This document shows, piece by piece, positions 1 to 64,000 of a DNA stretch of 64,000 bases. Under the pieces are notes generated by a model, which was not told the DNA's origin, searched no databases, and worked only from the letters and a program-made list of their open reading frames with translations. This stretch comes from Platerodrilus igneus (taxonomy: Eukaryota > Arthropoda > Insecta > Coleoptera > Lycidae). Positions within the stretch are counted from its first letter, which is position 1. Every line of letters starts with the position of its first letter. The stretch lies in the NCBI GenBank assembly GCA_036346225.1, contig JARFIW010001747.1, forward strand, positions 124,001 through 188,000, given 5' to 3'. The translations under genes were made by a program, and so were the position numbers.

Positions 1-81
1 TGTTAAAGTGCAAATTGCACGTAACAACTGTAGTTTTATCTAGTAGAACGAGTGTATCCCAAGATTTTAATTAAATCAGTT

Positions 82-84
<3 letters not shown>

Positions 85-115
<31 letters not shown>
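85..115. repeat. (TA)n microsatellite
   Basis: Uninterrupted TA dinucleotide run. The flanking bases 1-84 and 116-195 are AT-rich and show nothing I recognise. Confidence 0.95.
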
Positions 116-118
<3 letters not shown>

Positions 119-195
119 GGTTTTTTACACAAGATAAGTTGATAAATAATACTAACGTATTACAATTAATAAAATGAAATAATAACTTAGACTAT

Positions 196-254
196 TATGC
201 AAAGCCAAATGATCATTTCAAATCGAGTTCGATCTCAGATGATCATTTGGGCTT

Positions 255-260
<6 letters not shown>
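196..260. repeat. Inverted repeat able to form a 21-bp hairpin
   Basis: The arm at 196-216 is the reverse complement of 239-260, apart from one extra G in the right arm. The loop is about 22 nt. The right arm runs straight into the (TA)n tract. It could be a cruciform, a remnant of a tiny inverted-repeat element, or a small-RNA hairpin; the sequence alone does not decide. Confidence 0.8.

Positions 261-312
<52 letters not shown>
258..312. repeat. (TA)n microsatellite, left flank of a solo LTR
   Basis: TA run with one phase break near 291. It abuts the LTR that starts at 313; another TA run follows that LTR at 2002. Confidence 0.9.
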
Positions 313-2001
313 TGCTGTGATATTCGCCTCACGATTGGGCGCACCATAGAATTTGCTGTGATATAGCCTTGTTACTATGAAATTGTCCCTTTTGGTTCCG
401 CGCGATTTTTAATATGATACTCGCACCACGATTGGGCGTACCATAAAATTGCTGTGATATTGAATTTTATTATTTTAAGCCCCAATGTTGGGCGTCATAA
501 AATTGCTGTGATATTCCTTTTATTGCTGTGCTATTTCCTTTATTATATGAAATATTAATTTAGGATTTTACCCCGACTGGTTTACTGAAAAATCTTATTG
601 AATTCAAATAAAGCAATTCTAGAACACCTAATATAATACTTGATAATATGTACAAAACTCAAAATTTTCGTTTTTATTCAAAATATCTACATTTACCAGA
701 TTTATTCTTTTCTGAAAGCCAGCAAAAATATCTTTTAATTACATTCAGGGACCTTCAAACGTTCCAAGATACATTCCCCTGTTTTTATATTTTTAAGTGA
801 CCTTTGTGATGACTCTTACAAATATACAATGTATAGCAAATATTAAATTGAAAACAGTCTTTCAATAATAAAGTGTATTAAAAATTGCTAACCTGGAATG
901 GGTTCTGGGGTTCCATTCTAGTCTATGATCTGCATCCCCTTGCTGTGTCTGCTTTGCTTATTGGTATTTTATGTTTGTGTTAAGACATCAACAAAATGCT
1001 CTCCCCATATAAGAATCGCCTCCCATAAATCGCTTCCAATTAAAGTCGTACCAAATTAAAGTACGTCCAAAATTAAAGTATCGCCTTCAATTAAAATACG
1101 TCCCAAATTAAAGTATCACCAAATTAAAAAATCGCCTTTCTATCGAAATACATCCCAAATCACAGTACGTCCAGAATTATAATACGTTCCTAATTAGAGC
1201 CGTCTATCTGTAAATCGGCTTATATTTCGTTTCACAAAATTGTTGCATTTTTAAATTTCATTTATTTACTTTTCATTTCATTAATTACGTGAGTTTTTAC
1301 CACCTTTGAACATAGTTGTTGTTCAGTTAAATATAGACTAAAATGTTGTTCAGTTTCTATCGCATATATAAGCTCTTCCTCCAATAGTTTTTATTGGCGT
1401 GTTTACAATCAAGGCTGGTACTTTTCCTTATCTGGCAGAACTCGGAATTTTTACAAATTACCTAGTTTAAATTTTCGACGAATGCTCTATTCCTCACGTC
1501 CGCATTCAGCATATTGCAGTATTATCCTAGGATTTCCAACTTTTGGCTTTTCATCAAGTCACGTATTTGATGTTTGTTAATTTATCATATAATTGAACTG
1601 CCTGGTATTTATTCGTTTGTCACAGAATGTTGGTTTTCTGAACAAATGTGTTCTTCTCTAGTCACCTAACGATTTTCTAATAACGATGCGTTTACGTTGA
1701 TATTTTCGACGCAATTGTTAAATATTTGCAATGCCAATTTATCTATGTTTCCCGGTAATTTAATTTTGATGCAATTTGTGTCGTTTTACAATCTTATCTT
1801 TACTTGTAAACTATGCTTAAACATATTTATGTTCTTATGCATTTAGTTACATATCTTTTATATTCAGTGTCCTCTTAATTGACCGCATGTAGAATAGTCG
1901 ATTTTCTGGAATTATATAATGTTCTTAAAGTTAAAGTTGTTTATATTTATCTCCGACCCCTATGACTTAATCTACCCTTAAACTACTCTATTATCATAAC
2001 A
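313..2001 (-). mobile_element. Solo LTR of the minus-strand Gypsy-like family (copy A)
   Basis: This segment matches, along its length, the two LTRs of the element at 50135-62166. All three begin TGCTGTGATAT and end near TATCATARCA, so the ends form an imperfect inverted repeat with TG...CA termini. No internal region is attached, which fits a solo LTR left by LTR-LTR recombination. It sits between (TA)n tracts on both sides, so a target duplication cannot be read. The left end carries four or five extra tandem copies of the terminal motif (near 313, 352, 450, 506 and 524). It also holds a short-period repeat of the CCAAATTAAAGTACGT type around 1010-1190. Orientation is set by analogy with the full element. 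Confidence 0.85.
1010..1200. repeat. Short-period minisatellite inside the LTR
   Basis: Roughly 14-18 bp units of the form CCAAATTAAAGTACGT, with CGCC variants, repeated imperfectly about ten times. The same block is present but shorter in the other two LTR copies (about 50700-50890 and 56150-56270), so copy number varies between LTRs. Confidence 0.75.
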
Positions 2002-2002
2002 A

Positions 2003-2040
<38 letters not shown>
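2002..2040. repeat. (TA)n microsatellite, right flank of the solo LTR
   Basis: TA run with one TG interruption that follows the LTR terminus directly and ends where the hammerhead-bearing element begins. Confidence 0.9.
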
Positions 2041-2045
<5 letters not shown>

Positions 2046-2324
2046 GATGTATCACCTGATGGCGGTTTTATTTACTTTTGCCGTGGTACAGAGATTGTTT
2101 CAAAATTATATCAGTATAATAGCTTCGATTACTTCATAGAGTTGGAAACTAATCTGCTCTGATGAGGCTTAACAAGCCGAAACCGTCGGTCAGTGGATGT
2201 TTCCTCCCCTGTGAAGTAATAAAGCTAATGTTCTGTTAATGGCTATATAACTACTAGCCCGATTTGTAATTATCAATAAACTTTTATTATTTTCATAAGA
2301 GTTTGTTTACAGATACATCTTATT
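2041..2324 (+). mobile_element. Short element with 13-bp inverted ends carrying a hammerhead ribozyme
   Basis: AATAAGATGTATC at 2041-2053 is the exact reverse complement of 2312-2324, giving a 284-bp unit with perfect 13-bp inverted termini. There is no coding capacity. The middle holds a hammerhead ribozyme motif (2128-2220). Established knowledge: hammerheads occur in Penelope-like elements, retrozymes, some SINEs and some satellites of animals. I infer a non-autonomous element of one of those kinds and cannot say which. The AT-rich flanks hide any target duplication. Confidence 0.6.
2128..2220 (+). ncRNA. Hammerhead ribozyme motif, type I
   Basis: All conserved parts are in order. CUGAUGA is at 2159-2165. 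Stem II GGCTT/AAGCC (2166-2170 with 2174-2178) has a 3-nt AAC loop. The GAAA box is at 2179-2182. A minimal 3-bp stem III ACC/GGT (2182-2184 with 2188-2190) includes the required A-U pair, and C2191 is the expected cleavage-site base. Stem I pairs 2152-2158 with 2192-2198, including two G-U wobbles. It continues as GGAAAC/GTTTCC (2144-2149 with 2199-2204) and a distal 9-bp helix (2128-2136 with 2212-2220). The open end is stem I, hence type I. Such short stem III forms are typical of retroelement hammerheads and often act as dimers. Cleavage has not been shown. Confidence 0.88.
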
Positions 2325-2332
2325 CTATATAC

Positions 2333-2863
2333 TGAAGCAGGCTACTGCTACCGCGTTTCTTTAATTTAAAAACAAGTAATAACAATAGTCTTTATTACTC
2401 ACTGTTCTCAAGTCTAATTAACAGTATATGTCTTATTTATAGATGTTTTCAGGACACTTACAATGAAGCACTATTACACTAATGAATTTACAAGCACTAA
2501 TATCTTCTTAAACTAACTTCTTTACGATAGGTCCATTAACAACACTAACACAACTATTATTCAATCCAAGCTCTATCTATTTATGTATACTACAAGCTGC
2601 ATGTACAATAGATACGTTTAGCTCATATAACATTTATGTATATACACTCAAAGCTCAACTACATTCACTATACACGATATAATTTATATTAGACATTCAA
2701 GTATAGACTAAATCTTACATTCATAAGCGGCCTTATATATACCCTGCATTAAAGATATGACTCATTATCTAGTATTTTCTAGAAGGATTCTCGAATCCTG
2801 AAGAATACGCTGTGCCCCGGGCGTTTGTATGTTTGACGGGTTGCCTAATAGTGGATCGCAACA
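2333..2863 (-). mobile_element. Solo LTR of a second retrotransposon family
   Basis: The 531-bp segment has TG...CA ends and a 4-bp direct repeat ATAC on both sides (2329-2332 and 2864-2867). Read on the minus strand it starts TGTTGCGATCC, has a TATATAAGG box near 2735, an AATAAAG polyadenylation signal near 2390, and ends GCTTCA. That order (promoter, then poly-A signal) gives the orientation. No internal region is present. The family is unknown; BEL/Pao and Gypsy LTRs can both look like this. Confidence 0.65.
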
Positions 2864-2898
2864 ATACAAATTCTTATTGCGAACTGCAAATAACTTGT

Positions 2899-2901
<3 letters not shown>

Positions 2902-2949
<48 letters not shown>

Positions 2950-2958
2950 CATATATAT
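2902..2958. repeat. (TA)n/(CA) microsatellite
   Basis: TA run followed by ACACATACATATATAT. Conceptual peptides of repeated Ile-Tyr across this interval are microsatellite artefacts. Confidence 0.9.
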
Positions 2959-4603
2959 GAACGTGTAGAATGGATTGCCGAGTCGAACCATGTAAATTCA
3001 GAAAATTTAACAATATTTATAAAGCGATTTTAAATACAAAGGTCAGAATGAGTTAAATATAGAAACAATTGCTTCAAACAATAATGTAAAATTATAGTGA
3101 ATTAGGAATAGCTAGTGCTATAAAAGTGCAACAGTAAAATGCTAAAGTCTTAGAATCGTTAGAAAGAATGTTTAACAGAACAATGCGTGCATTAATTGTA
3201 TTAGAATGATTTTTATGGGAACAAATAGAGTTATTAAATTATAATATGTAATCAAAGGCATCTCATATATGAGACAGTTATACAAAATGTCGAAGTGGAA
3301 GAATGACAATATTTGAAAAAGTTGTAAATCAAACGAAAATATTTAGAAATGTAAATTTGAACGTATCAAGTTTTATATTGCAGTAGTATAGCTTTAAGTT
3401 TTTCCAATTTAATTTTACCATCTTACTGATACTTTTTACATGGAGGCAGGAATTGCGTTGCTATCACAACGATTTTCTTATTGGAAAAAGGTACGAATAG
3501 GTGTGACTAATTAGGTATTCAATATGGAGATTTGCCAGGGTCGTTTTCGATTAATTCTATTAAGGATTTCAATTCCAGTTGTTAGGTGTCAGCTGACTTT
3601 AGCTAACGGTGGCGATAATGGTGATGGCACAATTTCCGTTACTCCCGATCTTACTGAAATTCAAGAAAATATAAACATTAATTAAGTTATTCTATTTTAA
3701 AGAAACCAAAATTTATGCTATTGTTTTTAACAAATGCCTAGGATCTGTTCCTGATCATTATTTACTTGCTTATGAAATGTTATTCCAGTAGTCTGCTTCG
3801 TATAAACGTCCATTTCTACCGTTACAAGCGCAAACGGCACAGACACAACACCATAGTTATTTCATGATTAACATCTTCAACTATTATCCACACACACGCA
3901 CTAAATTGTTGAAATATACTAAGAACTCTAACGTGTATACAAGTGACATCGACAACTCAACATGGCGACAAGATGTCACTTTTAATAGAGAACAGCATCT
4001 CCCTACTATACTACATCTGTGTTTATTAATAGAAACAAAGAAGTTGACGTTAATCCAAGTTGTTTATGTTTGATATCACGTTGTCTGATATCTATCATAT
4101 TCAACCAATGAAATATCAATTTTATGAACAGCAGGTTTTTATATAAGCGCATAATGTTATACTAAATTAAATAAATAATTTGTGTTATTTTGATTAGGTC
4201 AACGTTGCGTTAACTCCATTGGTTTGTGTACTGGAGTCACATCCGTTTACTTCCTTGTCGCTGTTGGTTACTTTTCAGTAGTTGCAGATAAGACATAAAG
4301 TATTTTTTGTTGTAATTATAACTATTAAGTTCGATCGTTCAATTAATAAATGTTGTAGTATCTAATTTCGATTTATCTTTGTAGAATGGTGATCATAATC
4401 TGATTCACCACCAGGTGGTGCTATCGGAATATAGAAACATACAACTCGGTTGTAGCGACCCTAGCAGCACATTTCAAAACTACTTTTTTATGGTATCTGA
4501 GATAAAACATTGCCAGTGCGGTGTTTTAATAGAATTCTAAGGAGAAATTGTTTTTACAGTGAATTAGTAAATCAGTGTATATTGATATTTTTCCACGAGT
4601 ACG
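2959..4603. other. Intergenic and presumed 5' flank of the CoREST-like gene
   Basis: AT-rich with no credible ORF. A small inverted repeat lies at 3941-3981 (10-bp perfect arms AAGTGACATC/GATGTCACTT, 21-nt loop). The promoter of the downstream gene is expected within the last few hundred bases, but no TATA box or initiator can be assigned with confidence. Confidence 0.5.
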
Positions 4604-4739
4604 ATGTTTTCTTCAAAGACTGGGCACAATACTCGTAGTAGGCGTCGTAGGAGTCCCACGCCGAAACCCAAGTCGAGTCCCAAGTCAAACGCCAGCGGCC
4701 ATCTACAAACTAAAAAAAAGAGTGATAACCCATATTCAG
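4604..4739 (+). CDS. CoRest: CoREST/RCOR-like corepressor, exon 1
   Basis: Translation starts at ATG 4604 and reads 45 codons plus one base to a splice donor (CAG then GTACAC, GT at 4740). The N-terminus is basic and low in complexity, rich in Arg, Ser, Pro and Lys (SRRRRRSPTPKPKSSPKS), as expected for the disordered tail of a nuclear protein. Known CoREST proteins scaffold LSD1 and HDAC1/2 on chromatin to remove H3K4 methyl and acetyl marks. The exon is assigned because its phase-1 end joins exactly to exon 2 at 4906, giving Glu at the junction. The start is the first ATG in this frame after stops; an upstream non-coding exon is possible. Confidence 0.7.
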
Positions 4740-4905
4740 GTACACATTGTTTACCATATATAATATAAAATATGTCTACCAAGAGAAGCATTATAAAGCT
4801 CATTTTGAAAGGGAAATGTATGTCTTGCATTCCTCAGATGAACTTTATAAAAGTCTCAGGTCTTTACACTTTTTGTAACAATAATTTTAAACCTTTGTTT
4901 TCAAG

Positions 4906-5043
4906 AAGCCAGAATCCGAGTAGGTCCTGATTATCAAGCAATTATTCCAGAATTAATTCCTGCGAATGAGCGAGATCTAAAATTTGTACTTGATCGTTTT
5001 GCACTATTTTGGAGTCCCACTGACAAATTGTCTGATTCGCAGA
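4906..5043 (+). CDS. CoRest: CoREST/RCOR-like corepressor, exon 2 (start of ELM2 domain)
   Basis: Acceptor TTTTCAAG lies before 4906 and donor A then GTAAGG at 5044. The exon enters in phase 1 and leaves in phase 1. It reads IRVGPDYQAIIPELIPANER, then FALFWSPTDKLSDSQ. This matches the conserved start of the CoREST ELM2 domain (an RVGxxYQAxxP block followed by a WSP...LS block). ELM2 recruits HDAC1/2 in the family. The segment between the two blocks is diverged from vertebrate RCORs. The intron to exon 1 is 166 bp. Confidence 0.82.
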
Positions 5044-6489
5044 GTAAGGAATTAAATTATTATTAATTGGCCGTGACTAGGTCCCTTTAGGTTAATACGT
5101 CATTGAACGTTTTGTTATTTCAAATGTACCAAATTTCAAGTTTGATGACAGACTGAGACATATTGTAGTTTTAGTATTAAGCATGTACGTTTGACACAAT
5201 CCCAGTGTTTTTTATTATAAACGTAAAATTGCAGCGTTTTAAGTGACAAATATGTTTCTACATAAAACGGTTCTGACAATAGGCCTAAAATTAATTCTAA
5301 AAATCCTTATTTTTAAGGAGCAGTATGCAGTATCTCCGAAACGATGCACCTCTAAATTAGGTATCTACAGTTATATTTGCTTTATTGCCTCTGGTTTTAA
5401 GTAATGTAATATTTTTCTTAAGCAACAGGTAATTCTGGTATGTTTTATGCACCGTCCAATGTCATCACAAAGTGCTATAACAATAAATTCTACATTTTAG
5501 GCTGGCATTGTTTTCTATGATTTTAACCAAGCTTTAGACTATCAAGTTTAATTTTACAATATGTAAATACGAACACTGTCAAAGACCACATTTCTAAACA
5601 TCCAAATATGATTAAATAAGACTACTTCTTATCTCTTAACATTTAATCAAGAATATAACTAAACAGGTTCCTTTCTAACATTTTTCTGCAATATTGTCCT
5701 TCTAAAGATAACAATTTGGTGCTCACAGAGTATGATAAATTTGAAGATAGCAGAAGTGTGTTGTCCTTATATTACTTAAGAGTACATTTATTTAGAAATG
5801 ACAGTTAAAATACAAATGTAGTATTTTATTTACACAACAGACTTATTAAGCTAAATACTCAAACAACAAAATTAGCATTTTATTTGTACGAAAACCATAG
5901 GCAAATACCGTCATCACCATCTCTACTAGAATTACTATTGTTTCACACTAAAATAATTAACGGTTCAGTAAGGTTGACTATGTTATACAAGTTACACATT
6001 TTAACTTCTTTAACAACTTGTGTAGTTATACATTTTTTCAGTGTTCATTTGTATCATTTTGCAGAGCATCTAATAAAAGAATTTTAACTTCACTTAACTT
6101 GATTTAATATTCTCTTCGTGCTTCTTTTCAGGAATCCGTAATAGCAAAATATGTCAAGAATTTAATAACCAACATTATATATAGATAACAATGCTCCTGC
6201 TTAAAATTACACTTGGGTTGCATCTATAATTACCTGAAAGTTTATAAAATAAACTGTAATGAATAAGCAGTTCAAACAGGAACTTTGCTTATCATAAAAA
6301 CTAACAGAACACTATTTACAATACTCAGCACACAGCAAATTAATCCTCTATTATATGTATTATGACCGTCAAAACATTTACTAATTTTGTAAGCAACTAA
6401 TGCTATCACTAGTGATGTAATCATCCAACGGAGCCCTAGCCACGGCCTTAATATTATGAGTTTGCTTACTAATCATACTATATTTGTAG
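5044..6489. other. Intron 2 of the CoREST-like gene
   Basis: 1.45-kb AT-rich intron between a GTAAGG donor and a TATTTGTAG acceptor. I see no repeat family, RNA gene or ORF of substance in it. Confidence 0.65.
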
Positions 6490-6704
6490 TTGACGATTAT
6501 GTATTACTAGCTAAAGAGAAGCATGGCTATAATGAGGTACAAGCATTGGGTATGCTGTTTTGGAATGACTATGACATTAATCAAACGGTAAAGGATATAG
6601 CTTGTTTTTCACCTAAACCTGCTAAATGGTCCGAAGAAGATGTAGATTTATGTGAACAAGTGTTTGAATGTCTTAATGAACGCTTTAATGAAATTAAACA
6701 AATG
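6490..6704 (+). CDS. CoRest: CoREST/RCOR-like corepressor, exon 3 (ELM2 end and SANT1 start)
   Basis: After acceptor TATTTGTAG the frame restores exactly (phase 1 to 1) and ends in phase 0 at ATG then GTATGT. It encodes DDYVLLAKEKHGYNEVQALG, then MLFWNDYDINQTVKDIACF, then PKPAKWSEEDVDLCEQVF. These are the CoREST hallmark AKEKHGYNxxQALGMLFW, the ELM2 C-terminus, and the first helix of SANT1. Exons 1-3 total 489 nt (163 codons) with no stop. SANT1 is cut at its expected internal junction, so at least one more exon is needed. A 22.7-kb transposon starts 28 bp after this exon. No convincing SANT1 remainder, coiled coil or SANT2 is seen after that transposon in the window. The gene may be a diverged paralogue, may continue beyond the window, or may be broken. 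Confidence 0.85.
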
Positions 6705-6723
6705 GTATGTATGTTTATTGTTA

Positions 6724-6732
6724 ATATTATAG
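6724..6732. repeat. Target-site duplication of the giant element (left)
   Basis: ATATTATAG here is repeated exactly at 29398-29406, directly outside inverted repeats starting ATGTGGCTGAAG. Nine base pairs is the usual duplication length of Mutator-like and Foldback elements. Confidence 0.85.
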
Positions 6733-7020
6733 ATGTGGCTGAAGTTACATTCAGATTCATATTCACATTTATTTTTAATCCCGTCCAGTTCCAGTGGACC
6801 AAATCAATACCTATATGGAAAAAACTTAAAATTAAAATCAAGTTCTTCTACCATCGATACAATGTTAAAAAACACCAAAACTACTACAAAGCTGCCGCAT
6901 TATATCAATCCACACGAAAACAAAATCGCAGGGTACATTAATCTCCAAATATAGCAATGAAAATCAACATCCAAACCAGGGGTTACATCAAGATGGGAAC
7001 AGGAAAATCATTCTTCAGCC
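6733..7020 (+). repeat. Left terminal inverted repeat, non-satellite part
   Basis: 288 bp, matching 29110-29397 in inverse orientation with scattered substitutions. One frame stays open across it and shows motifs TKSIPIW and IKFFYHRYNVKK, loosely like the rest of a CoREST SANT1 domain (DKSI...VKFYY). A candidate acceptor (CCCGTCCAG before 6796) would keep phase 0 with exon 3. The ORF is also open in the right arm. Whether this is captured exon material or chance is unresolved. Confidence 0.75.
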
Positions 7021-10000
7021 AAACGGTGCGTGGTATCAACTAGCCATAAATTGCAAAATAATTCTTAAACAAATAGAAACTTTACATAAAAATATTAGAC
7101 GATTTGAAAGGGGATGAAGGGTGGTAGTTAAATACCCCATCATAATAAAAAATGAATATCTCCTAAACGGTGCGTTGTATCAACTAGCGGTAAATTGCAG
7201 AATAATCCTCAGGCCCATAGGTACCTTCCACAAAAATATCAGGCGATTTGAAAGGGGATGAGGGGGGAAGTTAAATACCTCAGCACAATAAAAAATGAAA
7301 ATCTCCTAAACGGTGCGTTGTACCAACTAGCGGTAAATTGCAGAATAATCCTTAGCCCCATAGGTACCTTCCACAAAAATAGCAGGCGATTTGAAAGGGG
7401 AAGAAGGAGGTAGTTAAATACCCCAACACAATAAAAAATGAATATCTCCTAAACGGTGAGTTGTTTCAACTAGCGGTAAATTGCAGAATAATCCCTAGGC
7501 CCATAGGTACCTTCCACTAAAATATCAGGCGATTTGAAAGGGGTGGGGTGGGGGGGTAGTTAAATACCCCATTATAATAAAAAATGAATATCTCCTAAAC
7601 GGTGAGTTGTATCAACTAGCGGTAAATTGCAGAATAATCCTTATGCCCATAGGTACTTTCCACAAAAATATCAGGCGATTTGAAAGGGGGAGAGGGAGGC
7701 GGAGTTAAATACTCCATCATAATAAAAAATGAATACCTCCTAAATGGTGCGTTGTATCAACTAGCGGTAAATTGCAGAATAATCTTTAGGCCCATAGGTA
7801 CCTTCCACAAAAATATCAGGCGATTTGAAAGGGTGGAGGGGGGTAGTTAAATACCCCATCATAATAAAAAATGAATATCTCCTAAATGGTGCGTTGTATC
7901 AACTAGCGGTAAATTGCAGAATAATCTTTAGACCCATAGGTACTTTCCACAAAAATATCAGGCGATTTGAAAGGGGGAGAGGGGGGGAGTTAAATACTCC
8001 ATCATAATAAAAAATGAATATCTCCTAAATGGTGCGTTGTATCAACTAGCGGTAAATTGCAGAATAATCCTTAGGCCCATAGGTACCTTCCACAAAAATA
8101 TCAGGCGATTTGAAAGGGTAGAGGGGGGTAGTTAAATACCCCATCATAATAAAAAATGAATATCTCCTAAATGGTGCGTTGTATCAACTAGCGGTAAATT
8201 GCAGAATAATCCTTATGCCCATAGGTACCTTCCACAAAAATATCAGGCGATTTGAAAGGGGATGAGGGGAGGTAGTTAAATACCCCAACATAATAAAAAA
8301 TGAACATGTCCTAAACGGTGCGTTGTATCAACTAGCGGTAAATTGCAGAATAATCCTTAGGCCCATAGGTACCTTCCACAAAAATATCAGGCGATGTGAA
8401 AGGGTAGAGGGGGGTAGTTAAATACCCCAACACAATAAAAAATGAATATCTCCTAAACGGTGCGTTGTATCAACTAGCGGTAAATTGCAGAATAATCCTT
8501 AGACCCATAGGTACTTTCCACAAAAATATCAGGCGATTTGAAAGGGGGAGAGGGGGGGTAAATATTCCATCAAAATAAAAAATGAATATCTCCTAAATGG
8601 TGCGTTGTATCAACTAGCGGTAAATTGCAGAATAATCCTTAGGCCCATAGGTACCTTCCATAAAAATATCAGGCGATTTGAAAGGGGATGAAGGGGGGTA
8701 GTTAAATACCCCAACACAATAAAAAATGAACATTTAAACGGTGCGTTTTATCAACTAGCGGTAAATTGCAGAATAATCCTTAGGCCCATAGGTACCTTCC
8801 ACAAAATATCAGGCGATTTGAAAGGGGAACAGGGGGGGTAGTTAAATACCCCAACACAATAAAAAATGAATATCTCCTAAACGGCACGTTGTATCAACTA
8901 GCAGTAAATTGCAGAATAATCCTTAGGCCCATAGGTACCTTCCACAAAAATGGCAGGCGATTTGAAAGGGGATGACGGGGGTATTTAAATACCCCATCAT
9001 AATAAAAAATGAATATCTCCTAAATGGTGCGTTGTATCAACTAGCGGTAAATTGCAGAATAATTCTTAGGCACCTTTCTTAAAAATATCAGGCGATTTGA
9101 AAGGGGTTTGTGGGCGTAGTTAAATACCCCAACACAATAAAAAATGAATATCTCCTAAACGGCACGTTGTATCAACTAGCAGTAAATTGCAGAATAATCC
9201 TTAGGCCCATAGGTACCTTCCACAAAAATGGCAGGCGATTTGAAAGGGGATGACGGGGGTATTTAAATACCCCATCATAATAAAAAATGAATATCTCCTA
9301 AACGGTGTGTTGTATCAACTAGCGGTAAATTGCAGAATAATTCTTAGGCCCATAGGTACCTTTCTTAAAAATATCAGGCGATTTGAAAGGGGTTTGTGGG
9401 TAGTTAAATACCCCAACACAATAAAAAATGAATATCTCCTAAACGGTGAGTTGTATCAACTAGCAGTAAATTGCAGAATAACCCCTAGGCCCATAGGTAC
9501 CTTCCACTAAAATATCAGGCGATTTGAAAGGGGTTGAGGGGGGTAGTTAAATATCCCATTATAATAAAAAATGAATATCTCCTAAACGGTGAGTTGTATC
9601 AACTAGCGGTAAATTGTAGAATAATTCTTTAGCCCATTGGTACCTTTCACAAAAATATCAGGCGATTTGAAAGGGTAGAGGGGGGTAGTTAAATACCCCA
9701 TCATAATAAAAAATGAATATCTCCTAAATGGTGCGTTGTATCAACTAGCGGTAAATTGCAGAATAATCCTTATGCCCATAGGTACTTTCCACAAAAATAT
9801 CAGGCGATTTGAAAGGGGGAGAGGGAGGGGGAGTTAAATACTCCATCATAATAAAAAATGAATACCTCCTAAAAGGTGCGTTGTATCAACTAGCGGTAAA
9901 TTGCAGAATAATCCTTAGGCCCATAGGTACCTTCCACAAAAATATCAGGCGATTTGAAAGGGGTTTGAGGGGAGGTAGTTAAATACCCCAACATAATAAA

Positions 10001-13000
10001 AAATGAACATGTCCTAAACGGTGCGTTGTATCAACTAGCGGTAAATTGCAGAATAATCCTTAGGCCCATAGGTACCTTCCACAAAAATATCAGGCGATGT
10101 GAAAGGGGTAGAGGGGGGGTAGTTAAATACCCCAACACAATAAAAAATGAATATCTCCTAAACGGTGCGTTGTATCAACTAGCGGTAAATTGCAAAATAA
10201 TCCTTAGGCCCATAGGTACCTTCCATAAAAATATCAGGCGATTTGAAAGGGTAGAGGGGGGTAGTTAAATACCCCATCATAATAAAAAATGAATATCTCC
10301 TAAATGTTGCGTTGTATCAACTAGCGGTAAATTGCAGAATAATCCTTAGGCCCGTAGGTACCTTCCACTAAAATATCAGGCGATTTGAAAGGGGTTGGGG
10401 GTGGTAGTTAAATACCCCATTATAATAAAAAATGAATATTTCCTAAACGGTGAGTTGTATCAACTAGCGGTAAATTGTAGAATAATCCTTTAGCCAATAG
10501 GTACCTTTCACAAAAATATCAGGCGATTTGAAAGGGGCTGAAGGGGGGTGGTTAAATACCCCAACACAATAAAAATGAACATTTAAACGGTGCGTTTTAT
10601 CAACTAGCGGTAAATTGCAGAATAATCCTTAGGCCCATAGGTACCTTCCACAAAAATATCAGGCGATTTGAAAGGGGAACAGGGGGGGTAGTTAAATACC
10701 CCATCTTAATAAAAAATGAAAATCTCCTAAACGGTGCGTTGTATCAACTAGCGGTAAATTGCAGAATAATCCTTAGGCCAATAGGTACCTTCCACAAAAA
10801 TATCAGGCGATTTGAAAGGGGATGAGGGAGGTAGTTAAATACCCCAACACAATAAAAAATGAATATCTCCTAAATGGCGCGTTGTATCAACTAGCGGTAA
10901 ATTGCAGAATAATCCTTAGGCCCATAGGTACCTTCCACAAAAATAGCAGGCGATTTGAAAGGGGATGAAGGGGGTAGTTAAATACCCCATCATAATAAAA
11001 AATGAATATCTCCTAAACGGTGTGTTGTATCAACTAGCGGTAAATTGCAGAATAATTCTTAGGCCCATAGGTACCTTTCTTAAAAATATCAGGCGATTTG
11101 AAAGGGGTTTGTGGGGGTAGTTAAATACCCCAACACAATAAAAAATGAATATCTCCTAAACGGTGAGTTGTATCAACTAGCAGTAAATTGCAGAATAATC
11201 CCTAGGCCCATAGGTACCTTCCACTAAAATATCAGGCGATTTGAAAGGGGTTGAGGGGGTAGTTAAATATCCTATTATAATAAAAAATGAATATCTCCTA
11301 AACGGTGAGTTGTATCAACTAGCGGTAAATTGTAGAATAATCCTTTAGCCCATAGGTACCTTTCACAAAAATATCAGGCGATTTGAAAGGGGCTGAAGGG
11401 GGGTAGTTAAATACCCCAACACAATAAAAAATGAACATCTCCTAAACGGTGCGTTGTATCAACTAGCGGTAAATTGCAGAATAATCCTAATGCCCATAGT
11501 TACCTTCCTCAAAAATATCAGGCGATTTGAAAGGGGTTGAGGGGAGGTAGTTAAATATCCCAACATAATAAAAAATGAACATGTCCTAAACGGTGCGTTG
11601 TATCAACTAGCGGTAAATTGCAGAATAATCCTTAGGCCCTTAGGTACCTTCCACAAAAATATGGGGCGATTTGAAAGGGTAGAGGGGGGGGGGAGTTAAA
11701 TACTCCAACATAATAAAAAATGAATATCTCCTAAATGGTGCGTTGTATCAACTAGCGGTAAATTGCAGAATAATCCTTAGGCGCATAAGTACTTTCCACA
11801 AAAATATCAGGCGATTTGAAAGGGGTTGAGGGGGGTAGTTAAATATCCCATTGTAATAAAAAATGAATATCTCCTAAACGGTGCGTTGTATCAACTAGCG
11901 GTAAATTGCAGAATAATTCTTAGGCTCCTAGGTACCTTCCTCAAAAATATCAGGCGATGTGAAAGGGGTTGAGGGGTGTAGTTAAATACCTCAACACAAT
12001 AAAAAATGAATATCTCCTAAACGGTGCGTTGTATCAACTAGCGGTAAATTGCAGAATAGTCCTTAGGCCCATAGGTACCTTGCACAAAAATATCAGGCGA
12101 TTTGAAGGGGGAAGAGGGGGGGTAGTTAAATACCCCAACTCAATAAAAAATGAAAATCTCCTAAACGGTGCGTTGTATCAACTAGCGGTAAGTTGCAGAA
12201 TAATCCTTAGGCCCATAGGTACCTTCCACAAAAATAACAGGCGATTTGAAAGGGGGTGAAGGGGTAGTTAAATACCCCAACAGAATAAAAAATGAATATC
12301 TCCTAAACGGTGCGTTGTATCAACTAGCGGTAAATAGCAGAATAATCCTTAGGCCCATAGGTACCTTCCTCAAAAATATCAGGCGATTTGAAAGGGGATG
12401 AAAGGGGTAGTTAAATACCCCAATACAATAAAAAATGAATATCTCCTAAACGGTGAGTTGTATCAACTAGCGGTAAATTGCTGAATAATCCTTAGGCCCA
12501 TTTGTACCTTTCACAAAAATATCAGGCGATTTGAAAGGGGATGAGGGGGTAGTTAAATACCCCAACACGATAAAAAATGAAAATCTCCTAAACGGTGCGT
12601 TGTATCAACTAGCGGTAAATTGTAGAATAATTCTTAGGCCCATAGGTACCTTCCACAAAAATAGCAGGCGATTTGAAAGGGGAAGAAGGAGGTAGTTAAA
12701 TACCCCATCATAATAAAAAATGAATATCTCCTAAACGGTGAGTTGTTTCAACTAGCGGTAAATTGAAGAATAATCCCTAGGTCCATAGGTTCCTTCCACT
12801 AAAATATCAGGCGATTTGAAAGGGGTGGGGGTTGGGGTAGTTAAATATCCCATTACAATAAAAAATGAATATCTCCTAAACGGTGAGTTGTATCAACTAG
12901 CGGTAAATTGTAGAATAATCCTTTAGCCCATAGGTACCTTTCACAAAAATATCAGGCGATTTGAAAGGGGTTGAAGGGGGGTAGTTAAATACCCCAAAAA

Positions 13001-16000
13001 AATAAAAAATGAACATCTCCTAAACGGTGCGTTGTATCAACTAGCGGTAAATTGCAGAATAATCCTTAGACCCATAGGTACTTTCCACAAAAATATCAGG
13101 CGATTTGAAAGTGGGAGAGGGGGTAGTTAAATACCCCAACACAATAAAAAATGAATATCTCCTAAACGGTGCGTTGTATCAACTAGCGGTAAATTGCAGA
13201 ATAATCCTTATGCCTATAGGTACCTTCCACAAAAATATCAGGCGATTTGAAAGGGGCTGAAGGGGGGTAGTTAAATACCCCAACACAATAAAAAATGAAT
13301 ATCTCCTAAATGGTGCGTTGTATCAACTAGCGGTAAATTGCAGAATAATCCTTAGGCCCATAGGTACCTTCCACAAAAATATCAGGCGATTTGAAAGGGG
13401 ATGAAGGGGTAGTTAAATACCCCAACATAATAAAAAATGAATATCTCCTAAACGGTGCGTTGTATCAACTAGCGGTAAATTGCAGAATAATCCTTAGGCC
13501 CATAGGTACCTTTCCACAAAAATATCAGGCGATTTGAAAGGGGTTGAGGGGGTAGTTAAATACCCCAAACATAAAAATGAAATCTCCTAAACGGTGCGTT
13601 GTATCAACTAGCGGTAAATTGCAGAATAATCCTTAGCCCATAGGTACCTTTCCACAAAAATATCAGGCGATTTGAAAGGGGAAGGAGGTAGTTAAATACC
13701 CCAACATAATAAAAAAGGAATATCTCCTAACCGGTGCGTTGTATGAACTAGCGGTAAATTGTAGAATAATCCTTAGGCACATAGGTACCTACCACAAAAA
13801 TATCAGGCGATTTGAAAGGGGCGAGGGTGGGTAGTTAAATACCCATCATAATAAAAATGAATATCTCCTAAACGGTGCGTTGTATCAACTAGCGGTAAAT
13901 TGCAGAATAATCCTTAGCCCATAGGTACCTTTCCACAAAAATATCAGGCAATTTGAAAGGGGTTGAAGGGGGTAGTTAAATACCCCAACATAATAAAAAT
14001 GAACATCTCCTAAACGGTGCGTTGTATCAACTAGCGGTAAATTGCAGAATAATCCTTAGACCCATAGGTACTTTCCACAAAAATATCAGGCGATTTGAAA
14101 GGGGGAGAGGGGGAGTTAAATACTCCATCATAATAAAAAATGAATATCTCCTAAATGGTGCGTTGTATCAACTAGCGGTAAATTGCAGAATAATCCTTAG
14201 GCCCATTGGTACCTTCCACAAAAATATCAGGCGATTTGAAAGGGTGGAGGGGGGTAGTTAAATACCTCATCATAATAAAAAATGAATATCTCCTAAATGG
14301 TGCGTTGTATCAACTAGCGGTAAATTGCAGAATAATCCTTAGACCCATAGATACTTTCCACAAAAATATCAGGCGATTTGAAAGGGAGAGGGGGAGTTAA
14401 ATACCCCATCATAATAAAAAATGAATATCTCCTAAATGGTGCGTTTTATCAACTAGCGGAAAATTGCAGAATAATCCTTAGGCCCATAGGTACCTTCCAC
14501 AAAAATATCAGGCGATTTGAAAGGGGATGAGGGGGTAGTAAAATACCCTAACACAATAAAAATGAATATCTCCTAAACGGTGCGTTTGTATCAACTAGCG
14601 GTAAATTGCAGAATAATCCTTAGGCCCATAGGTACCTTCCACAAAAATATCAGGCGATTTGAAAGGGGATGAGGGGTAGTTAAATACCCATCATAATAAA
14701 AATGAATATCTCCTAAATGGTGCTTTGTATCAACTAGCGGTAAATTGCAGAATAATCCTTAGGCCCATAGGTACCTTCCACAAAAATATCAGGCGATTTG
14801 AAAGGGGTTGAGGGGGGAAGTTAAATACCTCAACACAATAAAAAATGAATATCTCCAAAACGGTGAGTTGTATCAACTAGCGGTAAATTGCAGAATAATC
14901 CTTAGCCCATAGGTACCTTCCACAAAAATATCAGGCGATTTGAAAGGGGTTGAGGGGGTAGTTAAATACCCAACACAATAAAAATGAATATCTCCTAAAC
15001 GGTGCGTTGTATCAACTAGCGGTAAATTGCAGAATAATCCTTAGCCCATAGGTACCTTCCACAAAAATATCAGGCGATTTGAAAGGGGTTGAGGGGGTAG
15101 TTAAATACCCATCATAATAAAAATGAATATCTCCTAAACGGTGCGTTGTATCAACTAGCGGTAAATTGCAGAATAATCCTTAGGCCCATAGGTACCTTCC
15201 ACAAAAATATCAGGCGATTTGAAAGGGGTGAGGGGTAGTTAAATACTCCAACATAATAAAAATGAATATCTCCTAAACGGTGCGTTGTATCAACTAGCGG
15301 TAAATTGCAGAATAATCCTTAGCCCATAGGTACCTTCCACAAAAATATCAGGCGATTTGAAAGGGGTTGAAGGGGGTAGTTAAATACCCAACACAATAAA
15401 AATGAATATCTCCTAAACGGTGCGTTGTATCAACTAGCGGTAAATTGCAGAATAATCCTTAGCCCATAGGTACCTTCCACAAAAATATCAGGCGATTTGA
15501 AAGGGGTTGAGGGGGTAGTTAAATACCCCAACAAATAAAAATGAATATCTCCTAAACGGTGCGTTGTATCAACTAGCGGTAAATTGCAGAATAATCCTTA
15601 GCCCATAGGTACCTTTCCACAAAAATATCAGGCGATTTGAAAGGGGATGAGGGGGTAGTTAAATACCCACATAATAAAAATGAATATCTCCTAAACGGTG
15701 CGTTGTATCAACTAGCGGTAAATTGCAGAATAATCCTTAGGCCCATAGGTACCTTGCACAAAAATATCAGGCGATTTGAAAGGAGTGAAGAGGGGTAGTT
15801 AAATACCCCAACACAATAAAAAATGAATATCTCCTAAACGGTGCGTTGTATCAACTAGCGGTAAGTTGCAGAATAATCCTTAGGCCCATAGGTACCTTCC
15901 ACAAAAATAACTGGCGATTTGAAAGGGGATGAAGGGGGTAGTTAAATACCCCAACATAATAAAAATGAATATCTCCTAAACGGTGCATTGTATCAACTAG

Positions 16001-17634
16001 CGGTAAATAGCAGAATAATCCTTAGCCCATAGGTACCTTTCCACAAAAATATCAGGCGATTTGAAAGGGGATGAAGGGGTAGTTAAATACCCCAACAAAT
16101 AAAAATGAATATCTCTAAACGGTGCGTTGTATCAACTAGCGGTAAATTGCAGAATAATCCTTAGCCCATAGGTACCTTTCCACAAAAATATCAGGCGATT
16201 TGAAAGGGGTTGAAGGGGGGTAGTTAAATACCCCAACACAATAAAAAATGAACATCTCCTAAACGGTGCGTTGTATCAACTAGCGGTAAATTGCAGAATA
16301 ATCCTTAGGCCCATAGGTACCTTCCACAAAAATATCAGGCGATTTGAAAGGGGAAGAGGGGGGTAGTTAAATACTCCATCATAATAAAAAATGAATATCT
16401 CCTAAATGGTGCGTTGTATCAACTAGCGGTAAATTGCAGAATAATCCTTAGGCCCATAGGTACCTTCCACAAAAATATCAGGCGATTTGAAAGGGGTAGA
16501 GGGGGTAGTTAAATACCCCAACATAATAAAAATGAATATCTCCCAAACGGTGCGTTGTATCAACTAGCGGTAAATTGCAGAATAATCCTTAGGCCCATAG
16601 GTACCTTCCACAAAAATATCAGGCGATTTGAAAGGGGTTGAAGGGGTAGTTAAATACCCCAACAGAATAAAAATGAATATCTCCTAAACGGTGCGTTGTA
16701 TCAACTAGCGGTAAATAGCAGAATAATCCTTCGACCCATAGGTACTTTCCACAAAAATATCAGGCGATTTGAATGGGGGAGAGGGGGGGGCGTTAAATAC
16801 TCCATCATAATAAAAAATGAATATCTCCTAAATGGTGCGTTGTATCAACTAGCGATAAATTGCAGAATAATCCTTAGGCCAATAGGTACCTTCCACAAAA
16901 ATATCAGGCGATTTGAAAGGGGATGAGGGGAGGTAGTTAAATACCCCAACACAATAAAAAATGAATATCTCCTAAACGGTGCGTTGTATCAACTAGCGGT
17001 AAGTTGCAGAATAATCCTTAGGCCCATAGGTACCTTCCACAAAAATAACTGGCGATTTGAAAGGGGATGAAGGGGGTAGTTAAATACCCCAACATAATAA
17101 AAAATGAATATCTCCTAAACGGTGCATTGTATCAACTAGCGGTAAATAGCAGAATAATCCTTAGACCCATAGGTACTTTCCACAAAAATATCAGGCGATT
17201 TGAATGGGGGAGAGGGGGGGGCGTTAAATACTCCATCATAATAAAAAATGAATATCTCCTAAATGGTGCGTTGTATCAACTAGCGATAAATTGCAGAATA
17301 ATCCTTAGGCCAATAGGTACCTTCCACAAAAATATCAGGCGATTTTAAAGGGGTTGAGGGGGTAGTTAAATACCCCATCATAATAAAAAATGAATATCTC
17401 CTAAACGGTGTGTTGTATCAACTAGCGGTAAATTGCCGAATAATCCCTAGGCCCATAGGTACCTTCCACAAAAATATCAGGCGATTTGAAAGGGGAAGAA
17501 GGGGGGATAGTTAAATACTCCATCATAATAAAGAATGAGTATCTCTTAAATGGTGCGTTGTATCAACTAGCGGTAAATTGCAGAATAATCCTTAGGCCCA
17601 TAGGTACCTTCCACAAAAATATCAGGCAATTTGA
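7021..17634 (+). repeat. ~142-bp satellite array, left arm (about 74 monomers)
   Basis: Head-to-tail monomers with a GCGGTAAATTGCAG core recurring every ~142 bp. The first monomer (7021-7120) is clearly diverged; the rest are close to consensus. Each unit includes a G-rich stretch followed by a short hairpin, GGGGTAGTTAAATACCCC or variants. Higher-order structure is visible. A variant with ACATGTCC recurs at 8304, 10007 and 11579 (12 and 11 monomers apart). A variant with CTGGCGATTTG recurs at 15911 and 17049 (8 monomers apart). Many monomers stay open in one frame and give peptides such as LLNGALYQLAVNCRIILRPI; these are array by-products. Between about 13560 and 16200 homopolymers are consistently shorter. 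Confidence 0.97.
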
Positions 17635-20379
17635 TATCATGAATAACAATTAAAGATTCATTCATTCAAGGTGAAGACTTGAACAAATCTTTGATTAACA
17701 TGTTTGGTGTAATTTACGCTGCCGGTAAAATCTAACCTCTCCATACCGTTTTGGAAGTCGATGGCAGTGGATATAGGTGTGATTTTCAGAATGCACAATT
17801 CTGTAGACTCTATGTGCTAACAGAAGTTTTCTTTCAGTTTTGCCTAACACGTATACATCAATTAACTTATTTAAAGAATAATCCATAAACAAAAGAAAAA
17901 TTTTGAAATGAACAGGAAAAATGCAAGCTTAATTTTGACACATGACTTTTATCTTCGCAATTGGTTTACATAGATACCGTATATTTGATTTCTCCAATGC
18001 TCTACCCAAAGGTACCACATTCGTCAGGAGGTGAGTTCTATTTCCCTGGGAATTTTAATTTTGCCAAACCCGTGCTGTTCCAAGCAAGGTAGGGATCTTT
18101 AACGTAAGTGACAACACACATCTGGCCTACAATTTACTACCAAATTAGACCTAAACTGTGAACTTATTGTTTGTTGAAACCCTAAATTATTTTACTATCA
18201 ATGAACAGAGTACCTATTTGTATAGAGGGTTGGGTTAACAAGTACTTACCTGCAACTCTAATTAAAATTTTTACCTGTTGGAAGGTCAGTGATTCATATT
18301 ATGGGTTTTGTCTCATGTTCCCGAATGTCTTAAAAATAAATGTTCCAGTCTTCTCAGTTAACTTGCTCCTTGCTGTAGTTTATCTGTATCGTATAAATTA
18401 TTTTAAATTTGGAGTCGAAAATAGTTTTTTAAATTGCCTGATTGTATTCGTAAAAGCTATCGTATAGTTTGCGTAATATACTATTGTATTATTGAGTATG
18501 TGATGTGACTAAACCTCAAAGAGATCTATTTAAACCAAAACCTTATAGTGACTTTTGATCCAAGTGGCGACATTCTAAAAACTTTTTAGTGATAGTTTCG
18601 TATTTACTTTATATTTTTAAGTTGAATTACCGTTAGATTTACAATTTTTAAACTTTTTAAACAAATTTCAAGATACAGAAATTCTGGTGTGGTTTACCCT
18701 GCTCTATGTGGTGCCTTGAAAATAAAGGATAATATAAAAACCGCATGCAAATTTATATAATTATCAAAAGACAATTTAATTTATTAACGGAATTAATTCA
18801 AGCAGTTCAGTTGCCAGCGAAATCTACCCGCTGCGGTTGTAATAGCGAGGAATTGATATAAACAGACGAAGAGTAGAGTTTTGTTCTTTGTTCCGATATA
18901 TTAAGTACGTTGAAAATACTGCTTCTTTCTGCTTTTGACAATAGTGAGAATTAATGCGGGATTAATTTTCGTATTGTTCATGAACAAGCACGGCATGTTT
19001 TTAGTTGATTTTCTGTTGGAAATAAAAGCGGTAAAGCTTGTTAAACTCGAGGCACGTGTGTTTTACGGAACATTTGACGGACGGTTTTATTGCTTACGCG
19101 TGCCTACTAATTGTTTTTAGTTGTTTTTCTTGTGAGATAAATGCTTTAAGGAACATTTGACGGACTTACTTTAGTGATACGCGTACTTTACTAATTTGTG
19201 GTTTTAGTTGTTTGTCTTGTGAAATAATAGTCGTAGAACTTGCTAAACTGACCGATTCTTTCTTTAGAATTAATGTGTGTGCGATCTAGTCTAGTGTCCC
19301 TTTGTTTTATCAGATTAGTGCATACTTTGGATTATTTAAATACAGTGGATACTGTAGTTTCTGCATTTTTCTAACACCAAAGAATCTAAAATAGATCATT
19401 GCTTGCGCGAATTTCGTTATTTGTGAAATATAACAGATTACCGGTTTACAAAGGTATTGGTTGAAGTTTCTCACTGCTTGTTGGAGGTTTATGAAAATAA
19501 TATACATTTGATCCCAGTTGAAATTAAACTAGTGCTACAAAATATTTCGAAATTATTGTCTCAGGAAATAGAATTAACAAGGAATTTATCAATGCTACAT
19601 AGTTCCGTCGCGTGATGGTGTCTGCTGCTAACCCCAGTGAAATGCGTAGGTGTGATTAGTGTGACGTGTGATAAGTTCCATCAACACCCTCACAGTCCAG
19701 GGTGAAGTGCTTCATTAGCGTAGGACATCGTGAATCTCACACTTCCGTTGCAAGGAAGCGTTGCTGAAGGACTTTTGTAAGTTGAACTATTTCTTACTTG
19801 TTATTACTTTAAATATCTATCCGTTGCTTTACCATATCTTTGTCGTTCTGATACCTTTTACAAAAGACTTGCATGATATTTTAAAACATAAGAAAAAAAA
19901 GAAAGAAAGAAAGAAAGATCAATACTACTGAATTACTCATATCAATTGTGTCTTACCTATTTATTTTTTTTAACATTTTGTCTGATTCATGTTTAATTGG
20001 TGTGTGAGGAAACGTTTCTGCTACTCCCCAATATTACCTCACTTTGTACTAAACATTTTTGTACTGCTTTTACCGTTGTTATATTATATAGATTATCCAA
20101 ACTGTTTTTTTTTTACATTCTACAAAGTACTGAATAATTTAGCCTTATCATTGCTGCTATGCTTTTTCTTTTTTTTTCAGGTTTGCTTGACTATTTTTCT
20201 TGCACTAACTCCTTAGAGCCGTGTACATTGTATGTTGGTCTGCTTTCTACAACCCCCCCTAATCTCCGATTGAGCCCGGTCATTTCTTTGATTTTCTTTG
20301 TGTTACGCACGGCTACGAGCCAACGTAGCATAACTTTGGCGCTCGAACAGGGACTGCCACGAATAACGTAACATAACAA
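17635..20379. other. Core of the giant element, 5' non-coding part
   Basis: Unique sequence between the left array and the transposase. It contains a truncated SINE-like segment (about 17972-18140), an imperfect ~100-bp tandem duplication at about 19030-19230 (GGAACATTTGACGGAC twice), and a (GAAA)n run near 19890-19918. A polypyrimidine tract with CAG acceptor ends at 20180, and another possible acceptor, TGCCTTAG, lies near 20390. A 5' untranslated exon and promoter of the transposase gene are expected here but cannot be placed. Confidence 0.5.
17972..18140 (-). mobile_element. SINE fragment (3'/central domain only)
   Basis: Matches the SINE at 49372-49671 over its non-tRNA part, including CTCTACCCAAAGGTACCACA and GCAAGGTAGGGATCTTTAAC. 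The tRNA-derived head is missing. Orientation is taken from the complete copy. It lies inside the giant transposon, so it inserted there or was carried along. Confidence 0.7.
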
Positions 20380-20502
20380 ACTGCCTTAGTATCTGGCAAT
20401 GGTCTTGTAGATCTTTATACCGAGTCACAGACATTTTCCAATAGTGCTATCTGTGACAACCAACATCATGAAAACGCATCAGCGACAAAGTCAGATGCTT
20501 TC

Positions 20503-21936
20503 ATGTTAGCGGTTAATAAACATTTTAATCAAGTGCCAATAGCGGAGAAAAAATTGAGCTCTACATACTCGAACCAAATCGAGGTTAGTATTGCACGGGA
20601 TATAATAATATCTTTGCAGGATTTAAAAACGCACCGCAAGAAATATTTACTGTCGGTAGGAATACATTGTGTGATAACCTTTCAAGGTGGGCATCAGCTA
20701 CTTAAAAGAACTGGACCCATTCACACTTTATATTGTAAGTGTAAACATTCCAATTGCCGTAAATTCAAAATCAGCATTTATGGGACTGACACTCAATGGC
20801 GGATTTTAGTTCAATTTGACAAATTGCAGGACAATCATACAGGTGAAGAGTATTCTTATCAAGTTAGGGGTGCTAAATGCAACGAAATGAAGGAAGCGCT
20901 TTTGCAGAATATGCCTAACAAAGTACGCAAAGATGCCATTAAAATGCTTAAGCGTGAAACTTTCTTAGAAGGAAATTGGCAACAACTTAGATCCTTATCA
21001 GTTTATCAGAAAGTAAAATCTGAAGCTAGGCTAAACCTGGATTTAAACCAGAGTACTTATTTAGACGTCATTCTAAAAGCACATCAAGAAACAAATAAGT
21101 ATATTCAACAACCAGACGGTAACTTAGTTGTTTATTTATATTCGCGCCAGCAAATTGATTGCCTAATTCCCAGAGGGAAGAAAATTGATATTTATTTTGA
21201 TGCCACGGGTTCTGTTGTACGATCTCCAGAATTAGTTTCGAGAAAGCGGGTTCTTTATTACGCTGCTGTAGTGAACATAGATGAAAAAATTGTTCCCGTA
21301 GCAGAATTAATTTCATCCAAACATGACTCTGCAACTATATCAGCGTTTTTCATTAACTTTAAGCATTTCGTAACAGTAACATGTATTAGAACATGGCCTC
21401 TCTTTAATGTTGTTATTGTTGATTTTAGCTTTACATTGATAAATTCTATTTGTCTTGGTTTCAACGAAATGACTCTATATTCATATTTAAATATTATGCA
21501 CAAATTTGTTACTAATTCTTTAGATCGAAAGGATTTACTACAAATAATACCGATAAGATCTTGTTATGCCCATTTTGTGAAAATGATCAAAGATAAACTG
21601 TCCAAAATTAAAATAGGTAAGCAAGAAAAAAATATAATTACAGATTGTGTGGCCATTTTAATGCAGTGCAACGAGTTTGAAGAGTTATCTCGGAGTTTCA
21701 AAGCATTTATAAAAATTTTAGTCTCTCCTTTTGAGACTGATTCATTTTCAAAATCTTATAAACTTTTGCTGCTCCAAAAAGTAAAACTATTATCATCCAA
21801 GGATTTATTAAACTTAAACGTGCAAGTTGATCACGTGTCAATTTCTGAATGTGAATCTGATGATAGTGAATATGTCCGGGTAGGTATACAACTTCACCGT
21901 TTTATAAACATTTTCAAAAATTATATAGTGAAATAG
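20503..21936 (+). CDS. DDE transposase of the giant element, N-terminal and catalytic part
   Basis: 477-codon ORF, open upstream in frame to about 20380, so the true start may be earlier or spliced. A zinc-binding pattern at residues 78-112 (CKCKHSNC...DNH) resembles the FLYWCH/WRKY-GCM1-type DNA-binding fingers found in front of Mutator-like transposases. First catalytic Asp candidate: D233 in IYFDATGSVVR. Second: D307 in FNVVIVDFSFT. A Cys/His pair (SCYAHFVK) follows, as in several DDE families. The third acidic residue lies in the next segment (22041-22352). The ORF closes by stop at 21934. A 53-nt intron (GTATAC to ATAG, about 21888-21940) would join VRV to EEEIKLD in frame; a simple frameshift is the alternative. 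KDZ/Zisupton-type assignment was considered, but the 9-bp target duplication favours Mutator-like. Confidence 0.72.
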   Translation: MLAVNKHFNQVPIAEKKLSSTYSNQIEVSIARDIIISLQDLKTHRKKYLLSVGIHCVITFQGGHQLLKRTGPIHTLYCKCKHSNCRKFKISIYGTDTQWRILVQFDKLQDNHTGEEYSYQVRGAKCNEMKEALLQNMPNKVRKDAIKMLKRETFLEGNWQQLRSLSVYQKVKSEARLNLDLNQSTYLDVILKAHQETNKYIQQPDGNLVVYLYSRQQIDCLIPRGKKIDIYFDATGSVVRSPELVSRKRVLYYAAVVNIDEKIVPVAELISSKHDSATISAFFINFKHFVTVTCIRTWPLFNVVIVDFSFTLINSICLGFNEMTLYSYLNIMHKFVTNSLDRKDLLQIIPIRSCYAHFVKMIKDKLSKIKIGKQEKNIITDCVAILMQCNEFEELSRSFKAFIKILVSPFETDSFSKSYKLLLLQKVKLLSSKDLLNLNVQVDHVSISECESDDSEYVRVGIQLHRFINIFKNYIVK

Positions 21937-22040
21937 AAGAGGAGATAAAACTTGATGCCAATTGTAAATCACAAGTAAAGAATTCTCTGAGGTGTGAGGC
22001 ATTTGCGGATTATTTTTTATACTACACTGCCTTCGTTCCA

Positions 22041-22352
22041 ATGTGGTCAGGAATTTTATCACCATTTTCTTTGGAAACCCGCTACAGTAATGCCAACGTT
22101 GAATGTTGGTTCAAAATCGTTAAAAAGGATATTGTGGAAGGTCAAAGTAATTTAAAAGTTGGTCGCTTTATAGATAAATTGAAAAACTATTTGGATGTTC
22201 AATTAAAGTCTGTTGAAATGAATATCAAACCAACGCCAAAAAGGAAAACCCCTAAAACGACTGTAAAGATGACGATATTGGTAAGCCTTTTGCCGAAGAA
22301 GTTTGGCGACCAAAAACTAAATCGCAAAACCACTTTATTTTTCCATCATTAG
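22041..22352 (+). CDS. DDE transposase, C-terminal catalytic segment
   Basis: The frame is open from about 21950, before the first Met at 22041. It reads FVPMWSGILSPF, then RYSNANVECWFKIVKK, with Glu at 22101-22103 as the probable third catalytic residue, then GRFIDKLKNYLDVQLK and a basic tail. It needs either the short intron or a frame change to connect with 20503-21936. Near 22262 the reading switches frame again: DDDIGKPFAEEVWRPKTK continues in the frame of the downstream protease. The two are therefore probably one fusion protein interrupted by an indel. Confidence 0.65.
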   Translation: MWSGILSPFSLETRYSNANVECWFKIVKKDIVEGQSNLKVGRFIDKLKNYLDVQLKSVEMNIKPTPKRKTPKTTVKMTILVSLLPKKFGDQKLNRKTTLFFHH

Positions 22353-22378
22353 TAGCTATAGAGAAAAAAGCATGTAGT

Positions 22379-22960
22379 ATGAATCCAAATACTAACAACT
22401 CCAAAAAGAAGAGTCCACTAATATTAGAATCGAATATTTCGAAAAAATCAGAATTAGCATGTAGTGTGCCTGGATCTCATGAAAACCTCATAGAACTACC
22501 GGTTCATGATATTCCCCATGATATGGCGCTAACGAATTCTTTATTTTTAAATACTAATTATTATATAAACGCCGCAATAAAAAATGTCAATTTTATTGTA
22601 TGCGAAATGGTAAATAAGGAGAGATATACATTTTTAATATCAAGTACAGATTATAGAACACTTGTATCTAGATATAATCATGATTACAACTTTGAAGCTT
22701 CAGACACATCTCGATGGTTGACCGATTACTGCATTGATTCAGCGGCGATTGCATTACTTAGGACTAACGATTCTATTTACTATATCGATTGCATATCGTC
22801 ACATATTGCGTTCCACTCTCAAGAGAAACGATTTGTCAGCAGCATACCAGCCTATACCACTTTGTTTATGGGGATAAACATACTTTTGCTTACTATTAAT
22901 ATCAATCAATGCCATTGGGCGTTGATTGTATTAGATCTGTACTCAAAAGAATATTATTGA
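22379..22960 (+). pseudogene. Ulp1/SENP-like C48 cysteine protease domain (first half)
   Basis: The frame is open from about 22262 and is in continuity with the transposase apart from one frame change. Family features: W113-L-T-D-Y at the start of the fold (the WLxD motif) and the catalytic His in CHWALIVLD (H179). The expected catalytic Asp (LDPSS, codon 22964-22966) comes two codons after an in-frame TGA at 22958-22960. A frameshift then separates it from the Cys-bearing part. Ulp1 proteases process SUMO or ubiquitin-like modifiers. In transposons such domains are known from some Mutator-like and KDZ elements, with unclear role. The in-frame stop and frameshift argue this copy is inactive, unless they are consensus errors. 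Confidence 0.72.
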
Positions 22961-22979
22961 CTAGATCCATCTTCAGCGA

Positions 22980-23930
22980 ATGCAAATTGATTCGAGTGAA
23001 ACTGCAAAATTGATTAAAAAGTTTATGACGACACGCAATAGATATCACACACAAAATACCCAAGAATTTCTTAATTTCAGAGAGTGGTCACCAGTACAAA
23101 TAAAAAAATATGCTAAACAAAGGGATTCCTTAAACTGTGGTATATACATAATATATTACATTAAAGTGATTGCCTCACTTAACAATCTTAAGAGGTTTGA
23201 AAATTTACCACGCCACTTATCGTTTGATCCAGAAAAATATAGAATGTTCGTTCAACGTTGCCTCATACTTTATTCAGAATACATGTTTTACAAATGTTTT
23301 ATATGTGATATTCAGTCACGTGAAAATTATATTCAATGCCAAATTTGCCTAAAGTGGGTTCATTTCGAAAACTGTGCTAGACCATTAATTGCTAAAGCTG
23401 TTACTTTTGAAGAAGCAAGTAAAGATGAATTCATTTATGAATGCTCTGGGTGCATTGCTAACAACTTTGTATTATATTCGCCTCCGGAAAACCTGTCCCC
23501 TAGATTTAAACTATCTGACTTTTGGCAAATAAAAAACACGGCGCGTATATCAGAAAATTTTCCGCTAACTATTCTACCTCATCTGACACTAACAAATTTA
23601 GAAATACGCAAACTTTTAATATTACATAGAAAAGACTTACAGAAAACCTATAATAAATCAATTGAATCCACTCTATCTGCAATATATGATGAAGATTCAA
23701 AAAATATATTAAAATTTCTGCAAGAAGACCTATGTAGACTAATTACTAGTGAACTGATGAATGAATTTGATTCTTTGGAAGTAAAACATAGAGAACACTG
23801 TTTTATAGCCATGTGTGTAAACTTCAGTAAAACACTGATTAAATATTTTTATGGGAACGTTGACTTTATAAAAAAAAATAAAGATCAACTTCCAATAGGG
23901 GATCCATCATGGATTTGTAAATCATTTTGA
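22980..23930 (+). pseudogene. Ulp1-like protease C-terminus with PHD-like finger and C-terminal domain
   Basis: 316-codon ORF in another frame from the protease N-half. RDSLNCGIYIIYYI holds the catalytic Cys (codon 23136-23138), completing a His-Asp-Cys set across the break. Residues 106-158 form a C4HC3 pattern: CFIC, then CQIC, then HFENC, then CSGC, with the KWVH core Trp. That is a PHD-type zinc finger, a histone-tail reader in other proteins. The last ~150 residues are Leu-, Lys- and Asn-rich without a recognised fold, ending GDPSWICKSF. AATAAA-like signals follow at 23936. I infer one ancestral protein: zinc finger, DDE transposase, Ulp1, PHD. Confidence 0.68.
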
Positions 23931-24928
23931 AAGAAATAAATGATTATTATTGAGCATGTCATATGTATACACTGACACTAATATGAATTATTCTGCAGTA
24001 TATAAATGAATCTGTTGTTATATCGCTAGGATATTTGTATGTTCTATCGACTTATAATTATAAGGAGTAAAAAATAATAATATTGTATATACGTTCACAC
24101 TTGTGAATAATAAGTTCAGTAAAAACCTATATTATAATATAATTACACCTATTGAAGTCATCAACTAATTTAATGTTGTATTATGTAGAATAAGTGCGGA
24201 GAGTGCTTTACATTTAATAGATTTCTACAATTAAATAAAATATATGTGTACAATGCCAAAAAGTATGGACTACTAATAATTTCCTTATCTTTGAAAGCAT
24301 TTAATTTTATAATTTAGAAAAGAACAGTAAATTAGAAAACATCTAGAACTCAGGTCAACCTGCTTTAGAAGTTTTTGTATAACTGAAGAAGTAACAACGA
24401 ATTAGAGATCAGGCTGAGCAGGTAAGTTGATTCCTACAGATACAGCAGGGGTTTAAAAAATAACCGACATTGATGATAATATGTATTATGTAAACTTCTA
24501 TAAAAGAATTCGGTTACAACTTCTTGAAAAGGAATGAACCAGATGTATTCAGTATTGTTTACTGGATACGAAAACTTTATAACCACAAGTTTCAATTGTA
24601 ACTAACGCCTGCAAGGCATTTCTCTTATCTCTAATAATTGATAATTAAATAATAAACAGTATTTATACTACCACAATTGTTTTCTAGCGGTGCGACATTA
24701 AATATAAGGACTTAAAAGCAGCACATTTGGTGATTTTTCTAATTATGGTTGAGCGATTCTAACTAAATTTATAAACAGTTAAGTATGATAGTTGAGCAAA
24801 ATACGAAAATTTGACCAACTAAAACATATCTTGGAGTTGGCACAATTCAGCCGCATATCAGTTCTATTAATCTTTTCAGAAAGTTGTAAGAAAATCGATG
24901 AAAGTATCGTTCTATAAACGGGTAGTTG
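23931..24928. other. Core of the giant element, 3' non-coding part
   Basis: AT-rich, about 1 kb, no ORF of substance. AATAAA-like signals occur near 23936 and 24235. The right satellite array begins at its end, in the middle of a monomer. Confidence 0.5.
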
Positions 24929-27900
24929 TAAATTACCGCTACTTGATACAACGCACCGTTTAGGAGATATTCATTTTTTATTGTGTTGGGTTATTTAACT
25001 ACCCCCCTCATCTCCTTTCAAATCGCCTGATATTTTTGTGGAAGGTACGTATGGGCCTAAGGATTATTCTGCAATTTACTGCTTGTTGATACAACGCACC
25101 GTTTAGGGATATTCATTTTTATTGTGTTGGGGTATTTAACTACCCCCCCTCATCAACTTTCAAATCGCCTGATATTTTTGTGGAAGGTACCTATGAACCT
25201 AAGGATTATTCTGCAATTTACCACTAGTTGATACAACGCACCATTTAGGAGATATTCATTCTTTATTGTGTTGGGGTATTTAACTACCCCCCCTCTTCCT
25301 CTTTCAAATCGCCTGATATTTTTGTGGAAGGTACCTATGGGCCTAAGGATTATTCTGCAATTTACCGCTAGTTGATACAACGCACCATTTAGGAGATATT
25401 TATTTTTTATTATGTTGGGGTATTTAAGTACCCCTTCATCCCCTTTCAAATCGCCTGATATTTTTGTGGAAGTTACCTATGGGCCTAAAGATTATTCCGC
25501 AATTTACCGCTAGTTGATACAACACACCGTTTAAGAGATATTTATTTTTTATTGTGTTGAGGTATTTAACTACCCCCTCATCCCCTTTCAAATCGCCTGA
25601 TATTTTTGTGGAAAGTACCTATGAACCTAAGGATTATTCTGCAATTTACCACTAGTTGATACAACGCACCATTTAGGAGATATTCATTCTTTATTGTGTT
25701 GGGGTATTTAACTACCCCCCTCTTCCTCTTTCAAATCGCCTGATATTTTTGTGGAAGGTACCTATGGGCCTAAGGATTATTCTGCAATTTACCGCTAGTT
25801 GATACAACTCACCGTTTAGGAGATATTCATTTTTTATTGTGTTGGGGTATTTAACTACCCCCTCATTCCATTTCAAATTGTCTGATATTTTTGAGGAAGG
25901 TACCTATGGGCCTAAGAATTATTCTGCAATTTACCGCTAGTTGATACAACGCACCGTTTAGGAGATATTCATTTTTTATTATGATGGGGTATTTAACTAC
26001 CCCCCTTCATCACCTTTCAAATCGCCTGATATTTTTGTGGAAGGTACCAATGGGCTTAAGGATTATTCTACAATTTACCGCTAGTTGATACAACGCATCG
26101 TTTAGGAGATGTTCATTTTTATTGTGTTGGGGTATTTAACTACCACCCTCATCCCTTTTCAAATCGCCTGATATTTTTGTAGAAGGTACCTATGGGTCTA
26201 AGGATTATTCTGCAATTTACCGCTTGTTGATACAACGCACCGTTTAGGAGATATTCATTTTTTATTGTGTTGGGTATTTAACTACCCCCCCTCATCAACT
26301 TTCAAATCGCCTGATATTTTTGTAGAAGGTACCTATGGGCCTAAGGATTATTCTGCAATTTATCGCTAGTTGATACAACTCAATGTTTAGGAGATATTCA
26401 TTTTTTATTCTGTTGGGGTATTTAACTACCCCCCTCATCCCCTTTCAAATCGCCTGTTATTTTTGTGGAAGGTACCAATGGGCTTAAGGATTATTCTACA
26501 ATTTACCGCTAGTTGATACAACGCACCGTTTAGGAGATGTTCATTTTTTATTGTGTTGGGGTATTTAACTACCACCCTCATCCCTTTTCAAATCGCCTGA
26601 TATTTTTGTAGAAGGTACCTATGGGCCTAAGGATTATTCTGCAATTTACCACTAGTTAATTCAACGCACCGTTTAAGAGATATTAATTTTTATTGTGCTG
26701 GGATATTTAACTACCCTCTTCATCCTCTTTCAAATCGCCTGATATTTTTGAGGAAGGTACCTATGGGCTTAAGGATTATTCTACAATTTACCGCTAGTTG
26801 ATACAATGCACTGTTTAGAAGATATTCATTTTTTATTGTGTTGGGGTATTTAACTACTCCCCCCCTCATCCCCTTTCAAATCGCCTGATATTTTTGTGGA
26901 AGGTACCTATGGGTCTAAGGATTATTCTACAATTTACCGCTAGTTAATACAACGCACCATTTAGGAGATATTCATTTTTTATTGTGTTGGGGTATTTAAC
27001 TACTTCCCTTCATCCCCTTTCAAATCGCCTGATATTTTTGTGGAAGGTACCTATGGGCCTAAGGATTATTCTGCAATTTACCATTAGTTAATTCAACGCA
27101 CCGTTTAAGAGATATTCATTTTTTATTGTGTTGGGTATTTAACTACCCTCTCATCCCTTTCAAATCGCCTGATATTTTTGTAGGAAGGTACCTATGGGCC
27201 TAAGGATTATTCTGCAATTTACCGCTAGTTGATACAACTGCACTGTTTAGGAGATATTCATTTTTATTTGTTGGGGTATTTAACTACCCCCCTTCATCCC
27301 CTTTTAAATCGCCTGATATTTTTGTGGAAGGTGCCTATTTGACCAAGGATTATTCTACAATTTACCGCTAGTTGATACAACGCACCGTTTAGGAGATATT
27401 CATTTTTTATTGTGTTAGGGTATTTAACTACCCCCTTCATCCTCTTTCAAATCGCCTGATATTTTTGTGGAAGGTACCTATGGGCCTAAGGATTATTCTG
27501 CAATTTACCGCTAGTTGATACAACGCACCGTTTAAGAGATATTCATTTTTATTGTGTTGGGTATTTAACTACCCTCCTTCATCCTCTTTCAAATCGCCTG
27601 ATATTTTTGTAGGAAGGTACCTATGGGCCTAAGGATTATTCTACAATTTACCGCTAGTTGATACAACTGCACTGTTTAGAAGATATTCATTTTTATTGTT
27701 GGGGTATTTAACTACTCCCCCCCTCAACCCCTTTCAAATCGCCTGATATTTTTGTGGAAGGTACCTATGGGCCTAAGGATATTCTACAATTTACCGCTAG
27801 TTGATACAACGCACCGTTTAGGAGAAATTCATTTTTCATTGTGTTGGGGTATTTAACTACACCCTCAACCCTTTTCAAAACGCCAGATATTTTTGTGGAC

Positions 27901-29109
27901 GGTACCTATGGGCCTAAGAATTATTCTGCAATTTATCGCTAGTTGATACAACACACCGTTTAGGAGATATTCATTTTTATTGTGTTCGGATATTTAACTA
28001 CCCACCCTCGCCCCTTTCAAATCGCCTGATATTTTTGTGGTAGGTACCTATGTGCCTAAGGATTATTCTACAATTTACCGCTAGTTGATACAACGCACCG
28101 GTTAGGAGATATTCCTTTTTTATTGTGTTAGGTTATTTTACTACCCCCTTCATCCTCTTTCAAATCGCCTGATATTTTTGTGGTAGGTACCTGTGGGCCT
28201 AAGGATTAGTCTGCAATTTACCGCTAGTTAATTCAACGCACCGTTTAGGAGATATTCATTTTTATTGTGTTAGGTTATTTAACTACTCCCTTCATCCCCT
28301 TTCAAATCGCCTGATATTTTTGTGGAAGGTACCTATGGGCCTAAGGATTATTCTGCAATTTACCGCTAGTTGATACAACGCACCGTTTAGGAGATATTCA
28401 TTTTTTATTGTGTTGGGGTATTTAACTACCCCCCTCAACCCCTTTCAAATCGCCTGTTATTTTTGTGGAAGGTACCTATGGGCCTAAGGATTATTCTACA
28501 ATTTACCGCTAGTTAATACAACGCACCGTTTAGGAGATATTTATTTTTTATTGTGTTGGGGTTTTTAACTACTTCCCTTCATCCCCTTTCAAATCTCCTG
28601 ATATTTTTGTGGAAGGTACCTATGGGCCTAAGGATTATTCTGCAATTTACCGCTAGTTGATACAACGCACTGTTTATAGGAGATATTCATTTTTTATTGT
28701 GTTAGGGTATTTAACTACCCTCCCTCATCTCCTTTCAAATTGCCTGATATTTTTGTGGAAGGTACGCATGGGCCTAAGGATTATTCTGCAATTTACCGCT
28801 AGTTAATACAACGCGCCGTTTAGGAGATATTAGTTTTTTATTGTGTTGGAGTATTTAACTACTTCCCTTCATTCTCTTTCAAATCGCCTGATATTTTTGT
28901 GGAAGGTACCTATGGGCCTAAGAATTATTCTGCAATTTACTGCTAGTTGATACAACGCACCGTTTAAAAGATATTCATTTTTTATTGTGTTGGGGTATTT
29001 AACTACCACTCTTCGTCCCCTTTCAAATCGTCTAATATTTTTATGTAAAGTTCCTATTTGTTTAAGGATTATTTTGCAATTTATGGCTAGTTGGTACCAC
29101 GCACCGTTT
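24929..29109 (-). repeat. ~142-bp satellite array, right arm (about 29 monomers)
   Basis: Same monomer as the left arm in opposite orientation, ending in the diverged monomer next to the terminal repeat (29030-29109), mirroring 7021-7120. Local duplications are present; for example the ACCAATGGGCTTAAGG variant recurs near 26044 and 26472 (3 monomers apart). Homopolymer-shortened monomers lie at about 27120-27980. Pairwise substitutions look more frequent than in the left arm, but I have not counted them. Confidence 0.96.
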
Positions 29110-29397
29110 GGCTGAAGAATGATTTTCCTGTTCCCATCTTGATGCAACCCCTGGTTTGGATGTTGATTTTCTTTGCTATATTTGGAGATTAATGTACCCT
29201 GCGATTTTGTTTTCGTGTAGATTGATTTAATGCGGCAGCTTTGTAGTAGTTTTGGTGTTTTTTAACATTGTATCGAAGGTAGAAGAACTTGATTTTAATT
29301 TTAAGTTTTTTCCATATAGGTATTGATTTGGTCCGCTGGAACTGGGCGGGATTTAAAATAAATGTGAATATGAATCTGAATGTAACTTCAGCCACAT
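29110..29397 (-). repeat. Right terminal inverted repeat, non-satellite part
   Basis: Inverse copy of 6733-7020 with the same length (288 bp) and a few substitutions (for example CCCGCCCAG here, CCCGTCCAG on the left). Immediately followed by the 9-bp duplication ATATTATAG. Confidence 0.85.
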
Positions 29398-29406
29398 ATA
29401 TTATAG
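29398..29406. repeat. Target-site duplication of the giant element (right)
   Basis: Exact copy of 6724-6732. Confidence 0.85.
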
Positions 29407-32400
29407 GATATAGTTATTGTTGATAGTTTATATTGGTATTTATGAAATTTGTTCATTAATTAAGCAGCATGAACAGTACATTATTGATTTAGGATTATAT
29501 TATTATTCTGTATGTTTCTATACAATAATGCTAACTTTATTTCTACTAAAAAGAAAATAAATTAGCGGAATAGTTATAGCTATAAATTCTTAAATATAAA
29601 AAAATTATAAAGTATCACTTTGTATTAAAAAAATTTACTTATTAATAATAGGTTAAGACTTAATAGTAGACTAATTCTGAATAAAAAATTATTAAAATTA
29701 TTAGGGCTATGGTACCAAAAAACCAATAGATTTAATGGTTTAAAAAATCAATAACCAAACCCACAAATAGAAATTACTAATTTAATCATAAAAAATAACT
29801 AACAAATGAACAAATGTATAAATGAATAAATGTATAAATAAATACATGTAACAACGATTAAATTGATAAACAATTAAATTGATAGACGAGTGTGAGGATA
29901 GCTTCACGTACCACGCGTTCAAAAAGGAGACAAAATTGGTATTTCACAATCGCTAGACAATCAGTAGGTCACAATCAGTATGTCTACGCTCGTATAATAC
30001 AGGAGGGATGAACAACAAAAAAAATTTTATAGAACTTTAAAAGATGTTTGTATATTAATGAATACATAAATATTTTAAAGCTGGGACTAAGCCTCACTTA
30101 ATGTTATCAAAAAAATTGCTTGGATGCCAATATCATTGGCATACGCTTATCAAAATATTTTCTATGTTTTGAATTTCTATCCCTCACAAATATGAACTAA
30201 AAAAATTTTAGTTACCGACAAAATATGGACTTCAACCCTAGAATACTCAATGCTCTATAAACGACAAAGTAATACATAAGCGAAGCATTGCTTCCTAGTA
30301 ATTTTTCACAACATCAATAAAAAATTATTTCAATCAACAAAATAACTAAGAAATTTTCTTTCAGGAGAGATTCTTCGAGTATTCTCAACTGGAAATTTTT
30401 CAACATTACCAAAATCGAACTACAATTTCAAGTACTTCTTACAATTGAGTAACATTTTATACCAGAGAAAATCACAAAGAACCAAGAAAAATATTTTATC
30501 TCAACTAGGGTTTTCTACTTCCACTTGTCACTGATGCGCAAGCTTGGTCATTGACCAAAAACCTTAAAATACTGAACAAGAAATTCTAAAAACTTACGAA
30601 CACACAAATTCTAATCCTGACGTTACCGTACCGAAATATCAAAATTAGAATCAAAATAGGGTTTCAAATCATTAACATGCCAATTTCCCACATCCGTACC
30701 ATTTTTTTTCTTAAATTAAAAACTAAACAAGAGATCTTCTTAACAATAGTACATAACACATACTTTGGCTTCAGTTTGGCGGAGAATTGGTTAGCAGCAT
30801 GAGACAAAACTTTATTCCTGCGCCAAGCTTTCTCTCCAACATGAAACGAAATTTCTTTCTACTTAGGGTCTGAATTTCTCGATGCAAAAGATTACAGCCA
30901 AACACTCTAGTATACTTAACAAAAGAAAATAAAAAAAACTTACGAACTTTAATTGTTGAGTTGCGATGTTAGTAACTTCTATCTACAATTAATAAGTTAC
31001 GATCTTTGTAATCTTCATATTTAGTTTATGCGCAAATTTAATCATTGTGTAAAAGTGTTACTATTTTATACCACATTTAAAATTTTACCAAACAAAATGA
31101 AATCAGAAAGCCTACAAATTTATATATGTAACTTTACATAACGTGTTCTTCACAAAAATTAATTGATATAATGGCTAACTACCACTTAATTTTCTGGCTA
31201 CCTTTTTCGCTGTACGCATAGCTAACCTGTCGAAGTTAATAAGAGTTGCCTTACAACACATAAAAAATTACACAGCAATCTCCTCCAGAGATTGATGTAC
31301 CAAACGCTAGAAGAACTTTTACATAAGTTTCGACTAGACCAAAACAAACAACTCTGTTGCAATACCTATTGAATAAAATGATCCATTAAAAATACAAAAT
31401 TATCAAAGGAACTGGTCTCATAATGCCAAAATAGCAGAGTCAAACGTACCAGATTTAACAAAACATACCATTAATTCTTTTATTATTTCGTGTTTTAACA
31501 AATACAAAATCAAGTTACTAAGCTAATAAAAAGGAGATAGTATTTATCATCTATGATCCTGCTTAGATATGAACAACCTTTAAAAATTCAATTTGCAATG
31601 TTCATTACATTTATACAAAAGTAAAGCATCTGATAAATGTTTGCTTTCTAAACTATCAAATAGTCAAAGTACCTAAAGTATGAATTTTTAATTAGATTTG
31701 CAGTTCTATTATCAATCGAATGTGTAGAGCAACAGATTGATCTTTAATAAGATTTAGCAGCCCTATTAAATAAATTTCCAAGACACTGTATTTAAAATTA
31801 TCACAGTCTTCATGTAAAACTTACTTAAACCAATTCAAGGACAAATTTTTACAACTATAAAACAAACATTTGTGATATTGATAATCAAATACAACTACTT
31901 TTAAGCTATAACAACTCTCGAGATGATTTTACAACAAAATAAAACGACTATTTTATTCAAGAGTTTTCTCTGCAAAATTACGAACACTTAACTATTTGTG
32001 TTTTTACCAAGTGCAATACATTAAATCAAATTTGCACTGTTATCTTTTACTACAAAAAATAAAACCAGATTATTTTGAGCCAACCCATTCAACAGCTTAA
32101 CCAATAGAAAGATTACTTTCACTATCCGAACTAGTAATTATCCTTCTTTCAAATTACAGACAAACAAGTTTTGTCAGCTCTAAATACTCTTGTAGTTTAA
32201 ATAGTGTAAAATAAATTTTTCCTCTCCAGAGCCTAATTATTCGAGTTATATCTAAAATTAAAACTAGTCGGAAACTTTTAAAAATGACTAAAAATTGTTT
32301 ATCACAAGTGTACTTTAAAACAAGTATATTGTGTCAAATTCCAATGTAGTAACTTGTCTTGAAAGATAATAATTTAAATAGTATTTGTTTGTGTACTATT

Positions 32401-32830
32401 GAAAGAAAGTTTTTAATTATTTCAATTGAAATGAAATTTAAACGATAAAGTTTCTACAACAAATAAACTTGAAAATGCTTATAAAAATTTTTATTCAAAC
32501 CAGATTCGAACCCAAGAAATGTGCATTCTAATATAGCAAAGGGTAATTGGAAAGTGATTTTGCGTAACTATGTAATAAGATTTAATTTACCAATTTGAAA
32601 AGAATATTTTGAGATTAATGTGACAAATAGATATAGACTGAAAATCGTGCTGTTATCTGAAATGCTAAAGTGAAAAGAGTATTACTGACCAAATATAACA
32701 AATAAGCTTTAACAGACATTACTTGACAGAAGAATATGTCCGGTCTCATGTTGGGAATTTAATTCAATTTTTTTTTAAAGATTTATAATTTGTTTCAACC
32801 AACAATTTTTCCCTTTCAAAGGAATTGTTA
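29407..32830. other. AT-rich interval without recognisable genes
   Basis: Expected location of further CoREST-like exons, but no SANT1 remainder, LSD1-binding coiled coil or SANT2 is evident. There are only short runs such as AATGAATAAATGTATAAATA near 29815-29860. No satellite or RNA gene is recognised. Confidence 0.5.
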
Positions 32831-33436
32831 CAACATTCCTAACAGTAGCCTTACCTCACCACTATTTTCGCACATGTACCCATTTGAGTATAGTTTCTTA
32901 GTAGTTAAACTTTTCTAACAGTAACCGTATGTTAACAATAACTTTACTTCAACACTTTTTTGCACATGTATTTGTTTCAGTATAGTTTTTTTAGTAGTAA
33001 AACATTCCCAACAGTAACTTTACCTCAACACTATTTTTGCACATGTATCCGTTTGAGTATAGTTTGTTAGTAGCAAAACGTTTCAAACAGTAACATTATC
33101 TTAACACGATTTTTGTTCATGTCCCATTCGAGTATAGCTACTTAGTATTATAACTCTCTTAACAGTACTTGTACCTCAACACTATTTTTGCACGTGCACC
33201 TGCTTGAGTACAGTTTCTTAGTCATAAAACATTCCTAACAAAACTTTACCGCAGCACGTTTTTCGCACATGTATCAGTTACAGTATAGTTTTTCAGTAAT
33301 AAAACATTTCGAACAGTAACCTTAGCTTAACACTATTTTCGCACATGACCTTTCGAGTATAGTTTCTTAGTAGTAAAAGATTCCCCAGTAACCTTATCTC
33401 AACATTATTTTCACACATGTACCTGCTTCAGTATAG
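32831..33436 (+). repeat. ~76-bp satellite, block 1
   Basis: Degenerate tandem units of the form TTAGTAGTAAAACATTCCTA, then ACAGTAACCTTACCTCAACA, then CTATTTTCGCACATGTACCC, then GTTTGAGTATAGTTTC. About eight units before a foreign sequence interrupts the array. Confidence 0.93.
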
Positions 33437-33619
33437 GTGTTTTAAATTGTTCAAAGTGGCAAACAGAAAAGGTCTGTTTAACAAAGTTCTTGGAAAACTT
33501 CCTTCAAATGCTTATGAAAATGCATGCCACTCAAATAATCACGTTTCACTGTAACTTAAAAATAACATTCCATCAATATCGACCTTAAATAGATATTTAG
33601 AAACGCATAAGGGTACTCT

Positions 33620-35110
33620 GCAAGAAGGTGATTTAGATTTCAAAGGATTGGTAAACCACTTAGAAGAAAGAAATTTACCGAAACTAGTTTGACTATCGGA
33701 AGACGCAACATGAATTAAAGGCAAAATCAAATACGATTCTATTTCGAACAAGATATTAGGTTTTGTACTTCCCTTAAGAAGACCAGTTTATAGCATAATC
33801 TGCTGAACCAATAGAAAATTAATTTCGTACGGGAGTGAAAGCTTCCTATACATACATAATTATGTCTCAACCACTGACTGTTGGAGCTTCGTCATTTTGC
33901 TTAGCAGTTATAGGAATCGACAATAAGTTCAATCATAAAGACATACTCGATCGGTGGACATTCATCGAATTAACTGCCAAAGAATTTGGCATTACAATAA
34001 TTGGATTTTTATCAGGTGGTGATCCACGACTGCTGAAAGCAATGCAAAGAAAATCAAGTTTTCCCTCGGAGTTTCCTCTATCAGTTCCGATACCACAACT
34101 GGCAAACTTGATCTGGTATCATATGAACACTACTCTGAATGATACGATTTGCTTTCAGAATTTTGTGCATATATTAACAAAATGCCGCATGCATCTTTTA
34201 AAACTGGGTATACTGCTGCCAATAGGAAACGCATGAGCATCCGTTGATCCGTTGCTTCAATTTATAAAAAGCGTTCCCAAAGATAAACATAAACTTACGT
34301 TAAGTGATTTGAAAGCCAAAGATAAGATGAATTTTAGTTCTACGGAAAAAATGTGCTCTTTGGTATTGCAATACTTAAGAACTATACCCAATAGTGAGGG
34401 CACTGTGCTGTATTTAAAACTTTTGATTTACATATTAACTTCTTTTCTGGATAATTTTCTGTTGTTGTATGACAGGGTATACAGAATATGGTTTTCTGTA
34501 TTCATTTTGAGAATTTGGAAGGCAGCAGTAAAAAACACAAAGAATATAACCTAAAATATAATTTCTTAAGTTTAAATTGCTATACCTGCGTCGAATTGAG
34601 CGCAAGTATGCTAATTAAACTAATTCCTTCTTTTTAAGAATCAGACTGTTGAAGGTTTCGATTCTAATATGATATATTTTCCCAATTTTTCCAATCAAAT
34701 TTGTGAAAAACAGTTCAGAATGGTTCCTTCTATGACCTCAACATACTCTACAGTCATCAATTTTAGCATTAAACACTACATGCAATGCATGAATAGAATA
34801 TGCACATTAAATACCATTGTAAATGATGAATTTGCCTTTTACAGAAAATCCAAAAAGACAGTATTCGTCGATTTTATATGACCAATAGCCTGGACGAAAT
34901 ATCTAATTTGAACATTTGAAATTGTGTGGCATCTGCTATAAAAGAAGCATTAAAGGAGGCAGAAAAACTTGAATTAAAAGTGCCAAGAAAAGTGAATTGA
35001 TTAATACAGATATATCACAAAAGTTGGACGAACAATCGGAAATTTTAGAAGATGAGGAGGCAGATATGGAAAACATCAGAGAAGATTCAGATGCACATGT
35101 ATTCGTTCGA
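33620..35110 (+). pseudogene. Decayed transposon-type protein of an unnamed multi-copy family
   Basis: Conserved blocks appear in order on the plus strand in changing frames: LSEDAT and KGKIKYDSISNKILGFVLPL (33680-33780, with two TGA stops), KASYTYIIMSQPL, GIDNKFNHKDILDRW, GGDPRLLKAMQ, FQNFVHILTKCRMHLLKLG, KDKHKLTLSDLKAKDKMNF, YRIWFSVFILRIWK, then CEKQFRMV and MTSTYSTVINFSI (34710-34770). From general knowledge these blocks occur together in a multi-copy family of arthropod and cnidarian proteins that behaves like a mobile element. I cannot name the superfamily. The SEDAT and GGDPR blocks may be acidic catalytic motifs of an RNase H-like fold (inference). The stops and frameshifts make it a pseudogene. 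Confidence 0.6.
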
Positions 35111-35469
35111 TTATAATTTCTTAGTCGAGTGGTAAACCGCAGACCAAATTTTGTACACAGTTTTGTCGCAGTATTCCTGAGTTTTCTTCTGTAAAATTTT
35201 GGCAAATACGGATACCTGTTGCATTTGTAGGCGATTCAAATTCACGTGCTGCCATGGACTCTGTTGTTATTTGTGTTCGATTGTTTATATTGTAAACTTT
35301 TTAAAACAATAGGTCACGAATGCATTCTCATAAATACGTTCGTAATACTCCCATAATATACAACATCGAGCAGTAATTTTGTTTCCTAATCACGGTGTTT
35401 GCTTGCTCAGTAACTTTGCTCGGATTTGAACCTTTGTGACCTTTGTCTAAACACGGAATACGTCCTGAT

Positions 35470-35660
35470 TTCACAGAGAATACACAGATTACACAAAGAA
35501 TGCACAGACTACACGGTATTACACAAAGAATACACAGATTAGACGGGATTACACAATGAATACACATTGTACGCTGATTACACAAGATTACACGGAATAC
35601 ACAAACTTCACATATGATTTCATAGATTACACAAGACTTCACAGCAGTTGTACACCAGAT
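35470..35660. repeat. ~20-bp minisatellite
   Basis: Imperfect tandem units around TTACACAAAGAATACACAGA. Conceptual Cys/Ile-rich peptides on the minus strand come from this repeat. Confidence 0.85.
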
Positions 35661-35690
35661 TACACACAGCGGGTTTACCCCTCGTTATTA

Positions 35691-36143
35691 TTAGTAATAC
35701 ATTCCTAGCAGTAAAGTTGCTTCAACTGTATTTTTGCACATTTACTTGTTCAAGTTTAGCTTCTTAGTAGTAACACATTCCTAACAGTAACAGTTTTTTA
35801 ATAGTAGTATTCCTGCACATGTATCCAATCACGTACAGTTTCTTAGTAGTAAAACATTCCTAACTGTAACCTTACCTCAACACTATATTCGCACATGTAC
35901 CCGCTTCAGTATAGTATCTTAGTAGCAAAACATTCCTAACAGTAACCTTACCCCAACACTATTTTTGAATATGTATCCATTTGAGTATAGTTTCTTAGTA
36001 ATAAAATATTCCTAACAGTAACCTTACGTCAACACTATTTTCGCACATGTACCCGTTTGAGTGTAGTTTCTTAATAGTAACACTTTCCTAATAGTAGCCT
36101 TACCGCAACACTTTTCACATATGTACTTGTTCGAGTATAGTTT
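35691..36143 (+). repeat. ~76-bp satellite, block 2
   Basis: Same family as 32831-33436; about six degenerate units. Confidence 0.93.
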
Positions 36144-37517
36144 GCTACGTTCAGCGACGTAGTCTAAAAAAGAAAATAAAAACTAGGAACAAAAGGAAGA
36201 GATAGACCGAGCTCAATTGGCGAGTGGCCGGGGTATTATACCTGCAACAAAAATTAAGGGAGGCCTGAAATAAAAAAAGAAAAATTACACACACTCATTC
36301 ATACTCAAAACACAACATATCAACAAAAGAAACCTATAATTAAACACAATATGTACACGCAATAAATAATTACACACTAAATCTAAAAAAATATATCAAC
36401 CAAAAGAACAAATCATTTTTTTTAAATGGTGAGCTGCTGATTTTAGGTTACTCCCTAGATTGAGTTTCAACAAAAAAATAAAGAAAGCGAAATTACCCCT
36501 CTAAAACCAACAGCTCTAAATCAGCATGGTAAATCTAAAACTAAGTATATACATCTAATGGCAACAACATTTTCAAACGTACCAGCAAGCCTTCAAATCA
36601 TTTTCACTTTAATAAGTTGTACACTCTTAGTTATTTAAAGCAAATAGTAATGCATTCATATGGTGTTAATAAATTTCAAACTAATTCACTAATTGTCGTA
36701 TAAACGGATTAAATTTAGGAATGCATGAGCTTAAACTGAAAATCCCAACCGATATGGTCGCAATCGTAAATGCTGGAGAATGAGTAGGTGGGCCTACACC
36801 AAGAAAGAACGCACTTGGCCTCTCATTACAGCCAGGGACGACCTTCATCGTGACTTTAAGGCCACCGGAAGAAGCTAGAGCAACTACTAGTAAAATTAAT
36901 TTAATTTCAACGAAAAATACAATTTCTAAAACTCTAAATACTTACCACACCGTATTGCGTGCGCGAAATTTTCATAACGAAAAACGGAAACAACCAAACA
37001 TACCTACACGTTTCTCTGTTGTGTAGAGTGGAAAGCAAATAAAATCAATTTTGTTCAGCCAGTGACCAGAGTTCAAAGTAATATTTCTATTCAGAATTAA
37101 CCTGGAAAACACAGTTTATAATGGGATAATACGCAGCTTTAATTCGACGAAATCTTCCGACAGAAAACACACAAGAAGCAATTATCGGATACTTGGCACA
37201 CGTTATCGACTCTCTGAGTATAGTGTAAATTTTACGCTAGGGAATTCTGGGAAGTAGAATTTATTTTTAATTAGCGGAAGTATTTAGCAAGTAAAATATA
37301 CAGGATATTTAATTTATCGAATAAAGTTTCGTTTTAGAAGCAAAGTGGATTTTAGTTGAAAATAATTAGCTAACGTATTTGTTTTTAATTACGAATCGAC
37401 GATTTTTTTTAACCGTAGACATGGAATTTAGATAAATGGATAATTAATTAGCAAAGGATTTGTAGTTGAAAATTACTGTAAATAAAATAACCAATTATTG
37501 CCGAAAATGAACGTAAC
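36144..37517. mobile_element. 1.37-kb insertion with short inverted ends
   Basis: Interrupts the satellite within a GTATAGTTT unit. It starts GCTACGTTCA and ends TGAACGTAAC (9 of 10 complementary; 11 of 12 if the flanking TT/AA is counted). There is no ORF of note and the interior is A-rich. A target duplication is not clear because both flanks are T-rich satellite. It is probably a non-autonomous DNA transposon of unknown family. Confidence 0.5.
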
Positions 37518-39321
37518 AAGTTTTTTAGTAGTAACATATTCCTAACAGTAACTTTACCTCAACACTATTTTGGCACATGAATCTGTTTGAGTATAGCTTC
37601 TTAGTAGCAAAACATTCCTAGCAGTAACATTAACTTAACACTATTTTTGCACATGTTCAAGTATAGTTTTTTTAATTGTATAACTTTCCTAACAGTAACC
37701 GTACTCTAACAGTAACTTTACCTCAACACATTTTTCACACTTATATTCGTTTCAGTATATTGTCTTAGTTGTAAAACATTCCTTACACTAACTTTACGTC
37801 AATACTATTTTTACACATGTACCCGTTTGAGTTTAATTTCTTAGTAGCAAAACATTCTTAACAATAACATTAACTTAACGTAATTTTTGCACATGTTCAA
37901 GTATAGTTTTTTAGTACTAAAACTTTCCTAACGTTAACCGTACTTTAACACTATTTTCGCATATGTACCTGCTCGAGTATAGTTTCTTAGAAGTAATACA
38001 TTCCTAACAGTATCTTCACCTCAATACTTTTTTCACTCGTGTATCAGTTTCAGCATAGTTTGTTAATAATTAAACATTCGTAACAGTAACCTTACCTCAC
38101 ACTTTTCACAAATGTACCCGTTCGAGTATAGTTTCTTAGTTGTAACACATTCCCAACAGTAACTGTACTTCAACAGTATTTCTGCACATGTACCCATTGA
38201 AGGATAGTTTCTTAATAGTAAAATATTCCTAACAGTAACTTTACCCCAAAACATTCCTAAAAGTAACTTTATCTTAACACTATTTCACGTCCATGTACCC
38301 ATTTGGCTATAATTTCTTAGTAGCAAAACATTCCTAACAGTAACCGTACGCTAACACTATTTTCGCATATGTACCTGCTTGGGTATAGTCCCTCAATAGT
38401 AATACATTCCTAGCAGTATTTTTACCTCAACACTTTTTTCGCACATGTACCTGTTTTAGTATAGTTTCTTAGTAGAAAAACATTCCTAAGAGTAACCATG
38501 CCTAAACACTATTTTCGTACATGTACCTGCTATAGTTTCTTAGTAATAAAACATTTCTAACAGTAACTGTACCTCAACACTATTTTCACACATGTACCCT
38601 TGAGTATAGTTTCTTAGTAGTAAAAGATTCCCCGAGTAATCTTGCCTCAACATTATTTTCGCACATGTACCTGTTTCAATATAGTGTCTTAGTAGTAAAA
38701 CATTACTAACAGGAACCTTACCTCAGGACTATTACTGTTTTAGTATAGTTTCTTAGTAGTAAAACATTTTCGAACAATAACCTTTCCTCAACACTATTTT
38801 CGGACATGTACCCGCTGGAGTATAGTTTCTTATTAGTAAAACTTTCCTAACAATAGACGTATTTCAACGCTATTTTCGCTTGTGTATCTGCTTGAGTACA
38901 GTTTCTTTGTAGTAATACATTTCTAACAGTAACTTTACCTCAACACTTTTTTAGCAGGTGTATCCGTTTCAGTATAGTTTTCTAACAGTAATCCTACTCC
39001 AACAGTATTTCTGCACATGTACCCATTTAAGTATAGTTTCTTAGTAGTAAAGCATTCTTAACAGTAACCTTACCTCAACACTATCTTTGCGCATGTACCC
39101 ATTTCAGTATAGGTTCTTAGTAGCAAAATATTCCTAACAGTAACCTGAACGCAACACTATTTTTGCATACGTATCCGTTTAAGTATAGTTTCTTAGTATT
39201 AAAATATTCCTAACAGTAACCTTACCTCAACACTATTTTCGCACATGTAGCTGTTTGAGTATAGTTTCTTAATAGTAAAACATACCTAATAGTAGTCTTC
39301 CCTCAACGCTTTTCATATATA
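37518..39321 (+). repeat. ~76-bp satellite, block 3
   Basis: About 24 degenerate units; some are truncated (for example near 38230-38260 and 38720-38745). Confidence 0.93.
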
Positions 39322-40126
39322 GTTCTCACAATTTCTAAACCGACTTTCATCACAAATGACGTCACGCCATATCAACTACGAATGATATTCTTGTCTTATT
39401 CTAACTCCAGAAAAAAGTTTCTTTCTCGGTTTGTAAATTTTGCAATGTTGCCGCCTTCATTTGAGACATTTGTTGACAACTAATATTACTTGTATTGGTT
39501 ATGTTAGATTTTTGTTGGCATTCTTATTTCGTGTCATTAACCTCTTGCGTAGTTTTTGCTCTTGCATTTTGTGTTATTCTTGCTTGCATTTAAAATTGTT
39601 CTTTTCAGAACAGGCTAAGCGTTATTTTTGTTTGGGTGAATAAACCATGTCCGCTTCACGTTTAGGAAGTAGAGGGCAAACCTTAAAAACAAATTTTCAA
39701 AACTGGTTGTTCTCTTACTTTTGTTTAATAAACATAATCTCTGGAAGTCTTGATTATTGGTGGCTATTATTCCGTACCCGGTATAACATGCATATGGCTA
39801 TTTAATTAAGAATATATAACACATTAAAATCATTCAATTAAAATATTTAAAATATGCTCACTAGTATAAATTCCCACATAATAACATTTATTATTAAGCT
39901 AAACAGCTTAGACTACAATTTTGTCAGTATAAAATCATTTTACAAGTTACTTTTTAAAAAGTAACAAACCCTATTCCGTCACCAATTACTAAATACTTGC
40001 AAAATCTATATTGTTCTGATATCTTCATTGTAGTTACGAGGAATTGCTATTTTGATAGTGGCAACGGCGTCAATATATGACATCATAAATATTGATGACG
40101 AAAGTCGGTTTAAAAATTGCAAGAGC
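39322..40126. mobile_element. 805-bp MITE-like element with ~30-bp inverted ends
   Basis: Starts GTTCTCACAATTTCTAAACC followed by GACTTTCATCA, and ends with the inverse of GCTCTTGCAATTTTTAAACC followed by GACTTTCGTCA. TA lies on both sides (39320-39321 and 40127-40128), as for Tc1/mariner-type non-autonomous elements. There is no transposase; the longest ORF (39440-39643) has no recognisable domain. It interrupts a CACTTTTCATATATGTAC satellite unit, which resumes right after it. Confidence 0.75.
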
Positions 40127-43100
40127 TATATGTACTTGCTTGAGTAGTTTCTTACTAGTAACATATTCCTAACAGTAACTTTACCTCAACACTTTTTCAC
40201 ATATGTATTCGCTTCAGTATAGTTTCTTAGTAGCAAAACATTTCTAACAGTTACATTAACTTAACACTATTTTCGTAATGTACCTGCTGAAGTATAATTT
40301 CTTAGTTGTAAAACATTAATAACAGCACTATTACTGTTTCATTATAGTTTCTTAGTGATAAAACGTTTCGAACAGTAACTTTACCTCAACACTATATTCG
40401 CACATGTACCTACTGGAGTATAGTTTCTTATTAGTAAATCTTTCCTAACAGTATCCGTACCTCAACAGTATTTTCCCACATGTACCTGCAGTGTATAGTT
40501 TCTTAATAGTAAAACATTCCTAACAGTAACCATACCTCAACACTATTTTTGCTTATGTATCCCTTTGAGTATAGTTTCTTATTAGTATAACATTCCTAAC
40601 AGTAACTTTACCTTAACACTATTTTTGCACATGTACTGGTTTCAGAATATAGCAAAACATTCCTAACAGTATCCTTATCTTAACACTATTTTTGCACATG
40701 TATCCGTTTGATTATAGTTTCTTAGTAGTGAAACATTCCAAACAGTAAAGTGACCTCAACTGTATTTTTGCACATTTACTCGTTCAAGTTTAGCTTCTTA
40801 GTAGTAAAATATTCCTAACACCTTACCTCAACAGTATATTCGCACATGTATTCATTTGAGTACAATTTCTTTCAATAAAATAATCCTAACAGTAACCTTA
40901 CCTCAACACTATTTTTTCATATGTACCTGTTTAAGTATAGTTTCTCAGTAGCAAAACATTCCTAACAGTAACCTTATCTTAATACTATATTTGCACATGT
41001 AACCATTTGTGTATAATTTCTTAGTAGTACAACTTTCCTAATAGTAGCCTTACCGCAGCACTTTTCACATATGTACCCCTTCGAGGATAGTTTCTTAGTA
41101 GTAACACGTTCCTAACAGTAACTTTACCTCAACACTATTTTGGCACATGAATCCTTTTTAGTATAGTTTCTTTGTAGCAAAACATTCCTAACAGTAACAT
41201 TAACTTAACACTATTTTTGCACATGTTCAAGTACAGTTTCTTAGTTTTAAAACTTTCCTAACAGTAACCTTACGCTAATACCAATTTCGCATATGTACCT
41301 GCCCGAGTTTAGTTCCTTAGTAGCAATACATTCCTAACAGTTGACTTTACCTCAACACATTTTTCACACATGTATTCGTTTCAGTATATCGTCTTAGCTG
41401 TAAAACATTCCTTTCAGTATCTTTACGTAAAGACTATTTTTGCACATGTGCCCATTGGAGTATAGTTTCTTATCAGTAAAACATTCTTAACAGTAAACGT
41501 ATCTCAACACTATTTTCACTTGTGTACCTGATCCTGTATAGTTTATTAGTAGTAAAACATTCCAGCAGTAACCTTACCTCAACACTATTTTTGCACATAT
41601 ATCCGTTTGAGTATAGTTTCTTAGTAGTAAAACGTTCTTAACAGTAACCTTACTTCAACCATATTTTTGCATATGTATCAGTTTGAGAATAGTTTCTTAA
41701 TAGCAAAACAATCCTAACAATAACTTTATCTCAACACTATATTTGCACATATACCCGTTTAAGTATAGTATCTCATTATTAAAACATTCCTAGCAGTAAC
41801 ATTAACTTAATACTATTTTTGCACATGTTCAAGTACAGTTTCTTAGTTTTAAAACTTTCCTAACAGTAACCTTATGCTAATACCATTTTCGCATATGTAC
41901 CTGCCCGAGTTTAGTTCCTTAGTAGCAATACATTCCTAACAGTTGACTTTACCTCAACACATTTTTCACACATGTATTCGTTTCAGTATATTGTCTTAGC
42001 TGTAAAACATTCCTTTCAGTATCTTTACGTAAACACTATTTTTGCACATGTGCCCATTGGAGTATAGTTTCTTATCAGTAAAACATTCTTAACAGTAAAC
42101 GTATCTCAACACTATTTTCACTTGTGTACCTGATCCTGTATAGTTTCTTAGTAGTAAAACATTCCAGTAGTAACCTTACCTCAACACTATTTTTGCACAT
42201 ATATCCTTTTGAGTATAGTTTCTTAGTAGTAAAACGTTCTTAACAGCAACCTTACTTCAACTATATTTTTGCATATGTATCGGTTTGAGAATAGTTTCTT
42301 AATAGCAAAACAATCCTAACAATAACCTTATCTCAACACTATATTTGCACATATGCCCGTTTAAGTATAGTATCTCATTATTATAACATTCCTAGCAGTA
42401 ACTGTACTTCAACACTTTCAACACATTTACATCTTCGAGTGTAGTTTCTTAGTGGTAACACATTCCTAACAGTAACCATACTTCAACAATATTTTTGCAC
42501 ATGTACCCATTCAAGTATAGTTTCTTAGTAGTAAAGTATTCCTAACAGTAACCTTACCTCAACACTATTTTTGCACATTTACCCGTTTTAATATAGTTTC
42601 TTAGTAACAAAACATCCCTAACAGTAACCTTATTTCAACACTATTTTCGCACATGTATCTGCTCGAGAATAGTTTCTTAGTAGTAAAACATTCCTAACAA
42701 TAACTCTAACTCAACACCTTTTTTGCACATGTATCTGTTTTAGTATAGTTCCTTAGTAGCCAAACATTCCTGACAGTAATCTTATCTCAACACTGTTTTC
42801 CCACATGGCCCTGTTTTAGTATAGTTTCTTAGAAGTAAAATATTCCTATTGGTAATTTTTCCTCATTTGCACCTTATTTGCACATTTATCCATTTTAGTA
42901 TAGTTTCTTAGTACCAAAACATTTCTAACAGTAATCTTATCGCAACACTGTTTTCGCACATATACCCTTTCAAGTATAGTTTCTTAGTAGTAAAGCATTC
43001 CTAACAGTAACTTTAACTCGACACCTTTTTTGCACATGTATCTTTTCAGTATAGCGTTTTAGCAATAAAACATTTCTAACAGTAACCTTACATCAACACT

Positions 43101-43187
43101 ATTTTTGCACATATTCTTGTAGTGTACACTTTCGTAACTATATCGGTACCTCAATACTATTTTTGCACCCATTCAAGTATAGTTGCA
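40127..43187 (+). repeat. ~76-bp satellite, block 4 with higher-order repeat
   Basis: About 40 units. A stretch starting with ACATGTTCAAGTACAG is duplicated in order (41221 and 41823; 602 bp apart, about eight monomers), so an eight-mer block was duplicated recently relative to the general divergence. The array decays after 43120. Confidence 0.94.
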
Positions 43188-46085
43188 AAGAAAATTAACT
43201 CGCGAAGAGAACAATATGTATCCAACATATCTCGAAGGATTTACACAGTACAAAAAAATCTTCGCAAAAATAAATATTTTGCTCCTTAATTATCTCAAAA
43301 CTAATTTTTAACCTCAATCCTAATATTCACTTAAAACAAAATTAAATAGAACAACAAAACAATATATAGTGGATTATTTTCAGCCATTTGTTTACCATTA
43401 TTTTAAATATTTGACATTCCCTTATATTAAAAATAATCATAAAAATTTATGTATTTACCTAGTGTTCACAAGCTCTTCCTAACAGTAGTTTCTGATAAAG
43501 AAACAAAAAAAAAATTATGTAATAGTGGACAACATCAATAAAAGGAAAAACAACCATCTACTGGCCAAAATGCATTTTGCAGCAGCAATAACAAAAAATT
43601 ATTAGGTAACAATGCCACACTAACCAATAGTGCAACTCTAAATTTTTATATAGAAAATTTTATGACAATAATTGTTGATCTTATTTTATAGTTCATACTC
43701 AATCAATAACAGCTGTTGCATTTGCATATTCCGACGATTTGAGTGAAGTAATTCAATTTTTACATCGTATCTTCTCCAGTTGTACGATGAGTAACCTTAA
43801 AATACTTAAAAAAAGATTCAGGCTCAATTTACTCTGAGAGAAATTGTCAGAATGATATAGAGAAGAAACAGCAAGCTGTACAGCAGGGCATGACGTTCCA
43901 GTTTTAAGCTTATCAAAGCGTGCTCTTGAAGGTTCTGAGAATTCACGGTTGGGGCACAACACCTTTTGTAGTCAGCATGAGCTGGATCACATTTTACACT
44001 ATATTTTAGAAATTGACAAAATTCACTAAAACGTTTTGTGGTAAAATATGTTACTTTGCAGTAACTCTACATGGAGCAAAATTCATTTTAGCACTTCTTG
44101 ACTGAATATGAAAATATCATCACACGAATTTATTTATCTTCAAACAAGTGTATTGTGTTCACTTCTAGGTATTAGAATTGCCGTCTGTGAAGGGAAATAG
44201 GAAAACGAATCCAATAGTCCCATGATTTTTATGATTTTACGTCACTTTCACTAAAAGCATTTCACAAATTGCATTTTACATTATTAGTGGAGATGGCATA
44301 TTTCTAATTTGACACAAACGAAACTAACGGTTTCTTAAAAAGTAAGCATTCGAGATATATGCCATACAACTAACTTATGGTTTCATTCTAACAAGCGAAA
44401 CTACCATTGATAATGGAAAAACCTGGTTAACGTCTGTCAATAGAACAAGTCTTGGTGCTCAAAACAGAAAACATCATCAAACTTCTGGAGAAGTTAAGTA
44501 CCCATAGGATGTGTTGCCTAACTTTTTGCCTAAAATTACAGAAAATCAACATAAACCAATGTATAATTTATCTTCAATACGATGTAAAGATAACAAAGCG
44601 AAAATGTTTAATGGATCGAAATCTGTGTTTGCAAACAACCTTGTAGAAAACACATAAATAATTCATGTAATATTTCTAAATAGAAATGCTCTGATAATCG
44701 AACACCACATTTAAACGCATGTCAAACTTAAATAGATGGAAACATTTTAAATTATAGCTGCATATCCTAATAAAATTCTTCAAGATGATAAATAAGAGAT
44801 CGTTTAACTTGAGAAGGAGGTTGGAATTGTTAATGAATACTCAAATGATTGTGACAATAGATTAAGATATGTAGAATTTCATCACACAGAACGAAAATAT
44901 TCATGTGCAAGAACTCTGCATACAATAAAACTTCACAGCAAAATTAAAAAGTCATGGTAGGAAGACACCACAAAATTCATTTCAGAAAACAAAAGCGAAA
45001 AAGAAGAAAAAAGGAAAAATATTGGAAGAGGAGATTTGTTGAATAGGTATTTATAGGGCTGCTATGAAATAGGACATGTGTTAAAGAAAAGGGAATGTTT
45101 TGATTATAGTAACTTTAATAGTATATTTATAGGTTGAGGACCGCATTAATTCAAAGGTATTAATGACACCAGGTATAAATGCCGCCAAATAATAACGTTG
45201 CATTAAATATGAGAATAAACACATACCTAAGTACTTATTGTTTGATGCACTTGCAGTAGACATGCTTATCGTTGTAATTTGTATTAACAAACCGGCTGGC
45301 ATGCTTGAAGTTTATAACATCAATCTTAATACTGTTATCATAACCAACAAAACGTCTTGTTGGTTTTCAGTTCGGCACTCTCGCACATACCATAAATTGT
45401 TTATCGTCACACGCGATTAATTAAATTGTCTTTGATACTTTAAAGTTTATAAAATGACGGAACAAATATTTTCATCCAGCTCGAAGACCAATGTACTGGA
45501 GCATACGAAAAAGGTAGAGGATTGTAGAAAAAGGGAAAGGATATGGTAACAATTGACGAGGATAAAGATGAGATGGCCTAACACTGCAAAAGTCGTCGGA
45601 GGATGGATATTTCTAGTAAATGTGTGGGAGAGAGTGGGAAAGTGGATAAATAAGTGGTCTGTGTTTTATCTAAAATATCAAGTGATATTGTGTGAAAAAA
45701 TTTGTTTCTTTTTCACTATAGTAAGTATTTATATTTCTACAAGTAGTTGTACTATTTGGACATGGATAATTGACAATAAAAGGGAGAAATTTTAACTTTC
45801 TTCCCTTCATTTTAACCTGAATATACTTTAAATATAACTCACCCTTTATATCTTACATATGTTAAACAGTATTGTGATAAGCAGTAACATATGAACTGTA
45901 CATTGAACCCAGTTGATTGTTGACTAAATTAACTTCATATTAAATAAATTTACAAAGCAATGCAAACCACTATTTGATCGAAATAATCGTCACTTCAATT
46001 TGATCACAACAGAATGAAAATCAGATAGATATACATTTTGTAAATTGGAACTGTTGAAAATACTATGAATACACATTAGTTATTA
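43188..46085. other. AT-rich interval, nothing recognised
   Basis: Only short, domain-free ORFs on both strands (for example 43753-43962, 44452-44646, 45553-45795). I see no repeat family that matches elsewhere in the window. Confidence 0.5.
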
Positions 46086-46087
46086 AT

Positions 46088-46960
46088 TGTAGATATTGTA
46101 ACAATAAATATGCAACTGGACTACAGTGCAATATATGTGATACTAGGTATCACAGTAGCTACTCTACATGCATAAAAGATGTAAAGTTTATAGATGAGGC
46201 GACCCTAATATGCTGCACCTCAGATAACATTAACAATAACTGTCGAGATATGGAATATACAACACAAATGCAATTACAAACTTCTTTAGACACTACACAA
46301 AATCCAAATAATTTTGATCTGTTTGTAATTATAAAAGAAATGCAAATATCACTGGCAAATATTTCTTAACAGCTCGCTGAACAGCGAAAGGAGAATCAAG
46401 CTTTGGAAGACCTGATAAATGAATTAAAACATGTGATTGAAGAAAACAAGAAAATGCATGAAGAAATGAATCACTCAAAACTGAAATTGGAGGAATATGA
46501 AAGGAAAGAGCATACAATGTGAAAATACATGGCATACCTCAAAGTCCAGATGAAGTGATAAACAAAGTTATTCTTAAAATTGCTGGAACAATGGGGTGTG
46601 ACATGGATGAAAGGGATATCGATATATCACATCGATTGCCTAACAAGAAACCTTATAAGCATCCAGCAATTATTGCAAGATTTGTAAGAAGGAGTGTTAA
46701 AGAAAAATTTTTGTCATCTCGGAAGGGCCGAAGCTTGTACTTGAAGAATTTTGGAATTAAAGAAGGAGATCGAGAACATCTTTATCATTGAAAACCTCAC
46801 CCAAATAAATCCTATGTTATTTTCATCTGCAACAAAGAACAAACAAGAGTTAAAATGGAAATATGTGTGGACAAGAGAAGGTATAGTTTACATTAAAAAG
46901 TCTGAGCAAACTCCTGCAATAAAATTACATTCGACTATAGACTTAGTTTTAATTGCTTAA
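46088..46960 (+). pseudogene. LINE ORF1 (PHD-like finger, coiled coil, C-terminal nucleic-acid-binding domain)
   Basis: A Cys/His cluster, CRYCNNKY...LQCNICDTRYH...C, opens the region (46088-46170). A Lys/Glu/Leu-rich coiled coil follows (about 46330-46505) with a TAA inside it near 46366. After a frame change near 46510, KIHGIPQSPDEV, DIDISHRLPNKK, AIIARFVRRSVKEK and WKYVWTREGIVYIKK follow the pattern of the conserved C-terminal domain of insect LINE ORF1 proteins, with another frame change near 46780. Such ORF1 proteins bind element RNA. This copy is broken. Confidence 0.75.
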
Positions 46961-47042
46961 TTTACATATTCCTAATACTGCTAATACTTTCAGTTATTAA
47001 TTTTATTCATTATATCTAAATACACAACTACATTTATTATAT

Positions 47043-49361
47043 ATTAATGCACAAAGAATATGGATAAAGTTAGATGATTTAGAAATTTTATGTACATTAA
47101 ATCAGGTTCATATACTAGTAACAGAAACATGGCTATATATGAATGATATGGCTTTTTATAATATTCCAGGGTACAAAGCAATTCATGAGTGTAGAAGTAC
47201 TAGAGGCGGTGGAGTAGTTATTTACATTAAAGAAAGTATTAGTTTTAATACTGTAACTTCTACATCCATAAACAATTGTGAGATAGTGCACATACACATA
47301 AATGATTCAAACTTAACAGTAGTGGGTATGTATAGACCACCCTATAGCTCAATTCAGGGTTTTTAGAATTATTAGACTCAATAATGTACAGCATCCGAAC
47401 ACCTGCTTTAATCTTGGGTGATGTGAATATTGATATATTAGTATATAATAAACACACGATGGATTATGAAAATACTATTGCAATGCATGCATATACAATT
47501 GCAAACAATAAAAAATTGCTCACACGTATGGGTTATCACAAAAAATAGTTTAATTGAATATATTCTTGTCAATAGAAACCTAAACACTGTAAGTAAAATG
47601 GAAGATCATAATATTTCAGACCACAGATTGTTACATATTACACTTCGGACTGTAACAATGACACATACTACAAAAATAAAACGATGTATAATTAACTATG
47701 AGAAATTAAAAAGCAAAGTTAATACAGAGCTGCGATTAAAAAATAACGTAATTAATACTTTTGATGAATTCGTAAATTTGATAGCTTTGCATAAAACAAA
47801 ATGTACTAAAGAAGTTACAGTAACAATAAAAATAATAACCACTGGATTAATTGTAAATTTATTGAAAAAGTTAGAGCGTCATAAAGCATATAAAAGGATG
47901 AGGTACTTAAATACTATTGATACAAAAAATCATTTAAAAAATTTAAGGGATGCTGTAAACAATCTGAAAAATGCACTGCAAGAAATGGACTATAAAAGAA
48001 TTTCATAAAGCTAGTAACAACCCTAGAAAAAATTGGAAAGTAATAAATAGTATTATTAGTAATGCTAGTAATTCATATGATAATAAAGTCAATTGCATAC
48101 TTACATCAGAGGATGAGAAAACAGAAGGGATTGAACTAGCTTAGGTTTTTAACAAACATTTTAATACTATTGGTGGAAAGATCACTGACAATTTAAAGAA
48201 GAAACAAATTGTATATCTATAGTTCTTTAACCCGTAACTAGAAATGAACTATTTAATATACTAATTAGCCTAGAAAACAATAGTACTCTTGGTGAAGATA
48301 AGTTGTGCAAGGTAGATTTAATTCAAATATGGGATGTAAATTTGGGTGACAATATTATTAGTAGTATAAATGATATGAAAAATGGCATTTTTCCAAAAGA
48401 ATTAAAAATATCCGAGATAATACCTATATATAAATCAGGTAAACGTAATGAACTGTCTAATTATAGGCCTATTTCTATATTAACAATATTTCCAACAATA
48501 ACAGAAACAGTAATAAAAATCAAACTAATTAATTTTAATGAATCTACATTTAAAATGGATGATTATCATAATGGCTTCCAACTAAATGAAAATAAATATG
48601 TGATACTGGTATTTAAAGATTTGCAAAAAGCATTTGACATGGTAAATCACAATATATTACTTAATAAAATGCATAGAATGGGTATTCGAAATATCACCTG
48701 TAATTTAATTCAAACTTATTTGTATGGCAGAATACACTGTACGATGGTAAAGGGCTGTAATACTTCCATAAGATCGTGCAACGTTGGTGTACCTCAAGGA
48801 AGCGTATTGGGGCCCTTGTTATACTTATTCTATGTTTTAAGTTTGAAGTACGCCAAATTGCAAGAAAAATATTTAATATGTGCAGATGACATTGAATTGT
48901 TATATTCAGGCATCGATCTGAACATATTGCAACAACAAATTAATAATGACTTGAGATTTATTCTATGTGGTTATTAAAGAATAAACTCAGTATAAACACT
49001 AATAAGACAGTATATATGTTGATAAGGCAAAAAATTAAAACCTACTAGAAATTTAAACATATCAATTAATAACAAATCTGTTAATAGAGTACATACACAT
49101 AAATATTTGGGTCTACTAATAGATGATAATTTAACATGAAGGCACACATAAATCACCTAATTAAAAAGTTTACATCTATAACTGCAGCCTTAAAAAGATG
49201 ATCCTATACTCTAAGGTTATGTACAATAAGAATAGTTTACAACAGATTCATAGAACTGTAATTAAGATATCTCATAGTATGTTGGGGTAACACACCTATC
49301 TATGTAATCAACCAGTTACAAACAACTCAAAAGAGAATGATAAAAATTTTATATAGATCGA
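47043..49361 (+). pseudogene. LINE ORF2 (endonuclease and reverse transcriptase)
   Basis: Endonuclease motifs: VTETWLYMN near 47125, RGGGVVIYI near 47205, VGMYRPPY near 47325, LGDVNIDIL near 47420 and ISDHRLLHI near 47620. Reverse-transcriptase motifs: IIPIYKSGKRNELSNYRPIS (about 48417-48475), DLQKAFDMVNHNILL (48619-48665), VGVPQGSVLGPLLY (48784-48825) and CADDIELLY (48880-48906), where the usual Tyr or Phe before ADD is Cys. THKYLGLLIDDNLT follows near 49105. Several stops and frame changes occur, including TAG at 47364 and a break near 48005. The open part 48303-48977 covers most of the RT fingers and palm. Confidence 0.82.
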
Positions 49362-49371
49362 ATTACTATAC

Positions 49372-49671
49372 CTTACATGTGATTTACCAATGCTCCACCC
49401 AATGGTACTACATTGGCCAGGAAGCGAATGTTTTTTTACCTGGAAAATTTGGAATTTTGCCAAACCCTTGCTGTTTGAAGCAAGGTAGGGATCTTTAACG
49501 TGCGTGACAACACTCACACATGGGACCTCCATTTTACATCTCATCTGAACGAGGGTGTATTTTTATGAAAAATGCTCGTCTAACATTTTTCAAGCAGACT
49601 GTGCGGGATTTGGACCCGGAACCTTTTGCGTAGTAGTCACACACATACCACTACGCCACGGAGCAGCCTGT
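49372..49671 (-). mobile_element. tRNA-derived SINE inserted in the LINE
   Basis: Read on the minus strand it starts GGCTGCTCCGTGGCGTAGTG (A-box region). GGTTCCGGGTCCAAATCC (B-box-like) follows about 45 bases downstream, giving a tRNA-like head with RNA polymerase III promoter. Its body includes the reverse complement of TAGGGATCTTTAACGTGCGT. The flanks ATTACTATAC (49362-49371) and ATTATTATAC (49672-49681) are a 10-bp target duplication with one mismatch. A headless relative is at 17972-18140. Confidence 0.85.
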
Positions 49672-49681
49672 ATTATTATAC

Positions 49682-50030
49682 CCCAACCACATTGATTTAT
49701 AATAATTTAAGTATCTTTAATATGTTATATTCAGGTATGAACAAGTAAAGCTAATTTTTTTCAACATGGAACACAAAATTTTGAAAACTAACAACATACT
49801 AACTAGAGCTGAAGCCATATATGCACATGTAACGAGATTAGTCCTACACTATAGAACTGAGCTTAAGAAAACAACTAAAGGCCAAATTTCATCACTTTAC
49901 CAATCTAATAAAATTTCAACTCAGTTTCAAATGCATTGAAATTAATCAATAATAATTCAAATTTAAGCAGCTACTGAAACGTTATATCTATAATTATAAA
50001 GTGCCTTAAATATCAGATAGTAAGTGTGTG
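49682..50030 (+). pseudogene. LINE ORF2 3' remainder and tail
   Basis: Continues the LINE after the SINE: AT-rich, multiple stops, no motif I can defend, ending in TG-rich repeats. Assigned by position and by continuity across the SINE target duplication. Confidence 0.5.
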
Positions 50031-50073
50031 TATGTGAATGTGTATATATGTATGTATGTGTGTTGTGTGCCTG

Positions 50074-50134
<61 letters not shown>
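50031..50134. repeat. Compound microsatellite (TG)n-(CT)n-(TA)n
   Basis: GTGTGTATG-type repeats, then CT repeats, then a TA run that abuts the LTR at 50135. Confidence 0.92.
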
Positions 50135-50136
<2 letters not shown>

Positions 50137-51745
50137 CTGTGATATCCGCCCCATGATTGGGCATGTCATAAAATTTCTGTGATATTCCTTTTATTGCTGT
50201 GCTATTCTCTTTATTATATGAAATATTATTTTAGGATTTTTCCCCGACTAGCTTACTGAATAAATCTTATTAAATTCAAATAAAGCAATTCTAGAACACA
50301 ATATAATAATTGATAATATGTATAATACTCAAAATTTTCCTTTTATACAAAATATCTACATTTACCAGATTTATGCTTTTCTGAGAACCAGCAAAAATAT
50401 CTGTTAATTACATTCAGGGACCTTCGAACGTTCCAAGATACCTTCCCTTGTTTTCATATTTTTTTAAGTGCCCTTGTTGATGACTCTTATAAATATACAA
50501 TGTATAACAAATATTAAATTGAAAACAGTCTTTCAATAATGAAGTGTATTAAAATTGCTAACCTGGAATGGGTTCTGGAGTTCCATCCTAGTTTCGATCT
50601 GCGTCCCCTTGCTGTGTCCGCTTTACTTATTCTTTTTGGTATTTTATGTTTGCGTTAAGACATCAACCAAATTATTTCCACAAAAATGGCATCAACAAAA
50701 TGCCGTCCCCATATAAGAATCGCCTCCCATAAATCGCTTCCAATTAAAGTCGTACCAAATTAAAGTATGTCCAAAATTAAAGTATTGCTAAATTAAAGTA
50801 CATCCCAAAATTATAGTGCATCCCCACATCAAAGTGTCAACAAATTAAAGTATGTCCAAAATTAAACGTCCCAAATTAGAACCCTAATTTGTTAATATTA
50901 GAAATGAATTTAATTAAGTTGTTTAACTTACGTATATCTGTAGATTGGCTTATATTTCGTTGCACAACATTCTTGTACTTTCATTTATTTACTTTTTATT
51001 TCACTAGTTACGTGAGTTTTTACCACCTTCGAACATAGCTGTTGCTCAGTTAAATATAGACTAAAATGTTCAATTTCTATCGTGTATATATATATATAAG
51101 CCCTTCCTCCAATAGTTTTTATTGGGGTGTTTACAATCAAGGCTGGTACTTTTGCCTTTGGCAGAACTCTGAATTTTTACAAATTACCTAGTTTAAATCT
51201 TCGACAAATGCTCTAGTCATTACGTCCGCATTCAGCATATTGCAGTATTATCCTAGGATTTCCAACTTTTGGTTTTTCATCAAGTCACGTATTTGATGTT
51301 TGTCAATTTATCATATAATTGAACTGCCTGGTGTTTACTCGTTTGCCACGGAATGTTGGTTTTCTGAACAAATGTATTCTTCTCTAGTCACATAACGATT
51401 TTATAATGAATTATTTAAGATGCGTTTACGTTGATATTTTCGACGCAATTGTTAAATATTTGCAATGTCAATTTATCTATGTTTCCCGGTAATTTAATTT
51501 TGATGTAATTTGTTGCGTTTTCAAATCTTATCTTTACTTGTAAACTATACTTAAACATATTTATGTTTTCATGCATTTAATTCCATATCTTTTATATACA
51601 ATGTCCTCTTAATTGACATGTAGAATAGTCGATCTACTCTAATAATTTCTGCAATTATTAGTTTTTCTTAAAGTTGAAGTTGTTTATATTTATCCTACGA
51701 CCCCTATGATTTAATCTACCCTTAAACTACCCTATTATCATAGCA
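50135..51745 (-). repeat. Left LTR (3' LTR in element orientation)
   Basis: 1,611 bp. It contains the CCAAATTAAAGTATGTCC minisatellite (about 50700-50890) and a short TA run near 51090. Just inside it, AATTTGAGGGAATAA on the minus strand (51746-51760) is a plausible polypurine tract. Confidence 0.85.
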
Positions 51746-51760
51746 TTATTCCCTCAAATT
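51746..51760 (-). promoter_or_regulatory. Candidate polypurine tract
   Basis: Minus-strand AATTTGAGGGAATAA directly before the 3' LTR start TGCTATGATAA. Position fits plus-strand priming; purine richness is moderate. Confidence 0.5.
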
Positions 51761-51959
51761 AAAATAGAAAATTTTTGATCAATGCCATTTTTGGCGCCCA
51801 ATGTGAATTTAAATCTCCATTGATGAAAATTCTTATATTTTTATTTCATTCGCTAACTCTTTTCTTTTCAATTGTTGCTCCAATATTATTTGCAAAATCT
51901 AATTAATCCTATCCCTAAATTGCTATCCTAAATCTATCTTAACTTATGATTATTATTTA

Positions 51960-52930
51960 CACAAGGTTCTATACTAAACATCTATCTCCCTAATTCCTAT
52001 CTATCTATACTCTTCCCATTTCTCCTAAATTTACACTACCTATTGCAATCCACTAATATGTCACTCTTTATTTGTCTATACTTTTCCTATTTCTCCTCAA
52101 TTTACACTACATTTGTAATCTACTAATATTTCACCTCTGTTTATCTATACTTTTCCTATTTTTCTAAATTGACACTACCTATTATAATCTACTAATATTT
52201 CAATCTCTATTTGTCTATACTTTCTCATTTCTCCTCAATTTACACTACATTTGTACTCTACTAATATTTCACTCTTTATTTATCTATACTTTTCTTATTT
52301 TCCTAAATTCCTACAACTTATCACCATCTCTTCCTATTTCTCCTGTTTCTCTATCCCAATTTATCTATACTCTTTCCATTTACACATACTTTTCCCATTT
52401 TCATAGATGTATCATCATCTCTTCATATTTCTAATGTTTATCTATCCATATTTATTTATACCTTTTCCATTTTTCAAAACTTATCATCATCTCTTCCCAT
52501 TTCTAATATTTATCTATCTGCATTTATCTATACACTTTCCATTTACACATATCTTTCCCATTTTTCATAAATGTATCATCATCTCTTCCTATTTCTAATA
52601 AACCACTCCTATTTATCAATACTTTTACTTATTTATATCAACCTATACTAAATATTGTTTTGCTTCGAATATTTGTACTAAACTAGTTTCTATTTACGTA
52701 TTTCTTCCCATTTCCATCAACCTATACCACTCCTACTTTTCTTAAACCTATTCTAATTATTATTAACCTATCCTGTTTTATAATTATATCCCTATTTAAC
52801 TCTCCTATTTGTCTATACCTATCCTAATTTATAATTATATCCCTATTTACTTCTCCTATTTACACTAGTTTATATTGCAGTATGTACACTTTTTCTCCAT
52901 TAATATTGCAGTATGTACACTTTTTCTCCA
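51960..52930. repeat. Pyrimidine-rich degenerate tandem repeat in the element's interior
   Basis: Plus-strand TC-rich units, built around TTTATCTATACTTTTCCCA and TTTCTCCTAAATTTACACTA, recur at roughly 60-80 bp with much drift. They lie where reverse transcriptase C-terminus, RNase H and integrase would be expected. A repeated TATTGCAGTATGTACACTTT pair is at 52873-52930. Confidence 0.75.
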
Positions 52931-52954
52931 TTATTAAAAGTTTTTTCTCTGCAA

Positions 52955-53419
52955 TTATTTTATCCTTCTTATTTCCCTACACACTCTCTTTTTAAACTTA
53001 TTTTCTACAGGTAACTTATTATTTGTATTATTGTTCCCCTTAATATATCCTATTTCGTATCCCAAAAATTTTGTTTCCCCTTGAAAGAACTCACATTTCT
53101 TCTTGTTTACTTTTCTCCCTATAAAATTTAATTTTAACAAAATTCGTTCAAAGTCTTCTCTAAAATTTAACATATCACTCACAAATTCTTCATACGGTTC
53201 CCATATCACATACTTATTTGCTAACAAACCAAAAGGAACCACTTCACACTTATAAATTTGCCCTTTTATATAAAAACCGGTATACTTTCTTGATTCGCGT
53301 TCTGGTGGAATTACGTTAAATGGCTCCGTGTCTGTAACTTCTGATTTATTCACATACCCTGTTGCTATTCTGGATTCTGATCCTATTAATTCGGAATTCT
53401 TCATTAATAATGCCTTCAC
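52955..53419 (-). pseudogene. Reverse transcriptase fragment with internal deletions
   Basis: Recognisable parts: ESRKYTGFYIKGQIYKCEVV then PFGL (palm entry and the MPFGL-like motif), then FERILLKLNFIGRKVNKKKC and EFFQGETKFLGYEIGYIKG (connection region). The block between DTEPFN and IPPERESR is shortened, removing the first catalytic Asp. The YxDD region reads YVIWEPYEEFVSDM and lacks a DD pair. The polymerase cannot be active. It follows the protease ORF in the same frame after a single TAA at 53426-53428. Confidence 0.75.
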
Positions 53420-53425
53420 CCTATC

Positions 53426-54175
53426 TTATATTTCTTCTGGACATTTTATTTTATCATCAACATCCCCCTCTACATAAATTTCACCCTCAAATTGAATAAT
53501 ATTTAAACAGTCTCCTTCGACTTCAACACTTTCCTCATTATCCCATTTTATACATTCTCCTTTTACATCTATAACCTTTTCTTCGGCATTTATTTTTAAT
53601 CCCAACTTATCAATTATGTCCATACCAAATATTACATCTACTCTTAACCCCGGCACTATTATAAATTCATTCTCAAACTTCATCTTACCTACTTCACATT
53701 CCAGAATTATTATCTTATTCACACTTGCAAATCTCTTGCTATTCGGTGCTATTATATTAAACTTCCTAATAGGCATCATTCTCCCCATTAACTTTTCCCG
53801 TTTAACAAAATATTTAGACACTAACGACGCTTCTGCTCCCGTATCAATGAGTGTTCCACCTCTACTATTTCCAACTTTCAATTTAATTATCGGTAATAAG
53901 CTTTTATTCAAATCATTTTCCATTTCACATTTTATATATTCGCACTGGTGTTCATATCCATTAATTCTTAAGCTCTTACTTGGTTTGTCCGCATTAAAAA
54001 ATCTCGATTCGACGTAGATGGTCTTGCCTGACTCGTAACTTCTGCATAGGTATGGTTCGTTCTTATTGGTTGTGCTGATTGTTCCTGATGAAGTGCTTGT
54101 AGTGTATACTGATTTATGTTCCTGTCGTGGTTCATCTGCTCTGTTTGTCTTCTTGGCGTGTTTCTTGTATTCCAA
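53426..54175 (-). CDS. Retrotransposon aspartic protease (with preceding linker)
   Basis: 249 codons. The active-site motif LIDTGAEASLVSKYF is at about residues 111-125. The C-terminal part VPGLRVDVIFGMDIIDKLGL gives the hydrophobic-hydrophobic-Gly flap partner typical of retropepsins (I-F-G-M-D). Family role: cleavage of the Gag-Pol precursor. The ORF overlaps the end of the upstream gag-like ORF in another frame, which suggests ribosomal frameshifting or an indel. It ends at a single in-frame stop before the RT. Confidence 0.8.
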   Translation of the reverse strand: MEYKKHAKKTNRADEPRQEHKSVYTTSTSSGTISTTNKNEPYLCRSYESGKTIYVESRFFNADKPSKSLRINGYEHQCEYIKCEMENDLNKSLLPIIKLKVGNSRGGTLIDTGAEASLVSKYFVKREKLMGRMMPIRKFNIIAPNSKRFASVNKIIILECEVGKMKFENEFIIVPGLRVDVIFGMDIIDKLGLKINAEEKVIDVKGECIKWDNEESVEVEGDCLNIIQFEGEIYVEGDVDDKIKCPEEI

Positions 54176-54813
54176 TTCCGTCTAAAATTATTGTTGTTGT
54201 AGTTATTATAATTATTTCTATAAAAATTTCCCCTATAATTTCCCCTATAATTTGATCTATCATTTTCTGTGCTTTGCATTCTAACTATGTTTTCTTGTTG
54301 TCTTTGTATCATCCTACTTTCCGCCACGCGACTCTGTCCTAACTCATCACAACGTTGTAAATATTCCAGGAAGATCTCCCTATTTACTATATTTTGAATC
54401 ATCACATAATGTCTTATCTCTTCTCCAAAATGTCCCGCTAAGTACTTTATGGTTTGTGTTTCTTCCATTGGAGGATCTAATTGCTTAGCTATACTAAATT
54501 TTTGTATGGTATATAACTCTCGTGTCATCTCTAAGTTCTGATTATATTTTCCTGTAATTAGATTATCTCGCGCCTTGTATTGTTGATTGTCCCCCCAAAA
54601 TTTTCTTAAAAATCTACTCTCAAATTCCTGAAATCTTCCTATCTCATTTTCTATCAAGTCAAACCATATTTCCGCGCTTCCTTTTAACATTGACCTAACG
54701 AAATTTAAATTATGCCTTTCATCCATTGATCCCTGTATTAATTTTCTTATATTATTCAAAAATATTTTTGGATTCACCTTGTTGTCTTCGTAAAATTTTG
54801 GAATATTGCTCAA
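53968..54813 (-). CDS. Gag-like protein, capsid and nucleic-acid-binding region
   Basis: 281 codons. IPKFYEDNKVNPKIFLNNIR, then RHNLNFVRSMLKGSAEIWFD and FESRFLRKFWG follow the capsid-like pattern of Gypsy Gag proteins (conserved Trp and a downstream RFLxKFW block). The C-terminus is Asn/Tyr/Arg-rich (NNYNNYNNNNFRRNWNTR) rather than a CCHC knuckle. It overlaps the upstream coiled-coil ORF by about 60 nt and the protease ORF by about 200 nt. Confidence 0.75.
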   Translation of the reverse strand: MSNIPKFYEDNKVNPKIFLNNIRKLIQGSMDERHNLNFVRSMLKGSAEIWFDLIENEIGRFQEFESRFLRKFWGDNQQYKARDNLITGKYNQNLEMTRELYTIQKFSIAKQLDPPMEETQTIKYLAGHFGEEIRHYVMIQNIVNREIFLEYLQRCDELGQSRVAESRMIQRQQENIVRMQSTENDRSNYRGNYRGNFYRNNYNNYNNNNFRRNWNTRNTPRRQTEQMNHDRNINQYTLQALHQEQSAQPIRTNHTYAEVTSQARPSTSNRDFLMRTNQVRA

Positions 54814-55249
54814 CTGATATTTCTGGTCTATTTATCTTAGTGTATTGCCCCTGATTCCTACCAGCATTTTTGAATTCTGATTTTAAATTACCTAATTCCC
54901 CATTTACATCATTAAGTCCTATCTCACAATTTCTTTGAATTTCCTGCATCTTTTTACCTAAATCTGTAATCCGATCATTAGTTTCCTTTTCACACGTTTC
55001 CTGATCTAGTTTAACTTTCCAAACCTCGTCCCTAACTTTATCCACATCGTCCATGATTCTAATAAATTTATTCTCAAATTGTACCTGCATTTCCGCGATT
55101 GTTTGATTTGTTTTTTTTAATCCGTCACTTATAATTTTTATTTTGGCACCTAGCTTTTCTCCATTTTCCTTAATCTGCATTTTAATATTTTTCATGGTCT
55201 CTTCGCTTTTGTATATTTTTCTATTTAACGCTAGTAAAATAGACATCAT
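54752..55249 (-). CDS. Gag-like N-terminal coiled-coil ORF
   Basis: 165 codons, strongly charged with heptad-like Leu/Ile/Val spacing from about residue 10 to 115 (KTNQTIAEMQVQFENKF, then VWKVKLDQETCEKETNDRI). It ends RPEISVEQYSKILRRQQGES at the overlap with the next ORF, which continues the Gag sense in another frame. It is probably the N-terminal part of one Gag protein. Confidence 0.65.
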   Translation of the reverse strand: MMSILLALNRKIYKSEETMKNIKMQIKENGEKLGAKIKIISDGLKKTNQTIAEMQVQFENKFIRIMDDVDKVRDEVWKVKLDQETCEKETNDRITDLGKKMQEIQRNCEIGLNDVNGELGNLKSEFKNAGRNQGQYTKINRPEISVEQYSKILRRQQGESKNIFE

Positions 55250-55601
55250 TTCAGATTGTTGTGATATCTGTTACTCTTCTCTTTGACTTCGTGTCAATTG
55301 TTGCCCTTGTATTTCGGTTGATACATCCTGTAAAATTACACTTTTTTGAGACCCTATTTCTACCCCTTGATTTCTTAATGCTTCTCTAGTTTCCTTTATT
55401 CGTTTATCCATTTTTTTTTATTTAATTTCAAAATTTTAATTTTTTTTTAATATTTCAAAAATTCCTTGCAGATTTTAAATTTCCTAACCCTTATACTTTT
55501 AAATTAAATTTTATTTGTGCCTCTAAAATTTTTAATTTCTAAATTTCTCGCTCCTACGATATTTAATTTTTAAATTTCTTTTTGTGGTGTTCGAGCCCCT
55601 A

Positions 55602-55616
55602 CGATTTGGGTCGCCA
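55602..55616 (-). promoter_or_regulatory. Candidate primer-binding site of the minus-strand element
   Basis: Minus-strand TGGCGACCCAAATCG starts 6 nt inside the 5' LTR end. TGGCGAC-type starts are common in Gypsy primer-binding sites; the matching tRNA is not identified. Confidence 0.5.
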
Positions 55617-56474
55617 CATAATTGCTGTGATATTCGCCCCACGATTGGGCATGTCATAAAATTGCTGTGATATTCCTTTTATTGCTGTGCTATTCCCTTT
55701 ATTATATGAAATATTATTTTAGGATTTTTCCCCGACTAGCTTACTGAATAAATCTTATTGAATTCAAATAAAGCAATTCTAGAACACACAATATAATAAT
55801 TGATAATATGTACAATACTCAAAATTTTCCTTTTTATACAAAATATCTACATATACCAGATTTATACTTTTCTGAAAGCCAGCAAAAATATCTTTTAATT
55901 ACATTCAGGGACCTTCAAACGTTCAAAGATATCTTCGTTTGTTTTCATATTTTTGTAAGTGACCTTTTGATGACTTTTACAAATATACAATATATAGCAA
56001 ATATTAAATTGAAAACAGTCTTTCAATAATAAAGTGTATTAAAATTGCTAACTTGGAATGGGTTCTGGAGTTCCATCCTGGTATTTTATGTTTGCATTAA
56101 GACATCAACAAATTATCTCCACAAAATGGCATCAACAAAATGCCGTCCCCATATAAGAATCGCCTCCCATAAATCGCTTCCAATTAAAGTCTTACCAAAT
56201 TAAAGTACGTCCAAAATCAAAGTATCGCCAAATTAAAGTATGTCCAAAATTAAACGTCCCAAATTGGAGCCCTGTTTTGTTAATATTAGAAATGAATTTA
56301 CTTAAGTCATTTAGCTTACGTCTATCTGTAGATCGGTTTATATTTTGTTGCACAAAATTCTTGTACTTTCATTTATTTACTTTTTATTTCACTAGTTACG
56401 TGAGTTTTTACCACCTTCAAACACAGTTGTTGCTCAGTTAAATATAGACTAAAATGTTGTTCAATTTCTATCGT

Positions 56475-56712
56475 TGTGATATATCTAAACAAAATGTACG
56501 CATTTGTTTACATTATCTATTATGTATAAATAATATAGCAGGTGGTTATCAGGCCACACGCCTGGCTATTGCTAAAGGACAGTCGTATTTAATATGTCAA
56601 TAAGAGCGCACGGCGTGTGGCCTCTTAATTACATATTACATTACTAATGTTACTCGTGTATCATTAAAAGCCTACACCCCTAATAAGCAATAACCCCACC
56701 TGAGACGTTACA
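56475..56712 (+). repeat. 5' LTR of the nested Gypsy
   Basis: TGTGATATATC...GAGACGTTACA, 238 bp. It contains an inner imperfect inverted repeat, GGCCACACGCC and GGCGTGTGGCC, about 55 bp apart, so the R/U5 transcript could fold. Confidence 0.93.
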
Positions 56713-56726
56713 TGGCGACGAGGATA
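56713..56726 (+). promoter_or_regulatory. Candidate primer-binding site
   Basis: TGGCGACGAGGATA starts directly after the LTR terminal CA, the expected place. The tRNA is not identified. Confidence 0.6.
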
Positions 56727-56899
56727 TTGGAATAATTTTACGTTCAAAAACACGGTAGTGAGGGTAATTTGGTTTGCGCCGGGTTTGTTAACGCCGCGTG
56801 CTATGTTGTTTATCTTTACATTATTGTAGAACGTAAAAGCGGGTTTAGAAATTAGAAAAAGCGTTGTTATTGAAGCGATTTCGGTGATTAAGGCTTAAA

Positions 56900-57670
56900 A
56901 TGTCTGGAATTATTGGTAGTGTAAAAGAATTCGATGCGAATGAAGAATCGTGGGATTCTTATATCGAACGTTTTGAGTTATTCTTAATTTGCAATAACAT
57001 TACGGAAAGTAAAAAAGTTTGCACACTTCTTACGGTCGTGGGTGTTAAAACTTTTAACCTTTACGTGACTTATGTACACCAGATAAACCGTCTACGAAAA
57101 CTTACGAACAATTAAATAAAATAATTAAAGACCACCTGTATCCCAAACCTTCGTTTATCGCGGAACGCTATAAATTTAGTGTGAGGAATCAATTAGAAAA
57201 TGAAACAGTTGCACAGTATGTCGCGAATTTAAAAATTATCTACACATTGTGAATTCGAGCTAATCTTAAAGATTACTTACGGATCGGTTAGTAAGTGGAA
57301 TTCAAGTGATTCAACGAAGCAACGGCTGTTAGGGAAGTAGATCTTACTTTCGATAAGGCGGTGGCGATTGTGTCTTCGATTGAAGCAGCAGAAAAATGCA
57401 GCTTCGTTAGCAATCGGAGGTAATAATGGTGGCAGAATGCATAAAATGGTAGCACACCCTCGGGTTCGCGGGCGGGTTAAACGAACCTCCCACAACATCA
57501 AATTGGAGAAGTGCTACGCATTTTCAAGGCAACCAAAGGATACCAGTGATACCACACAAAAGTGCAGTGTAATTGCTGTGGGCAGTTAGGCCATTTTAAA
57601 AAGAGTGTCGGTTCAGAGGTAGTAAGTGCCATTTTTGTGAAAAAAAAAATCATCTAGCCAAGGTATGTCG
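56900..57670 (+). pseudogene. Gag of the nested Gypsy, frameshifted
   Basis: ATG 56900 starts MSGIIGSVKEFD, then ESWDSYIERFELFLICNNI, the usual N-terminal Gag opening of mag-like elements. The frame breaks near 57060 and again near 57250-57300. At the C-terminus two CCHC zinc knuckles can be read: C-N-C-C-x4-H-x4-C at 57568-57608 (with a missing base before the last Cys) and CHFC-x4-H-x4-C at 57627-57667. The knuckles bind element RNA. Confidence 0.8.
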
Positions 57671-57677
57671 ATCTCGT

Positions 57678-58010
57678 TTGGGTAAGTGCAACAATTCATT
57701 TGATAAAGCTGGTAGTGGTGGTGGTGGTGCACTTAGAGATTTCAGCAAATCACGAAAATCGCATAATTATGTAGAAACTGTGAACCATGTGGTTCCGGCA
57801 CAGGATGAGGACATCGTTTATGACGTGTCAAATTTGTTTAAGTTGACGGAAGATAGTCTTATTTGTAAAATAGATAATAATACTAATAGAGTTGATCCTT
57901 TCAAAGTTAGCGTAAAGGTAGAAAAATTGTTAGTATGTTTTGAAATTGATACTGGCGCATCGGTTAGCGTTGTTAGTGAGAATTTTATAAAGAGAAGTTA
58001 CATTTTGTAA
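57678..58010 (+). pseudogene. Aspartic protease of the nested Gypsy
   Basis: FEIDTGASVSVVSENF (about 57938-57985) is the retropepsin active site. The ORF stops at 58008 after a frame change. The remainder (LPSDISLSSYTNEQILPLGK) continues in another frame and leads towards the reverse transcriptase near 58300. Confidence 0.8.
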
Positions 58011-58408
58011 ATTGTTACCTAGTGATATTTCACTTAGTTCCTATACAAATGAGCAAATTTTACCGTTAGGCAAAATATTAGTCGAAGTCCAGTATAATGG
58101 GATTAATAAAAATCTCGAATTGTATGTCATTAAAACGGATCTCATCCTCTCTTAGGCCGTGAGTGGATCCAAGCGTTAAACATTGCATATGTTCCTAAAA
58201 CTAACTTGTATATTACGAAAATACAAAAGAATAATAATGAGAAGCCAATTCGGGAAAAACAAATAAGTGAAATAATAACAAATTTTCCTGAGGTATTCAC
58301 GAAAGAATTAGGCAAATATGTAGGACCCCGGTTAAATTATATTTAAAGGAGGATGCTAAGCCGAGGTATTATAAACCTAGGGCCCTTCCTTTCACACTAA
58401 AGGCTAAA

Positions 58409-58822
58409 GTGGAAGAGGAACTCGAACGTCTAATCGACGCCGCTGTTATATGTCCGGTAGAAAGTTCGGAATGGGGTACACCGATAGTACCAATAATAAA
58501 CAGAAACGGAACCGTTAGAATTTGTGGCGATTTTAAGGTTACGTTAAACCCTTATTTACAAGTTGACCGACACCCTATTCCACGAATAGAGGATTTATTT
58601 AATGAATTGCAAAAAGGAGAGTTGTACAGTAAAATCGATTTAAGTAATGCTTATATGCAGCTCAAGTTGAGTTCCGAAAGTTCTAAATTATGCACGATAA
58701 GCACTCATAAAGGTTTGTTTTCGTACAAGCGCATGCCTTATGGTATTTCGTCGGCTCCTGGTATTTTCAAAGACAAATCGAGCAAACTTTACAAGGAATA
58801 CCAGGTGTCATCGTATTTTTAG
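58409..58822 (+). pseudogene. Reverse transcriptase, first half (nested Gypsy)
   Basis: The frame is open from about 58345. Motifs: SSEWGTPIVPIINRNGTVRI, CGDFK, YSKIDLSNAYMQLKL with the first catalytic Asp, and YKRMPYGISSAPGIF. A missing T in the run after GGTATTTT (near 58773) shifts the frame and ends the ORF. The same lesion is present in the second copy at 62393-64000. Confidence 0.85.
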
Positions 58823-59823
58823 ACGACATTTTATTATCAGCTCCAGATAATGACCTCCACATTAAAAAATTAAAAGAAGTTTTTACACGACTCGGAAAAG
58901 TGGGTTTTACGGTTCAGCGAGAAAAATGTGAGTTTTTCAAACCACAATTAGAATTTTTGGGATTTACAATTGATAAAGAGGGGTTGCACACATCGCCAGC
59001 TAAGGTGCAGGCTATTGTGCAAGCGCCCGTTCCAAAAAACGTAACGGAAGTTAAATCGTTCATAGGTTTAGTAGGATTTTACGCAAAATTTGTTTCCAAC
59101 TTATCTACTATTTTATTTCCTTTATACAATCTGTTAAAAAAGGATGTGATTTTTAACTTTAACAAAGATTGTATGACGGCATTTAATAAAATAAAGCAAG
59201 TCTTAACTAGTGCTCCAATACTAGCACACTACGACCCCCAGGTTCCAGCAATACTTACGGTAGATGCGAGTAGTACCGGTTTAGGGTGCGTGCTTAGTAT
59301 TATGGCGGAGGGCATAGAGAGGCCAGTTGCTTTTGGGTCGCGTACTTTGTCACCCACAGAAGTACAATACTCTCAAATTGATAAAGAGGCATTGGCAGTG
59401 GTTTATGGAATAAAAAAATTCCACCAATATTTATATGGGCGTCATTTCACTCTCAGGAGTGATCACAAACCATTGGTCAGTATTTTTGGACCTAAGCGAG
59501 GGTTGCCAGTATTTGCAGCCAGCAGGCTGCAGAGATACGCTTTGTTTTTATCAGGGTACGATTTTGATATTAATTATGTCAAATCTGATAAAAATTGTGC
59601 TGATGCATTGTCAAGGATGCCACTCAGTACTAAACATGTGGAAGGCGACGCAGAGTTATTGTGGCTTGGAACTTATTTACATTGCGTTAAAGAAAGTTCA
59701 TTTCCAATAACGTGCGAAGATGTTCGCAGGGCAACACAAAAGACATCCGGCTTAACAAAATTTATGGTTATGTTATGCATGGATGGCCATGCTCTGTACC
59801 CAAAGAGGACAGAGAGTTGTTAA
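58790..59823 (+). pseudogene. Reverse transcriptase second half, RNase H and start of integrase (nested Gypsy)
   Basis: The frame resumes with GIPGVIVFLDDILLS (catalytic DD at 58822-58827). Next are VGFTVQREKCEFF, LEFLGFTIDKEGLHTSPAK and KSFIGLVGFYAKFV (thumb and connection). Then the Ty3-type RNase H: LTVDASSTGLGCVLS, DKEALAVVYGIKKFHQYLYG, LRSDHKPL and DKNCADALSRMP. The ORF ends at 59823 with a frame change near 59760. Confidence 0.88.
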
Positions 59824-60122
59824 CTTTTTTTCAAAAGAAAGACGAGATAGCCGTGGAACAAGGAGTGTTAATGTGGGGATACAAAGTCATTGTTCCTAGT
59901 AGTTTACGAGCTTACGTATTAAATGAATTACATGCCAGTCATTTGGGCATATGTAAAACTAAGTCGGTTGCTAGATCGTATGTCTGGTGGCCCAATATAG
60001 ATGACGATATCGAAAACCTAATCAGAAACTGTTCGTCATGTTTGTTAGAGCGAGCAAACCCGCGAAAAGCGAATTACATCATTGGCATTACCCAAGTAAA
60101 CCATGGGAAAGGTTGCACTTAG
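59712..60122 (+). pseudogene. Integrase zinc-binding domain (nested Gypsy)
   Basis: In this frame, ELHASHLGICKTKSVARSYV then WWPNIDDDIE and CSSCL give the H2C2 zinc-binding domain that precedes the integrase core. It ends at 60122 after a base is lost near 60075. The following frame reads WHYPSKPWERLHLDYLGPL into the core. Confidence 0.85.
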
Positions 60123-60179
60123 ATTATTTGGGACCGTTAAAAGGAAATTGTATCTAATTATCGTGGATGTTCACTCTAA

Positions 60180-61079
60180 GTGGTTAGAGGTTTTCAAACA
60201 TCTTCAACGTCGGCTAAACAAGCAGTCGATATTTTAAGACAATTATTTGCACGTTTTGGATTACCCGTGTCGGTTCACACCGACAACGGACCTCCATTTA
60301 ATTCAGCCGAATTAGATTCATTTTTTAATTCTAATGGCATTAAACATACGAGTTCGGCGCCGTATCACCCGCAGTCAAACGGGCAAGCCGAAAACTCGGT
60401 TAAATATGCAAAATCTAAATTAAAGTGTGCATTCCGAGACAATATAGACGTTTCGGTGGCTTTAAGCAGAATCCTTTTTGATTATCGGAATTCTGTGCAT
60501 GCAACCACCAACGAAACACCCGCCAAATTAATGTTCAACCGTTCTTTAAGAACTCGGTTAGATTTATTAAGACCGAACCTGTCTGGTAGTGTAAGAGCTA
60601 ATCAGACTAAACAAAAATTGTATACAGGCGGTAGCAAAACTCGTGTTTTATTTATAAATCAACCTGTACTTGTTAGGGATTACAGATCAAAAAATAAATG
60701 GATAGACGGAATTATCGTGAAACAAATTAGCCCTACTATGTATGTAGTCAAGCTAAGTTCGGGTATTACGTGGAGACGGCACATCGATCAGCTAGTAGCT
60801 ATCGATGCACCTCTTACTAACTCAGAAAGTGAAGGCATGGAACCTTCCACGGATATTGTTTCTGAACTCTCCTCCTTACCGGAAGTGGCTGGAGATATTC
60901 ACCCAACAGTAGTAGTCAGGCGAAATTCAACCTCCCCTATCGTGCCGGTCGAGCGATCACCTGACGTTATAAATGTTAAACCTGGTAAATTAAATACTGA
61001 TAGTTCCATGGAAAGTTCTCCCATTGCTAGACGATACCTTGATAGGATTAGGAAACCGGTTAAGCGGTTTGAAGTATAA
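60180..61079 (+). pseudogene. Integrase catalytic core and C-terminal domain (nested Gypsy)
   Basis: The first Asp lies just upstream in another frame (VDVHSKW, GAT 60166-60168), the second in HTDNGPPFN (GAC 60282-60284), and Glu in SNGQAENSVK (GAA 60390-60392). That is exact D,D35E spacing between the last two. Upstream, one G is missing near 60196 relative to the copy at 63877, where the frame is intact. The C-terminal part (VLVRDYRSKNKWIDGIIVKQ, then MYVVKLSSG and WRRHIDQL) is the usual Gypsy integrase tail. Stop at 61077. Confidence 0.86.
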
Positions 61080-61234
61080 GTTGATTTTGGTTTTTTATAT
61101 TTTTGCGGGATTATATATTGTTAAGTTATAATTCAAATATTTTGCGGGATTATAATATGGTTAAGTTATAATTTAGATATTTTTTGAATTGTTTTCTTAT
61201 TTTACAATAGGTTTATATTGTTAAAAAATTTTGT
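61080..61234 (+). other. 3' non-coding region of the nested Gypsy
   Basis: AT-rich, with a ~50-bp tandem duplication carrying TTTTGCGGGATTATA (61101 and 61139). Confidence 0.65.
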
Positions 61235-61243
61235 AGAGGAAAA
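61235..61243 (+). promoter_or_regulatory. Polypurine tract of the nested Gypsy
   Basis: AGAGGAAAA immediately before the 3' LTR TGTGATA. Confidence 0.75.
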
Positions 61244-61481
61244 TGTGATATATCTAAACAAAACGTACGCATTTGTTTACATTATCTATTATGTATAAAT
61301 AATATAGCAGGTGGTTATCAGGCCACACGCCTGGCTATTGCTAAAGGACAGTCGTATTTAATATGTCAATAAGAGCGCACGGCGTGTGGCCTCTTAATTA
61401 CATATTACATTACTAATGTTACTCGTGTATCATTAAAAGCCTACACCCCTAATAAGCAATAACCCCACCTGAGACGTTACA
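61244..61481 (+). repeat. 3' LTR of the nested Gypsy
   Basis: 238 bp, one substitution from the 5' LTR. Followed by target duplication ATCGT at 61482-61486. Confidence 0.93.
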
Positions 61482-62166
61482 ATCGTATATATATATATAT
61501 ATATATATATAAGCCTTTCTTCCAATAGTTTTCATTGATGTGTTTACAATCAAGGCTAGTACTTTTGCCTTATCTGGCAGAACTCTGAATTTTTACAAAT
61601 TACCTAGTTTAAATCTTCCTCGAATGCTCAATTCATCACGTCCGCATTCAGTATATTGCAGTATTATTCTAGGATTTCTAACTTTTGGCTTTTCATCAAG
61701 TCACGTACTTGGTGTTTGTCAGTTTATAATATAATTGAACCGCCTTGTGTTTATTCGTTTGCCACGGAAATTTGGTTTTCTGAACAAATGTGTTCTTTTC
61801 TAGTCACGTAGCGATTTTCTAATAATGAATTATTTACGATGCGTTTACGTTGATATTTTTGACGCAATTGTTAAATATTTTAATGCCAATTTATCTATGT
61901 TTCCCGGTAATTTAATTTTGATGCAATTTGTTGCGTTTTCAAATCTTATCTTTACTTGTAAACTATGCCTAAACATATTTATGTTATCATGCATTTAATT
62001 CCATATCTTTTATATACAGTGTCCTCTTAATTGACATTATGTAGTATAGTCAATCTACTCTTATATTTTCTGGAATCATTTGATTTTCTTAAAGTTGAAG
62101 TTGTTTATATTTATCCTACGACCTCTATGCTTTAATCTACCCTTAAACTACCCTATTATCATAGCA

Positions 62167-62194
62167 ATATATATATATATATATATATATATAT
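62167..62194. repeat. (TA)n microsatellite
   Basis: Right flank of the long-LTR element. It is followed at 62195 by TGCTATGATAA, the same 11 bases that begin that LTR family when read on its own strand. Confidence 0.9.
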
Positions 62195-62392
62195 TGCTAT
62201 GATAACGCTGCATGCCGATATACTAAGCTAAGAGTTCTGACCTGTAGTTTCCTTGAGTGTCTTTATGTTCTGGTTACTGCGTGCTGTGAACCAGTACCCC
62301 TGGATTGCTTTCTGTTGATTTTATGATACTGCTTGGCCAAACCCCATTCAATGCTTAAAACAATTCTCCGTTCTGTACTCCGATGTGTGGAT
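62195..62392. other. Short interval between (TA)n and the second pol copy
   Basis: Apart from the TGCTATGATAA start, I recognise nothing. It is GC-richer than its surroundings. Confidence 0.4.
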
Positions 62393-62971
62393 CACTCATA
62401 AAGGTTTGTTTTCGACAAGCGCATGCCTTATGGTATTTCGTCGGCTCCTGGTATTTTCAAAGACAAATCGAGCAAACTTTACAAGGAATACCAGGTGTCA
62501 TCGTATTTTTAGACGACATTTTATTATCAGCTCCAGATAATGACCTCCACATTAAAAAATTAAAGAAGTTTTTACGACTCGGAAAAGTGGGTTTTACGGT
62601 TCAGCGAGAAAAATGTGAGTTTTCAAACCACAATTAGAATTTTTGGGATTTACAATTGATAAAGAGGGGTTGCACACATCGCCAGCTAAGGTGCAGGCTA
62701 TTGTGCAAGCGCCCGTTCCAAAAAACGTAACGGAAGTTAAATCGTTCATAGGTTTAGTAGGATTTTACGCAAAATTTGTTTCCAACTTATCTACTATTTT
62801 ATTTCCTTTATACAATCTGTTAAAAAGGATGTGATTTTAACTTTAACAAAGATTGTATGACGGCATTTAATAAAATAAAGCAAGTCTTAACTAGTGCTCC
62901 AATACTAGCACACTCGACCCCAGGTTCCAGCAATACTTACGGTAGATGCGAGTAGTACCGGTTTAGGGTGC

Positions 62972-63505
62972 GTGCTTAGTATTATGGCGGAGGGCATAGA
63001 GAGGCCAGTTGCTTTTGGGTCGCGTACTTTGTCACCCACAGAAGTACAATACTCTCAAATTGATAAAGAGGCATTGGCAGTGGTTTATGGAATAAAAAAA
63101 TTCCACCAATATTTATATGGGCGTCATTTCACTCTCAGGAGTGATCACAAACCATTGGTCAGTATTTTTGGACCTAAGCGAGGGTTGCCAGTATTTGCAG
63201 CCAGCAGGCTGCAGAGATACGCTTTGTTTTTATCAGGGTACGATTTTGATATTAATTATGTCAAATCTGATAAAAATTGTGCTGATGCATTGTCAAGGAT
63301 GCCACTCAGTACTAAACATGTGGAAGGCGACGCAGAGTTATTGTGGCTTGGAACTTATTTACATTGCGTTAAAGAAAGTTCATTTCCAATAACGTGCGAA
63401 GATGTTCGCAGGGCAACACAAAAGACATCCGGCTTAACAAAATTTATGGTTATGTTATGCATGGATGGCCATGCTCTGTACCCAAAGAGGACAGAGAGTT
63501 GTTAA
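62972..63505 (+). pseudogene. RNase H segment of the second pol copy
   Basis: Reads the same as the matching part of 58790-59823: EALAVVYGIKKFHQYLYG, LRSDHKPL and CADALSRMP. It closes at the same frame break. Confidence 0.85.
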
Positions 63506-63804
63506 CTTTTTTTCAAAAGAAAGACGAGATAGCCGTGGAACAAGGAGTGTTAATGTGGGGATACAAAGTCATTGTTCCTAGTAGTTTACGAGCTTACGTA
63601 TTAAATGAATTACATGCCAGTCATTTGGGCATATGTAAAACTAAGTCGGTTGCTAGATCGTATGTCTGGTGGCCCAATATAGATGACGATATCGAAAACC
63701 TAATCAGAAACTGTTCGTCATGTTTGTTAGAGCGAGCAAACCCGCGAAAAGCGAATTACATCATTGGCATTACCCAAGTAAACCATGGGAAAGGTTGCAC
63801 TTAG
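63394..63804 (+). pseudogene. Integrase zinc-binding segment of the second pol copy
   Basis: Same H2C2 domain as 59712-60122, identical in sequence. The catalytic core continues past it in another frame (WLEVFETSSTSAKQAVDIL, then HTDNGPPFN) to the window end. Confidence 0.85.
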
Positions 63805-64000
63805 ATTATTTGGGACCGTTAAAAGGAAATTGTATCTAATTATCGTGGATGTTCACTCTAAGTGGTTAGAGGTTTTCGAAACATCTTCAACGTCGGCTAA
63901 ACAAGCAGTCGATATTTTAAGACAATTATTTGCACGTTTTGGATTACCCGTGTCGGTTCACACCGACAACGGACCTCCATTTAATTCAGCCGAATTAGAT

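Follow-up and report, generated by a model that had tools for sequence, protein, structure and literature searches.

The origin of satellite DNAs is an open question, and a mobile family that carries long satellite arrays, readable copy by copy, and at least one intact frame bears directly on it. In a stretch of 64,000 nucleotides from the beetle Platerodrilus igneus (the window), inverted arrays of one satellite lie on either side of a coding core. What kind of unit is this, has it moved, and which known elements does it resemble? The analysis described here leads to the conclusion that the unit is very probably a large cut-and-paste DNA transposon that is Rehavkus-like (Mutator-related), has arms made of satellite arrays, and is defective in this copy.

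Results

Limits and arms of the window element

The window contains exactly two occurrences of the 9-bp sequence ATATTATAG, at positions 6724..6732 and 29398..29406, and each of them abuts one end of the element. The sequence search detected none on the opposite strand of the window. As a control for chance, 200,000 pairs of 9-mers were drawn at random from the window, and 25 of these pairs were identical. The transposon proper spans 6733-29397 (22.7 kb). Self-comparison identified terminal inverted repeats (TIRs) of 288 bp at 6733..7020 (plus strand, starting with ATGTGGCTGAAG) and at 29110..29397 (minus strand), which are inverted copies with an identity of 280/288; the left TIR served as genome query. 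At its inner edge, the left TIR has an inverted copy of TGGCTGAAG (TIR positions 4-12 and 281-289). Thus, the perfect 9-bp duplication around 288-bp inverted termini had been predicted correctly from the sequence, and an element does lie within the predicted limits 6724..29406, although these include both duplications.

The left arm (7021..17634, plus strand) consists of about 74 tandem units of a 143-bp satellite, and the right arm (24933..29109, minus strand) contains about 29 units of the same satellite in inverted orientation. For the left arm, TRF gave a period of 143 and 74.6 copies, with 75 core matches; the corresponding values for the right arm are 29.2 copies and 30 core matches. These limits agree with the 10.6 and 4.2 kb expected for the inverted arrays; the expected unit of ~142 bp had to be corrected to 143 bp. 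No recent block duplication of at least 350 bp at 96% identity was found within the left arm, where the best block score (0.168) was lower than the top of 200 permutations (0.173). A search for a site common to the TIR and the satellite unit was negative, and the predicted single-strand folding of one unit was no more stable than that of shuffles. An island of 32 bp in the unit has a conservation of 0.989, compared to 0.931 elsewhere, as calculated from 495 units that were located by means of an anchor outside the island.

Mirror-image arms of one repeat would also result from a hairpin chimera, that is, from an artefact of assembly (fold-back or inversion) in which a single satellite array is mirrored. 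The original prediction had itself named such a fold-back as an alternative, which is contradicted by three observations: The terminal repeats have 8 mismatches in 288 positions, the arms comprise 74 and 29 units with a mean identity of 88.6% between them, and many further loci, each with its own flanks and duplications, show this layout as well. An artefact of this kind is therefore exceedingly improbable.

A mobile multi-copy family

In the host assembly (2.71 Gb), the terminal 34-bp pattern with at most three mismatches yielded 97 ends (50 + 47), and the reversed control yielded none. From these, 31 end pairs were formed, 23 of which have perfect 9-bp duplications, all distinct. Among the 14 end pairs examined first, 13 have perfect duplications, as do 10 of the 17 further ones; two more of the latter match in 8/9 positions. 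In the control for these 17 pairs, 0 of 272 cross-pairings reached 8/9 or better. A perfect duplication is absent in 8 of the 31 pairs, and one pair of 46 kb lacks any duplication. Seventeen of the 23 copies with perfect duplications are longer than 10 kb; the longest may contain nested insertions. The 23 perfect and differing duplications show that the family has moved many times. The concern that no other locus might share these ends is thereby removed, and the genome search suggested in the original prediction was successful.

Across copies, each arm gave 6-75 unit matches, and the lengths of the two arms of a copy are independent of each other. In 24 of 24 arms measured (two of them, from C593, partly sampled), the first satellite unit is located at 291-292 from the end. 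Alternatively, a small transposon might have inserted into a host satellite array or between inverted blocks, such that the arms would lie outside the mobile unit. Two of the 22 listed array contigs (C567 and C873) do contain the same satellite and no recognised end, the array edges being located beyond the sampled stretch. However, this explanation is contradicted because the duplications are positioned outside the arms in 23 pairs, and the fixed distance of the first unit also argues against it; we assign it next to no likelihood.

Over the parts that could be matched, the cores of nine other core-bearing whole copies share 95-99% identity with that of the window copy; copy C12 has no core. 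The terminal inverted ends have a mean identity of 0.984 within 13 copies and of 0.969 between copies, and the within-copy value was reached by none of 10,000 random pairings. For the 10 oriented copies, the between-copy means of same-side and opposite-side ends are equal (0.9702). The ends of a copy thus co-evolve. Against this, the own partner is the closest relative in no more than 12 of 26 cases.

The coding core and an intact relative

The left part of the core (17635..18833, plus strand) is homologous to other copies. Two segments of copy C1080 are absent from it, one of about 890 bp and one of about 145 bp that includes the start codon. It is followed by a nested dispersed repeat of 1541 bp (18834..20374, plus strand), which was identified by comparison with C1080, which has 77 bp of its own sequence at this site, and by a genome search that gave 7443 first-look candidates. 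Near its right end, the repeat has a string resembling a primer-binding site. Within the repeat, positions 19427-19609 resemble UTP15_C (Pfam, 34.9 bits, cut-off 33.1). The capture of a host UTP15 exon by the transposon was considered and rejected, because the repeat was unmatched in the other loci of the family (ten other copies as a whole and parts of others) and has thousands of first-look candidates elsewhere; the stretch belongs to the dispersed repeat.

The main part of the transposase (20377..21936, plus strand) was recognised by the motifs DATGSVV and VDFS, which contain the putative first two catalytic Asp residues, and by CxxH; about 112 starting residues are absent in comparison with C1080. 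The continuation with the motif NANVECWFK and the putative catalytic Glu (21870..22352, plus strand) is in a different frame. The first half of an Ulp1-like protease (CHWALIVLD; 22256..22960, plus strand) is terminated by an in-frame stop, and its second half (QRDSLNCG) follows together with a PHD-like C4HC3 finger in another frame (22965..23930, plus strand). These domains were identified on an intact copy; on the window piece, the Pfam PHD model is below cut-off (E 0.052). The window copy is dead. The predicted coding core exists, but it is broken here. Neither a homologue search with the Ulp1/PHD piece nor a scan of viral contigs for relatives gave a match.

A sister copy (L015:4823-8713:-) has a single open frame of 1297 codons. 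The encoded protein combines a DDE-type transposase (by motif), an Ulp1 protease (Pfam Peptidase_C48, 37.6 bits, cut-off 20.7) and a PHD-like finger (C4HC3 pattern; PHD of ARID4, E 0.0022); the Pfam PHD model is not among its matches. An Ulp1/PHD-bearing transposase, as originally proposed, is thus found on this copy. The Pfam MULE transposase family did not match the intact protein at E values up to 1. The RNase-H assignment is based on motifs and on a weak match in one relative (ZSWIM1-3_RNaseH-like, E 0.0093, below cut-off). A structure model of the relative P0003, derived from a 6-row alignment, had a mean pLDDT of 34 and was not used.

Sister families and insertion site

Sister families possess inverted arms made of unrelated 144-149-bp satellites; their units measure 144-146 and 149 bp, next to 143 bp in the family of the window element. 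A comparison of the satellites among the three families did not reveal any similarity, the best of six comparisons being equalled by 18 of 200 shuffles. The protein of one sister family is 33% identical, and the terminal GTGGCTGAAGTT is common to both. The sister protein encoded at C1070 does not match the patterns for the Glu and for the protease His as written. At locus C869, a transposase relative is accompanied by tandem arrays (161 and 70 bp), and 3 kb of sequence sampled to either side contained no inverted match; this counts against a universal inverted layout.

Upstream of the window element lies a host exon of a CoREST (RCOR)-like gene (6393..6704, plus strand; its start was taken as the open-frame start). 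Query residues 19-105 match REST corepressor 1 (E 3e-18), an ELM2 match is located further upstream, and the splice donor ATG|GTATGT was read from the sequence. The element starts 28 bp into the inferred intron; the window copy probably inserted there and decayed afterwards.

Discussion

The transposase would recognise the motif A[T/C]GTGGCTGAAGTT at the outer termini, bring the ends together and cut with a 9-bp stagger. The arrays might lengthen or shorten in each arm separately, through slippage, unequal exchange or template switching in repair. Gene conversion from one inverted arm to the other might homogenise the outer ends, for instance when the gap left by an excision is repaired. The 32-bp island is a putative protein-binding site that could aid end pairing or load a host or transposon protein, and the Ulp1 and PHD parts may act on SUMO or chromatin.

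Taken together, the families suggest a tentative reading, for which the chances are somewhat below even: A whole transposase lineage of this genome keeps both its transposase and its inverted satellite arms (as well as the terminal GTGGCTGAAGTT, going by the two families with known ends), the array sequence is repeatedly swapped for an unrelated repeat of similar length, the ends of each copy are homogenised, and arm lengths change independently. If so, new satellite DNAs would originate in such elements, which would act as mobile factories. The birth and growth of arrays and end-to-end homogenisation inside a transposon become directly testable, because array length and sequence are legible in each copy and the sister families serve as replicates.

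Comparison with known systems

Drosophila FB-NOF has long inverted ends made of tandem repeats and 9-bp duplications, as found here, and its repeat units differ from those of the present element. Composite tandem-repeat ends and 9-bp duplications also occur in Tm1/Phantom and in foldback elements, according to the available extracts (PMC3169594, PMC4079207). The window element could therefore be of the Drosophila Foldback/NOF type or a Phantom-type Mutator element instead of a Rehavkus relative. We consider this unlikely, since the PHD-like finger and ~150-bp satellite monomers within inverted ends fit the published Rehavkus description as far as it was available, and the Pfam MULE domain of canonical MULE/MuDR elements gave no match at E up to 1.

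Rehavkus elements (Repbase) are characterised, in the extracts available, by a 9-bp duplication, TIRs of 26-400 bp, one ORF, a PHD finger and a minisatellite or satellite adjoining the ends (PMC6446971, PMC10218199); hosts in Arthropoda or Annelida belong to the definition. The present family has perfect 9-bp duplications in 23 of 31 end pairs, 288-bp TIRs outside the arrays, a single frame of 1297 codons with a C4HC3 finger (Pfam PHD weak), and a satellite next to the ends. Membership is thus likely, as judged from the description. According to the same extracts, the 9.5-kb Rehavkus-1_TC of Tribolium castaneum contains the 164-bp satellite TCsat23 within its inverted termini, mostly in arrays of five and eight units; here, each arm has 6-75 units, the element measures 22.7 kb, and the sister families carry satellites that are unrelated. 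The Ulp1 part is not mentioned in these extracts (PMC6446971, PMC10218199), and a literature search for the combination of PHD finger, Ulp1, transposase and Mutator found no paper. As Rehavkus already joins 9-bp duplications, a PHD finger and a satellite in inverted termini, the possibly undescribed lineage of the original prediction is not supported in that form, whereas a multi-copy transposon with 9-bp duplications and foldback-like satellite arms is.

For the foldback element Tetris of Drosophila virilis, the accessible text (PMC4079207) describes duplications of 8-10 bp, long composite ends and ~220-bp tandem repeats (TIR-220) in varying number. TIR-220 forms kb-size arrays, which were proposed as a satellite source; in fibre-FISH, some long arrays lay between two element ends and none consisted of TIR-220 alone. 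A coding copy was not found, and complete assembled copies had TIRs of up to 1,735 bp, compared to a coding core and assembled arms of up to 10.6 kb in our case. The suggested route from transposon to satellite is therefore not new, and seeding of free satellite is not supported by the array contigs: On 17 of the 22 listed, an element end is present within 1.6 kb. Tm1 of root-knot nematodes (Mutator/Foldback, Phantom subclass) shares the 9-bp duplications and composite ends with variable repeat number and has coding and non-coding copies; its repeats measure 13-15 bp, compared to 143 bp here, its elements 1080 and 2593 bp, and the two TIRs of one element are 93.15% identical on average (PMC3169594, in the extract available). 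Arthropod MULEs are given as 1.4-10.0 kb in the part of PMC13359780 at hand; 17 of our 23 copies with perfect duplications exceed this range. New in comparison with these systems are a coding element whose arms of 6 to 75 units vary independently in length, ends that co-evolve within copies (98.4% vs 96.9% between copies), and sister families in which the inverted arms consist of unrelated satellites of 144-149 bp.

The transposon and its inverted satellite arms

The window element (6733-29397) is flanked on both sides by ATATTATAG, which occurs within the window only at 6724 and 29398. Its terminal 288 bp are inverted copies with an identity of 280/288, which confirms the predicted 9-bp duplication around 288-bp inverted ends. 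The predicted opposed satellite arrays are also present, the left one at 7021-17634 and the right one, on the opposite strand, at 24933-29109; their unit comprises 143 bp instead of about 142 bp. The mean unit identity is 0.899 in the left arm, 0.887 in the right arm, and 0.886 between the arms; the outermost pair of units is 0.94 identical. An assembly fold-back chimera was rejected, because it should possess near-identical arms and the value of 0.886 is far from this expectation.

Further copies were searched in the 2.71-Gb host assembly. A query with the terminal inverted repeat yielded 108 candidates, of which the best 40 were scored. The terminal 34 bp, allowing for up to three mismatches, identified 50 + 47 ends, compared to none for the reversed control. 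By eye, 31 pairs with both ends on one contig were assembled, leaving 35 ends unpaired, and all 31 were checked for duplications in batches of 14 and 17. In the first batch, 13 pairs have a perfect 9-bp duplication, the exception being a 46-kb pair. The second contains ten perfect duplications, two matching in 8/9 positions and five lower-scoring pairs; among the latter, an 8-bp duplication (C1522) and a displaced one (C1114) were seen by eye. Cross-pairing of these 17 pairs never reached 8/9 (0/272). All 23 perfect duplications differ in sequence. The search for other copies that was originally proposed thus gave 97 ends in all, with perfect duplications in 23/31 pairs, and the element is real and mobile.

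The 23 copies with perfect duplications are 2.3-29.5 kb long (median 14.5 kb), and 17 exceed 10 kb. Long copies may contain nested insertions; judged from its extra open frames, copy C1136b seems to hold some. The inverted ends of the 46-kb pair (C1136:202034-248096; L033, L034) lack a common duplication; either they stem from two separate insertions, or the locus has been rearranged.

Arms were surveyed in 11 complete copies, including the window copy, and in a twelfth copy of which two arms were sampled in part. They contain 6 to 75 unit hits, and the lengths of left and right arms are uncorrelated in 10 oriented copies (rho -0.006). In 24/24 arms, the first unit begins 291-292 bp inside the element end. 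The copy on C12 (L023; 2313 bp), which has arms of 7 and 6 units, no core and a perfect 9-bp duplication, is a bare or near snap-back. In 495 units, located by means of an anchor outside it, a 32-bp island is conserved at 0.989, compared to 0.931 elsewhere in the unit.

A 429-bp array query gave at least 338 matches; with the best 24 of 191 candidates scored, arrays were found on at least 22 contigs. On 17 of the 22 listed, an outward-facing element end lies within 1.6 kb of the array, and on C1097 at 6.2 kb. C907 and C1136 carry other element ends. C567 and C873 contain no end at up to three mismatches; the samples at their array edges are still inside the array. Seeding of free satellite by the transposon, as initially suggested, is therefore no more than a possibility.

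Concerted evolution of the two ends

Averaged over 13 copies, paired ends of one copy share an identity of 0.984, versus 0.969 for ends from different copies, and the within-copy mean was matched by 0/10,000 random pairings. For the window copy, the value is 0.972. When 10 copies are oriented by the transposase and compared with one another, ends from the same side and ends from opposite sides are equally similar (0.9702); therefore, the ends keep no side identity. The own partner is the closest relative for just 12/26 ends, and the effect is therefore partial. The outermost units follow a parallel trend (0.971 within versus 0.954 between copies); whole arms are almost without one (0.896 versus 0.892). 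The simplest inference is gene conversion between the inverted arms of a copy, by which exchange of sequence would homogenise its two ends.

Coding core

The window core encodes one protein split over four open stretches in three frames. P0003, a homologous protein of 991 aa from a public contig, is 44% identical across 69% of the 519-aa query and follows the first three stretches in order. The putative transposase motifs of P0003 are DATGSVV, another D, CxxH, and a WFK motif that contains an E. The predicted Ulp1/PHD-bearing transposase gene is intact in C1080, a copy from the same genome with a single open frame of 1297 codons counted from the first ATG. Its residues 944-1051 match Peptidase_C48 (37.6 bits, cut-off 20.7), and it contains a PHD-like C4HC3 finger (ARID4 PHD match, E 0.0022). 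Among 10 core-bearing copies examined, C1080 alone contains the whole protein in one frame.

The window copy is broken. Frameshifts lie near 21.88, 22.26, and 22.98 kb, a stop codon is at 22958, and in comparison with other copies it lacks two stretches of about 890 bp and 145 bp. A 1541-bp dispersed repeat occupies 18834-20374, where C1080 has 77 bp; the 40 best of 7443 first-look genome candidates for this repeat scored 94-100%. It contains a UTP15_C-like stretch of 61 codons and, close to its right end, a primer-binding-site-like string.

Host site

The exon upstream of the element resembles REST corepressor 1 (E 3e-18), with an ELM2 match further upstream. The element starts 28 bp into the intron, given the splice donor as read from sequence. 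In 29407-39300, the three forward frames contain no Pfam domain, and the next exon was not located there. Several arrays of a different 76-bp tandem repeat, none inverted, occupy 32840-43112. Retrotransposon-like pol and integrase frames were recognized by eye at 58292-61079 and 62393-64000, and 58702-60317 is repeated at 62393-64000 with 99.4% identity. Another dispersed repeat occurs four times, whole or partial (479-2029, 50129-51749, 55618-56484, and 61244-62194); three of these contain 20-bp and 16-17-bp tandem motifs.

Sister families and comparison with known elements

With P0003 as query, the host genome gave at least 57 matches (best 46 of 580 candidates scored), and flanks were sampled at four loci beyond the window family. 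C1070 has a 1330-codon open frame from ATG; its protein is 33% identical to that of C1080 and contains DATGS, the second D, QxxxxxCG, and the C4HC3 pattern, whereas the patterns for E and the protease H gave no match as written. Its arms are inverted arrays of a satellite with a 144-146-bp unit, one with 32 units or more and the other with about 20. The same satellite forms the inverted arms of C671, with 21 or more units in one and about 29 in the other. C1070 and C671 both terminate in ACGTGGCTGAAGTT at the right-hand limit of their match, in contrast to ATGTGGCTGAAGTT in the window family. In C909, the inverted arms are built from a 149-bp satellite, with 26 or more units on one side and about 16 on the other; the sampled flanks did not reveal the terminus of C909. 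At C869 (L053, L054), arrays of 161-bp and 70-bp units adjoin a distant transposase relative, without inversion within the 3 kb sampled on each side. Inverted satellite arms thus occur at 3/4 loci, two of which (C1070 and C671) belong to one family. The satellites of the three inverted cases have no similarity above shuffles.

In Tetris, a foldback element of Drosophila virilis, fibre-FISH revealed long TIR-220 arrays with an element end on either side (PMC4079207); long arrays within a foldback element are therefore not new per se. The part of the literature surveyed gave no example of a coding element whose assembled arms reach tens of units, of an element whose two ends evolve in concert, or of sister families in which one satellite has replaced another. 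The lineage, initially considered possibly undescribed, is most likely a relative of the Mutator-related Rehavkus group. The strongest new points are the array size in a coding element, the concerted ends, and the apparent repeated replacement of the satellite.
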